Below, piece by piece: positions 1-64,000 of a stretch of DNA of 64,000 bases. A model generated the notes under the pieces. The model saw nothing but the letters and a program-made list of their open reading frames with translations. It had not been told where the DNA came from and searched no databases. Source of the DNA: Trebouxia sp. TZW2008 (taxonomy: Eukaryota > Chlorophyta > Trebouxiophyceae > Trebouxiales > Trebouxiaceae); the NCBI GenBank assembly GCA_002118135.1, contig BDIU01000416.1:124001-188000 (forward strand), written 5' to 3'. Position 1 is the stretch's first letter. Each line of letters starts with the position of its first letter. The translations under genes were made by a program, and so were the position numbers.

Positions 1-2
1 CC

Positions 3-3000
3 AAAACAGCCAAATGGGCAGCGGAGACAGCTCATGACAATGCAGAGAGCATTGGTGAGTACGCTGGAGAGGCTCTGCACGCTACAGAGGAGGCTGCGTC
101 AGAAGCTGCTCATAGCACTGCACGCGGCACAGCACATGCTGCGCAATGGACTGCCCACAAGCTGCATGACAGTGCTGAGAGCACTGGCGAGAAAGCAGGC
201 AAGGCTGTGGCGGCTACCGAGGAAGCTGCTGTTGATGCTTCCATAGCAGCTGCTGATACTGCTGAGTGGGCAGCCAAGAAGAGTGTGTCTGGGGGTGCAC
301 ATGCAACTGAATGGGCCGCCACAAAGGTGAGTCATGCACAATGCTTGTGTCTTCCAATCATTGGCATGCAGTATATGCTGCACAGCTTGCAGAGTGCCTT
401 TTGCAATATGTTGATCCAGCTTGAGTCCTGTGCCAGCTTGCTCTCGCCACCATGCAACTGCATTGTGCATACTCCAGAAAGCCTTTTTGTTTGCATGTGT
501 TATGTTTGATGCAGCTCATGGACAACAAACTGTTGAGATGCACGTGCAGATGTGCAAAAGCATCTGCATTCCTGCTTCAACCATTCGTTCTGTACAGAAG
601 AGTGTGCTTTGCAATTGTCATGCTTGTCTTGGGAGCTGTTATAGGATGCTCAAAAGGGTCAAATTCTGCTGCATCTCTGTTGATTACCTGTCATCCTATG
701 CTGTTGCCAATGGCAAGGAGCTACGTCACTTCTCCAATCAGTCTTTCGTCACGTGCATGAAACCCTTCAACCTATACTAGCTCAAGCTCTGTTGTGATGC
801 ATTGCAGGTGCATGACAATGCCGGAGGCATTGGGCATGCTTTGGGTAGCCTTGCTGGCAAAGCAGTGGCAGCTGCTCAGGGCACAACAGCTGCCGTAAGC
901 CACAAGGTATGTCCTTTCACAAAGCAATGCCTTGCTGTTGCATGCACTTCACTGTGAAGTGTGACAGGCGCATGTCCTTGCTGGGGGATCAAGCACGCCT
1001 TAGGCAACCTTGCCGGCAAATCTGTGGCAGCTGCTCAGGGCACAACAGCTGCAGTCACCCGTAAGGTACATGCTGTTGGCATGAGTGCTGTGCTGTTGCA
1101 TGCACTGCATTGAGGTGCCACAATGTCTGTGCATTGCGCACTGCCTGTTGTGATGATGTTTCATGTGGACAGCTGGCACTTCACCTGGTCCAAACCTCGC
1201 TCAGAAAGTCATACAGCAGAGCTTGCACAGTCAGCACAGTAAGGCATGCTCTTTGGTGTGTCTAATGACACAAGCGCATCTGTGCCTTTTTAGCAACATC
1301 ACATCTCACTGTAGCCTTCTGTTGATAGGCTTTCATCCGTCTTTGTTGGCAGTATCAGTGGCTGCATTCAATATGATGCTCTGGGCTGTTCATCAAAGGC
1401 TGCTTCATTGGTTTACCTGATTACAGCCTGGCTCGAGGTCATCGCCTGCATGTGTAGGCTCGTGACTTCCTCTCAGATGCAGAGGAATTTGCTGAGGATG
1501 CTCAGGAGGCAGTCAAGGATGAAGCTGGCAGACTCAGACGCACTGACCCTGCTGCCAGGCTCAGAGGCAGAGACCCAATTCCAAGCAACACTGAGGATGT
1601 CACATCTTGGCGCAAGACCCACCCCCACCACAGCAGGGACCCCAGGGGTTCAGACGCAGACACCTACAGACAGACAGCAGAAGGCTCCTGGCAGTCTGCT
1701 AAGAAGCAAGCAAGCGATGTTGCTGATGACATGAAGAGGAAGTATGATGACACTGCTGAGCAAGTGAAGGGCAAGAGCCAACAGGCAGCTGATGATGTGA
1801 AGGGCACTGCAGATGCAGCTGCTGATGAAGCCAAAGGATGGGGTAGCTGGTTTGGTAAGTGCAGCCCTCATGCTGTTATGTGCTGTGCTTTGCTGCTATA
1901 ACAATTAGACATGCTGGGATCGGATCAGGGACCTTGATTTGGTTTTGCCAGCTTGTTGTTGTATCATCAAAGCTGGAGGGGCATGTCATCAGGGCCTAAA
2001 TGTTGACTTGCTTGGGATAGTGATGTTGTAACGCCTAGGCTGCAGCTGCTCATCAATGCTCAGTCTTGCATTGTGTTTGGCACGTGGCTAGAGGTTGCTG
2101 TGATGCCATTTGTAACCGGCAGGTTGCTGAGTAAATTTACAACAGGTAAGCACGTCACAGCACTGGACAAGAACAGCTTTATGGACAGCAAGCTTCTTGT
2201 CCAGTACTGTGAGGCGCTTGCTGCTGTGATGCCTCATTGCAGACCAGGTGTTATCATTTGCTGCAGAGTCCTGTTGGAGTGCAGTCAGTCTTGCTTGCTT
2301 ATTGTTACCAAATTATGCTCTTTAGGCATGTAGACCTTCCAGGCTGCCTGTCTGGCCTTCTGCTTGTTGCATGTGTGCTTTCAATTAGCGAGGCAATCTC
2401 ACTGCTCACAAAGTCACTGAACACTGCTGCCTTGGCCAAGCTAGAGCACAGCTTGGTGGCCACTGTGCTTTTTACAGGCTATGTATTTCCTGCTGCAGGT
2501 TTTGGCAGCAAAAGTGAAGATCATGAGGCTGACAGTGAGCAAGTTGGCAGGGACAAGGCAAAACAAACTCAGGACAAGGCTGCAGACCTGAAAGACAGAG
2601 CTTCAGCAGCGGGCACAGACACACTGCGCCAAGGCGCTGATGCTACCAAACGTGCAGCACAGAGCTCTCGCGACACAGCAGGCAAGGCTGGCGACGCTCT
2701 TGGCAGAGGCGCAGGGAAGGTCGCTGGTACCGCCAACGCTGCTGCAGACAAAGCGTCCGACGCTGCTGATGCCGCCGAAGACTATGCTGAGCAAGCCAGC
2801 AGAGCCACCGCTCGTGGCACAGCAAACGCCGCAAAGCGTACAGCGGAGACCCTCAATGACAGCGCCGAATCAGTTGGCGGAGCAGCAGGACGTACGGCTG
2901 CCGCTGCTGAGGGCGCGGCAAAGGCAGCAGCCGTGGGCACCGCTCGTGGCCTCGCCAGCGCGACAAAGTGGGCCGCTGAAAAGCTGCACGACAGTGCACA

Positions 3001-6000
3001 TGACATTGGTGACGCAGTAGGCAAAGCCACAGCCAGCACAGAGCATGGCATCAAGGAAGGCAGCAAGAGCACAGCCAGAGGTGTTGCCAACGCAGCTTCC
3101 TGGAGTGCTGGCAAGCTGAAAGAGAATGCTGAAGCAGCTGGTGACAGCGTAGGCAACACAGCTGCTGCAACTGAAGACGCTGCTCAGCGCACAAGCACCA
3201 AGGTCGCTCGTGGTACTGCTGATGCTGCAAAGTGGTCAGCAGACAAACTACGTGACAGCAGCCATGATGTTGGGGAGTCAGTAGGCCAAGCAGCAGCTTC
3301 CACAGAGAAGGAAGCAAGGTCAGCTGCTCAGAAGGCTGCAGACAAAGCTGAGGGCTTAAGGCAGCGCAGCTTTGACAATGATGAGTCATCAGATGTTGTG
3401 CGTAGCGGTCAGGCTCAGTCAGAATCTGCAGCCGGCAGAACAGCTAGGGAGGCCAGGGAGGTGATTCAGGATAAAGCTAGATCAGTCAGAGACAAGATTC
3501 GAGGAAGTGCTAATGATGTGCAAGAACAGGCTTCCTCCCAAAGAGGTGCGCTATGCATGACGTTTGCAAGTGATGCAAGCTTGCATCAGTCGCAATGTTG
3601 GTTTCTTTGTCTAACTTGCATTCACAAGGCATACACATGTTTGCTGAAAAGCCTTGAGCTTTCTTATATGTGCCCTTCCTGCTAATTTCCTAACTGCATT
3701 ATACAGCAAGCTGAATCTTTGTTTAGGTTGTCTTGTTTTTGCTGTTTGGTCAAATGTCATGGCAAGCTGGTGGCCTTCCCACATCTGCGTGGCCTCCACT
3801 CCCCGCAACGAGTCTGGTGAAAGTCCGACCATCCTGCATGCTATTATGCTCCACTTCAAGTGATCACCGCTGCCATACCTGCAGGCCCCGCTCGCCGAGG
3901 TGAGGCTGCAGACAAATCTGATGAGCACTACCAGCGAGCCAAACAACACGCTTCAGCCTCAGCTAGCAGGGCTGGCGATGCTGTTGATGAAGCCACCTCC
4001 AGCACTGCATGCAGGTAATACTTCTGCAATAAGCTAGGCTTTGCATACTGAAATTACACAGCAAACTTCATTACACCCTGTTAGCACATTTCTATGCTTC
4101 AGCATCAGCTGGCAGAGCAGGAGACGCTCTTGATGAAGCCAACACCAGTGCTGCACGATGGTGATGCTACAGACTTGTGTAACCTAGGTGTAATTCTATT
4201 GAGCCTTGGAAAAGCGCATGCTGACAGTCAGCACAAACTCCTTCTCTGAGAACTAGGCGCAGCTTTGGGAGCGCATGGCATTGTTCATAAATTGGCTAAG
4301 CTGTCATGCAAATGACAACCTAGTCTGTCAAAACAGCTTGATGTTTTGCAACTCAACAACACAGCTCATCTACTTATGCATAGTGATGGATCCATACACT
4401 TGTACAATCAGCGTATTTCATGTCAGAAGTATGCACAGTTGACTGTGCCTCTGCACTCAGCTGTACTTACACACATGCTTCCAAACCTACCAAGCGTCCT
4501 GGACACCATTTCATGCTCTGCCAAATTTGCCCATGTTGATGTGCAGGTCTGCAGGCACAGCCCACTCCACTGCAAAGCAGGCTCATGACAGCGCTGCTGA
4601 CTATGGCCAGTCAGCCGGCAGAGCTGCGGCAGATGCTACAGACGCTGCTGAGCGAGCAGGAAGGACCACAGTCCGCAAGGGAGCCCAAGGGACCAAATGG
4701 GCTGCTGAAGAAGCACGCGATGCAGCTGACAGCGTCGGTGAGTCAGCAGGCAGAGCGGTAGCCACCGCTGAGGACAAAGCCAAGCAGGCTAAGACCAGAG
4801 TTGCCAGAGGCACAGCAGGTGCTGCTAAGTGGACTGCTGAACAGGCTCATGAGGGGGCAGAGGCTGTTGGTGATGCTGCCAGTCAAGCAGCACAGACCAC
4901 AGAAGAGTATGCACAGGCAGCCAAGACCAACCTTGCAAGGGGCACAGCCAAAACGGCCAAGTGGGCAGCAGAGTCAGCCCATGACAGCGCAGAGGCAGTT
5001 GGTGAGTATGCTGGTGAAGCTGCAGCAGCAACTGAAGAGTATGCTGAGGCAGCCAAGACTGGCTTGGCTAGGGGAACAGCCAAAACGGCCAAATGGGCAG
5101 CTGAAAAGGCACATGACAGTGCAGAGACCGTAGGTGAATATGTTGGAGAAGCAGCTGTGTCCACAGAGGAGTACGCAGAAGCAGTCAAGGTCAATCTGGC
5201 CAGAGGTACAGCCAAAACGGCGAAGTGGGCAGCTGTGAAAGCCCACGACAGTGCAGAGACTGTTGGCGAGCTTGCTGGTGAAGCAGCAGTAGCAACAGAG
5301 GACTTAGCTGAATCAGCCAAGGTCAACCTAGCTCGTGGCACAGCTAAGACAGCCAAATGGGCTGCAGAGAAAGCTCATGACAGTGCAGAAACTGTTGGTG
5401 ACTTAGCAGGCCGCACAGTTGTAGCTACTGAAGACACTGCAAAGCAAGCAGCCAGAGGTGTTGCTAATGCTACACAGTGGACAGCACACAAGCTTCATGA
5501 CAATGCAGAGGCAATTGGAGAGACCGCTGGCAAGGCAGTGCATGAGGCTGAGGAGTTGGCACATGAAGCTGGCACAGCTGCTGCTCGCTCGACTGCCCAT
5601 GCAGCTGACTGGGCAGCTGAGAAGGTGCATGACGGGTAAGCGTGTTTTCTGATCTCCCAAAAGTGAGTTTACATCAAAGCAAAAGACTGCAGTTGTACGC
5701 AGCCAACAACGATTGTTGAAAGCATTATTTAACTTTGATGAGGTGGTGTGATGCTGAGTTGCTGCTGCAGCATTCAGCAAATGAGTGTCAGAAAGGCTGC
5801 ATATGTACATGCATATACATGTACAGCACCTTTGCATACCAAATGACTTGTAAGGTGCTCTGCTAGGTGACAACCTGTCATGTGTCTAGGCGTTTCAGGA
5901 CCATTCTTGTAAGCAGTAAAGACTTTCTATCTTCTTCCCTTTGACAGTGTAAGCACTGATAGACTGCCAAATGTACCATGTCAGCATTGCTTGGAAACAA

Positions 6001-8851
6001 TAGGGTTGCCTCTTGAAGATTTGACAGCGTCCGCATGAGATTTGGAGACCCCATGGTCAACTCATTCGCTGACCAGAAGTACTGTAACAAATGTAGGCTT
6101 GGCAGTGCTGGCCATGGTATCGGTCAGGCAGCCGGCAAGACTGTGGCAGGCGCCGAGGCAGCTGCTGGGGCAGTTCTGGGCGCCCCAGCAGCGCTAGGCC
6201 GGGCTGTTGCCTCAGCAGCTGGCAGGGTAGTTGACGAGGTGGAGGGAGCAGCTGACGCGGCAGCTGACGCTGTCAAGGGTACAGTCAAGGGTGCCAAGTT
6301 TAGGGTAACTGACACTGCTGAAGATGCAGCTGATGCTGTCACAGACTCGGTGAGCGCCTTGACAATCTGGCATCTGGCGCTCTTTGGCACCTGCTTTTTG
6401 GGAATCTGGTGCAGCTTGTGGCACCTGGGTGCTTTTGGACATTCTGAAGCTTGTGCTTGCAATTATGTGGTTACCCATCTTTGTACATCAGCCTAATCAT
6501 ATTGCCAAGAGGTCTCTGTCTATATGCACAAGTCCTAAGGTGCAGTTGGAGCATACTTTTTGAAATTCTTTCTGGGACTGGCTACCTTGCGTCAGAAGCT
6601 GTGTCACATCCCGCCAAATGGTTTTCAAGTGTCAAAAGCAATTGTGTGCTGCATCTGGGTCATTTGCAGCATTCTTTAACCAGGGCTGCAGCATACAGTG
6701 TTTGCAGCAGCTTTGCACGAGCCAAGTCAAGTGATGCCTGTCTCATTCACAAATGCCACAGGTCGTGTCACACCTTGCACCCACAGGAAGACCACAGCTC
6801 ATTCTGTCTACTGAGCCCTTACTTTCTGATCTGGCTAAGGAACAACACATACCGGTGTGCTGATCTAGTGTAATGGTCTTGCAGGTGCACAGCGTGCAGC
6901 AATCTGTCATTGACACCAAGAACGCAGCAAAGGACAGAATCTGGCGCTCTTGGCAAACAAAATTTCCCAGAAACAGCCACAGTGAGGCTCTGAGTCAGGA
7001 CGTTGTGGTATTCTTGAGTCTGAGTCAGATCCATGTTTTGCAGGTGCAAAGCGTGCAGCAATCTGTGATTGACACCAAGAATGCAGCCAAGGACAGAATC
7101 TGGCGCTTCTGGCAGACAGCTTTCCCAAAGAACAGCTACGATGAGTCACTGAGCCAAGGCAGCATCCCATCCAACACTGCTGCGCTAGCGCACAAGCCCA
7201 AAGGGCATCGCCAAACGGACCCGACCCCGGCTTACTCATGGCAAGGCCGTCATTGGGCAGATCAGAAAGGTCACCTTCAACGCGGTGGGTCTGGCTATGA
7301 CCCTGTGCAAGCCTATCATGAGGCCAGGGAAAGGGGAGTGGACCTCCTTGGAAAGGCAGAGTCGAAAGGAAGCCAGTTCCAGCAAAGGGCAGGAGACTAC
7401 CTTGGAAAGGCAGAGTTGAAAGGCAGGCAGTATGAGCGAAAGGTTCAGGACCAGGGTGAAGGGGTGGTTGACTCAGCCAGGGACACAGCAAGGGGCGTAA
7501 GCAAAGATGCAAGGCAGAAGGGCAGGGAGGCATTGGACAGAAGCAAAGCAGCGGGGGAGGACCTTGTTGACTTAGTCAAGGCAAGAGGAAGAAGAGGATG
7601 GGAACAGACAAAGGAACAATGGGAGCACTTGAAGGACAGCGTTGCTCCTTCTGCTGGTAGGCACTGCAGACAACATACGTTAAACATTGCTGCACTTTCC
7701 AGCGTTCTTGTTACTCCAGCGTTCTAGCTGTTGTTGATATCCTGCTGCGCTGATCTGATAGTAAAGCGTGTCAGAAGCAGTGTAAAGCGTTTTGCCAAAG
7801 CTGCACTGCTTGAGTTGTGTAGACAAAGTACGAGCTTTGAGCAGACTCTGAAGACACAATTGTTAGACAAGCACAACATTTCCTTGCTGTGCTCCAAGTT
7901 CCCTGTTACCCTGTCTCCTCCTTCATGGACTTGTCCATCTCAACTGTGTTGTCAATGTCTTCATGTTCAGTCGTTAAATCCTACTCCTTTTCTCCTGCCC
8001 TTTCCTTCCCTTCTTGACTTGTTCATCTTGACCATTTTGTCAATCTTTTGGGCCTAGTGTTCCTTTTCCTTGTCTTCTTCTTCCTCATCCTCCTTTTCTG
8101 TACCACATAACTTGTGTCCAGCAATTTGATATGCGTTCTTGCTTTCCACCTTTTGCTTTGAATACTGTGGCATGTTCTTTTCACTCCAGCTCCATCCTCT
8201 TCCTCCTCCTCTCTTTTGTCCTTGATCGTGCTTGTGCTGATTGTTTTCCAATGCTGTGACATGCTGTGATGCAGAGGACTCAACCAGGCAGCGCGCTGAA
8301 GAGAAACAGGGTCACTCCCAGGACAAAGGCAGAGAGCTAGTGCAGGACGCCTCAGGCAAAGCCTCTGGACTTGTCCAAGACCTTCGTGACAAGGTGCTGA
8401 TACCTATGCATGCCTTCCTCCAGCAATCACGGTTGCTAGACAGGCTTTGAAATCCAGTGGCTACATGTGTAGATGCAATCAACTGCCTCCATACAAGGTG
8501 ATCGTATGCGTGATGAAGCCACTGATGCCCTATGTGTCTTTTGCCTTGCTCCAGATCTGTGTGACAAGGTGCTGTCGCCTATGTGTGATGCACACAGTCA
8601 CACAGACATGCATACTCACAAACATGCTTAAGGCAGAGAGCTAGGGTAGCCTCTGGACTGTCTAAGACCTGCGTGACAAGGTGCTCCCTATGCATAATGC
8701 ACTCTGTTGATGCTGCTTCTCACGCCTGGTTTTTGAGTGTGTGATGTTCTGTGTTGAGATGCCTGTCCAAGATATTTGTGACAAGGTGTTGCTACCTGTG
8801 CATCATGTACTCAGTGACACACAGAGCCACAGCGACTGCTGAACAGCGATG

Positions 8852-8895
<44 letters not shown>

Positions 8896-11800
8896 ATTAT
8901 GACCATATGACCTTTGCGACATGGTCCTGTAATCTTGACGTAGTGCCCACAGTGCCTCCAAAGAGTACAGCAATAGGCAGCAAACAGCATTGGGTGTTAG
9001 GGCGAAATGCAGACGTCGCATGATGTCTGTGATGTCAGCTTTAGCATGGCGCTGCTGTCTATGCATGTAGCCCCATGAGGTCAGTGCTACAAGCATAAGC
9101 AGTGAGCACAATCACAACTGCTGAAAAAGCATGTGCTGCTTCTGTTGTTGTCGTTCCCAGGCAGATCAAGCTACTTTTTGGTGTTGCAAATGAAAACCCA
9201 AAGCATTTGTATAGCTATGCCAGCTTGGCAACTGTACAGATGCAGTTTGTCATTTGGACACAGAGGGGTTCCTTGCTTTGTCTCAAAGGAAAAGCCTGGC
9301 ACGGCAACAGGGGCATGTCAGACAGTTAGCATGTGTCTTTGAGTCACCTTAGGCTGCAGTAGGCTTTGCAAACCATGCTGATGCCAGCATGACTGGCATC
9401 CAATTTGCCAAAAAATTGACTGGCAATATGCCAGAATCCTACGCTGAATGACATGACAATGCTAGTAAATCTCCGCCCTTGCCCTCAATGTTCAAATGAA
9501 ACCAGGAAGCCATCAAAGTCATCAGATACGCATGCTATCAAGGCCCAGCTGGCCCCGCTAGGCACTTACTGGAGCAATCAAACGTCCCCAACCACATTAG
9601 CATTGTGCTGCTATCTTGTCGCAACCAAAACCAGTCATACTGGATGTGAGAGCTGGAGAGATCTCGTACAGTGTTGTGTGCCCCCTCAATGCTCAAGTAA
9701 AACTGAATGTGCAACAGTGAAGTCATGGCTGCGCGCTGATAGTGTGGAGCACTCAGTGACTGACAGCGTACACAAGCTGCAGCACATAGTTCAAGACGAA
9801 TTTGACAAACATGAAGCCGCGTACTGCTGAAGATCAAGCATGGCCACAGGGCAAAATTGCATGCAGCACGCAACAACAGTTTCCCTGCCCCCTGCCTCCC
9901 CAGTGCTCAAATGAAGCTGACATGTGACAGTGACGCTGTGCCTGCAGGCTGACAATGTCAAGCACTCAGTGAGAGAGAGTGTTCACAAGGCAAAGCACAG
10001 AGTCCAAGACGAGTTTGAAAGATGAAACCGCATTACCCCTGCACAGCTTGATTCCTTTCATTGCTAGTGGCTCCTTGCTAGAGGATCCCGCCTCCACCCT
10101 TTCCCCTCCATACCTGAAAGATGCCAATGATGTGACGCTGACATCATGTCTGCAGGCTGACAGTGTGAAGCATTCAGTGACAGACAGCGTGCACAAGGTG
10201 CAGCACACAGTTCACAACGAGTTTGACAAAATGACATTTGTCAGCCCAACTGATTCTGTCAGTGCTAGTGAGCTCCTCTTACCACCTCAATGTTTAGATG
10301 AAGCTAATGATGCAATGCTGACACTGACCCTGCAGGCTGACAGTGTGAAGCACTCAGTGACTGACAGCGTACACAAGGTGCAGCACAGAGTCCAAGATGA
10401 GTTTGACAAGATGAAATCCCGTAATGCGGAGGATCAAGCTTGGACACAGGGCAGAATTGCGTCCAGCACGCAGCAACAGCCGTCTTTTCAAGGGTCTAAC
10501 AGGAAGATTGTGACAGATCCAGCACAAGATCCTGCATCTAGCGGCAGGATTGCGTCTAACACTTATGCTAGACAGACACAGCCATCAGGCCAGGACACAG
10601 CAGATGATCAGGCCAGGGCAGTTGACCGTCCAATACCTGCCCCCCAGGGGCAGTTCCATGGGTCAAACAGGAAGCTGATCACAGAGTCTTCATCACAGAC
10701 TTCTGGATCCAGCGGCAGGATCCCATCCAACACATCTGCCGCCTCACAACTGCCCCAGTCAGCTGATCAAGGGCAGGACAGAACCAGTGAAGGGCAGAAC
10801 TGGGAGGCGACTAAAGCTAGGGCAGAATCTAAGGTGGCTCAAGTTGAAGACTCAGCCAGTAGAGGGGTTGACAAGCTGAAAGAAAGCGTCAAGTCAGCTT
10901 CCGGTACAAGATCATTCACTGTCAACTTTCGCAACGTTCATATCACTATGACATGTCCTGAGCATCGCTTCTGTTTTCACGCTATGATTAGTTCCATAGC
11001 GTCTGACAGCATCTGCACCGACCTTCCTCTCATCTCTGAAGTTGCTGCCGAGCATGCCAGCCCCACTTGCATGTACTGCTGTACAGCAAAGTTCCACATG
11101 CTGTGCTTTGCATCCCTCTGGCCTGCTCAGCTCTCAACCAAGTTGCTAATTTTGTGGCTCTGTGTTGTCATACTGCTCATAAATGCAAAGTTGACCGGCT
11201 GCCAGTGCACAGCTTCTGTGATTTTGCTGCCCACACCATTCTCCTCACAGCTGTACAAATACGCAAACTGTAGTAACAAATCGCTGTAAAGCAGGTTCCC
11301 CCTATTGCAATTGTCAACACTGTCAAAATCGGCATGACCAGTACTTTTGGTGCAATCTTGTTGTCCAGACCCTGTGCCGCTGATTGATGCAGGCCATAAG
11401 CCAAGCAGCGCGAATGTGACAAAGGATGCAGAAGAGGAAGGGTGGGCTCTCTTCTCTGGAATAGCAGGTGAGCAGCTTTTCAACGCAATACATCCTGCAG
11501 TATGGCATCTTTTTGCATGCACACACGACTGCCAGCAGCTGTTGAGTGTTGTATCTGCTTGTAAGCCTAACTCATTTCAGCCTGTCTGTAGCCTTGCTCC
11601 TGTATACAAGTATCATATGCCTATAGTCGCTTGCTTGATTGAAGTGGTACAGCGACGTTGATCACGACTTTGCCACTTAAGAATGCGATGTTGGGCAACG
11701 CACTAGCAGGTCAGACAAAGTCACAACTTCTTGACATTTCAGCAGCAACTTTAGGCATCTTGTCAACAGCCAAGATTTGCACTGCTTCGAGAATGTTCAT

Positions 11801-14800
11801 GTGAGGCCAGAGCCAATGACAGTTTCTGCCTTGCGCAAGGTCAGCCTACTTGGCAGAGGCATCTTGTCAGCTCATTCATGCAATGCCTTTGGGTGTTGCA
11901 GACGCATGGAAGAGCTTCACAGACCAAGTGAGTGAAGTCTTTGAGCCAGCCAAGACCTCCCAAGAGACCCCCAAGCCATCCCAGGAGACCTCCTCAAGTA
12001 GGCCGTGCCCCCCCCCCCCAACACCCCCCCCCCCCCCCNNGAGACCTCCCCAAGTAGGCCGTGCCCCCCCCCCCCAACACCCCACCCCTCCTCCTTACGT
12101 TGCAGCATTGTAGTGCATGCACAGATTCTCATCTGTGCTGCCATTGCACCTGTGATTGTGCTGATTTGATAGAGCTCCTTATTGCTTGGTGATGACTCAT
12201 TGGCTGGGCAGGGGCATATGATGTGACAGAGTATGCGTCTGGTGTTGACATGCATGAAGCCTCATACTACGTCAAACCTTTTGATGTAGGTGCAGGCCGC
12301 ACAGCTCATGAGGCAGCTGACAGCATCAAGCAGGAAGGCCGCAAGGCAGCTGACACCGTCAGGCATCAAAGTGACAAAGCATCTGGCAGGGCCAAGCAGG
12401 GAGGCAGCGAGGCCAGCAGTGCCCTGAAGAGGGCAGGAGAGGCCCTAGAGGATGGGTTTGTGGCTGCTGTGCAAGCTCCTCGCCACCTGGCAGACACTGT
12501 CCGTCATGAGGTCAGGCTTGGTTCAAGGCTGGCTTCAATCACTGGCAAAACACAAAGTGCAGTTCTGGCAATTGTCTTGTCAAGAGCTGTGCAGCTTCTT
12601 TGTGTGATAAGAAAACATATATTTGTGGCTGCTGTGCAAGCTCCCCGCCGCCTAGCAGACGCTGTCCGACACCAGGTCTGTCATTGCTTGACAGTAGTAA
12701 TGAATGTGCAGCTGCCAGCACAACACCGCTGGGTGTCTCCTGCTCGAATCTTGGCCAGCTTGTTTAGGGCATAAAGATTGCAGTCAGACACTACGTCAAC
12801 ACAGCAGAAGACAGCATCAAGCCAACACTGACCTGGTGCTGAAGAGAATCTGATTTGCTTGGAAAGACAGCATCCAGTCACCACTGATATTCGCTGCAGC
12901 ATCAAACGTCCCAAGATCACAAACGCTTGATGGCGCACTGAAGAGCAGTGTTGGCTTGTTGCTGTCTTTCAAACCAAGCCAGACTCTCTTAGCAACTGCC
13001 TGACATTAGGTCACCTTTGGCTTGATGCTGTCTTCTGCTGTCTTGATGTAGCCATCAAGTCGTATGCAAATGTGATCTGTGTCCCTTTTTTCTGCTCCCT
13101 GCATCAAAGTCAGCCTTGTATAGATTGTCAAACAGTCTAAGAGCGCTATCAGCTTTGGTGATGTGGCATTGACAGCATAGCATACTGTGTGCCTGTCCAC
13201 TTGGGCTATCAAGCTGCCTGCGCATGAGTATGCAGCCTGACAGACCAGATGTGCAGGCAGACTGCACATGCGTCAAGGCTGTTCTGCTTCGCCATCAGAC
13301 AATCTCTGGCGCTGCAAGGACTGTAGGGCAAACAGTTCTCAGCCACGTCTTGGCTGCATTGCCCTACTCTCTGCACCCAAGTCAGCCTTGTAGAGATTAT
13401 CAAACATTTCAAGAGCGCCTTCAGCTTTGGTGATGCGGCAGCGCAGCATGCTATACTATCTACCTGCAGATCTGGGATATCAAGTGGCCTGCATATCAGT
13501 ACATAAGCCGTCTGATAGACCAGATTTGCAGGCAGGTTATAGATGCTCCCATGCTGTTTTGCTTCACCATCAGCGAGTCCACTGCTGCGGAGACCATGGT
13601 GCAAACATTTTTCAGTGAAGTCTTGGCTGCATTGCCCTGCTCCCTGCACCCAGGTCAGCCGTGTACAGAGTGGAAAACAGTCCAACAGCAGGTTCAGTGA
13701 TGTGGCAACTTAGCATGCCACACTGTTGGCCTGCACATCTTGTTTCTTGGGCGGCCTGTGCATGAGTATATCAGCTGCCTGATAGACAAGATATGCAGGC
13801 AGATTGCACATGCTCCCGGGCTACTTTGCTTTGCCATCAGACAAGGTGTTGCCCTAAGAACTGCAGGGCAAACATCTCAGTCAAGTCCTCACTGCAATGT
13901 CCTGCTCTCTGCACCCAATTCAGCCTTGTACAGAAGTTGAACAGTCCAACAACACTATCAGGTTTGGTGATGTAGCAGCGCAGCATGCCATAATGTCTGC
14001 CTGCAAATCTGGGCTATCAAGCTGCCTGCATATGAGTACGCAGCCTGACAGACCAGATATGCAGCCAGACTGTACATGCTCTCATGGTGTTTTGCTTCAT
14101 CAGCCAGTCCGCTGCCGCCAAGATCTTGCGGCAAACACTTTTCAGTCAAGTCTTGGCTGCAGTGTCCTGCTCTCTGCACCCAAGTCGACCTTGTAGAGAT
14201 TATCAAACATTTCAAGAGCGCCTTCAACTTTGGTGATGCGGCAGCGCAGCATGCTATACAAACTACCTGCAGATCTGGGATATCAAGTGGCCTGCATATC
14301 AGTACGTAAGCCGCCTGATAGACCAGATATGCAGGCAGGTTATAGATGCTCACATGCTGATTCCCTTCACCATCAAACAATCTGGTGTTGCAAGCATTAC
14401 AGGGCAAACATGTCAGTAAAATCTTGGCTGCAATTTCCTGCTTGCAGCATCATGCACCATCTCAGCACTGGAGGTGTTCTGCCTGCGGGCCTGGTCTCAT
14501 GAACAGAAACAAAGCTCCTCATGGGTTTCAGGGATGGGCTTGCCCATTCGCAGAAGGCAGCGCGTGAATCAAAGATCACTTGCAAGACACTGCTGCTCAG
14601 GCGGCAGCCAGCATGCTTGATGACACAGCAGCACCTTTCAAACAATAGTCAAGTCAATGTAGGACACCAATTGGGTATAGTATACTCAGGGTAGTATACT
14701 CACTACAGGCAAACCTGTGAGCTGCAGATTGAGACATCTGAGGTCAAGAGCATACAGGCAAGATTCAACGTCAAGAAAAGGTCTCCACAGCAGAGGAGCT

Positions 14801-15272
14801 CCTTCACAGGAAGGGCGCATAGGCGGGACAGACAAGAACTGTCAATGTGTTTGTAAACATTCAATCTAGGGTTCTAAGGCAAAGCTGTGAGCTGCAGATC
14901 GAGACATCTGAGGTCAAGGAGGGACCAAACAGGCAAACTTCAACATCCCCACAGCAGAGAAGGGCATCCAGGCAGGACAGAAGGCCATCTCCACGCCAAG
15001 GACCCCTGCAGTCGCCCCTGCCCTCCCTGCCTTCCAATACAGTAGACATCCTCAGAGAAAGGGGTCAGTTTGCTGACAGAAGGGCAGTTGCCAGCAGAAG
15101 CCCTGTAAGCAGGGGGCCCATGGACTCGCCCTTGACATCGTTACCTTCAAATACTGAGGACATCCTCAATGCAAGGGGTGGTTCTGGTCAAAGGAGCGCT
15201 GCTGACAGCAGGAGTGATGCAGATTTGGCAAGGTTCTGCAGCAACTTGTACGTGTCACAGGGGCGGCGCTAA
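3..15272 (+). CDS. Giant LEA group-3-like desiccation protein, 5' end outside window
   Basis: Phase-consistent exons seen: 3-326, 808-906, 1477-1854, 2499-3545, 3885-4014, 4547-5635, 6097-6349, 7044-7656, 8275-8393, 10336-10903, 11393-11467, 11902-11997, 12290-12510, 14898-15272 (TAA/TAG-type stop at the end). All junctions from 1477 on keep frame; the link between 906 (phase 0) and 1477 (phase 1) is unresolved and a small exon is probably missing there. About 1,790 residues are visible. The protein is Ala/Lys/Glu/Asp-rich, with 44-residue repeats (four 11-mers) carrying one Trp each, such as KTAKWAAEKAHDSAETVG, which is the hallmark of LEA group 3 (LEA_4) proteins. These form amphipathic helices on drying and protect membranes and proteins. 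The C-terminal third is basic, Ser/Pro-rich and carries recurring IPSNT-like motifs. No signal peptide can be judged because the start is missing. LEA assignment is firm at family level; the exact exon use is inferred. Confidence 0.8.
988..1065 (+). repeat. Decayed copy of LEA exon 808-906
   Basis: The segment encodes HALGNLAGKSVAAAQGTTA followed by a GT donor, closely matching the end of the exon at 808-906 (HALGSLAGKAVAAAQGTTA). The upstream acceptor side has changed phase, so in-frame inclusion is unlikely. It is an exon-edge duplicate about 160 bp downstream of the real exon. Confidence 0.6.
1855..2498 (+). other. LEA intron
   Basis: Phase-1 intron between exons ending in GSWF and starting FGSKSED. 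No repeat copy, RNA gene or convincing coding exon is visible. Short open frames on the plus strand run through it but carry no family signal. Confidence 0.5.
4100..4165 (+). repeat. Partial copy of LEA exon 3885-4014
   Basis: Encodes ASAGRAGDALDEANTSAA, matching ASASRAGDAVDEATSSTA at the end of the exon 3885-4014, about 120 bp downstream. It ends in a TGA and lacks the donor, so it is a dead exon-edge duplicate. Confidence 0.6.
4680..5635 (+). repeat. 44-residue (132-bp) LEA repeat array inside one exon
   Basis: Seven complete and one partial unit of 44 codons follow one another in the exon 4547-5635. Each starts near LARGTAKTAKWAAEKAHDSA and ends with an EEYAEAAK-like stretch. Four 11-residue periods make up each unit. 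Units 3 to 6 are nearly identical at DNA level (the AAAACGGCCAA core recurs), which points to recent unequal exchange. The same unit, more diverged, makes up exon 2499-3545 and the partial exon at the left edge of the window. Confidence 0.85.
6885..7003 (+). repeat. Duplicate of the start of LEA exon 7044-7656
   Basis: Starts with a good CAG acceptor and encodes VQQSVIDTKNAAKDRIWR exactly as the exon at 7044 does, 159 bp upstream of it. It lacks an obvious strong donor. It could be a used alternative exon (phase 0 at the start) or a decayed copy. Confidence 0.6.
7657..8274 (+). other. LEA intron with pyrimidine-rich stretch
   Basis: Phase-1 intron. Its second half, about 7900-8230, is strongly C/T-rich on the plus strand with many CTTC/CCTT runs, extending almost to the acceptor at 8274. 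It encodes nothing recognisable; antisense Lys/Glu/Arg-rich frames there are a by-product of this bias. Confidence 0.5.
8551..8795 (+). repeat. Three partial copies of the 3' edge of LEA exon 8275-8393
   Basis: Segments at about 8551-8580, 8630-8683 and 8761-8795 each resemble the exon end that encodes GLVQDLRDK plus its GTGCT donor. The middle copy also keeps the upstream GRELV/ASGL part. They follow the exon at roughly 110-170 bp steps and lack acceptors, so they are donor-side duplicates lying in the intron. Confidence 0.6.
8852..8895 (+). repeat. CTG/CAG microsatellite, about 14 units
   Basis: An almost perfect run of CTG triplets in a LEA intron. On the minus strand it makes a poly-Gln frame of about 14 residues, which is not part of any gene. 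Confidence 0.9.
9541..9620 (+). repeat. Dispersed repeat family A, copy 1
   Basis: About 75-80 bp similar to segments at 16,741-16,822 (same strand) and 35,323-35,405 (opposite strand). Shared features are a CAGCNGGC...CTAGG start, a GGAGCAA core and a TGTGCTATC-like end. All three copies lie in introns of different genes, as expected for a small mobile repeat (SINE- or MITE-like). No target duplication could be identified. Confidence 0.45.
9720..10335 (+). repeat. Three extra copies of the start of LEA exon 10336-10903
   Basis: Copies near 9735, at 9948 and at 10156 encode versions of ADSVKHSVTDSVHKVQH, like the real exon beginning at 10336. The last two have CAG acceptors at the same place. 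Steps are about 213, 208 and 180 bp. Only the copy at 10336 continues into the long exon with a donor; the others run into stops or lose similarity after about 80 bp. Confidence 0.7.
12009..12075 (+). other. Poly-C tract with assembly gap (NN)
   Basis: Two near-identical blocks (GAGACCTCC...AAGTAGGCCG followed by a C run) flank two undetermined bases at 12,039-12,040. This looks like an unresolved short tandem duplication or a scaffolding artefact next to the LEA exon 11902-11997, so the true length here is uncertain. Confidence 0.8.
12618..12675 (+). repeat. Copy of the 3' edge of LEA exon 12290-12510
   Basis: Encodes FVAAVQAPRRLADAVRHQ followed by GTCTG, matching FVAAVQAPRHLADTVRHE plus the GTCAGG donor of the exon at 12,290-12,510, about 163 bp downstream. 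It has no acceptor-side half. Confidence 0.7.
13020..14450 (+). repeat. About 270-bp tandem repeat in a LEA intron, 5-6 units
   Basis: An anchor (TTGGCTGCA...CTGCACCCAAGTCAGCCTTGTA) recurs at about 13,349, 13,623, 13,889, 14,153 and 14,424, with a diverged half-unit near 13,100. Further shared blocks include TTTGGTGATGCGGCAGCGCA and a GACAGACCAGATATGCAGGC-like stretch. The frames within it are broken and differ from unit to unit, so it is non-coding and fills most of the last large intron (12,511-14,897). Confidence 0.75.
14728..14850 (+). repeat. Copy of the start of the last LEA exon
   Basis: After a CTGCAG acceptor it encodes IETSEVKSIQARFN, paralleling IETSEVKEGPNRQT at the true terminal exon 14,898-15,272, 170 bp later. 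It ends in TAA without a donor. If spliced it would give a short alternative C-terminus. Confidence 0.65.
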
Positions 15273-15339
15273 GCCGGACAATTTTTTCCTCTGGGCTTTA
15301 TGGTGCAGTCATGACCAGTCTCAGTATGGTGACAAATAT

Positions 15340-15344
15340 TGTAA
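15340..15344 (+). terminator. TGTAA polyadenylation signal of the LEA gene
   Basis: TGTAA lies 68 bases after the LEA stop codon. TGTAA is the usual chlorophyte poly(A) signal, so this supports both the gene end and the green-algal origin. Confidence 0.55.
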
Positions 15345-16173
15345 ATACAGCGCCAAGCAGGCACAGTTTTGCAAGGCTGATTAACAAGAGATATGCATTT
15401 TTGATGACCTACAGGTCTTGCAAACTCACAACACGTCAAGTCATGACTCTCAATCAAGTTTGAAAGGACTTGCACTGTGCTGAAGTGCATAATTGTCGTA
15501 GCGGGAGCTGCAACTTGTGCTGTCCACATGCACTGGTCTGTATGTACTGGAGCATTGGCCATCTCTCAATTAGTACCCAATCAGTCTAATGCGGTTGCAG
15601 CAGCCTCTCTGACCTGACGAACTCTGACTGCTTGATGTGTTCGCCGATGGCCACCTGTCGAGTATGCAGCTCATTTGGTGACAAAAGTCATCAATGGCTG
15701 TCTTGCAGAGAACAACAGACAGCCTGAGTGAAGAAGACTTCTGCAGGTCAAGCATGATTTCCAAAAACGCAGTCAACTGCATGGCATGCTGAACACGCAG
15801 CTGAGGTTGCAATAACGGACGACGCGTTGACTGGTCAGCAGCAACATAGCACGGAGGCAAGCAGCTGTGTGCTGCCTGCTCCGTTCTGAATTGATCTCGC
15901 TATATCAGCCTGTGTGACGGTCAGATTGGCAAGCTTAAGCTAGGAGAGGGAGACTGTGCCACGCGTCGCAGCTGGCAGACGCAGGATCCATCCGCGGGCC
16001 TTCGAAAATTTGTCGCTGAGACAACGTTGTGCTGCCCGTTTAGACTGCATCTGCCAACACGATGACCCCCGTACTTGCTTACGATCATAGACACCTCAGA
16101 TGTGTAAAGCTTTGACTGCATTGCCAATGTCTCTACACAGCATGGTTTGGGCAGCTACAACGTGCGACTGCTG
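15345..16173. other. Intergenic region between LEA gene and low-complexity gene
   Basis: Holds the LEA 3' flank and presumably the promoter and 5' UTR of the next plus-strand gene. A 96-codon minus-strand frame at 15,570-15,860 shows no family signal and no splice context. Nothing else is seen. Confidence 0.5.
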
Positions 16174-19100
16174 ATGGATGCCAACGACGTCAGCAAAGCC
16201 CAATGCTCAAACAGTGCTGACGAGCTGCAAGTAGAGTCAGCGCTGTTGGAGCACAGCACGGTGGGATGCAAGCCCTGCTAGACGTCTTGCAAGCACCTAC
16301 TGCAAGGCTCAACGTGTTGTTTGCAATGCGCACAGGACACCAGCTTCTCATCCCGGCGAGATGACACAAAGCTTCATCTTGACCGCATGGAGAAGCTCTT
16401 TTCTGAGGTGCAAGCTCAGCAGACGCAGGTAACATCTCATATCCTGTCTGTCAGCAAGATATAACTCTTTTAATGCTTCAATGGCAGTATTACAAACTTT
16501 TGACTGCACTGTGTTGACAACACAAAGGGCTTTCATGGATGCAGATGGCTTGATTGTGTTGACTGCTGTGTTGATATCTTGGGCTGGCATGTTTTCAACT
16601 AAGTCGTGACACGCTAAGCCTGCTCGCACTGTGCCTTGAGCCTTGGTTGCAAGTCAAGCTTTGCCTGGCATTGAAAGCCAGTGCAGATGTAGCTAAGGCA
16701 CATGCTTCATTTGATTCGTTTCCTTTCATTATGAATGTGTGCTAGACAGGCTCAGCAGGCTCAGCTAGGTGCGAGTTGGAGCAACCAACTGGCTCCAGCC
16801 AGTTTGGTCCTGTGCTATCTAAAACCACTTGTATTGAGCATGAAGGCTGCTTCATTTCATGTAAAGCGTTTATGTCCAATAAGTCTTCCATTTGAAGACT
16901 TGATCAGCACAGAACTGCCAAGGCAGCGTCGTGTCAACCAAGCCACATGCCTCACTTTATGTCAACCATCTGTGTCCAACAAGTATTCAAGACTCAATCA
17001 TCTTACAAAGGCCTGTCTGGCTCGCCGATGCAGGTTTTGGCGACTAGCAGAACAAGAACAACCAGCCGGCGCTCTTTACGCCGAGCAACAGACTCAGACA
17101 TGTCTGTTGCACAGCAGTCACACATCCCTTCTAGTACCATCCCTGCCTTCCATGGACAAGCAGCTTTGACTGCCTCAGCAGCTGCCTCAACAACTGCCTC
17201 AGCAACTGGGCAGCATGATGAGCAGCTGCTACAGAAGTCAGGGCATGCCGAGGATGTGGGGATCATGAAGGTGCAGCGGTCACTGACATGGACAGAAGGT
17301 ATTGTCGCAGAGCAGATTTTGGAACATGCAGCTGCACTACATGAGCAGCGTCCAACATTGTGCATACCTCACACTGCTGACCTGCAAAGGTCACACTGAG
17401 TGATCAGGCTGCTCCATGTTAGACCGCACAGCTCACACTGGTGTTCTGATCGTACACATAGGACACGGCCATGATGATCACGCTCAAACACCCCTTGCCC
17501 ATCCTTAGACTGATCAGTGCGGCAAATCTCAAAGCCCACTCTGATCCGATCATGATCTTAGCTGGTCATATATACAGCAGGCAGAGGTCATGATCAGGCA
17601 TACACGCTTACTCAGTATCCTCACGCTGATCAAAGCTAGCGGAAGCTCATCCAGCATACTGTTAACTGCTCATGCAAACAGGGGACATGCAGGCCAGCGT
17701 TGCACCAGAGGACACAAACGACGCAACTGCTCTGTGCTGACGGACCCCAGATGCTTTGGTCTGATCACAGTTGCTCATGCACACAGGGGAGAGTCATGAT
17801 GATCAGGCACACACACCCACACAGCATCCAAAACAAAGGCAGGCAAGCATTGCACCTGAGGGTACAGACAGTCCAAGCCTGCACCCAAACCCTATGTCTG
17901 CCCTTGCGACAGAGCGCCAGATTTTGAAAGCTGCTGCTGGGCACGCTGGGCTGGATGAGTCAGGCTCTGTCAGCAGCGGCAGTGGCAATTTGGTGGTTCC
18001 TGCTAGATTCCAGGCAGGTGAGCACCACATGTATCACTCTGCATTTGTATGATCACAGCAAATGAGTACACTCTTCAGCACATGGGCTAGGTGGGTATTG
18101 CACAAGTCTCAAATGTGTATGTGGTTGCAAAGCAATCCAATGAAAGTGCTATCGGCAATTAGAGGGGGTTCAGTGGCAATTTGGCGGTCCCTGCTAAATT
18201 TCAGGCAGGTGGGCACTTCATGCAGTCAGCTGGCATCCTGTCCTGTTGCTCACTGGTGGTTCATGCTAGGTTCAGGTGGGCACCACATGCTTGCATTTGG
18301 CGTTGCATCAACTCAGGCATACAGTAGACAGCATGCAATGACAGTGTAACAGGGCATGTACAAACACTGACTTGCATGCCTTGTTGTCTAGCTGCCCTGT
18401 TTCTTGTCAGCTTTGCAGCTACCTTCTATATTGATCTTATGCCCCATTGCAGATGCAGCCTTCTATATACTTGACACCTCAGTTGCTGTGAGATATGTAC
18501 ACCCAGCAGTGCTTGGCAATCATCTCATAAGGGTCAATGGCCATGCATGTTTTAAGCAACAGCAGGAGGTTGCATGTCACTTGCAGCTTAGCACTGTCCT
18601 GGCAAAATCACAAGCTCCCGTGTTGCAAGGCTTGGCAACATTGCTTCAGAAATATGAAGTCAAAAAATCTCATGAACAAGCACGTGATCACAGGCATGCA
18701 CAGAATGTAACAACAAGGCTCCTTGACAATGCAGGCAGCAGTGAGGGCGTGAACAGGTCTGAGTGGTACAGCTACAACCCAATGTCATCAGTCACCACCC
18801 TGGCCACCTCTGGCTCTGATGGTGGCTCAACCCTAGGAGGGCTGGACCAGTCTTGTGGGGATTTTGTGCTTATGGCTAGCCCCATCCGAGGCAAGCTCTC
18901 CCAACCCTGCTCTATGTTACACTTTTGTCGTTGACACTGTCATCATGGACATCAATGGCTGTGAAAAGGCTGAGCGTGACGTTATTGCCCATGATATTGT
19001 TGGCCTCACCATGCTGCAAAGTGTGTTGAAGTTGGGTACATGAGTCCACACTGCCCAGCTTGAAGTACAATTCGGATGAAAGCAGACATGTGCTGCTGCA

Positions 19101-22100
19101 ACGCAGCAATTGTTGCAGCCGCCAAAAAAGTGACACAAATAAGTAAAGCGTTCCCCTTGTTTGCATCAAACCCAGCTGAACCTCTGACATGTCCAAACCA
19201 GCAGCTCTGCTTATGTTGAAGAATCTTGGACAACCTCTCAGAACCCGACAAAGCCAAACCCCAGTTCCTCACTCTGGGAAGGAGCTCCTAGCTCTTTCAC
19301 TCAAGCTGAGTCACAGCCCATTTACCCCAGCCCATCCCTCTGGGCTGCCCCGCTCTCCCTTTCATGCCAAGTGGCTCTTCTTCTGTTGCAGGGACCTGGA
19401 CAACTTCTCAAACCCAACCAAGCCAAACCCCAGTGCCTCACTCAAGCTTAGTCACAGTCCACACACCCCAGCACACCCCTCTGGGCTACCCTGCTCCGTT
19501 ATCCATGCCAAGTGACTATTCTTCTGTTGCAGGGTCCTGGACAACCTCTCAGACCCCCACTAAGCCAAATGCCAGCTCTTCACTCAAACTGACTCACAGC
19601 CCATTTACACCAGCCCATCCCTCTGGGCTACCCCGCTCACCCTTCCATGCAGAGCCCATGCGCAGCCTGCCTGTGGACCCTGTCAGCCCTAGCCAAAGCA
19701 CTCAGCCTGAGAGTGCTGCTGCAGCAGCAGGTGAGATTGATAGTGATGCACATACTGCGCGATAGAACAGCATGCTGCAGGGCAGCAGCAGGTGGAGCGC
19801 AAGTCAAGCTCATTTTGAAGGGTTGCATCTTGGCTCAATTGCTGTCACAAGCTTGTTAGAAGTTGAAATTTTGTGAAGATGTATTGCACTGTATGTGTTT
19901 GCCTGTTGCTGTCCAAGGCCAGCGTTTTGGCCTGTGTGCATCTGCCTGTTCCAATCCCTGTCCTCTGTGTATACTGTGACATGCTCGCATGCGCTGCAGG
20001 CTCGAGTCCTGCAGCAACCACTCTAGACACCATCAGAGACAGCAGCAGCACTGCACACACAACATGACAGTATGATTACATACTTGATGCGCTGCATACA
20101 ATGTGACAGACCGTTTTTATCCTTTGTACTCTGTACACACTAAGACAATAAAGCTCTACAGGCTCTGGACCTTCAGGGGAAGCAGCAGCTCCTGGGAAAC
20201 CGATGCACTGGACACAGCCAGAAGCTGACTTAGAAGTTACATGCAAGCGCATTCACATGGTCTGTAGCCTGCACGCCGTGTGACAGCAATGCATGTGCTG
20301 CAGGCTCAAGACCTGCAGCTACCACTCTAGACACCATCAGAGAGAGAAGCAGCTCCTGGCAACCAGATGCACTGGTTGCAGACAGAAGCTGACTCAGACT
20401 TTACGTGCCAGCGCATTGATGTCCTCTGTAGCCTGCACGCCATGTGACAGCAATGCATATGCTGCAGGCTCAGGACCTGCAGCTGCCACTTTAAACACCA
20501 TCAGAGAGAGCAGCAGCTCCTGGGAACCAGCTGCAATGACTACGGTTGTGCCACAAGTGACTCAGGCAGCAGCTGGCTCAGAAGCTGAACACAGCCTCAA
20601 GGCTGAGTCACTTGATGGTCAGGAACCTGCTGTGGTATCAGTTGATAAAGACGGTGGTCAGCATGTAACTGCACCTGTGGCACATCCGAAGTTGGGCCTA
20701 CACCAACATCCAGCTGTGGAGTCAGACAGTGAAGACGGTGGTCGGCATGGTACTGCCGCGCTGGATAGACATAGTCAGGAACCTGCTGCGGTCTTAGGCA
20801 GACAACAAGAGGCTCAGCATGAGACCGCAGTTACAGCGCAGCACAGAGTAGGGCCTGCAACAAGGGCTGCTCTTGAAAGCCCTTCCGGGTCAGATGGGTC
20901 AGTGGCCAGAAGTGTGGGGTATGAGTCAAACTTTGAAGAATATGACTCAAGTCCTGCCATGTCAGTCAAGTCAGAAGCCATTGCAGCAGCTGGCGCTCGG
21001 CAGCTTACAGACTCAGTGCATCTAGCGGGTATGTACCACAACTCATCTGCCTGGTGCCAGTGTACATTTGGTGTTTGTCACAAGCACACCTGTCCAACCT
21101 GACAGGAGCGTGCTGCTATTATAACTGCAAGAAAAGTGGCAATCAACAGAACAACAGGATGTGACTGGTTTGTTCAAATGGGTATACCTGCAAATTGCAA
21201 TGTTTGCATTCCCTGCTGCTTGTTTCCACACTGCTCTTTGACACAAATAGCCTCAGAGCCTAGCATTGCTGCATGCTGACACAATTAGGTCCAGGACACT
21301 CTGATAAAGTTTGACTGACCATGCCTGCTATGCGTGACAGCCAACTCGCCTCTGCCCAACACTGCTTCAAGCCCGCCCGACACCAGACAAGTGCAATACA
21401 CAGTACTGCAATTTTGTGACAGCAAGAATCAAGTCAAAGTGCTTTGCAGGAACTCCAGACAAGCAGCTGTTCAGCCACCCACTGGAACCTGACTCAACAG
21501 CCTCAGGAGATGCCCACTCAGCTGCTTACTTGATTTCCTCTGAACCCTCCCCTCAGTCATCCTCTGGCCAGCATGCGCCTGCAGCAGCATTTGCTGATGG
21601 CGCAAGTCCACCCCTGACACATACCAATGCCAGTGGTGAGTCACCACCACTGCAGCCACACCAGTCCCTTCACAGACAGCAGGAGCAGCATCAGCAGCAG
21701 CGACAGCAGCAGCAGCAGGCAGAACAGGATCAGTTAGGCAGTCAACAGTCATCACCACAGCTGCGGCAACCATTGGCTGACCTGCGCTTTGTCCAGCCAG
21801 CTGGACCCATGCTGCAGAACAGGGGTCAGGTTGAGGGCTGTGCGCAGCAGCAAGGGGGTTTTGCGCCAAGGGTTGAAACCCTGTTGGACAGCTTTCAGCA
21901 GGAAGTGGGCATCGAAAGGAGACTGACTGAGGCCACAGCTGTGCCTGAGCAGGACAGCTCGCCTGAACAGCGGGAGTATGACCCACAACGGTACCAATCA
22001 CGCACAGCAGCACTGCACGCTGTGCATGCCGTGGACGCTGGGCATGCTGTGGGTAGCAGTCAGGCAGCAGCTGCTGCTGATGCCCAGCTTCCAAGCAGGT

Positions 22101-25100
22101 CCAGCCTAGATTCTGTCAGGTCGCCTGATCAGATGCTGAACTGGCCAGCTCAGGCTCCCAGCGCTGAAGCTGTTGAGTCTGAGGCTCAGGCCCCCTTGAC
22201 TCAAGGCCTCATGACTCAGGGGCCTGTGACTCAGGCTCGGCTCTTAGACAGCTTGGTGAGTCAGCCTGTGACTCATCATGCTGACCACCAGCTTCTGGGC
22301 AGCTCCCCCAGGCAGGTTGCCATCAGCAAGATCAAGTCCATGAAGCAGGCGAAGGGCATCAGGTCTGAGCAAACCTTTGCTGTGAACACAAGCATTGAAC
22401 CCACTCAGGCACAGCATGCCACACAGATAGGCTCTGCTTCACAGGGCATGCTCTCTTCACAGACCGTCAAAGTCTATGCTGCTCATGGGCCACACTCAGG
22501 CTTAGAAAGCGGTCAAATCGCACTGCCCGCAATGTTGACTCCTCAGACTCAGAGTGAAGCAATGCTGGCTGCCTCAACCCAGAGTCACGCAGTTTGTGCG
22601 GATGCTAACAGAAGTCAAGCTGCTGGTGCTGTGCTGTTGCCTCACAGAAGCGTCAGCATGGCAAAGCTACGCACGCACAGCCTGACAAAGCACTTGCAGA
22701 GCCACCGCCAGAGGTCCTTCACCACTGCTGACACTGCAGCAGACAGCTTACTCCTTCAGGCAGTTGAAAAACAGCAAGGGCAGGGTCAGGGGCAAGGGCA
22801 GGTACAATTGCAAGGGCAGGGTCATGGGGAAGGGCAGGGCCGGGGGCAGGGCCCACTCAGCCTTCAACTAGCCCGTGAGGCAACATTGACACCTGCCGTG
22901 CAGTCTTCAAATGTTTCTGCAGTAGAGTCAGACAAGGTTGATCAGAGGCGCTATGAACAACCCTTGTACTTGTCTGACATTGCGCTTGAAGTGCCCCAAC
23001 AGCACAATTCAGCCCGTGATTCACCCCCAAAGCAGGACCAAGGGCAGCTGCCCCTCATGCGCTCAGCAGAGGGGCTTGTTGGTGTTACTGACCAGGCTCC
23101 GCACACACGCATGACATCTTTAGGGCATCTGCCTAGCAGAGGGAGCAGGTCTGAGGGGTGTAGCCCTGTCAGCTTCCACAGCAGCTGCGCCACCAGCAGC
23201 GTAGGCTCAAGACAAGCTCTCACTCAGAATGCTTCCAATCCCTGTGCTTTGGACTTGCATTCAGGCAGGCCTAGCGTGCATAGCAGCAGCAGAGACTTGC
23301 AGGAAGAAGAAGTCAGGTCAAGCAGAATTGCACTGTGCATCAGCCCATCAGGTGCAGGTGCCACAGTAAGTCTGGAGCTTGTGGAATCAGAACATCCAGC
23401 TGCCAGCACTGACTCACACCCTGCCCTTGCCTCACACAACGCCTCGTATGCTGAGACATGTCATCAGCAGGCTGGTGTTGCTGCTGCTGCTGGTGGTGAT
23501 GTTCAGGCAGGGCCTACTGCATCAGCACAGGTTGTGTCTGCTGACATGGCTGATGCTGGAGTGCTTTCACAGCGTGAGCCAAAGCCAACTGTGCGGCGTG
23601 GTCCTAGCCACAAGGGCAGTTCAGCTCAAAGCCTGCTGTGGAGGCTTGAAGGGGGCCTAAGGGGGTTGTTAGGCAAGGCCTCAAAGCCACAGACTCTGAG
23701 TCAAGAGGTGACTGCCAAAGCACGCCTTGTTGTTGCTGTTGTTGTTGTTGTTGCTGTTGTTGTTTCTCTTGATGTCGAAGCCCAACAGGCAAGTTCTGGG
23801 TGACTGAGCGGAGTATATGCTGCAAACAAAACATACATTGTCAGTGGTGCGAGTTTGCCCAGATTGGCTGCGATGAATTGGTGTAAACAGTCATGGTCAG
23901 CTCATCTAAGGCTGCTCCAAGGCATCAGCTGATCCAAGGCTGGTTGTGCTGAAATGCAGGCCACAGCAGGAGAGGTACAGTCAGCAGTACATGCACAGCC
24001 TGCCCATGATGCTGCAGCCTCACAGCACAGCACTGCTCACCCTTCAGCCAACCCCATTGCTAACCTCTCTGCACCCGCCCAACTCCCCCACCACCCAACC
24101 ACCCACACGCCCTCATCAACGCCTCATTCTGAGTCACAAAGTGCTGTCCACCTCCAACAGGCTGCTGCTCCTGACCAACACACATTGGCATCTGGTATGG
24201 ACCCTAGCAGCCAAAGACAGGCTGTGGTGTCAGTACAATCAGCTGGTCCAAGTGGTGCTGACGGTGCCAGTCAGTATGCCTTCCATCAACACGCTAATGA
24301 AAGGCAGCATGCTGCCCATCAGACTGATAGAGAAAGGCAGGCTGCTGCCCATCAGATTGATGGAGAAAGGCAGCCTGCTGCCCATGAGTCTGCCAATCAA
24401 GGGCAGGCTGCTGCCCATCAGTCTGATAGTGAAAGGCAGTCTGCTGCCCATCAATGCGCCAGTGAAGGGCAGGCTGCTGCCCATCAAAGCTCTGCTGCTG
24501 CCCATCAGAAAGCCCCTGACCATCAGCAGCCTGCTGACCCTCAGCACATCATTGGCAACGGCAGTGCCAGTCATCGCAGTGCTGCTCACAACCAGGCATC
24601 TGACAAAGGTAAGGCCTGTGCTGCAGCTGTGTTGGCAGAAATGTGGCATGTCACAGGACGTGAACATGGCTGGATACAGTAAAGTCTCTTTATACCGACT
24701 GCTTGGGCACCAAAAATCTTGTCATTATATTGAGTTGTCCTTACTCACAGGGACCACTACTCGCAGGGACCACTACTCACAGAGCAGAATGCAGTGACTG
24801 ATTGCTAATGGTGTTGTCCTTGCATCAACTTAGTCCTTACAAAAAATGTTTAATGTAGCAGCCAATGCTCCACATTGCATGATGTCTGGGTCATGGCTGT
24901 GTGCAAGCTTTGCTCAAGACGTGAATTTTTCTCTAACACTTTTCAAGAGTAGGAATCAAGCAGAAAATGCATTTGTAGCTTGTTCATGTTCATGTTGACA
25001 GCAGCAGCAGTATCGGCATTGGCTGCAAATGGCCATCCTGTGAGCAGCAGCCAGTCTGATCCTGCTTAGCCCATCCTCTGAGCAACTCCCCCATGTCATC

Positions 25101-28100
25101 ATGCAGGCCGGCAAGTGCCAAGGGCTAAGCAGTATGCGCTGGCCAGGCTGAAAACAATCAACAGCACCCGCCAGCTGACCTCCTTGTCAACCACCCGCCT
25201 GCATGGCACAAGGTATGCTGCAGATAGACCAACCCAATGTTTCTGTCAGCTACATGCATCAGGCATCAGCTTCACGCAGCAATTTAACATGCATAGCTGC
25301 ATGAAATACTGGCTGGCGTACCTTGCATACTCTGGATGACTGTGCACAAGCACATCGCCTATCATGCAGGTACACAGTTCAACAGGTGCAAGAGCCAATC
25401 TGCATCACTGTTCAGTAGGCTTGAATGTCTGGTTGGTGACATGTTCTGGATTTCACACTTGCAGGACAGCTACTGACAAGGATCTGCATAGTTGGTCTGA
25501 CCAATTCTCGCCTAGATCTCCATTCCAGCCTTCTTCCAGCTCACGTGGATCCTCAATGCTGGCCTTCACCAACCCTGCCTTTCAGCACACGTTCGTAAGC
25601 CGCATCCCCAAGCCAACCCCCCTACACCCTCCTAGAGACCCCCACCCACCCTCCAAGGACACTCTGCAAGAGCTGCCCAGCACCAGTCAACTGCAGCCTG
25701 CTTTGCATGCTGGTCATCTGCCGCCAGGGCTGCTGCAAACAGCCCCTGGGGTGGAAGCTACACAGGCCACAGCTGCGGCGATGATGCTACAGCAAAGTGC
25801 TGCTGGGCAGTCCACACCACAACAGCCGCATGGTCCTGTCCACCACCTCTTTCATCAACCAGGCCATGAGGTCTTGTCTGTGGTGTCATGGGAAGATGAG
25901 TCATGCAGTCAGCAGCAGGGCATTGCTGCACCTAGCCCTAGGGCAGCTGATGCACGGGGGACAAACAGGGGTGAAGCTGATGAGGGGGTTTGGGTTCATG
26001 CTGGGGAGTCAGTGGGGGATCAAGCAGGCTTTGGAGAGCTTTGTCGCAGGCTGGCTGCTGCCATAGAGGTGTGTCTCCTGCTGCGTATTCATGTAGACTG
26101 GCAGACTGGCTGCTGCAATGGTGTTTTGTCTTGTGACGCAAAAGACAGAGGGCTGAGCCCTTGCAGGTCAAGTTTCTGCGGATTGTTGCTTTGAAAGCAG
26201 CAATCCCGGCCTGCCTGTTTAGACAGAGGGTCCCGTTATGACGCCTGACGGCATAGACTATTCTTTTCTTTGCATTACTGACACTTACTCTGGCTGCCAA
26301 ATAGAGGAGATGCTGACCTTTGAGACATCCAACAGTTGGACAATGAACTGCAAGTGGGTATTGAGTGGTGGGTAGTGGGCGCTGTCAGCGTGCAGCCATC
26401 ACTAGCTAGCACACACATCTAGCCTCTCTGACCTTGCACAGTCAGGCAATGTATGCAGCTGAGCAAGTGAGCTGTCTTACAGGGAGCTCGCATCAGGCAT
26501 CGCCTGCGGCGGCCAGCCTGCAGGAGCCTTTGTAGTGAGATTCTGGACATGCACCACCTGCAAAGTGCTCTTGGGCCAGGGCAGGGCGCAACTGATGCAG
26601 CCCTGCAGCGGCAACTCAAGCAGCACCTGAGAGTGCGCAGGTCAGTACACGAGCTGCCAAGATGCCATTCTCAGCAAGTCATATTTTGCAGTGAAGCACG
26701 CAAAAGCCTGATCTGCATCAAGCCTCTCATAGATGCTTTGTAACTTATGTTGCACTGTGCAGCCAACACTGGAGTTGCTGCTCGCAACAGTGTTTGAGAA
26801 CCATAGAATGCATCACCAAAATTTGCAGCCTGAGCAGCACATGGAGCACCTGTCACACGCAATGCCACTGCCTGTGCATCACAATTGTTCTGCACATGCA
26901 CTCATTGTTTACACTACACTTCGTTGGCCTATGCAGAATCCAGCTGGCTGAACTGCTAGCTTCTGCCCTTCCAGTCCCAGATGCCCTGCCCATCAGCAAG
27001 CCCATCCTGCCATCTCAGGGCCCCCCTTCCCACCCTGCAGTTGAGCCCTCAGCCAGCTCTGACTCAGCCCTAGATCATCAGCACCAGTCATCAGCTGCAG
27101 TGAGCACTTGTGCAGCAACTGCCTCAGCAGGAGCCGCTGCTGCTAATGCTCAGAAAGTGAGTGCTGGTGAGGAGGCTTCAACAGGTGGGATTGAGGGCAG
27201 GGGTGAGGGCAATGCCAAGGGCATTTCTGAGCTCAAGCCAGAGGGCAGAGCTGAGGGCAGTCCTGGCCTCAGGGCTGAGGGCAGTGGCAAGGGCAGTCCT
27301 GGTGTCAGGGCTGAGGCCATCGACAAGGGCAGCTCTGGACTGAAGAGGGAGGGCAGGGCTGAGGGCAGCGGCAAGGGCGGTGCTGGGCATGCTCAGGGAG
27401 CGTCTTTGAAGGGTGTTGCACCCAGCGCCTATACCACTCTGCAAGCAGTATGTTCCCTGAACAAATTACCCTCTATTATTGCATACAAGCAACTGCCATA
27501 GTGCTGACTGCCTTGCAGCATCATCATCATCATCAAGCATCACAAGTTCCAGAAGCACTGATGAAGGTTGACAGTTGATGTCTCAAGCATGCAGTACTGT
27601 CATACAACAAGTTTTTGGCTTGCTTGACACAGCAGAATGACAGTGTGAAAAGCTTGCCATTGTCAGGTGCCAAAAAAAAACCCTGAGAACAAAAAAAACA
27701 GATGGCATTTTGCGCAGGCTCAAAAGGAGCTGCAAGAGGTGAAGCAGCAGCTAAGTGCCAGCCTGCAATTTAGTCCCAGAGGGGTTAGAGCGCACACCCC
27801 CCTCAGAGCCCCCAGAGGTCATCCACATGCAGGCTTAACCCATACTCAGGGTTTAACAACTCCTGCCCCTCTAAGTAATAGCAGAGATCACTATGCTCCA
27901 GGCAGTGCACCTGAGAGCAGGGCAGAAGATGAGGGCTCTTCTGAGAAACGGCCATTCCTAAGGAGGCGCTCCAGGCAGATCCCTGTCAGCCAAAGGTGAT
28001 GCAACATTTTCAAAGATGGCAATAGCTGAATTCAGTGGCAAATGTCCTATTTGCTGCACTGTGCAATATTGTGTACGGTGCAAGACATTCAGCACTTGTC

Positions 28101-29431
28101 TAGCTGCTTTCTGGTCTTGGTAGCACTGTCCCTGTTCATGTAGTTGTTACTGTGCAGCAGTTGAGGGACTGTAGCTTTCTAATGAAAGCTTGCCAAACCT
28201 ACCTGGCTCAGATCTTAGTCTGTATGCAACATATCTGACAGCTCAATTTGTACTGAGCAATGCTGCAAGCATGCAGTCACGCAGCCTGCTGATCAGCAAT
28301 CCTTTTGGCGCGTATTGACACCAAGCAGTGCTGGACCCAGAGATGCGTCAATCGCCAGATCTGCAGCTGATCATTGGAATCATCATGACCAAAGCCTGCT
28401 GAGCCCTTGCTCTTGTTTTCACACTAACTCACATTCCTGCAAAGACTCTATCTTGTCTTTGCAGGCTGAATTGGAGTGCTGTCAATCCAAGGACGCAATG
28501 TCGCTTGGACTCCTCCTACATTCCTGTCAGAAAGAGTCACCATCAGCAGCTTCCTGCTACTGCTCAGTCGCTCAGTGTTGGAAGTGAATGCGCGTTGCAT
28601 AAGTCCACATGCAATATTCATAGGACTCAAGCGTTGTTGTGCAGGCTGAATTGGAGTGCTGTCAAGCCAAGAACGCAATGTCGCTTGGAGTCCTCCTACA
28701 TTCCTGTCAGAAAGAGTCACCACCAAAAGCTTCCCTCCTCTGACCAGGAAGCCAGTCAGGAAGCTGCTGGGGCTAGTCCTAGGGGCACGAGCAGAAAAAC
28801 CCAGCCCAGGTGAGCCCTTTTGTCAGCCTGTTTGCTATAACCACAAGGCCGTTGTAAAAAAGAGCAACAACTCTACAGATGCTTTACATGATACGATCGC
28901 AGCGCCTGCCTCTGTCTATCAAGCACGCTGAGTCGACACCAAGTTGGACTACTGCTTGCATGTCTACAACAGGATCAACTGCAGCATGTGGTGGATGGAT
29001 GCATGCAGCGATCCAAAATGCTCAAGCTGACACAGGAGAATGTAATAATTTGCTTGTGTCATGCTCTGGAAGCAGATTGCCCAAACTTGCACTGACGCAC
29101 AAATTTCAGGAGGCGGCCCAAGATGAGCTGTTCTGAAGCAATAGCAATTGCTGTTTGCAGGAAAGCGTGGGGCAGCAATCAGCCTGACCCAAGATCGCGC
29201 GCAGGCCCTCAAGCAAGTCCCAGTCACTTTCAGCCCAATGCTACTTATCAGTCGCCATACGCAGCCAGTCCCAGTGTGTCAAGCACTTTGAGAAGTCGAA
29301 AGGGCCAAAATACAGAATCCGAGCAAGAGCAAGGGAGGCCAGATTCTGGAGCAGCTCCTGGTCCCTTAGACGATATTCTTGGACAGGTCACTGACCTATT
29401 GTCTCAGGTCAATGACATTCTCGGTAGATAG
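16174..29431 (+). CDS. Very large low-complexity Ser/Gln/Ala-rich protein, function unknown
   Basis: Exons with matching phases: 16174-16260, 16336-16428, 17034-17270, 17843-18017, 18453-18821 (tentative), 19533-19730, 20468-21028, 21450-23707, 23960-24608, 25107-25212, 25465-26068, 26483-26640, 26937-27447, 27667-27995, 28645-28809, 29161-29431. The sum is 6,771 nt, giving 2,256 residues from MDANDVSKAQ to the stop. The first two exons give a short helical segment (DRMEKLFSEVQAQQ). The middle is mostly disordered Ser/Gln/Ala/Pro/Gly with a Gln-rich tract and a QAAAHQSD-type repeat. The C-terminal third has short helical or coiled-coil stretches (QAQKELQEVKQQLSAS) and a final PLDDILGQVTDLLSQ amphipathic tail. 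No catalytic domain is recognised; a scaffold role is only a guess. The steady phase agreement argues strongly for one gene, least securely around 18.4-19.5 kb. Confidence 0.65.
16741..16822 (+). repeat. Dispersed repeat family A, copy 2
   Basis: Best-preserved plus-strand copy; see the copy at 9,541. It lies in the intron 16,429-17,033 and includes a short inverted pair around GTTGGAGC/GGCTCCAGC. The match to the reverse-strand copy at 35,323-35,405 is clear over about 80 bp. Confidence 0.5.
17691..17740 (+). repeat. Copy of the start of exon 17843-18017
   Basis: After a GCAG acceptor it encodes ASVAPEDTN, matching ASIAPEGTD at 17,843, and the preceding 60-100 bp of intron are also duplicated (a GTCATGATCAGGCA-like block). 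The period is about 150 bp. Confidence 0.55.
18150..18285 (+). repeat. Two partial copies of the 3' edge of exon 17843-18017
   Basis: Segments near 18,168-18,212 and 18,250-18,282 repeat the exon end that encodes GNLVVPARFQAG together with its GT donor. They lie downstream of the real exon and lack acceptors. Confidence 0.55.
19215..19660 (+). repeat. Three tandem copies of about 148 bp ending in exon 19533-19730
   Basis: The units share a TTGGACAACCTCTCAGA-type start and a CTCAAGCTGAGTCACAGCCC core that encodes LKLSHSPFTPAHPSGLPRSP. They are preceded, for the last two, by TTCTTCTGTTGCAG acceptors. Only the third copy has a downstream donor (19,730) and fits the gene phase. Confidence 0.7.
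19998..20600 (+). repeat. Four copies of the start of exon 20468-21028
   Basis: Copies near 19,999, 20,172 (partial), 20,309 and 20,468 follow a GCTGCAG or similar acceptor and encode GSRPAATTLDTIRE-like sequence. The first and third hit stops soon after; only the one at 20,468 stays open for 561 nt to a donor. The step is about 150-170 bp. Confidence 0.7.
24285..24500 (+). repeat. 36-bp coding minisatellite (QAAAHQSDSERQ-type)
   Basis: Within exon 23,960-24,608 about six to seven 36-bp units encode variants of ERQAAAHQIDG. The frame is kept throughout, so the repeat is translated as a Gln/Ala/His-rich stretch. Confidence 0.8.
24677..24857 (+). mobile_element. Pogo-like MITE, copy 1 (non-autonomous)
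   Basis: After a TA comes CAGTAAAGTCTCTTTATAC, and the far end reads as the inverted form (...AGTCCTTACAAAAAATG). Internally, GTCCTTAC-type motifs recur. The CAGTA start after TA resembles terminal repeats of the Tc1/mariner-pogo group. It is about 180 bp with no transposase and lies in an intron. A related element lies at 53,247-53,415. Confidence 0.45.
26148..26278 (+). repeat. Dispersed repeat family B, copy 1
   Basis: About 130 bp shared with 61,287-61,418 (same strand) at high similarity and, for its second half, with 30,258-30,325. Landmarks are GGGCTGAGCCCT (a small palindrome), GAAAGCAGCAATCCCGG, TTTAGACAGAGG and TTATGACGCCTAA. No coding capacity. It lies in the intron 26,069-26,482. 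Confidence 0.6.
28465..28644 (+). repeat. Tandem copy of exon 28645-28809
   Basis: After a TTTGCAG acceptor the segment repeats, over about 100 bp and 180 bp upstream, the start of the exon at 28,645 (LNWSAVNPRTQCRLDSSYIP against LNWSAVKPRTQCRLESSYIP). It could be included in frame, because its open frame reads straight into the second copy through the intervening sequence. Confidence 0.7.
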
Positions 29432-30026
29432 TGCAGCGGGGAAGTAGAAAGTGCAAGCAGTGATTTCGCAGGACTAGTTATGCCAAGCAATGACTTTGTG
29501 TGTTTGTGCAGATTGTCAGTCCTGACATTGTAGTCAGTCACAGTGACGGCGTTCAATCAGAGCTCTGTCTAAAACTGCTGCCAAGTCACAGGCATCTGAT
29601 GCTCATCTTTCAGGGTTTTCATTGGTTTTGATGGGCAGCTTGTACCGGTGACCTTCAGTATTTGTGTTGTCTTGCTCTCACGAAAAAGGCTTCAACTCGC
29701 AACATTTCAATGGTTTACATTGCAAAATAAATGTCAAGTTCAAAGACAGACAAATGGCAAATTCGAGCTCTGTGCAGACACTGTCTGCGATATCTGCTGA
29801 ATCTGACATCATTGCAACATGAGTGCTTTCTGATTGGCAACCGCCTGGAATCCAGCAGCAAATCTGTAAAAACAAAAAACAAGTCTGAGCCTTTTGACGT
29901 CACAAAGGGAGCAGCTGTGAATATAAGCAGCCTGAGATCATTACCATCAGGCAATCTAGCGCTGCTTTCAGAGCGGTCACCAGCAAGAAGTCAAGCAATG
30001 GGTTGTCATTTCTAGCTGTATAGGTA
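29432..30026. other. Tail-to-tail intergenic region
   Basis: Lies between the stop of the plus-strand low-complexity gene and the 3' end of the minus-strand small gene. A TGTAA at 29,865-29,869 on the plus strand may end the first. Nothing else is seen. Confidence 0.45.
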
Positions 30027-30031
30027 TTACA
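30027..30031 (-). terminator. TGTAA polyadenylation signal of the small gene
   Basis: TTACA on the plus strand (TGTAA on minus) lies about 94 bases after the stop of the 131-residue protein gene. Confidence 0.45.
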
Positions 30032-30124
30032 AAGGGAAGGACTCATGCAAATCGCAGTGGCTCCTTGAAACCTTTCAATATCAGACACATGCATTTTGCC
30101 CAAGTAATGCATATGAGGCTTCAA

Positions 30125-30943
30125 TCAGCTGTAGCCATGACCTCCGGCACCCTCAGCATCATCCATCATCTTCTCAGCTTTCTTTTGACGTTCAGCACCT
30201 GCACACCACAGGTCAATTTGAGATAAATGAATGCTGTGACATGAGGTGGGCCGAGCTGTCTTTACAAATAGAGGCTCCTGTTATGACGCCTAATGCTGTA
30301 GAGTTTTCTCATTTCTTTTGATTTCATCGGGTGACAAAGTTGTCGCAAATGACGCTGCTGTGGTCAAGTTAGCTGCATTAGGTACTTGTCGCAGACATTC
30401 ATGCCATGTGTGGGGACATGACGATGTGAAATGAGTGCGAACGCCAGATGTGCATAGGCATGCTTTGAGAAACAAGCTCATGAGCAAGGTAGCAGATTGC
30501 ACCTCCTTGCTTGCTAGCCTCCCCTTCTCGCGTTTGTTTCACAGAAGATTGCACTGCTGGGTCTCTGTCACCAATATTGGCATCAGGGGAATGGTCAGTT
30601 GACTGCTCTGCAGGACTCTGGCCCTTCTGTTGAGGTGGATGGGTCTCTGTAACAACAGCAACAGCATGTCAATTGCATTCTCATGCTGGTGTTAAGTCGA
30701 AGCTGCTCTGTAAAAGTGCTGTTCATTTGACGCTGACTCTTGTTCGAACACTGTGGGATGCAGACCTTTCTCTTCAACTTTGCTTGGCTCAGACCCTGCT
30801 GACCGCTGCTCAGCGGCTTGCACTGTGTGCAAGTGGTTGACCTGTCGATGATTTGCAATCAGGCGGCGAGCGCCCATTGAGGCGGCACATGGCGCTCGAA
30901 ACGGAGTAGCAAACGGGGTAGCGAGTCTGCATGCGACATGCAT
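30125..30943 (-). CDS. Small hydrophilic protein with organelle-targeting-like N-terminus
   Basis: Three exons join in frame: 30943-30766, 30646-30503, 30198-30125 (396 nt, 131 residues). The start chosen, MHVACRLATPFATPF, is followed by an Arg/Ala/Ser-rich, acid-free stretch of about 35 residues typical of mitochondrial or plastid transit peptides. An upstream in-frame Met at 30,973 would add ten residues. The mature part is very hydrophilic (Gln, Ser, Glu, Lys), with no membrane segment, ending AERQKKAEKMMDDAEGAG. I do not recognise the family; a small LEA-like or stress protein of an organelle is possible but unproven. Splice phases and a nearby TGTAA support it as a real gene. It is co-directional with the ATPase gene upstream and convergent with the plus-strand gene. 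Confidence 0.6.
30258..30325 (+). repeat. Dispersed repeat family B, partial copy
   Basis: Matches the second half of family B (AGAGGCTCCTGTTATGACGC and the following T-rich end). It lies in the intron 30,199-30,502 of the small gene. Confidence 0.55.
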
Positions 30944-32108
30944 GCCTTGCAAGTGAGTCACGCGAGCTTGCATCAGACTCTCAACCAGAAACAAGATTTC
31001 AATGCAAGAGCGGAGAGGCACACAGAGGCAGCTAATCAGGGCTTCAGCAAGGTGCGACTTCTGACGTTCGTGCTCGCCACACACTCACAAGCAAAGATTG
31101 ACATTTCACGTGATGACAAAGTGCTCAGCAGGCGAAGCATGACCTCTGTAGCAGAATGCTGGGCAAAGGAGTGTCTGCAGGTATTTGCCAATGCCGAAGT
31201 CAATGCACACGAATACGGCCGTAGCAATTTGTTACAAAGTCGATGGTATCTGTGGCTGTAGCAGAGTGCTTCGGGCCTGCACGGTTTCTCGCGCGTTGAC
31301 CCGTGCACCCAGGTGTCAGACGCTGCATTTAACATGGCAAAATGCTCACGCGCTTCTTTTGTACATGCTGCAGCACTGCTCATCTTCCCATCATGATGGC
31401 TGATTTCAAACTTCACGAGAACGTTAACCTTGATGAGGCAGCAGTTTGACTTAGTCTAAAGATTGCTCAGCTTCAAGGAAAGAAACATGACCGGTCTCGA
31501 GTGCCTGATGCCTTGGAAATGAGCAAGGAACTGCAAGATAGCACAAGCAAAATCACAAACAGTAACAGACCTAAGCGTTCACACCTGCTGACACTTCTGA
31601 TTATACTTGTAAGCAACAAGATTTGTGGACGAATGATGCTGCATATCACAGTCCTCGTTGTTTGATAAATCGCCTCAGAGTAGGCCAGAAAACGACACTT
31701 TGCATAGACAGAGCAAGCTTGACCATTGAAGCAAGCTAAACGAAATCAAATAGCCCTGATGCAGGGCTATGTCCACATCACACATTCACTCCTCATCACA
31801 TCCGTTCTGAGCAATGGCGCTGATGTTATTTTGCACACTGCTTGGGTTGCGCCAAAATGCGCATGCGGATGAGCAGCACGTTGTGCATATTTATGCCTGC
31901 TTAGAGCCTTCCAGAGCCTTGTGACATCAGCCTCACACTTGCGCTTGTGATCTAATTGCTGTGCAGCAATTCTGCTTGCTGCTTTTGGTCCCAGCTTCTG
32001 CACATTCCTCTTTTGCTTCCTTTCTGCAAGAGCTGCTTGCCATAACCACTTGTGTGTTTCCTCAGGACAGCTGTTTTGTGCCTGCCATCCTGCTTGATCA
32101 TCCAAATG
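30944..32108. other. Intergenic region downstream of the ATPase
   Basis: Between the minus-strand ATPase stop and the start of the small minus-strand gene. A minus-strand frame from 31,416 begins MKFEISHHDGKMSSAAACTK and looks mildly coding, but no downstream exon could be attached. No repeat family is seen. Confidence 0.4.
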
Positions 32109-35100
32109 TCATCTGGCACGTATTCTTCGCTGTCGATGCCATCTGAGTCCATGCCGAGTCAGCGTGACAAACAGGTAGTAATACACAATTGCAGCCACCG
32201 CAAAACCCTCCACCCTGAACCTATAATCCTGAGGGAACTGGTACAGTGCCAGAATGTTGCCCTTGGTGCGAGGCGCCAGTATTATTACTGTAGCAAGCGC
32301 TGTGAATGTGACTGCCAGGCTCAGAAGAGGAACAGTGTGGAAGATGGGTTGTACGAATAGTCGAGTGTCCACTGTGAGGCTGACGATAGGCCCAAGCAGT
32401 TGAAAGTTGGCGGTGCTCCACATTTGAGTGACGATGGGATTCTGCACATTATTAAGATGCGATGAATAGCAAATCTGAGTGTTGATGAGGTTCTACACAA
32501 CAGCCAAAATCATCAGCATTGACACGATCAACATCTCAATGCATGCCAGCCAAACGCACTAACATGAACACTTGGGCAGCACACTCAAGCAACGCTACAC
32601 ACCACCATAATGCGGCGCATAGCAAGCTTGAGTCACAATGAAACTCTGTACATCAATATAATGCATTGGTTGGCAACATGAGTGGCTCAAAATCACTTAC
32701 GCACAAAACACAAGCAGTCACATTTCAGTCATATTCAGAAGTGCTTACAATTGTAGAGAAGCCGTCGCCTCCTGAGTACCAGGGCTGGGTGGTCAGGTAC
32801 CACATGGTGAAAATGTCAGTGGCCACATCAGACAAACGCAGTGAAAAAACAAAAACATCGATCACGTCAAAAGCAAGAACAAAGGGAAGGCTTACATCTT
32901 TGGCAGAGCCATTGCCTCCCAAGCACCAGGGTCGAGTAGTCAGGTACCACATGGTGAAAATGTCAGTAGACACAAACAGTGTCACCATCACAGTCACCAG
33001 CACATAGCTCTGCCAAATGCCCACCTACAAGCAGGCAACAAGTCCTTGATCGTACACTGGACAGATATAGAGTATGGTGTGAATCTGCAGCAGACAGCAA
33101 ATGTGCAGTAGGAACTGATGATGATCATGGCTGGGGCTGAGCTCAGAAAAATTGCAAATTCAGCGCATGAATTCAAAATGTTACATCAATACGCACACAA
33201 CTGTGGAGTATCACGTAGATTGATTGCACGCTTTGTGCTTGAGTGTCAAGCTTCAGAGTCATCTGTACACATCTTCCAGGCAATATCTTTAAATGCAAAA
33301 CCGCAAACTGTGTGCATGAGTTTTATATGCCAAAGTCATGAGAGTGCAGTCCTGTAGAGTGATCCAGGGTCAGTTGGGGTGCAAATCTGGAGTGCTCAGC
33401 ATTAGATAGCAGAAATTGATACTAAGCAAAAAGGGCCCCCCAACCTGAGAGAGGGATGATGGGGCCTCATACTACGCAAGGGGGTTCAGGTGCAAACTGT
33501 GTGCATGAGTGTTGAATGCCACAGTGATGAGAGCGCAAGTCTGGGGAGCAATGTAGGATCCCCTCACCTGGGAAGGGGGGTGGTGGGGGCTCATGCTACG
33601 CAAGGGGGGGCATGTGGCAGCTGCAAAAGCCATGGACAAGGCCTGGAAATCCAGCGCGTAGTCCTGCATACACAAACAAAACATTGTTATGTAAAGCTGG
33701 AGACATATCAAGACTTTGGAGTTGCTGGCAGCACCCTGTCTAGAGCTGAAACTTTGCTTTTGCTGTATTGGCTATGAGGCAGAAGCCACAGACAAGGCCT
33801 GGAAGTCCAGTGTGTAGTCCTGCATACGCACTGTCTGTTTAAGCTAAGCCAGAAAGATGATGAACGTCCCAAGCTGTTGGCAGCACCCATTTTAAGAGCT
33901 GAGGTTTGGATTGTGCTTTGTTGACCTTTTGACAAATGCCATGAACAAAGCCTGGAAATCCAGCATGTAATCCTGCAACCACACAGCCTCTTTGTTGAAA
34001 GCCTGAAAGCAACTGTGAAATTCTGCACTGCTGGTAGCGCCTGCTCAAGGCTGAGTCTTCATTGACTGAATGGCAAAAGGCATGGATAAGGCCTGGAAGT
34101 CCAGTGTGTAGTCTTGCAACCACACATCCTGTTTGCGCAGATCACAGAGCATGTTAAGGCTCCTGGGACACTGGCTGAGCATGACTTATGTCTGCAGGCT
34201 TGGCGATGTAGCAGCACATGCACTGGCAATGTGTCAGCAGAAGCAGGGCATGCTGCTTGCTCAGTGACATTGAGCTTGTTGCAATGAGAGTCTGCATACA
34301 GACACCCATCCTAGCAGACTTTGCTTGCTGCAGATCGTAGAATTGCTGCCAAACTGTCAGCAGAAGCAGAGCAGCATGGTTTTTGAGCTGTTACAATACC
34401 TTGAGGTGATCTGCTGTACCTGGGATTGTAGTGACAAGCAAACCATTTGCAGCAGCAGAACACGCAGATCTTGTGCTGTAGTAGCAGATGCACTCAGAAG
34501 CAGGGCAAGCATGCTGTGGGCACTAGATCAGGTCACACAATGGCTGCCAAACTGTCAGCAGAAGCAGAGCAGCGTGCTGTTTGAGCTGATTTGATACCTG
34601 CTGCAATTGAGATTGCAGCGACGGGCAAAACATCCACAACAGCAAAATATGCAGATCTTGTGATGCAGTAGCATATGCAATGGTCAAATCATCAGCAGGA
34701 GAAGGAGCATTGGATCTGTTTGGGTTGGGATCCTGCCTGCAGGTAGTCAAAGGAGGACCCATCTATGAAGAAGGATATGTTCTCAGCAGCTGCCTTCAAG
34801 CACTGGTACACCACCATGTACTGCACATCAAACACTCAGCTGTCATCATCTGCATACAAAGCAGTCAGCAAATGCTACAAACGCATGTTCAGACGCTTCC
34901 GTATTGATGGTTGTTGGATCATGTGGTCGTTAGTCTGTGTCTTGAATGCACGGCAACATGCAGACACAGCGACATTTGGTACCAATCTGGCCAGTCATTA
35001 GGTTTTGCAGGCATTGTACAGCGTTACTGCTGCATGCGGACGCAGCTCAAGCTATGCAAGCACTGTTGAACCACAGCAGTGTCAAGTGCTTGCAAACCAT

Positions 35101-38100
35101 ATACAGGCTATCAGCAACAGTTGAGCGCTGTTGAAAGGCAATTTAGCTCACCTTGAACAGAGACAGAATGAGGGAATGACCGGCTTTTCCTTCCTTGACA
35201 AAGCTGCTGACACCTGCAAGCGGCGCTTACCGCATCAGGCAATAGGCCCCTTCTGGGATCGATCCCATTGTGACAGATGTATATTGCTTGGCATCTTTTG
35301 AACATGCACATATCAAGTTTGGGATAGCACAGGACCAAAATGGTTGGAGGCAGTTGACTGCTCCTGTATGTACCCAGATGGGCCTGCTGAGCTTGTCTAG
35401 CACGCGCTATGAATTGATGGTATGGACTGTGACAGCCAACAGGGCAGGCTACTTTGTGAAAATTCTTTGCCTTGCCATTACAGCATTCAGCGGGGCTCAG
35501 TAAAAATCCCGCTGATGACATGAGGGCTGGACGGCACCATGCTCAAGCCTGAGGCAAGAATTAGCAGAAATGCAACGGTTGGCAGAGGGGTGCAGACACG
35601 GGAAGGGGGCGGCGGCGGTGAGGGGGCGGACCAAGGGGGGAGGAAGGGGGGGATCATTTGCAGCTGTAAGTGCAGCTCTACGTCAAGATTGGATCTGATG
35701 TCAAAGAGCAATTGGGAATGAAAACAGAGAGCATGTAGGAATGACAGCAAAGAGCATTCAGCAAAGGGCATATAGCGATGTCACCTGCTACAGATCTATG
35801 ACCAGTGCTCAGAGATGCTGCCACTGTTGCGTCAGTGAGACCCACAGCCAAGCCAATGTCAGCAGCTCTCAAAGCTGCCAAGTCATTTGCTACAGATCTA
35901 TGATTGGTGAGACACATCAAACAACAGACTGCAGACGCAGCATGAGAGCAAGTCACAAAGGGCACAACCCATCTGCCACAGATCCATGAGCAGTGCTCAG
36001 AAATGCTGCCACTGTTGCGTCAGTGAGACCCACAGCCAAGCCGATGTCAGCAGCTCTGAGAGCTGTGAAGTCATTTGCCACAGATCTATGTTGGTAAGAC
36101 GCGTGTGATCAGAACTAAGGACAGAACACACAAGTTACCTGCTACAGATTTAAGGCCAGTGCTCAGAGATGCTGCCACTGTTGCGTCAGTGAGACCCACA
36201 GCCAAGCCAATGCAGCAGCTTTGAGAGCTGCTGAGTCATTTGCTACAGAGCTATGTTGGTGAGGTGCAAGTGAGAAACACTGACAACAGAAGGCATAAAG
36301 TTACCTGCCACAGATCTATGGCTGGTGCTGAGGGATGCTGCCACTGTTGCATCAGTGAGACCCACAGCATAGCCAATGTCAGCAGCCCTCAAAGCTGCCA
36401 AGTCATTGATGCCATCGCCACAGAACATGACCATGTGGCCCAGGCCCTGCACAGTCTCACAGACATGAGAACATGAACTATGATTCTTCCACATAGCTGA
36501 CCTGATGGGGTGTGGGGGTCTATCTGGTGACCATACATCTTGCTTTTGACACCATTTGCTGTATGTGCATCAACAATCTTTGCTGCTGCAGATGATACAA
36601 GCATGAAGTGGAAGACCATGCATTTGCGCAATCACAAGCCCAAATCAGTCAATGCAGGAGTGAGCGTTGTTTTTGCACCTGTATGTGGCGGGGACGGCCA
36701 TAGTTCATCTGGTGCAGGCCTCGCACACTCAACAGATCCATGACTTGACCCTTCTGATGGGGCTTCATTCGTGCAAACACCACTGAGTTGCGCATCACAC
36801 ACTCCAGGACAGACAAGTCTGAAGCCTGTAGCATCTGCTGGAATGCATCGCCTGTCACTGCACACTGAGCCTGTCCGGATGTCAGTGCCGTCAGGGCTTC
36901 AATCCGCCCCAGGGCCGCCCCCCCTAGACCCCTGACAAAGGTCAGGGGCCCTTGTGACACATACGATGGTGCATGTGATGTAGACCGCAACAGGTCGAAT
37001 GACACCTTGTGTTTGGCTGTACTTGGTGATGGTAGGCATAATAACGTATCCTGTCTTGGGTTCTTCCCAAGTCCTTGCGAGTCATGTGCAGGTATCCCCT
37101 GGGCAGGCGTGTGACTGAGGGGATTAGTCACAGATGCTGAAGAAGAGGGTTGCCTGGGTCCATCAGCAGTCATCAAAGGAGTGGGCACAGGAGTGAGGGC
37201 CTTAGTCACAGAGGCTGAAGACGAGGGGCGCCCTGGTCCTACAGCATTTGTCACATGGGCAGCAGGGGCTTTGTTGGCAGAACTGACTGTATTGGGCAGA
37301 ACTGAAGACGAAGAAGCTAGCAACTGATCAGAAGGCACTTCGTAATCTGAAGCAGAGCCAGCTGTCGAGGCACTCTTAGCTGACTCAAAAGACTGGCGCA
37401 GCTGAGCTGAGTAATCTGACTCAAATGATTGACGCTGCTGAGCTGACTCAGGAAGCTGAGTCTCATGTGCCGTACGCTGCATGGGCGTCGCATTTGGCGC
37501 TTGGCTGGGTTTTGCATCAATGATTATGACTTCATGGCTATCTGACAGCATGCCCACATCCTTGGCAACTGCAATTGCTGTGTGCTGGTAGTCGCCTGTG
37601 ATCATCATTGTCCTGATGCCACCCCTGCAGCAGCAGCAACAGCAGTCGCAGATACATTCAACAACTCACATAGCAGCAATCTCCGTTGAATACAAATAGC
37701 TTGACTAGAAGCCTGTATCTCTTGTGATTTTGGTACATCTCCATTGAACACAAAAAGCTTGACTAGAAGCCTGTGACCCTGACACATCCTCTGCAACAGC
37801 AGCAACAGCAATGAGACATCTGCCCAAATGCTCAGGCGGTACCAGCTCTACATACATTCAAAGATGCAGGCTGCAGCAAGCACTGGTCAGTTCAACACTC
37901 AGACATCCTTTGCAACTGCAATGGCTGTGCGATGATAGTCGCCTGTCATCATCATTGTTCTGATGCCTCCTCTGCTGCATCAGCAGCAACAGCAGTCACA
38001 GATGCATTCAGAATCCCACATAGCAGCAGTATCCATTGAGTATAAATAGCTTGACTAAAAGCCTGTGATCATTGTGATCCTCACATATGCTCTGCAGAAG

Positions 38101-41100
38101 CAGTGACAGCGGTCAGAGATGTGCCCAAATCCTCAGGCTGCGACACTCACAGGTAGAGCAAAAGCTGTAGAATGCAGCAGTTGTTGGTCACTTGGAGACT
38201 CAGGCGTCCTTGGCAACTGCAATGGCTGTGTGTTGGTAGTTGCCTGTGATCATCATTGTCTCTGATGCCACCCCTACAGCAGTGGAAACAACAATCATGG
38301 GATGCACCCCAAACCTTCAACAGCAGCAATAACAGCTGCATCACAAAGGCTCAAGCATCAGCACCAACAGCACTAACAGGTGCTTCCCAAAACTCCAAAC
38401 AATAGCAATGACCAGTGCACCCAAAGATGCAGACAACAGCAGCCAAAAACGGGCGTCAGGCAACAGCACTCACCGGGACTAAAGCATACAGCATCACTTA
38501 GCACATGCCTGGCAGCGCAGCTTGACCACATGCTAAAGCACTGCTAGCACGGTCACGATGGCACCAAAATCTCAGCAGCTCATTGTGAAATGCATGCGTC
38601 AAGGTGATGCCTTCATACTGTTTGCAGTATCCATGTTGTACATGCAGTGGCAAAAGGACAGTGCTGATGACTGGCAACTACCATCACATGATGACGCCTC
38701 ACAATAGGGACCACGCCGAAGCAGTCTCAGCTTACTCATTCTGCAGCTCTGAGACTGTCGCCTTTGAGTCATGCCGCACATGATTAGTCAGCACCAGTAT
38801 GGCCAGAAGCTCTAAGTGCTTTGCCTGGCTCTCGATCTGGGTGGGTGACATGCGTTGGAGATTCAGATTCCTGACCCCTGGGATGACCCCCACTGCAACT
38901 GCCATCAGCCTAAAGCTTTGACTACTGTAGTCATCAATCACCTGTACACAATGAAGAAGAAGAATCATGCCAACCTGGTGGGGGAAAATGGGATGGAGAG
39001 TCAAATTACTGACCCCTGCCATCAGGCGAAAGCTCTGGCTGCTGTAGTCATCAATCACCTGCACACAAAGGAAAAGAAAAACCCTGTAGTCACTGCTTGC
39101 AATATTGACTGCAGCTATGTGTGTTGAACAAGGAGGAGAGCAATGCTTTGGAACAAAACACAAGAGAAACTTCAGAAGCTTTGTGTGCTGAGTATTTGAG
39201 GTTACCTTTTCACAAAAAAGCAAAACATCAGGCAGCTTGTTATTTTGAGAAAGTGAAGGTCAATGTTGTACAACACATTCTGTACAAACACGCTTGGTGG
39301 CCAACCTCACCTTGTCGAAATCTGCTGGCAGGGAAGTTGGCAACACCAGGCTCTTTATGACCCCTGGTGCTCCTCTGAGGAAGAGGAGTGCGGTGCCGGC
39401 AGCAGCATCATCTGAGCGGACCACAACTCCTGATCTTAGCGTCTGTGAGCTGAACTCAATGACTCTGAGGATGCGCAACACTGCCATCTTTGAGTCAGAT
39501 TGAGCATCAGGCTTGCGAGGCATGACTACAGTGTCTCGATCCTGCATGCGCATACGCACAGAGGCTTAAGCATGAAGGATGGTTTTCGGTGTGTGTCAGC
39601 TGAAGTCTAGAGCTCAGAGTCTGTGAGCTGAACTCAATGACTCTGGGAATGCAAAGCTGCCATCTTTGAATCGGATTGCGCATCTGGCTTGCGTGGCATG
39701 AACGCAGTGACTCGATCCCATACGCATGCACGCTGTTTGTCATGGCGTGACTTGAGTAAATCGCACTATGGTGGTTGAGGGGATATGGAGCAGCGCCTGT
39801 TCAAGGCTGTGGGAGCGCGCTTCCAGGCAAGGCATGCTTTTCCACTATGATAGCAGACAGACAGGATGCCAGACTGGATGTCTCAACAGAGGCTGTAAGT
39901 CAATGCCGACGCCCAATGTATTAGCAAGCACAAGTCAAGGATCTCGGGTCAGGCACTTCAGCAGTGCTCAATCTGCTCAGCATGCATTCTTCTTGTCAAG
40001 CAGATTGGCCTGCAACCTGACCCTCAACAGACTACTGCAGCAGCATGCCTTGCCTTGAAGCGTGCTTCCACAGACTTGAACAGGCGCTGCTCCATCTCCT
40101 CTCCGACCACCATAGTGCGATTCACCCAAGTCAAGCCATGACACACCGCCACTGCCTGCTTGAGCCTGTTGCTCCAGCGTGTTGTAATCTGCTGTAGCGG
40201 CTCAAAGCTGCCGTCCTTCACTGGAACTGCCCCATGCCACTCTGCCTGTGAGCAGCAAGACAAATGCTTGAGATCAGCATCGTATAGCTGTCAAGTCCTG
40301 GCATACAGCAACTGCCTGGTTTAGTCTGTTGCTCCAGCGCGTGGTGATCTGCTGCAGCGGCTCAAAGCTGCCCTCCTTCACTGGAAGTGCCCCATGCCAC
40401 TCTGCCTGTGGGCAACATCACATGTGTGTTGAAGTTCATGCAACCCCCAGCAGGAGGTATGCAGACAAGAGTTGCACGACTGTCAAGCTGTGACACACTG
40501 CTACTGCCTGCTTGAGCCGGTTGCTCCAGCGCGTGATGATCTGCTGCAGCGGCTCAAAGCTGCCCTCCTTCACTGGAAGTGCCCCATGCCACTCTGCCTG
40601 TGGGCAACATCACACGTGTGTTGAAGTTCATGCAACCCCCAGCAGGAGGTATGCAGACAAGAGTTGCACGACTGTCAAGCTGTGACACACTGCTGCTGCC
40701 TGCTTGAGCCTGTTGCTCCAGCGTGTGGTGATTTGCTGCAGCGGCTCAGAGCTGCCATCCTCCACTGGCACTGCCCCATGCCAGTCTGCCTGTACAGCAC
40801 GTATGGGTCGCACTTACAAGATCTAGGGTAAACCTGCTGTGATTTAGCAGATTTGATACCGTATTTCATGGACCTGCATTGGATTTGTGTCGATGCTGCA
40901 GCGGCTCAGAACTGCCCTGATGCACTGGCACAGCCCCATGCCATTCTGCCTGTAAGGAACACCTTGTTGCAGTTCGCAGAGCTTCTTTAGACCTTAAGTG
41001 TCACAGCTATGCTGATGCTGCAATGGCAAAGGCCATGCCACTCTGCCTGTGAGCAGCACTGCATGTCTGCTGCAGTGCACAGGATCAGTAGCCTCAGCTT

Positions 41101-44100
41101 CGATCAATCTTTTGAGGCAGCAATCAGTACATGCTTCAAGGGCACAGCCTTATGCCACTGTGCCTGCCAGCAGCACCACACATGTAAGGCTCATGAAGTC
41201 ATGGGCAGGGGCATTGAGCTTCAACATGACGTTGTCAGCATACATCTGAGATCACACAATGGCAGACAGAATAATGCGGGCAAATACCTGCTGGCAGTGT
41301 TTTTGCTGGCTTGTACCAACTGCGCGGCACAAAGTCCTCATGAACATGTTATGGGCTGCGTAATCTGTAATGCCACGTGGCTCAGAATCAGTTCAAGCAG
41401 GTGCGGTCTAGCCATGCCTACCATTGAGCCAGTCAAAGTCCCAGTCTTGTCAAAGCAAATTACTTCTGTGGCTGCTGCGCATTTCAGAACCTCCGGAAAC
41501 ATCAGTTTGATGCCCTTCTTGCTGAGTCTGACTGTCACTGCGAAGCCGCACACGAGCATGAGCCCAGGGATGGCAGGGGGGGCAGCGTGGACGAGCGTGT
41601 CCAGAACACGATGAGCAATCTGTCTGGGCGTCTGTGCGAAGCGGTGGGCCCGCATGATGTAGGGAATCAGGATCAGCAGCTGCAGGATCAGGGAGAAGAA
41701 GTATAGGCGCATCACGTCCTGCACCATGACAGCAAGCTGAATGCAAGCATGAATCTTTGCACAAATGTCACTGCAAAAGCAACCCTCAAGCCTGTCACAT
41801 GTACAGCAAGCATGCTTGTTGCAGCAGCTTGCACACAGTTGGTACTTTAGTCGCATCGACTACATAATGGGTGCGCTTACTGCTTCGAAAAGCTCCTTTT
41901 CTTGCACAGCAGAAACAGGTGATGAACGCACACTTTCAGGAAAGAGTCAGTGCAGACGCAATTCTTACCGCTTCAAAGGGCTCTTTCTCTTGAACAGCTG
42001 CAACAGGGGCAATGAGCTGCCTGACCATGCTGCCCATGGTGGTGTCCAGCTTCACCCTGACTACCATTGCCAGCACTTCTTCTTCAGGGTCCTCCGCATT
42101 CCACACCTGCCCCACATTGTACAGACTTTGCTTGGATGTCTTTGCTGTTTACAGTAGCCTGAGTGATGGATGTTTGAACCCCTTTGCTGTCAACATTAGC
42201 CTGAGTAATGGCCAATGGTGTGCAAGCAGGATGGATGCTGTTCAAACCCACTGAAAGCTACAGAAACAACGATGAGTAAAGCGCCAGCATTAGCTTATGA
42301 GCAGCAAGTAGAAACAGGACCACAGGAAGCGCAAACAGGAGCTCCAACCTGCTTGAAAACAGAGCAGCAGCCGCAGACAGCATCAAGAGGAAGGCCGAGA
42401 AAGAGCCAAGAGAGGGTCTGACCTGTCTGACCACAGTGCCAGCAAAGATGGTGCACTCATGGTAGCTGTCTGGGTGATAGGCCAACCCCTCATCCACTAC
42501 ATAGGCAGACTTGCGCACCTGAGCTGCCTGCAAAGGCAAAGCATGATCAAATGTTTTGGCTAGTGTCATGATCAATCTTTTTGTAGCTGTCGAGGTGGTA
42601 AGCCAAGCCCTCGTCCACTACATAGGCGGACTTACATGCATGGGCTGCCTGCACATGCAAAATGCCCTTTTTAAGAACCATGCTAATGTCACACTTGCAT
42701 GTTACAGCGATACCATGCAGGTCAAAGCAACAAACTCATGGTAGCTGTCATGTCAGGCCGACTCCTCGTCCACTTTGTAGGCGGACTTGCGCATCTGAGC
42801 TGCCAGCACGGACGATACAATATGGTGATTGCCCAACCTGTTGGGATTCATGTTGGCTGGCTGAGTGGTAGGCCAAACCCTGATGGACAGGCCAAGCCCT
42901 ACGTGGTCAAAAGCAGCCTTGCAACAGGAAGAAGCCAAAGGAGAAGAAGTGAATGAAAAGGCGGAAGAAGAGAAGCAGCACACCTCCCAGACAGCATGGA
43001 GACTTGCACAAGGCAACTGCCTTGAAGCATCACCATGTCACGCAAGTAGCTTTCCCTCTCTGAACCTCAATAACATCTCCCGGCATAAGCTGACAAGCAG
43101 AAGCCACATTGCAAGTTGAAGAAGAAGAATACGGCCAAGATGCAGAAAAAGAGGAGTGTGCCTCCCCAGAAAGCATAGACTCTTGCACAAGGCAGCTGCC
43201 TTGCAGCATCACCATATCACATGTTGCTTTCCCTCTCCAAACCACAATGATGTCTCCAGGCACAAGCTGTTGGGCAGAAGCAGCCTTACCAGATACACAA
43301 GAAGAAGAGGAATAGGGCCAAGCTGCAGAAGAAGAGGAGTGCACCTCTCCAGACAGCATAGACTCTTCCGCAAGACAACTGCCTTGAACCATCACCATGT
43401 CACAGGTCGCTTTCCTTCTTCGCCCCACAATGACGTCTCCAGGCACCAGTTTATGGGCAGAAGCAGCATTGCAAGATATACAAGAAGAAGAGGAATAGGG
43501 CCCCGATACAGAAGAAGAGGAGCGTACCTCTCCAGACAGCATAGACTCTTCCACAAGGCAGCTGCCTTGCAGCATCACCATGTCACACATCGCTTTCCCT
43601 CTCAGAACCACAATGACATTTCCAGGCACCAGTTGATGAGCAGAAGCAGCCTTGTGAGAAGCAGCAGAAGAACAGGGCCAAGTGCATAAAAAGAAGAGGA
43701 GCTCATTCCCGCAGACAGCATGAATTCTTCCACAAGGCAGCTGCCTTGCAGCATCCCCATGTCACAAGTCGCTTTCCCTCTTCGCACCACAATGACGTCA
43801 CCAGGCACCAGTTGATGGGCAAAAGCAGCCTTGCAAAGAGGAAAGAAGGAAAAGAAGAAGAAGAAGGGTGCCATGACGCAGAAGAAGAGGAGCGTACCTC
43901 CCCAGACAGCATGGATTCTTCCACAAGGCAGCTGCCTTGCAGCATCACCATGTCACACGTCGCTTTCCCTCTCCAAACCACAATGACGTTTCCAGGCACC
44001 AGTTGATGAGCAGAAGCAGCCTTGTGAGAAGCAGCAGACGAACAGGGCCAAGTGCATAAGAAGAAGAGGAGCTCACTCCCCAGACGGCATGAACTCTTCC

Positions 44101-47100
44101 ACAAGGCAGCTGCCTTGCAGCATCCGCATGTCGCAAGTCGCTTTCCCTCTCTGAACGGCCACAATGTCTCCAGGCAAAAACAACCTCACAAGAAGCAGAA
44201 GAAGAGCACAGTCAAAATGCAGATGAAGAGCAGCGTACCTCTCCAGACAGCATAGACTCTTGCACACGGCAGCTGCCATGCAGCATCACCATATCACATC
44301 TTGCTTTACCTCTCCAAACCACAACAACGTCTCCAGGCACCAGTTTACGGGCAGAAGCAGCCTTACAAGATGTACAAGAAGAAGAGAAATAGGGCCAAGA
44401 TACAGAAGAAGAGGAGCGTACCTCTCCAGACAGCATAGACTCTTCCACAAGGCAGCTGCCTTGCAGCATCACCATATCACATGTCGCTTTCCCTCTGCGA
44501 ACCACAATGACGTCTCCAGGCACCAGTTGATGAGCAGAGGCTGCTCTCACCCACCCCCTTTGCACGATGGGTACCATGTGTTTCTGATTCACCAAACTAA
44601 CCAGCCTGCTGTGCTGGTCACTCAGTGCAGCAGTCAAGACACCAACTGCCGTCATGGAAACGAGGTTGAGGACTATTGCATAGGCATAGTAGCCGCGGTA
44701 CAGAAGGTAGGCAAGCTCGGTCAACTGCAGGCATTGCATCGCAGCTGTCAGTGACATGCGACGTGACAAGGACTTCAGATTTTTGCAATGTCACACATGG
44801 GTGGTAAGTGCAATCAAGCCAGCAACTGCCATCATGGAAATGAACTGCGGCACTCTTGTGTAAGCACAGTAGCTGCGTTTCAGGAGGCACACGGTCTCTG
44901 TGACCTCACAAGCGTCAGTTGTATGCAATGTGACAGTAAAGTAGTACTGACGCAGATGTCAGTTGCATGAAGGACAGCACAGGTGTCAAGCACAATCAAG
45001 CCAACAAATCGCGCCAAATAATGTTGAGCACAATGGCAGTTGCATCTTGCGCCTATATGGCAAAAATCGTGGGCACGGCATGTCTTATGGCTGCTGTCTT
45101 GACCCGGAAAGCCACTACTTAATGTTATACACAAACTTGCTTGTATTTTGGATGTGTCACTGATGCCCAACCATGAATCAGTGCAATGAATCTGGTGTTG
45201 AAACGCACCTGGATGGCAAAGATAGTGGGCAGGGCGTGTCTGATGGCTGCCGCCATGACCTGATCCCGCTGAAACAGCCACTTCTTGATGCCATACACAG
45301 GCTTTCTTATATATTGGACATGTCGCAGATGCCAAATCATGTGCAACAAGACTTGAATTAGAACAAACCTGGATGGTAAAGATAGTGGGCAGGGCGTGTC
45401 TGATGGCTGCCGCCATGACCTGATCCCGCTAAAACAGCCACTTCTTGATGCCATACACAGGCTTTCTTATATGTTGGACATGTCGCAGATGCCAAATCAT
45501 GTGCAACAAGATTTGAATTAGGACAAACCTGGATGGTACAGATAGTAGGCAGGGCATGTCTGATGGCTGCCGCCATGACCTGATCCCGCTGGCACAGCCA
45601 CTTCTTGATGCTATACATAGGCTTGCTTGCGTTTTGCACATGTCACTGATACCCAATTGTGTACAAGGAGACCCAAACTAGTCAGACCTGGATGGCAAAA
45701 ATAGTGGGCAGGGCGTGTCTGATGGCTGCTGCCATGACCTGATCCCGCCGGAACAGCCACTTCTTGTTGCCATACAGTTGCACCATGTTCAGCCTGTTGT
45801 GCGCATGCTTGCTGTTGAACTGCTTCCAATCAGCACCTGCAGAATTGTATTAGTGTGTCAGGCTGTGGACCCATTGTTGGACAATTGCAGCATCTTTGGC
45901 TGGTTGTGGGCATGCTTGCTGGGGAACAAGTTGCAATCAGCACCCGGACAGCCACCAAAAGCTGATACACGAGGCTGTGCAGTTGTTGCCATACAGCTGC
46001 ACCATGTTCAGCCAGTTGTGGGCATGCTTGCAGTTGAACTGCTACCAGTCAGTGCCTGCACCGCACTGAAATTTCTGCTATACAGCTGCACCATGTGCAG
46101 CTATCTGTGGGCATGCCTGACATTGGTTGACTTGCGTTCATCGCTGCTGCACAGTATTGTTCCCATATCGATCATGTATCAGGTCACACAGCTGTTGCCG
46201 TACAGCTGCACCAAGTTTGGTCGATCATGGACATGCTGACTGTTGCTTTGCTCACGTTCAGCATTTCTCCCGCACACAATGCATTGCTGTAAAGCCGCAT
46301 TATGTCCGACTGCAGGATGCTTGTGGATGGCGTCTACCAAGCCAGTCCATGCAATGCATTAAGCTAGCCTCCCTTGGCATCATGCGGTATCCATATGATC
46401 CAAAAGTTGGCTCAAGGGTCCTGACATGGACTTTGTCTGCCTCTTTGATTGCTTTTCCATAGCACATAGATTGCTGCAACCTCCGGATGATATCAATCAA
46501 GCTCTTGTTGCGCAAAAGGCTGATGCTTTGATGCCCCACTCATTGATGACATTGCTCGCATGCCTCTTGCTGCGAGCTTTGAGCCCAAAAGAAATTTACT
46601 CACCTTGGCTGATTGCCAATAGAGAGTCCAGCGCTCTGCAGATGAGGTCTGGGATCTGTGCTGGTACTGCTGGGATGGCCTCAAACTTGTCGTGCTCAGG
46701 GCAGTAGGCGTACTGCCTGAGGAAGAGCTTGAAGATGCGCAGCTTGGGCCGTGTTGCTGCTCCAGCGTCAGGAGTCTGCAACAGCTGTGAAAAGTTTACT
46801 TGAATCCATGATGCAAAACAGTATGTCAGCCAAACTGGCAAACAACCAGCAGAGGGTTGAATTTTCCAAACAACTTTCCTAGCTACAACAAGTTATCACA
46901 AGCATAGAGATCCGCAACAGTCCGTGATGGTCTTGGCGTAGCAAGCCGTGATACCTTTTGCAAAGCAGGCATGTCAGCTTGCTATTCATTCGTCAAATTC
47001 TCAGCCCCCCATCCTTGTGCATGGTTCGCCATTGGGGTAAGGCCTTGCCGCACTTCCTCCACCCCAACCCCTCCCCCATCCACCATGGATACTTTTGGAC

Positions 47101-49492
47101 GCAAGAATTGCGTCAATTTCACGCATGACTAGCAGGTGCGTTTGACACAAACTGCAACACCCTCTGTGGTGCCATGATATCAAACATGATCAAAACATGG
47201 GTTTTTTGGCCTTGTGCACAGGGGTCAAACTGGCCCAGTATCAGACACGAGCTGCAAGATTCAATTAATGGGGCCTGAGATGCTTGGGGACAAATGTGCT
47301 GTCAGCTTACACATGTGCCGTGCAGCTCACTGCTTCTGGATGCACATAGCTGGATCAAGAGATCTCATGGGCAAGCAAGTTCAGAAACAAGTGAACACTG
47401 ACAGCGAGACTGGCTTTACATGCATAGTATGTAGCGCAATGTCTTGAAAGTATGTGATCTGAGACATGGTGTGATTGACCTGACAAAGCATGCATGGGAA
47501 GAAACGTGGCTTACGTGTGTGCCATGCAGTCCACTATAGCTGGCTGACATGGTGTACCTCTGCACCTTCACAATGCATGTCCTCCCATCAATCAGCTGCA
47601 GACACACACACATACAAGTTGAACATGCACACTCCCACAGCATACAAAATGTGCAGCAACTCAACCGTTGGCGCGCTTCGATACTGATGCTGGACATTGC
47701 CATCTTTAACAGGCTTGCAACATGCATGCGGGTTCAGGACTGTACCAGCAGGTGCCATACACTGACCATGACACGCAAATAGACACTGAAGGCATGTGCT
47801 TAGGGCGCATGTGCACATAAAGCATGAGCACAGCGAGCATGAGCACAGCAAGCATGAGCACAGAGAGCATGAGCACAGCAAGCATGAGCACGGCGAGCAT
47901 GAGAATAGCGAGCATGAGCATGACGAGCATGCGTGCGGCAAGCATGAGCACAGCGAGCATGAGCACAGAGAGCATGAGCACAGCATGCATGAGCACAGAG
48001 AGCATGAGCACAAGAGCATGAGCACGGCGAGCATGAGAATAGCGAGCGTGAGCACAACCAGCATGCGCGCGGCAAGCATGAGCAAAGCGAGCATGAGGAC
48101 AGAGAGCATGAGCACAGTGAGCATGAGCACGGCGAGCATGAGCACAGAGAACACGAACACACAGAGCATGTGCTTGACTCTGAGAGCAATGTCCACAGGC
48201 TAGCAGTATCAGAGAGAAGTCTGATCAAGCTTGATGGGGCTCAGGTGTAGGCCAAAAGACGGGTAGGGGAAGGGATGGGGGAGTTGAGCAGAGTCACCTT
48301 GACCAGCACAAAGCTTGCTTGCGCGAGAGGGCATTGGCTGAGGAAACGCACAGCTAAGTTTGGCATGGCACGTACGGCCAGCCAGAACAGGCCACATGTC
48401 AGCAGGCTGCAAGTGGCCAGCACCACGTACAAGTAGCGCCTGTGGCCATGCCGCTTGTACCCAATGCACTCTTGCACAACCTGTTGCAACAAGAGAATCC
48501 ATCTGGCCAACAAAAGGGCTGTCGTATAAGAAGTGGACAGGCGAATGAGTTCCATGCCGCTTGTACTCAATGCACGCTTGCACAGAATGTGGCAGCATGG
48601 GCGCATGTCTGGCCAAGGGAAGCAAAGTGTTTATATTCACAATGTCAACAGGCTGATGATTGCGCTTATTGATGCAGTCGTTTGACAACTGGCTGGCATG
48701 CACTGCGACAGAAGGCATTGTGATTTCCCTATACAATCTGTTGCAAGATGTATGCACATGCATCTCTTGTCAGAGTTTGGGATGCAGCCTGAAAGCATTG
48801 CCAGCCTTGAATTGGCACCACTTGAATACACAAACATTGCGCTTGGCCAAGCTCACGGCACACTACCTTACCTTCTCAGTATGCTGCACCTCCCTGCGCT
48901 GAATGTCATGAGAGCGGGTTCTACGGCTGTCCTGCTTTGCTGGGACTGGCTGTGCGCTGCTGTCAGCTGCTGCATTCTGCTGCACAGTATTGACCATCAA
49001 AGGTGTTGAAGGTGACACGTGTGCCTCTGATTTGCACGTCCTTGTGAGGGCACTGCCTCAGGTGTGATTATGCTGCCGACAGGGCATAGCGGGCATTGCT
49101 TTGGCAGCATGTGTCGGAAAGTTTGGCTGGTGGTCAGAGCATCAAACTGAGCCAGGCAGTACAGAGGGCGCTCGAGTGTCGCTGACGCGATTCGCCGTAG
49201 CAACAGGCATTGCGCTGACTGCTCTGCCCGACAGTACCATGCGAGCGCATTCAGACCGCCTCATCGAGCTTCCTTCGTTTAGCTCTGTTTTGCGCTTTGA
49301 GTAGGTTGGTGTTTGACCAGATGCTGCTGCAAAAGCGATAAGCACCTCACAGACGATGTAGCCCTCGGCGTTGGCCTTGCTCACAGAGACGTTCTGCTCA
49401 CTGTCGACAGACCTCTCGTCTCTGAAGCGCAAGTTTATAAAGCTTGTAAACTTGTTTTGCTCAGGCGTGTTGACCGGGGGCAGGTAGACCGC
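32109..49492 (-). CDS. P5B-type P-type ATPase (ATP13A2-like)
   Basis: Exons 5' to 3': up to 49492-49346 (start unresolved), 48979-48890, 48480-48298, 47595-47566 (tentative), 46775-46604, 45836-45688, 44724-44422, 42527-42423, 42106-41969, 41718-41422, 40245-40054, 39541-39311, 38941-38736, 37624-36679, 36446-36305, 35213-35152, 34820-34737, 33663-33568, 33024-32896, 32441-32109. From 48979 on they give 1,295 residues in frame. Seen in order: an N-terminal membrane loop (GYKRHGHRRYLYVVL), first membrane pair, actuator loop ending MLSGE, PPAIP, the phosphorylation motif DKTGTLT, N-domain, MITGD, GDGIND and C-terminal membrane segments. PPAxP and the overall order fit P5B pumps, which move polyamines or cations out of late endosomes or vacuoles. 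Odd points: a roughly 200-residue Ser-rich insert before VVFARM, RGAPG where KGSPE is usual, two probable GC-AG introns, and extensive exon duplication. The class is secure; substrate and exact 5' end are not. Confidence 0.85.
32739..33024 (-). repeat. ATPase membrane exon 33024-32896 and its downstream copy
   Basis: The exon encodes TDIFTMWYLTTRPWCLGG; a copy at about 32,840-32,739 encodes TDIFTMWYLTTQPWYSGG and also ends at a GTAAGC donor. The copy's 5' half differs (no clean acceptor), so it is a donor-side duplicate with a period of about 155 bp. Confidence 0.7.
33568..34120 (-). repeat. Four copies of the ATPase exon that encodes DYALDFQAL
   Basis: The used copy is 33663-33568. Three more start near 33,826, 33,976 and 34,119 and encode DYTLDFQALSV, DYMLDFQALFM and DYTLDFQALSM. 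Steps are about 145-165 bp. The extra copies keep the acceptor side, with the farthest having CAAG instead of CAGG, and lose similarity after about 45 bp. Confidence 0.7.
35323..35405 (-). repeat. Dispersed repeat family A, copy 3 (reverse strand)
   Basis: The reverse complement reads CTAGACAAGCTCAGCAGGC and ends TTTTGGTCCTGTGCTATC, matching the copy at 16,741-16,822. It lies in an ATPase intron. Confidence 0.5.
35780..36446 (-). repeat. Four-copy array of the ATPase GDGxND exon
   Basis: The intact exon 36446-36305 encodes MFCGDGINDLAALRAADIG. Copies with donor-side ends near 36,137, 35,969 and 35,783 repeat NDLAALRAADIGLAVGLTDA-like sequence at steps of about 168-186 bp. In all three the FCGDG part is replaced by sequence resembling the end of the previous unit, so the catalytic Mg-binding motif and the acceptor are missing. 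Confidence 0.75.
37895..38285 (-). repeat. Two copies of the start of ATPase exon 37624-36679
   Basis: Segments at about 37,985-37,905 and 38,275-38,195 repeat the MITGDYQHTAIAVAKDV coding edge. The nearer one reads MMMTGDYHRTAIAVAKDV then a stop; the farther one is frameshifted. Intron sequence between them is also partly repeated (TAGCAGCA..TAAATAGCTTGACTA). Confidence 0.7.
38980..39063 (-). repeat. Copy of the start of ATPase exon 38941-38736
   Basis: After a GTGCAG acceptor it encodes VIDDYSSQSFRLMAG, like VIDDYSSQSFRLMAVAV at 38,941, 121 bp upstream of the exon. The similarity fades after about 80 bp. Confidence 0.7.
39560..39735 (-). repeat. Copy of part of ATPase exon 39541-39311
   Basis: Encodes MPRKPDAQSDSKMA, identical to the exon at 39,541, then a one-base-type slip breaks the frame before the VIEFSSQT equivalent. 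It lies about 180 bp upstream of the real exon. Confidence 0.65.
39740..40146. repeat. Inverted repeat: exon edge copied in opposite orientation
   Basis: The arm 39,740-39,838 (plus) and the arm 40,146-40,047 (minus, inside exon 40245-40054) share TCGCACTATGGTGG, GATATGGAGCAGCGCCTGTT-like and GGCAAGGCATGCT blocks over about 100 bp at roughly 85% identity. The spacer is about 210 bp. In the pre-mRNA of the ATPase the two arms could pair into a hairpin across the exon 3' end and its GC donor. Confidence 0.75.
40054..41190 (-). repeat. Ladder of copies of ATPase N-domain exon 40245-40054
   Basis: The exon starts AEWHGAVPVKDGSFEPLQ. Upstream copies begin near 40,408, 40,598 and 40,793 (long, about 130 bp each), then near 40,950, 41,050 and 41,175 (short and worn). 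Blocks between 40,430-40,500 and 40,620-40,690 are near-identical introns. Only the first copy contains the downstream half with VVGEEMEQRLFKS. Confidence 0.8.
42423..42825 (-). repeat. ATPase exon 42527-42423 with two upstream partial copies
   Basis: The exon encodes AAQVRKSAYVVDEGLAYHPD and ends FAGTVVRQ. Copies at about 42,652-42,592 (AAHACKSAYVVDEGLAYH) and 42,822-42,755 (AAQMRKSAYKVDEES) keep the acceptor side only, at steps of about 125 and 170 bp. Confidence 0.7.
43010..44560 (-). repeat. Nine-copy array of the ATPase actuator exon
   Basis: The unit that encodes HQLVPGDVIVVRRGKATCDM and then MLQGSCLVEESMLSGE recurs nine times with about 180-bp steps; the MLQGS codons fall near 43,035, 43,210, 43,390, 43,575, 43,755, 43,945, 44,122, 44,282 and 44,468. 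The first in reading order (44,560-44,422) is fused to the membrane exon 44724-44422. The others form 123-nt, phase 0-0 exons, most with an AAG acceptor and a GTACG-like donor. The copy near 43,390 lacks an AG acceptor and the last one, near 43,035, is worn. Confidence 0.85.
44780..45090 (-). repeat. Two worn copies of ATPase membrane exon 44724-44422
   Basis: At about 44,890-44,795 the reverse strand encodes VTETVCLLKRSYCAYTRV, parallel to LTELAYLLYRGYYAYAIV of the exon. Weaker similarity to the same exon and its CTGCCGTCAT-like core recurs near 44,990-45,040. Neither copy is complete. Confidence 0.6.
45050..45836 (-). repeat. Five-copy array of the ATPase exon that encodes KKWLFRRDQVMAAAIRHALP
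   Basis: The used exon is 45836-45688. Its 3' half with donor recurs with donor positions near 45,529, 45,368 and 45,208, about 160 bp apart, almost unchanged (KKWLFQRDQVMAAAIRHALP), and once in worn form near 45,060-45,120. The copies lack the 5' half of the exon. Confidence 0.8.
45870..46300 (-). repeat. Copies of the 5' half of ATPase exon 45836-45688
   Basis: The block that encodes NSKHAHNRLNMVQLYGN (CATACAGTTGCACCATGTTC on the plus strand) recurs, in decreasing quality, at about 45,890, 45,990, 46,077 and 46,197, with a possible trace near 46,290. So the two halves of this exon have been copied in opposite directions along the gene. Confidence 0.65.
46985..47560. other. ATPase intron, no clear features
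   Basis: Part of the long intron region between exons 47595 and 46775. A C/A-rich block at 47,005-47,095 is the only compositional oddity. No convincing exon copies are seen. Confidence 0.4.
47820..48185. repeat. 15-bp minisatellite, about 24 units
   Basis: The unit AGCATGAGCACAGCG recurs with small changes over about 365 bp in the intron between ATPase exons 48480 and 47595. Because 15 is a multiple of 3, all six frames stay open and create spurious His/Glu/Ser-rich or Met/Leu-rich frames on both strands. Confidence 0.9.
48540..48605 (-). repeat. Partial copy of ATPase exon 48480-48298
   Basis: Encodes VQACIEYKRHG, matching VQECIGYKRHG at the start of the exon, about 115 bp upstream. No donor side. 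Confidence 0.6.
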
Positions 49493-50493
49493 TTACTCAT
49501 AATTACGTGCTCGACACGAGTTAGGCGAGAGAGAGAATAATTTTACCAGCCAACAAGGCTGATCACATGTGCCACACTGTGGCAATGACTATATGTCCAT
49601 GAAACGAAAATTCGATTGTTGGCATCACCTGGTGATCAGCAGCATCTAGACTCTTGAGGCCAGTGGTGTCCACGCGCGAGCGGTGCCAGGCATGCAACGA
49701 TCAATGACCTGCTCTCTGTTTCCCCCGGCGCACCGTCAGTGAATGTACGCATGGCATGTCAGGCATGACATTGCACAAGCCTTGATCTTAGATCAAATGA
49801 TCTCTGAGTCGGTCGCCTCCTCGAGTTCTTGCTTTTCATGGATGTCGTTCTGTTGCATGCATGCACAAGTGACAAGGTTTATCATCCCGCCATGCACATG
49901 CATTCAAAGCAGCACAATGTGACGATTTCAAGCGCATGTTCTGTCACCATGATGATTCTACAACAAGTTGTTACAATCTGCTAGACATATCAGTGCTGTA
50001 AGTTAACACAGCATTGATCATGCAAGCATGCTGACAAGGCACAATCAGTGTTGAAGCTCTGCAACTACAAGTTCAACTTCATGATTCACCACATCAATCC
50101 ATCCATTGAAACCACTGACTACTTGGAACATTGCAAACGCTATCGGGAAGCAAAGCCTTAGGGAGAAGTGCTGAAACTGCCTGACATAAAAGGGCTTCTG
50201 AGCCCATCAACAAATGCCAGTGCTGCAGTGCTTTATTCATGATAATGCAGGATGTACTTCAAAGGTTTGGCTATGACCACACGAGCTGCAAAAGCATGCC
50301 ATGCCAAGTGGCAAACAATGCAGTCATGCAGTGACAGCTGCTGCAAACTACCACCATCAAAGGTTGTGCTGAGCCACCGACTTTCAGAAGTCGCTATACT
50401 TGCTCTGAGACAGTACAGGACTGAAACAATGTCATGCTCAGAAATGGTTGGCACCCAATGCATGCCCTCTGTATCTCACATTCAACAAATCAG
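49493..50493. other. Intergenic region upstream of the ATPase
   Basis: Likely ATPase promoter/first exon region together with the 3' flank of the minus-strand hydrolase-propeller gene. A TTACA (minus-strand TGTAA) at 49,971-49,975 is a possible poly(A) signal about 610 bases beyond that stop. No other gene is visible. Confidence 0.4.
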
Positions 50494-50640
50494 CACAGAA
50501 AACTTCTACCGTTCAAGCTTCGTGTGCCCATTGTATATGATGCTCTTGATTTTGTTTTCCATTTGGTCAATTAGCACAGAAACCTTCTACCATTCAAGCT
50601 TCTTGTACTCATTGTATGTAATGCTCTTGATCCTGTCTCC
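50494..50640 (-). repeat. Duplicated 3' edge of the terminal exon of the propeller gene
   Basis: TAGCACAGAAACCTTCTACC and the next 45 bp, which encode the end of the protein plus 3' flank, occur at about 50,572-50,640 and again about 83 bp downstream at 50,489-50,557. The copy lies after the stop codon. Confidence 0.75.
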
Positions 50641-53600
50641 AAGAGCTAATGACGGTCCATCCGTCCATGGGACAGCTGATGTGTCATTGACTGGAAGCCA
50701 TTTGATCTTATCCGTATGGACATCAGCAAAAGATGAGTACTTGTCACCATCCCCAAACAGTATGCGTAACCGCCTGCCTGACAAATGGTAGCTGCCAACA
50801 GCTATCACATTTGGCACCAGCTCATTATGCAGGTGGTAGTTTTCATGATCTAGGACCGGTTCCTTGGATACGGCAACAATAGCATAGTGGCTCCTGACTG
50901 GATCGAACTGCAACTGTACTGCCCAGTGCTTGGATCCCCCATGCTTTCGCCAATCATGATGTACCAGCACCAGCAAAGTTTGTGGGTATTGGGCCCACAT
51001 AATGGGATGACCACTAATCCGCATGTCTCGCATCTCCAAGCCAGTGTTTGCAGAAACCTGCTCTGCAGCTGTATCTGTAAGGCACGAGGCATACACAAAT
51101 GCTGCGCCGCTGTTTGTCTGATTGTCCAGTCTGAAGATGGTCAGGCACGGCATGAGGGTGTAGAAGATGTACAGATGCTGTGCATGTTCATACACTCCCC
51201 AGTTCTTGTCACAGCATGGCATCTCTCGCCTTGGTACCAATGGTTTGTCAAAGGCCGCTACGCTGTGCATCTCGTTTGTTGTTCTGTTAACCCAAGCAAA
51301 GCCGGATCCTTGGAAGCGCATCTTGTGGGCGTCGCTGCGGCTGCTCTTCTTCAATGGCAGGGACTTGTCAAAAATCTCAATGGCATATGACAGATGCAAT
51401 TCATTCTGATACACAAAGGGCCTGCACACAAATCACAGACACAGTTTGCAATGCTTGCGGGCATGGTGAAGCTGTCATTCACAGCTGAAGAAAGGGCATG
51501 ACACTTATGATTGGACCTATACCTCAGTATGACAGCTAGCAGGCACAGACGCGCTGAAGCAGACAATAGCATCACACAACTCTGAACTGAACCATGCACC
51601 AAGCCTAGCAAGTATGATGGCTTTGCAGTCTATGCTGGAGGAGCATGCAAGCCAATATCATCAGTGCTCAGGTGATGAGCTAAAAATCATCTTGCCACAC
51701 ACTCAACACAGTGCTGCTCATTTGACCAGCTGTCATGCAAACATAGTTATGGCTCAAAGAATTTGTAGGGTTGACAGTCACAGCAGGAAGGACCCTGATG
51801 ACATCATATGCAGATTTGTATGATTCACAGGGATCTCAGAAAGAAGAGAAGAAGAAGATTGACCTGAAAGAGGAGAAGCGCAGACCACCCATAGGGTGTG
51901 CAGACAGCTGCTTCGTGGCTGCCTGCCATGAGGCATCATTGAAGGCTGTCATGACAGGGCTGGTGATATTGCTAGGGTCAGGCCATGACCCCTCACCCAT
52001 CCTGGCTAACAAAGGCGGGGTGAAGGCTCTCTCCATCTGCACAGCACCATAAACAGCTAAATCACAAGACTGACAACCGCAAACAACAGAAACAGTAACA
52101 ATGGTATTTGACCTGTCATGACACAGCTGATGTTCTTGCCAAGATAAATAATGGACACATCACCCAGAGAAATTTTGCATGACAGCTCAGTTCCCTTACA
52201 CCTGTGATTGTCAGATCAATGAATCTGCCTGACATGCATATCAAACACATGTTTGACTGAGCAGCTGAATGAATGACAATTTGCATCCAGGTCGTGCACA
52301 ATCACTGATACAGACTATTGCCAGTGAGCTATGGGTAGTGTACCTGTCCTGGGCAGTCTTGTGCAAAGCATCCTTTGTAGGACATCACAATAAGCGCCCA
52401 TCCGTATTGGGGCACTTGCACTGCTGCAGGATTCACCAGACCTGGACATACAAAAAGCAGTTTGAGAAAGCTGTCGCAGAGTGATGACAGCCTGATGCGG
52501 AGGCATCAATGCAGATGCAATGTGTCAAAACAGGACATGTAAAGGAAGCATAGCATGCAAACTGCAGATGTCACTCATGCATGACATGTTAATGCAGCAA
52601 ACATGAGACTGCAGCATATGTTGCTGTGAAATCCTGACAGTTTTGTTGGAATGTGTCTAGCACAGAAAAACACCCAAACATCAAAATTTTCAGGTAAACA
52701 CTTGCACCTTTGTCAAAATCAGAGCAGTGAGAGCTTTGTTTGAGGAACGCAGCATGTTTCAACGCAGCAGACATGAACAGGATGCATCACATGAGCCTTT
52801 GTGCTAAGCTGCAGACATACCTCTGTCAAAGTCAGAGCGGTGCCAGTCATCCACATAAAAGTGCTTTGGCACTGTTTTCTGCTGCTCCTTCTTCCGTCTG
52901 AGTCTCCGTCTGCTGTCTCGGTGAGGAGGCCCCTCGCACTCAGGAGTTGAGTCCCAGTACGGGTGCTTGTGGTACTTGATGTAAGCTCTAGCAAAAGTTG
53001 CTTGGGCTGCTTCGTGAGCCATATCTGCTGCAATGCTCCTCAAAAATTCATCTTTTTGCCTTGCTTGAAAGTCGTGGCGGGCCTCTGAGAAATGGCGGTG
53101 GGTGAAATTGGTAACATGAGCGAAAGACATGTTCCGCATCTCGCTTTTCAGGGAACTCTGCATGCAAGTACAGGGCAGTCAGGTACAGTAGCAACTGCAA
53201 TGATTGCACAAGAACACATGCATACAAGAGGGTCAAAAAGGTGCTACACTCTTTTTGTAACGACTGCTTTGGTTCCCAACAAATTTGTCCTTACATCAAA
53301 TTTTCCTTACTCAGAGGGATCACTGCAGTCAGAACGCAGTGATTGATTACCAATGGCATGGTCCTTACATCGAGATTGTCCTTACATTGAGTGTCCTTAC
53401 AACAAGAGGTTACTGTGCAGAGAACTGCTGCTGTCCTTGATGGAGTGCAGCTATTGCAAGCTAGTGATGCTTGGCAAAGGGTGGTAGCAGCGGAACTGCC
53501 AAATCATGTTGTGTATACTGTTGTGTGTGTAACTGTGTACATTGTTGTTGCCTGTACTGTTGTGCGCACTTCTGTGTAAGCACATTGGCTGAAAGGAGGT

Positions 53601-55204
53601 GCTTACCCCCTCTTGAGCTGTATACCAGTATAGGTGAGTGTCAGATGGAATGCTGGCAGCCAACTCTGTGACATTCACTGCCAGGTTCTGCCTGAGACTC
53701 TGCAAAAACAAGCATTGCTCATATTGGCTTGTCCAGCAAACAAACATGATTACTGCGCAACTTAATACTGGTGCAATGGGCAACGCGGCTGACAGAGACA
53801 ATGTGCTGAGCAGTCCAGATCATGCAGAAGAGTCACGACGCAGGCAGACGTTTGCTGATCAGAGCTGATGCTGAACCAACCAGACACTTGTGCTCTAGTG
53901 TATGTGGCACACAGAGACAAGTTCTGCTGGCACTATGCAGACCAACTGTGCAACAGCCCAAGAGTGCACATCAGAGCTGCTGTGAGATACTTGAATAGGT
54001 AGCAATATGCACTGTGTCCCAACACGCAAAACGGGCTCATGTCATGCACAAACTCTGCAAGGAGATGGCATCGTACCTCTGCAGACATTATCAGCCTGTC
54101 TGCCTGGTTTGGAAGCGTAACTTCATATTCTTCAACCTTTGCTAGCTGTTTGGCTACTTCACCACCAGCCTTGTAGTTGATGAATTCTGCGTCATGCTAC
54201 ACGCTTGCAGCCGTTGTATCAGAGAGTTGGTGCATCAAACTAGACAGGGTAACAGCTGATGTCATGTGATGGCGTTGACTGTGGATCAGCTGATGCAATT
54301 TGGCCCTGTTAGCTGTTGATGCTGTCGACATCAACGCATTGCTGCCATGCGATTGTATAGCAGAGTCATGCACCCTACCTGACAAAATAGCTATATCATC
54401 TGGCTCACCCAGAAACACTGCAGGGATGTTGCTGACCTGAGCAGCGTAGAACAGTGCAGCTTTGCCGCCTGAGCTAAGACCTGCATAAGACACAAAGCTT
54501 GCTATGCAATCTTGCCTGAGGTGCAAACAAACATCATGCAGGACAACAGCTGTCAATATGCAATGCAGCTTGCAGACATCCATGATGCTTACCAAACAGG
54601 GCTACACAGAATCTGCCAGGCAAGCTGTTGATAAATCGCGCTGCAGCAGCCATGTCCTTGACCTGCACAGGTATACAGCTTGTGCAGAAGGTGATGGGAA
54701 AGAAAACAGCGGCTGCTTTGCCAAAGCATGGCGCACCGTAGATTCGCAGCCGGGTCCTACTTCTGTCCCGCAGCTTTCGCCTCGGCCGGCTACGTCCACA
54801 GCGAGAGAGCTGACATTGTGTGTCACAGCCAAGTGCTGCTGTATCTGGGGATTTGGCCACCATTCCTTATGGATAGTGGCAGCTGGGAAGAGGATCACGA
54901 CCGCGTCGGAGCCTGTGTCCCGAAAGTTGCCGACCAAATAGGTGCAATCTGCATTGCGAAAAGCTACTTTCCGTTGACCGTCCCAGACCGGGTCGCCTTT
55001 GGGAAAGAGGCGTGGGTCGCTGACAAAGCCTGGCGCGGCGAACGGGCTTCCCCAACAGTTCAATCCGCAGGAGCAGAATTGGGCACCAAGGACGAGCAAC
55101 AATAGTGTCAGGCGTAGATTGCAGCGTCGCACAGGCAGCATTGATGTCCGTATGTGACGGCCGTGACAGCATCCGGCCGCACAAGCCGTTGACGATGGTT
55201 TCAA
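50587..55204 (-). CDS. Secreted/anchored protein: alpha/beta-hydrolase fold fused to glycosidase-like beta-propeller
   Basis: Ten exons in perfect phase: 55204-54737, 54662-54593, 54480-54379, 54186-54077, 53699-53607, 53157-52821, 52441-52344, 52194-52113, 52056-51864, 51421-50587; 2,388 nt, 795 residues. A hydrophobic stretch near residue 28 (RLTLLLLVLGAQFCSCG) suggests a signal peptide or anchor, so the secretory path is likely. Residues about 70-290 have an alpha/beta-hydrolase layout: a strand AVVILFPA, then VDVAGRGES, then the nucleophile elbow FGLSSGGKAALF (Ser in GLSSG) and a later FTHRHF as possible His. After a basic linker (RRRLRRKK) the C-terminal half starts GLVNPAAVQV and continues with RPFVYQNELHL and KNWGVYEHAQHLYIFY, typical of five-bladed propellers of the GH43/GH130 type. 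Which glycan is handled is unknown. Fusion rests on splice phase and should be treated as strong but indirect. Confidence 0.7.
52690..52745 (-). repeat. Partial copy of the 3' edge of exon 53157-52821
   Basis: Encodes HCSDFDKG followed by GTGCAAG, matching HRSDFDRG plus the GTATG donor at 52,821. It lies about 115 bp downstream of the exon, another donor-side duplicate. Confidence 0.55.
53247..53415. mobile_element. Pogo-like MITE, copy 2 (non-autonomous)
   Basis: About 169 bp with imperfect inverted ends: the left reads CTCTTTTTGTAACGAC and the reverse complement of the right reads CTCTTGTTGTAAGGAC. Internal GTCCTTACAT motifs are shared with the element at 24,677-24,857. It lies in the intron 53,158-53,606 of the hydrolase-propeller gene and encodes no transposase. 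Confidence 0.5.
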
Positions 55205-56069
55205 AATGGCTAGATGCTGCTGCGTTTAAGGTCACGTGTGTCGCAGCCTCCTCGTGCTGCCTCGTGGCGTCAACTGACTTTACACGAGGGGTGAGTAAGT
55301 GACGGGTCAAGCAGCAGTTGCTCAAGCTGAACACTTGCTTTTTGCTGTGCACAATCTCTCGGCGCATTTTGTGTGGACCATCCATAATAGCAGGGATCTG
55401 AAAGTGAATTTAGGCCCTGATGCACAACTCCGTGCAAGCAGAGAAAGCTTTCAAGTTGACACTGTGTCGCTGTGTAGAATGCAAAGAGTTCAAACGAAGG
55501 CCACACCAGCTCACACTGATGAGACCCAAGCAAAGGTTCCATGCAGCTGCACTTGCTGACGCCGCGCGGCAAACATCAATGCAAATTCACGTTGGAGCCA
55601 GTACGATACCAAAGTCACAATTGCAGACGCATCTTTATTTATCAATCCATCAACCAGCCAAGCAATGAACCAAAATGGTTGGCTCACGCGTGCATACGGC
55701 TGCCTTGACAATTTTGCCTGTTCACACGCTTGCTGATCAGAGTGATTACACAGTCGTCTGAGGCACTGTCAGCTTTGACAGCTTGGACGAGACGCTGACA
55801 ATGGCTGTTAGAAATAGCGCGTGACTAAGATTCTTTCTGCACGTGAGTCTGGTGGGTCAGGCCGCGAGTACGAGCAATCAGAAGCCCTGCCAGAAGCTGT
55901 ATGCGCTCAGGGCTTTTACGCAAAAACAGTTGCACAACCTTCTGCCAGATTTCAGGTCCATTGCAGACGCTTGAGACTTCCCTGACGTATCAGCCATCCC
56001 TGAACAGCCTTGACGGCGTTGATCTAAAGCTACTGCTTTGTGTTTTGGCTTATTACCGCTCGTGGGGGC
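55205..56069. promoter_or_regulatory. Shared divergent upstream region
   Basis: The minus-strand hydrolase-propeller gene and the plus-strand bZIP gene start 865 bp apart, head to head, so the interval must hold both promoters and 5' UTRs. I see no clear TATA box or repeated operator. Open frames inside have no family signal. Confidence 0.45.
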
Positions 56070-59000
56070 ATGAACATGCCCAGCCAGAATGCGACTGGTC
56101 TCGACATGTTTGTCGGATCCGGCTTGGATTACCTGCCCGAGGTCAGCCTTGAGGATTTGGACACGGACCTGTTGAGCTCAAACATATCCCCAAACCTCGG
56201 TCAAGACTTGTCCAACGGCTTCACTCCACTGGCAGCTTCACTTGGGACATTTGGGCCTGGTAGCAGATACATGTTGGACCCCTACCTGCCTTCAGTAGCT
56301 CAGCTATCCCAGCTTCCTTTCATGCCTGCAGCAGGCAATCCTCCTATGCCAAGCTGGAACTTAGGTGCGCCAAAATCACCAATGTTCTCGTTGTGGCGTG
56401 ACTTTAACTACAGTAGCATCGCAGTTTGCGTGTTGCTGCAGGAACAAGCGCTAGTCAACCTGCACAGCCATTTGGACTCATGGATCCTGCAGCAAATGCG
56501 CAGCTGGAGCCATTTAGTCATGCAGATCATTCCGGCACTGCTTCAGGATCAGGGGAGCTCAACCCAGGAGCTCCAGAGACTATGGATGCCAAAGCCAAGA
56601 TACGAGACAAAAACAAAAGAGCGCAAAAACGGTTTCGTGAGCGAAAAAAGGTGGGGTGCTGACAATTTTCCCTGTCTCCTGAGCTCTATCCTGCACACCA
56701 TTGCCCCGGGAACTTGACTGACGGACAATGCCGCCTCAGCCCAATGACAGGAGCTAGGCATAGAGATTGCGCCCTTACAGCTCATAAGGCTTTGCCAACT
56801 GTCAGCTGCAGTTTTGCACAAGCAAGCTATTGCTTTACAGGCCTTGAGCAAAGCACCATGCAATACTTTGCTACTTGCATGCTGACAGATGCTCTCTCCT
56901 GCACATTGTTGGCCCATGTGGCATGTCAACCTAAACTTGAGCTGCTGACACTTTTTAGAAGTTGTGGCATCTGTACCACACCAGATGCAAGTCTGTCTGT
57001 GTGACAGGAAATACTGAGTGCTTGCTCAAAGGCATGCAGCTAAAGGTAATGCCATAGTGCATGACGCAATCATATACAGGAGCAAGCTCAGGAGACAGAG
57101 CAACAGCTGACAGACCTGACTGCTGAGATATATAGATTCCAGGCCAGGACAGATATTCCTGTTGTCAATTTTGTAGTGCTCAGGGCAATGGTGTGCAGGA
57201 TAGAGCTCAGGAGACAACAACACAGACATAGACCTGACTGCTGAGATGGAAAGAATCCAGGCTGAGACATTTCTTCTTGTTCTGGTTGTTATAGAGCATG
57301 GGGCAATGGTGTGCAGGAAAGAGCACGGGAGACAGGGAAACAGATGACAGACCTGACTGCTGAGATGGAAGAAATCCAGGCTGAGACATTTCTTCTTGTT
57401 CTGGTTGTTATAGAGCATGGAGCAATGGTGTGCAGGAAAGAGCACAGGAGACAGGGAAACAGATGACAGACCTGACTGCTGAGATGGACAGGACCCAAGC
57501 TGAGACAGTCATTCTTGTTTCGATTGTTGTATGGCATTGGGCAATGATATGCAGGAGAGAGCACAGGAGACAGGGAAACAGATGACAGACCTGACTGCTG
57601 AGATGGACAGGACCCAAGCTGAGACAGTCATTCTTGTTTCGATTGTTATATGGCATTGGGCAATGATATGCAGGAGAGAGCTCAAGAGACAGAGAAACAG
57701 ATGACAGACCTGACTGCTGAGATGGAAACAATCCAGGCTGAGACAAAGAAGCTAGAGGAGAGGAATCAGCTGCTGGAGAAAGTTTTGAGCCTGAACAAAA
57801 TAGAGGCGCCAGCTCCTTCAAGAGGTCCTTTAGAACTTGTAAGACGCTTCTTTATGCTTTCTCTGCTCTTGCTTCCTTTCCACCCCTTCATGCAGCTGTT
57901 CAATGCAACGATGACTCCACTCCTGTACAAGGCAGACTTTTCAGTCAGCGCGACCAGTAATGTGTCATGTTTGTTGCCGCCTGAGCATGCAACACACACT
58001 GACCCATGCTTCTTGGCCAGCACTCAAGCTCCTCGTATGATCATTTAAAATTGGCAATTTTGTCTCACATCCTTGTAATGTATTGCAATGTATTTGAGTT
58101 GCATCCTTCTACAAGTTGTCCTATGTCGGTTCATCATTGCAGACTCCTGACACCTTGAAGACCCGCTGCAACCCCTATGGAGCGGAGTTTGAGGTCTTCC
58201 CACCTGACAAAGTGCTGCCTGTTTCAGTCCTCACAACACAACGAAAGGCCATGACAGTTCAAGAGATCAAGGACATGTCGTGGGAGCAGCATGTGCTTCT
58301 GTGGAAGGTATGACATGTCCATGCATGTTGAGGCTGCTTTTATAGATGGCGGTTCCTTCTCTCAAGATCACTCTCAATGCTGTGTACTTCCTTGTCACCA
58401 CCTGTTGCAATGGCACAAATTTGGATATGCCAAATGCACCTGTTTGCGGCTCACTACGTCAAGAATTGCATGCTCTTTCTGCTGTTAGTGCCCAGCAGCA
58501 TTTTGCTGTGGCTGCCAATAGCGCCATACATTGCTGCATACAAAGCTTGTTTGCAATAGGGCAGCATACGTCACGTCTGTTTGCGCACAGCTTTCTACTC
58601 CCGCCTGCTGCATAAAGCATGCATGACATCTGTGCAGCAAAGTCTGCATGTGCGCACTGCGCCTGTTCAACCAAAGATGCATAAGCTTACCACCAACAGT
58701 AGCGCTGCAGAACGCCAAGTGTCTCATGACAACAAGCTCAGTAAACAGCCTACTAGCACCAAACTTCAAGACTCACAGCAGCTTAATGATGGTTATACTG
58801 TGCAGGCATATTGTGCCAAACTAGCAACCTTGCTGTCAAAAGCCAATGGTGACCCAGAGTCAGAGGCTGGCTTGGAATCACAGGTGATTTTGCAGATCAT
58901 GTGTAGTAGTGTGAGGTACCACCTCGCCGTCTAGCTAGCAATGCCTTTTATCCCATGCACGCTCTGTAACATCATCTGTGCACCATGAGTGGATGCTGTC

Positions 59001-61216
59001 ATTAGACATGTTCAGCAAGGCAGCGACTGAGCTGTACAAGCTGGAGCAGAGGGCGCATTCTTGTCAGTGATTGTTGCTGCACACATAACGCAGCATCATC
59101 ATATGTTCATCCAGGCAAATTGAGTCAGGGCAACAGTCTCCCTGTGAGCTGCGGGCTGTTACAAATTGCGCAGAACATTGCCTGGCCCAAAGAGCATGAC
59201 GCCTGGCACGGCTGTGACAAGCAACATCTTGTAGCGATGGATGAACGCCTACAGGGTGTGATCTTCTTGCAGTTATATGTTGCTTGCATGGAGGAAGCCC
59301 AAAAGTTGCTGTGATGTGACTTGCTTGTGTTGTCTGCAGAGTACAGTCCAAGAAGCGGTTGCCATGTGCTCAGTCAAAGCAATGTATGATCCTTACGGTT
59401 TGCAACACTTTTACATCGCACGTATGGAAGAGGCACGCCGTATCAGCAAGCAGAAGACACCCTCATCTGAGGCCATGGCAGCATTGATGGCTAAAGTACT
59501 GGTGCGCCCTTGCCCCCCCTTTCCCTCAGGAACTCCCCCCCTCCCCCCCCCGCCGCCCCCGCCGCATTATCCCCATCAGTTCTTATCTTCTCCCAAACAT
59601 TGCTTGCAGCATTGTGAAAGCATTGACTTTGTTTATGTGCATGGCTCTGCCAGGTGTCGGCGTCTACACATATTCTCATGTTTGAGCTGTCGTCCAGCAC
59701 TCGATCAATTTGCTAGAAGATGCATGCGTGACATTCTTCAGTCAGCCTTGTGGGTGCAGCTTTGTGTTTTGATCACTCACGCAGAGATGCTGTCGACATT
59801 GCCAGTTCAAGCCTTCAAGAGCTTGCTTTGTACTCAGATATTTGCATGCATCACATGATGCACTTACTGTCTTTCATCCTGTGTCGGCAAGACTTGCAAA
59901 ACGCAATGTCATGTTGCGTTCATTGGTTGACTGCAGGGGTCATTAGGTCTTTCAGATCAGCAGAAGCAGGGCCTACTTGACTTGCGACAGTGGGTGCTGC
60001 CACAGATTGGCCAGCTTATGAGAGAGCGCGAGCGCCTCAGCACAGCTTTGCAATCCATCACCAAAGATGGCCATAAGCAGGTATGCCTGGCAAACAAAGC
60101 ACAATGCCGCAGAACAATCATTTCAAGCCCGCATGAATAAGTTGTTGAGCACCTCTTTGGTTTTGGCAATATGCATGAGACTAGCCTTTTGTTTTTGGTC
60201 TTGTCTGACAGCTCATGTGTTAAGGTGACTCATTCAGGCAAAAGCATACTGTGCCAAGCTAGCAGTGAGTTGCGTAGGCTGCAAAGTCCCATGCTGTTTG
60301 ATCTGTTGCTTGTGCCGATCTGCATGGCATGCTATTGTTGTAGACCAGTCAACACAAACATGCAGCATTGATGCCTCGACAGTTCAGAAGCATACATTGC
60401 TGCAGCATTTGCACTTGCAGGCTCCTCCTGAGCAATGTGCATATGTGTGTTTTATTGGACCAATGGATTCTTTAGAGCTTAAATGTTGCTATAATGGCCA
60501 ACAATGGATTGCAGTAAAATTCTACCGCTTGCTCATTAGCTACCTCGTGGGAGTGTGCTACCAGATGACTGACTAAATAAATATGCACGCAGGAAGTGCT
60601 GTTTGACAGCAAGCGCCTGTCTGACGCTCATGTCCAAGCAGCTGACATCTTGACAGAGCTTTACAGTAACCTGAAAGAGGATTCAGTGCTGTCCATACAG
60701 ATGTCAAGCGCACTCTGGCGCAAGGTCTGCCCCCAATGCTGCCGTGTACCTATTGCATGATTGTTAGCATGCTGCTAGCGAAGGGCCATGCTGCTAATGT
60801 CATGTGCCTTATCACTGAAACATAGCACACCGTTGTTGATTCATCACGCCCCAATCCTGTTAACTTCTCATGGTTGCAAAATCTACATTTCCATCAAGTG
60901 TGACAATGCATGTGATGTGCATGCATGGCTATGGATGGCATGTCAACACAAAACCAATGACCAACTTTTGTACTGCTCACCCCTATGCAATCTGTGCTGC
61001 TGACCACACCTGCGATCTGTGTCCCTGGTGCTGCAGCTGATCACTCCTTTCCAGCTGGCAACCATAGCAGTTGAGACATATCCTTGGGTCCCTGACACTG
61101 GTGCATTGCTCAATCAACTTGCAGCTGAAGATGGGCAACCATCTGCAGTTGAGCTACTTGGCTTTGGGGAGTTTGGCGTTCATGCAAGCAACAGGACAGC
61201 AGTCAAAACCTCTTAG
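56070..61216 (+). CDS. bZIP transcription factor
   Basis: Nine exons in frame: 56070-56364, 56442-56650, 57674-57838, 58143-58307, 58806-58883, 59340-59501, 59937-60080, 60593-60724, 61037-61216 (1,530 nt, 509 residues). The start is the Met of MNMPSQNATG; an in-frame Met at 56,040 would add ten residues. The N-terminus is acidic and Ser/Pro-rich, as in activation domains. Residues about 145-170 form the basic region NKRAQKRFRERKK, with the bZIP N-x7-R spacing and a Phe as in AP-1/Yap-like factors. The next exon gives the leucine zipper (heptads through EMETIQAETKKLEERNQLLEK). The C-terminal 300 residues are helical, with RQWVLPQIGQLMRERERLST and a final YPWVPDTGALLNQL, a conserved-looking region whose fold I cannot name. 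It acts in the nucleus on DNA; targets unknown. The intron before the zipper exon carries five decoy copies of its acceptor edge. Confidence 0.85.
57080..57790 (+). repeat. Six-copy, 119-bp array of the bZIP zipper exon edge
   Basis: Acceptors (CAG then G) fall at 57,080, 57,199, 57,317, 57,436, 57,555 and 57,674, almost exactly 119 bp apart. Each unit encodes MTDLTAEMERIQAET-like sequence for about 70 nt and then intron. Only the sixth continues into KKLEERNQLLEK and a GTAAGA donor. Units 4-6 are nearly identical, so the array is young. Confidence 0.85.
59255..59315 (+). repeat. Copy of part of bZIP exon 59340-59501
   Basis: Encodes LQLYVACMEEAQKL, matching LQHFYIARMEEARRI in the exon, about 140 bp upstream; a TTGCAG precedes it. 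It ends in TGA with no donor. Confidence 0.55.
60235..60275 (+). repeat. Copy of the start of bZIP exon 58806-58883, moved downstream
   Basis: After a TTCAG, the segment reads GCAAAAGCATACTGTGCCAA and encodes AYCAKLA, the same as the exon start at 58,806, then a GTGAGT. Unlike the other copies it lies about 1.4 kb and two exons away from its source. Confidence 0.5.
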
Positions 61217-61286
61217 CTTGCTGTGGTGTCAATATGAGAAAGCTGATGGAAGGCTCTCAAAGCAGGACAAATTAGGCACACCACAG

Positions 61287-61418
61287 ACAAAGGGCTGAGC
61301 CCTCGTAGGTCATGTTTTTGCTGGTTGCTGCTTTGAGAGCAGCAATCCCGGGCTACCTTTTTAGACAGAGGCTCCAATTATGGCGCCTAATTGCATAGGC
61401 TTTTCTTTTCTATGCTGA
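61287..61418 (+). repeat. Dispersed repeat family B, copy 2
   Basis: About 130 bp highly similar to 26,148-26,278, including AGGGCTGAGCCCT and GAGAGCAGCAATCCCGG. It lies 70 bp after the bZIP stop codon and would be part of its 3' UTR or flank. Confidence 0.6.
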
Positions 61419-61939
61419 TCCGCTGCTCAGTCTTGAAGAGATAGATTGCAGTGATTGACTTTCCGGTGAATGCTTGTGAAGTGAACGCAAATACTCAGTG
61501 TTGCATACAATTGACTGTACTGCAGCAGGCACTGTCTGCACTTCTGGTTCTAGAATCCAGTGAATCAGCCATTAGACTTAGTACAGCTTCTGAACTTTGT
61601 TCGCATCGGCTAGACATGTTGGTTGTTTTACTGACCGACTGCATCAATTTTGTCAGGAATTTTGTCATGAAGTCCGTCACTTAAGTCCCAAAATGCTATG
61701 TCAAAACGAGTGTTGTACAAAGGGATTTTGTATTTGAAGCATACAGATGATCAAGCCCACAGTGGCACAGACTGCAATGCTGGCAATTTTGTACATCATG
61801 CTCGTGTCTCATCGTCAACGCTGCTTCTGTTCAGCTAGCTATGCAATTTAAACCTTGATGCATAACATTTGTCTGAAGTAAGACTGTCGATTTCATGACT
61901 TGAATGCTTCTTGTATGATACAGCGCTGGGCACAGCTGC

Positions 61940-62540
61940 ATGAAATGTGTATGCTCAAGGGGTCAGACACACTTAGGCTGCACTCAACCAAAGATTTTCT
62001 CCTTTGCTGACTGTAGACTGTCGCCGACCTTTTCACCAGCTTCTTCATACCTGCAAGTGGTCACCATTCACAGTCATCAAGTGGGTGAGGTAGGCGTTGC
62101 TTTTGCTGCAAGAAGTGCATGCCATGCATACTTTGCAGCGATGCTGATCAGTGCAGGCAATGCACTGCACCCACTTGCTCTTGCCCTCAGGGTAGTACGC
62201 GTCTCCCTCTGTAGTGCTATCAGACCTCGGCTGGTCAAGCGTGGATGGAGTGGTGTCATTTTCCCTGCAAATTGCATCAGTGTTTCATGCCTGCCTGCTG
62301 CAGATCATCACCAGGCCATCAGTATGCCTGAAGTACTGTTTGCCGATGGCACACGTCCTGAGCAAGCGTACGCACGTTCATACACTCACGATGTTGTGAC
62401 GTGTGTATCCGCCGAGTCCTCTGTTTTGTTTTGAAACGCCTTTGCAGCTTCTACAGAGTCTTCTATCGAGCTTGACTTGGGTTTTTCAGACATGTTTCCG
62501 GTGCTGGGCGTCGATGCCTGAATTCAGCTGCAAAATTCCT
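61940..62540 (+). other. Possible small multi-exon gene, unresolved
   Basis: Coding-like pieces follow one another: TVADLFTSFFIPASG near 62,019, VLSDLGWSSVDGVVSFSLQ near 62,214-62,275, ISMPEVLFADGTRPEQAYAR near 62,305-62,390, and ESSIELDLGFSDMFPVLGVD ending in TGA at about 62,521. Each has a nearby acceptor, but donors and phases do not chain cleanly. It may be a real short gene or a decayed one; the family is not recognised. Confidence 0.3.
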
Positions 62541-63310
62541 GTGAGTTCTGGCGTCTGCGTCGGAATTGTACTCAACGAGCATAGCGGGACCTGACGCTGA
62601 CTGTAAATATGACTGCATGCAGCTGCACCTACTTGTCACCTGTTAAGACCGCTTTCCACCAAATGGACGCACGTCTCTCCCTTCTTGCGAGGATTACGAT
62701 GTGGCAGCGTTGGCAACGGAGGAAGGTTGGCGCTTCTTGCGCCGGAAGCCAAGAATTGATTGTTGCTACCCTCGACTAGACTCAGCTTTCGATTGGGGAC
62801 ACCCGCTTTCCTCCCCACCGAGCCCGAGCCCACCCTCCCTGGTCTAGCAGTGGCCAAGCACAACTGGTTCAAGTCATTGACTGTTCCGAAGTGGCTGCAG
62901 CCCACTACTGCATGCATTGTCAAGTTGCTGCTGACCAAGCAGCTCAAGGGTCTGTGCAGTTGAATGGCACAAGGTGTTGTGAGTGCAAACGGATCAACAG
63001 TTGACTCAGGGATTGGCTTGATGTATGTGCTCTTTTTGCAGCGCTATGTTTCCTTTAGAAGGTAGCACACAGAAGCAATTTGCACAAACACGCAGCTGAC
63101 TTTACTGAGCCCAGCAGCCCTTGCAGGCAAATTCAACAGTAATGTCATACTCTACTGTGACAGTTGAAACACAATGTCTACACCATTGGGTGTCATGATG
63201 GGAGCCTCTGTGGAGCAGCCTTAGATCATCAGTATGTTCATGAAAGGATCATTGCCAGCTAAATCTATACAGTCAGCATTTGGGTCTGTATTTGTCATGT
63301 ACTTCAGGGC
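62541..63310. other. Intergenic region before the LRR gene
   Basis: Contains short frames on both strands (62,636-62,963) without family signal or splice support. Otherwise nothing is seen. Confidence 0.4.
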
Positions 63311-63315
63311 TTACA
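63311..63315 (-). terminator. TGTAA polyadenylation signal of the LRR gene
   Basis: TTACA on the plus strand lies about 130 bases beyond the LRR stop codon on the minus strand. Confidence 0.4.
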
Positions 63316-63443
63316 TTGCAAGCATGCTTGCCTGTCAAAAGTCTAAGCGCGTGACAAGCTGTAAAGACTGCAGAAAACTAGCTGAAAACCAAATTCACAT
63401 GACTGACCAAAGGCCTTCTGAACAAAACTGTTGTGCTAGCTAT

Positions 63444-64000
63444 CTATCTGGCTGTATCACACCACAGAAGCGGCTTCCACTTGTGCTCCAAGTCTATCTG
63501 AATTGACCGTCTGCAGAACATGTCCTGACATAGCAAGTTCACTAGCTTGAGGAAAGATTGTGCTATCTGATCTTCCCGGTCTGCAGCACCATTGTAACTA
63601 GCCTTCAGCAGTACAATTCTCTCTAGTTTTGACAACCTCTTGATAAGGCGGATAACCATGGCAATGATATCATTGTACGCCATGTCTGTAGCGTCAAAAC
63701 TCAACAGCTGCAATTCGGAAGCTTTATCTAGTACACTGACATCCAGAAAAGATGAGCGCTCCTGAAACTGCAGCTCCTTCAAGTTTGTCAGATATGGCCC
63801 TGCCGGCAGCATCCTAAACTTGTTCCAGCCTAAGTCAAGTGACGTCACGCTTGTGATGCTCAAGATATCATCAGGAAACTGCTCCAGACTACTTGAGATA
63901 GACAGTCGCTTGAGGGATGTAAGAGCAGAGATTCCAGACAGCTCGAGGTGCTGCCCTGGTCTGTAGTCCTCGCTCAACAGCAGACTGGTGAGGTGATTCA
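63444..64000 (-). CDS. Leucine-rich-repeat protein, 3' end only
   Basis: An open frame enters from the right edge of the window (NHLTSLLLSED) and ends at a stop at 63,444, giving about 185 C-terminal residues. Repeats include LTSLKRLSISSSLEQFP and VTSLDLGWNKFRMLPAG, the LxxLxxLxLxxN pattern of LRR proteins, then a less regular helical end (MVIRLIKRLSKLERIVLL). The LRR part would serve protein binding; the partner and any N-terminal domain are outside the window. No intron is seen in this piece. Confidence 0.75.
   Translation of the reverse strand, partial: NHLTSLLLSEDYRPGQHLELSGISALTSLKRLSISSSLEQFPDDILSITSVTSLDLGWNKFRMLPAGPYLTNLKELQFQERSSFLDVSVLDKASELQLLSFDATDMAYNDIIAMVIRLIKRLSKLERIVLLKASYNGAADREDQIAQSFLKLVNLLCQDMFCRRSIQIDLEHKWKPLLWCDTAR

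Follow-up and report, generated by a model that had tools for sequence, protein, structure and literature searches.

Exon-edge copies in the introns of a Trebouxia genome are probably a by-product of genome-wide, exon-blind tandem duplication

Why should the introns of an alga carry repeated copies of one edge of the neighbouring exon? The question is raised by a 64-kb window (the whole 64,000-nucleotide stretch of Trebouxia sp. DNA analysed here), in which a first-pass annotation had described at least 25 exons with duplicated edges in five genes, at periods of about 80 to 270 bp, and had proposed a genome-wide process centred on exon edges that it could match to no named system. Our analysis indicates that the copies probably stem from direct tandem duplication, mostly of 65–233 bp, that acts genome-wide and is blind to exons, with selection deciding which products survive.

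We count 42 independent local direct-repeat arrays in the window, and a search of six 10-kb tiles from it returned 86 direct and 7 inverted pairs, with no direct pairs left after one dinucleotide shuffle per tile. Half of the window periods (21/42) are divisible by three, which counts against our explanation and is accounted for only in part by coding repeats. Four stretches illustrate the range.

13092..14442, no strand assigned: array of about 4.8 copies, period 266–272 bp (repeat-array search)
19204..20538, no strand assigned: two arrays, 19204–19638 (d 170) and 20169–20538 (d 164) (repeat-array search)
57066..57745, no strand assigned: array of about 5.6 copies, period 119 bp (repeat-array search)
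4788..5401, plus strand: period-132 repeat (44 codons) in a long open frame (repeat search; the open frame is an unreliable gene model)

The last of these is taken as a coding repeat, distinct from an exon-edge copy; the long open frame around it was seen in a self-trained exon-intron HMM, meant to locate exons independently of homology, that recovered only 0.28–0.50 of test coding bases, and no claim made here rests on that model. A 15-bp unit at 47784–48173 resembles an in-frame coding repeat in a long open frame. Pfam scans of the window, excepting about 20.0–46.5 kb on the plus strand and about 20.0–36.5 kb on the minus strand, gave no match at cut-off beyond a P5B-type ATPase, and short exons can escape such scans; the claim of five genes with duplicated exon edges thus held for the ATPase, while the LEA, low-complexity, hydrolase-propeller and bZIP genes stayed unnamed by these partial-window scans. 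A weak HC2 match in the window, under the curated cut-off, was rejected.

The ATPase gene is rich in such copies. Seven of its exons could be placed; non-exonic local copies exist for six of them and cover 54.5% of exon bases at an identity of at least 70%.

36305..48471, minus strand: P5B-type ATPase gene, from the P5-ATPase N-terminal match (48471–48298) to the last placed exon (PF12409, PF00122, PDB matches to ATP13A2 / P5B ATPase)
45837..46119, minus strand: intron 5' of exon ADWKQFNSKHAHNRLNMVQLYGNKKWLFRRDQVMAAAIRHALPTIFAIQ, with copies of the exon's 5' edge
45688..45836, minus strand: exon ADWKQFNSKHAHNRLNMVQLYGNKKWLFRRDQVMAAAIRHALPTIFAIQ, with TGCAG acceptor and GT donor (by-eye reading and splice sites; outside every Pfam and PDB match)
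45049..45687, minus strand: intron 3' of exon ADWKQFNSKHAHNRLNMVQLYGNKKWLFRRDQVMAAAIRHALPTIFAIQ, with tandem copies of the exon's 3' edge and donor, period about 160
44810..44887, minus strand: upstream copy of the A-domain exon's 5' part, 74% identical
44422..44724, minus strand: functional A-domain exon, ending CLVEESMLSGE (PDB alignment, PF00122, paralogue exons in L041–L043)
42938..44421, minus strand: intron 3' of the A-domain exon, with 8 copies of the exon's 3' part and donor region, period about 183
near 42583–42661 and 42734–42808, minus strand: two upstream 5'-edge copies of exon AAQVRKSAYVVDEGLAYHPDSYHECTIFAGTVVRQ
42423..42527, minus strand: exon AAQVRKSAYVVDEGLAYHPDSYHECTIFAGTVVRQ, next after the A-domain exon (placed via the homologous exon in paralogue L043)
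41422..41718, minus strand: CFDKTGTLTG-motif exon, alone among the seven in lacking a non-exonic local copy (PDB alignment, sequence)
40246..40956, minus strand: intron 5' of the HGAVPVKDG exon, with several 5'-edge copies, periods 160 and 192
40052..40245, minus strand: HGAVPVKDG exon, with clear acceptor and uncertain 3' end (PDB alignment weak, with a domain score of -1.1 bits, yet collinear; sequence)
37625..38296, minus strand: intron 5' of the GGIRTMMITGD exon, with two 5'-edge copies near 37903–37980 and 38207–38296
37498..37624, minus strand: GGIRTMMITGD exon, 3' end approximate (PDB alignments, sequence)
36305..36446, minus strand: exon GLGHMVMFCGDGINDLAALRAADIG, donor at 36304 (PDB alignment, sequence)
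35780..36240, minus strand: intron 3' of exon GLGHMVMFCGDGINDLAALRAADIG, with three 3'-edge copies, one with AT, as read by eye, in place of its donor GT

Seven of the eight A-domain-exon copies were compared with their source and are 84–94% identical to it. In a tree of the copies of one exon, built without the C428 copy (48 bases aligned), the window and paralogue sets separate with a support of 0.985, which counts in favour of our explanation, and the C169 copies form one group (0.995); the comparison covers three of seven paralogues, and C169 was picked for its two known matches, making the sample biased. Searching proteins with the pair of ATPase exons returned 139, the best of them, on a 15,070-base contig, being 96% identical; a scan of viral contigs for other eukaryotic DNA revealed no relative.

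The arrays are not confined to this window. Across 20 further stretches of the same genome, totalling 199 kb, we found 236 direct local repeat pairs, two inverted pairs and, after shuffling, none at all, so that chance is rejected. The head-to-tail orientation is the one expected if small tandem duplications come from patch or fill-in repair. The direct pairs collapse into 115 independent arrays, with at least one in 18 of the 20 stretches, and their median period is 145 bp with a mode at 130–170 bp; 106 of the 115 lie at 65–233 bp and nine are longer, up to 946 bp, a close match to the range first proposed. The search covered units of 40 bp and above, and the sizes agree with the range expected of such repair, from tens of bp to an upper limit of about 200 bp. 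The identical pipeline returned no array from 50 kb of E. coli. The genome-wide, tandem character of the process put forward by the first-pass annotation is thereby borne out.

Two features of this sample bear on whether the arrays could be errors of assembly. Some gaps exist (runs of N in L020 and at positions 12039–12040 of the window) and near-identical pairs are scarce, both in line with an artefact; collapsing near-identical copies would, however, conceal arrays rather than generate diverged ones, and 113 of the 115 arrays, spread over 18 of 20 stretches, are below 95% identity. The exon portions of copies are 70–99% identical to their source, which likewise speaks against an artefact, and we regard this reading as extremely improbable. 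The scarcity of young pairs nevertheless counts against our own explanation, since only 2/115 arrays reach 95% identity as against 26/192 in a constant-rate simulation; one of the two, in L010 (d 100), has a 99-bp match at 97% identity that does not exceed the unit, an observation that bears on whether prior repeats or junction microhomology are needed.

Old minisatellites, expanding by slippage or unequal exchange alone and with no separate duplication process, would be compatible with the four to eight units of some arrays and with the 183-bp array of the P5B gene, which could also be read as a 370-bp dimer. The matched stretch is, however, shorter than the period in 81 of the 115 outside arrays, giving these the appearance of single decayed pairs, and the sizes fill a single narrow range, making minisatellites alone an improbable source.

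Two counts favour duplication that takes no account of exons. Periods are divisible by three in 36 of the 115 outside arrays, and 7 of 20 PF00122-matched segments have a local copy, compared with 26% of length-matched random intervals. Among 63 exons, about 9.5% of bases have a non-exonic local copy at an identity of at least 80%; for human the figure is about 2%, and for fly and worm less than 0.1%, by a different method (PMC9013439). Copy density is uneven: across two chaperonin genes one exon in 16 has copies, against six of seven in the P5B gene, and this counts against the explanation.

We next consider where the copies sit. Fifty-four exons, placed mainly by protein homology, with outer edges of family-matched exons set by the best splice motif, were compared with 53 arrays under a circular-shift null that loses about 4 of the 53 through wrapping. 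Of 26 loci gathered, eight overlapping ones were left unused, as were L045 and a portion of L044, which also overlap, and a single match in L021 and another in L034, both taken for copies; P5B exon coordinates deviated by as much as about 20 bases in this count and were corrected in the copy-decay analysis. Copies of 5' edges lie upstream of their exon in 13 arrays (null 3.2) and copies of 3' edges downstream in eight (null 3.0), whereas no edge copy lies on the wrong side (null 0.8) and no array has both arms inside one exon (null 8.1). Exon-interior copies (4, null 3.2) and arrays clear of any placed exon (28, null 31.2) make up the remainder. The edge copies span exon–intron junctions and lie in introns, as had been described from the window.

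Such a pattern could mean that exon edges or splice sites are themselves the target of duplication, for example via transcription, R-loops or splicing intermediates, and the 21 edge-spanning arrays against 6.2 in the null agree with this. Simulated exon-blind tandem duplication under purifying selection, run at assumed rates, nonetheless gives an edge to non-exon ratio of 0.91–1.07, equal to or higher than the observed 21/28 = 0.75, together with no wrong-sided copies and none within a single exon. An exon-blind model is thus sufficient, splice-site aiming is unnecessary, and the special exon-edge focus proposed at first is not needed; with 28 of 53 arrays clear of placed exons, we consider aimed duplication quite unlikely. 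Against the exon-blind model, simulated array density, at 0.41–0.43 per kb, is half the 0.82 of real gene loci.

Under exon-blind duplication, the mutational process would yield direct tandem duplications throughout the genome, irrespective of gene structure. A duplication within an exon would disrupt the protein and be lost unless its length fits the frame, and one within an intron would be neutral. A donor-straddling duplication would leave the source exon and its donor intact and place a partial exon with a spare donor in the next intron; its acceptor-straddling counterpart would place a spare acceptor and partial exon in the previous intron. Because an edge-straddling copy spares the exon, introns would gather decaying copies of their neighbours, and because the functional exon is conserved while stranded copies decay, exon-edge copies would stay recognisable for longer than purely intronic ones. 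Introns may grow in this manner, which would offer a simple neutral account both of their possible lengthening and of the exon-like debris within them.

The state of the copies bears on whether they could function as alternative or mutually exclusive exons, or be kept up as spare splice sites. Half of the edge copies (30/60) contain a stop or an indel and so lack the reading frame of a mutually exclusive exon, and one-edge copies make up 21 of 53 arrays, as against no whole-exon copies with two splice sites, a comparison that is weak given a null of only 0.3; the count excludes a near whole-exon pair in L021. Splice sites are kept in 45 of 50 alignable copies, against about 36.5 expected, in line with working exons; when 10 further copies without alignment over the site are scored as lost, 45 of 60 are kept, near neutral. 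Differences between copies and functional exons are biased to third codon positions, with a ratio of 0.40 (bootstrap 0.31–0.54) against at least 0.5 for free decay, which counts against our explanation. In copies free of stops and indels the ratio of positions 1+2 to position 3 is 0.33 (0.23–0.48; n=30), and copy-to-copy changes in five P5B arrays number 24, 25 and 57 by codon position, both as a working exon would predict. The excess stems from the P5B gene, however (0.34, 0.23–0.52), and the ratio is 0.50 both in copies with a stop or indel and in other genes. Successive snapshots of a living exon would likewise produce such a bias, and inclusion of mostly partial exons would presumably repeat or cut a conserved domain. 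Working exons are an unlikely reading, and intact copies that can pass for exons call for caution in gene finding.

A more speculative extension of exon-blind duplication, which we hold to be doubtful, is that nucleosome-scale tandem duplication is a leading source of intron length in this lineage, that every junction-straddling event copies the living exon anew, so that introns form a time series of exon snapshots, and that unequal exchange may return some of these to the exon. Such feedback would explain the third-position bias of the intronic P5B copies and, if true, would open one more path by which exons evolve.

The closest known process is patch-repair tandem duplication in rice, which the copying here resembles, although it is unusually visible in the present genome. 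For plants, such patch-mediated small duplications are reportedly also treated by Vaughn and Bennetzen (2014) and Schiml et al. (2016). In rice (PMC7971508), tandem duplications are the commonest insertions of their class, are enriched at 50–200 bp with their share down to 5% by 200 bp, and are attributed to repair of adjacent nicks, not slippage; the impression that no named system matches is thus partly answered. By analogy, fill-in repair of adjacent nicks or staggered breaks may be the molecular step here. In both sets the duplications are direct and tandem, their units ranging from some tens of bp up to about 200 bp with a steep drop near 200 bp, but the rice cases are young polymorphisms between varieties, whereas ours are old and dense, with the exon-edge effect drawn out. 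A known, usually hidden type of mutation is thereby made readable, its size limit, density and splicing filter being measurable in one genome.

Other systems share some traits. Duplication by CST / Pol alpha-primase (PMC8355091) gives small direct tandem units by overhang fill-in before end joining, but at induced breaks with 3' overhangs, for example of 50 bp, in mammalian cells. Tandem exon duplication and mutually exclusive exons (PMC9013439) also place exon copies within the same gene, but those exons are spliceable, while ours are mostly one-edge copies, half of them broken. AGGT-bearing exon segments that undergo tandem genomic duplication (PMC3443670) likewise yield extra splice-site sequences, but there the outcome is intron gain, with a new intron inside an exon, whereas here existing introns receive the copies. 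A search by title and abstract opening, with subscription papers largely outside its reach, found no literature on exon-edge copies in algal introns.

Unit size separates our arrays from rice in one respect that counts against the explanation, namely that their mode lies at 130–170 bp, whereas the rice share declines already from 125 bp (PMC7971508). As a separate matter, the 145-bp period brings to mind a link to the nucleosome, which we mention only as a thought.

Compared with itself, the window (bases 124001–188000 of contig 392, in a genome assembled to 68.5 Mb on 527 contigs) showed many direct local repeats and few inverted ones. At fixed thresholds, six 10-kb tiles of the window yielded 86 direct pairs against 7 inverted; once each tile had undergone a single dinucleotide shuffle, direct pairs were absent. 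The same thresholds returned 236 direct and 2 inverted pairs from 20 stretches (199 kb) in the rest of the genome, no pairs of either orientation from these stretches after shuffling, and none from five 10-kb tiles of an E. coli control. Grouping of pairs by smallest period gave 42 independent arrays inside the window and 115 outside it, the latter in 18 of the 20 stretches, with a mean coverage of 14.7% of bases. Two 10-kb stretches (L004 and L014) lack arrays altogether, the other 18 having at least two each; examination of their open frames revealed no reason for this absence. The period is unimodal (median 145 bp, interquartile range 119–184.5), lying between 65 and 233 bp in 106 of the 115 outside arrays and above that in nine. 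Pair identity ranges from about 65 to 97%. In 81/115 arrays the match does not extend over a full period, as expected if the intronic sequence of an old pair has degenerated. Periods divisible by three occur in 36/115 arrays outside the window and 21/42 inside, an excess for which coding repeats account only in part.

Pfam and PDB matches show that the ATPase of the window is P5B-type. Five of its exons were located by PDB alignment, including exon 40245 as a weak but collinear match, exon 42527 was located via the homologous exon of a paralogue, and exon 45836 by eye. Acceptors are TGCAG or CACAG and donors, where they could be fixed, are GT, so the splice sites are eukaryote-like; exon 40245 has no clear GT donor at its 3' end near 40052, where a GC donor (AAG|GCAAGG) is possible. 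Copies flank six of the seven placed exons, among them:

44724–44422, minus strand: P5B exon with eight copies of its 3' part downstream
40245–40052, minus strand: P5B exon with several copies of its 5' edge upstream

DNA relatives of the P5B A-domain exon were present on seven more contigs (C428, C275, C369, C40, C39, C169 and C191), so the gene is one member of a larger ATPase family in this genome.

For exons outside the window, we turned to other parts of the genome with matches to the E1-E2 ATPase and chaperonin families; 17 such loci plus the P5B gene supplied 54 exons and 53 arrays. A 5'-edge copy lay upstream of its exon in 13 arrays and a 3'-edge copy downstream in eight, each spanning the splice junction, while four arrays copied an exon interior and 28 touched no placed exon. 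None of the 53 arrays was wrong-sided, with the edge copy on the opposite side of its exon (0.8 expected), and none had both arms within one exon (8.1 expected). Local copies were found for 7/20 E1-E2 family segments, compared to 26% of random same-length intervals. In a shift test, the 21 edge arrays compare with 6.2 expected, which, taken alone, suggests a preference for exon edges. Yet edge copies, having one conserved arm, remain recognisable for longer, and pairs inside one exon are purged. We therefore simulated gene-blind tandem duplication, adding substitutions, indels and exon selection; under the same search, three settings of 64 loci each gave edge/non-exon arrays of 46/44, 46/43 and 41/45, with no array wrong-sided or within one exon. 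The real ratio of 21/28 is lower, as expected when some exons remain unplaced. Since the rates were assumed and the simulated loci carried arrays at roughly half the density of real gene loci, the result shows exon-blind duplication to be sufficient for the edge pattern, without showing the model to be exact. The exon-edge copies that the first-pass annotation described in introns of unrelated genes were borne out in the P5B gene, the one gene in which they could be checked, and in the genome sample; the blind simulation makes a process aimed at exon edges unnecessary. The underlying mutation type is already known but has an unusual visible density here, and splicing filters it into a pattern of which we found no description in the literature searched.

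With the duplication rate set in simulation at 0.003 per base for each neutral substitution per site, 0.53 arrays per kb were produced, close to the 0.58 observed. Young pairs are scarce, with at least 95% identity in 2/115 real arrays versus 26/192 simulated ones; any one of three causes would account for this deficit: near-identical copies collapsed in the assembly, identical copies being lost faster, or duplication having slowed recently.

The exon-derived portion contains a stop or indel in half of the edge copies (30/60). Among copies aligning over the site, the donor dinucleotide is kept in 21/24 (17.8 expected) and the acceptor dinucleotide in 24/26 (18.7 expected); the splice site is kept in 45/60 if the 10 copies not aligning there count as lost. 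Divergence of the copies from the functional exon is 9.2% at first, 7.7% at second and 21.1% at third codon positions (53 copies, 23 edges), a ratio of 0.40 (bootstrap 0.31–0.54), where free decay of copies predicts at least 0.5. The ratio is 0.50 both in stop- or indel-bearing copies and in non-P5B genes, 0.33 in undamaged copies and 0.34 in P5B. Within five P5B arrays, copy-to-copy changes number 24 at first, 25 at second and 57 at third codon positions (p = 4e-5); amplification from one dead copy would spread them evenly. The simplest reading is that the living exon is the source, copied again and again; the copies may be partly functional, or may have been fed back into the exon.

We compared three paralogues, on C169 (picked since two matches were already known there), C428 and C275. 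C169 has 3'-edge and 5'-edge copies of its own, C428 a single short 3'-edge copy and C275 one upstream copy. In a tree, nine window sequences separate from six paralogue sequences (support 0.985) and the four C169 sequences group together (0.995), indicating that the arrays had independent origins or were independently homogenised. Copies are unevenly distributed: in two nearly complete chaperonin genes, 1/7 and 0/9 exons have a copy.

Exon bases with a non-exonic local match of at least 80% identity amount to 48.4% in the P5B gene, 9.5% in 63 exons outside it and 4.0% in the two chaperonin genes; figures of ~2% for human, 0.08% for fly and 0.06% for worm, reported by a study using other software (PMC9013439), are only a rough guide, as the methods differ. 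In rice (PMC7971508), the tandem-duplication share of events is 70% at the start, falls beyond 125 bp and reaches 5% by 200 bp, and adjacent-nick repair is favoured over slippage; in mammalian cells, small tandem duplications form at 3'-overhang breaks via CST and Pol alpha-primase (PMC8355091). The orientation and size limit seen here fit such duplications, although the mode is somewhat longer, and by analogy the molecular step would be of this repair type.

Other repeats in the window include an inverted local duplication (39732–39838 / 40042–40149, 88% identical), an exception to the direct orientation with one arm over the 3' end of P5B exon 40245–40052, and a large palindrome-like structure of ~260 bp at 12791–13051, matching its own reverse complement at 71.5%. 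A dispersed repeat at 26143–26273 and 61285–61415 (83% identical, 35 kb apart) is possibly a mobile-element fragment. Short-unit repeats at 47784–48173 (15 bp) and 24293–24484 (33 bp), with units that are multiples of three, are apparently coding low-complexity stretches.
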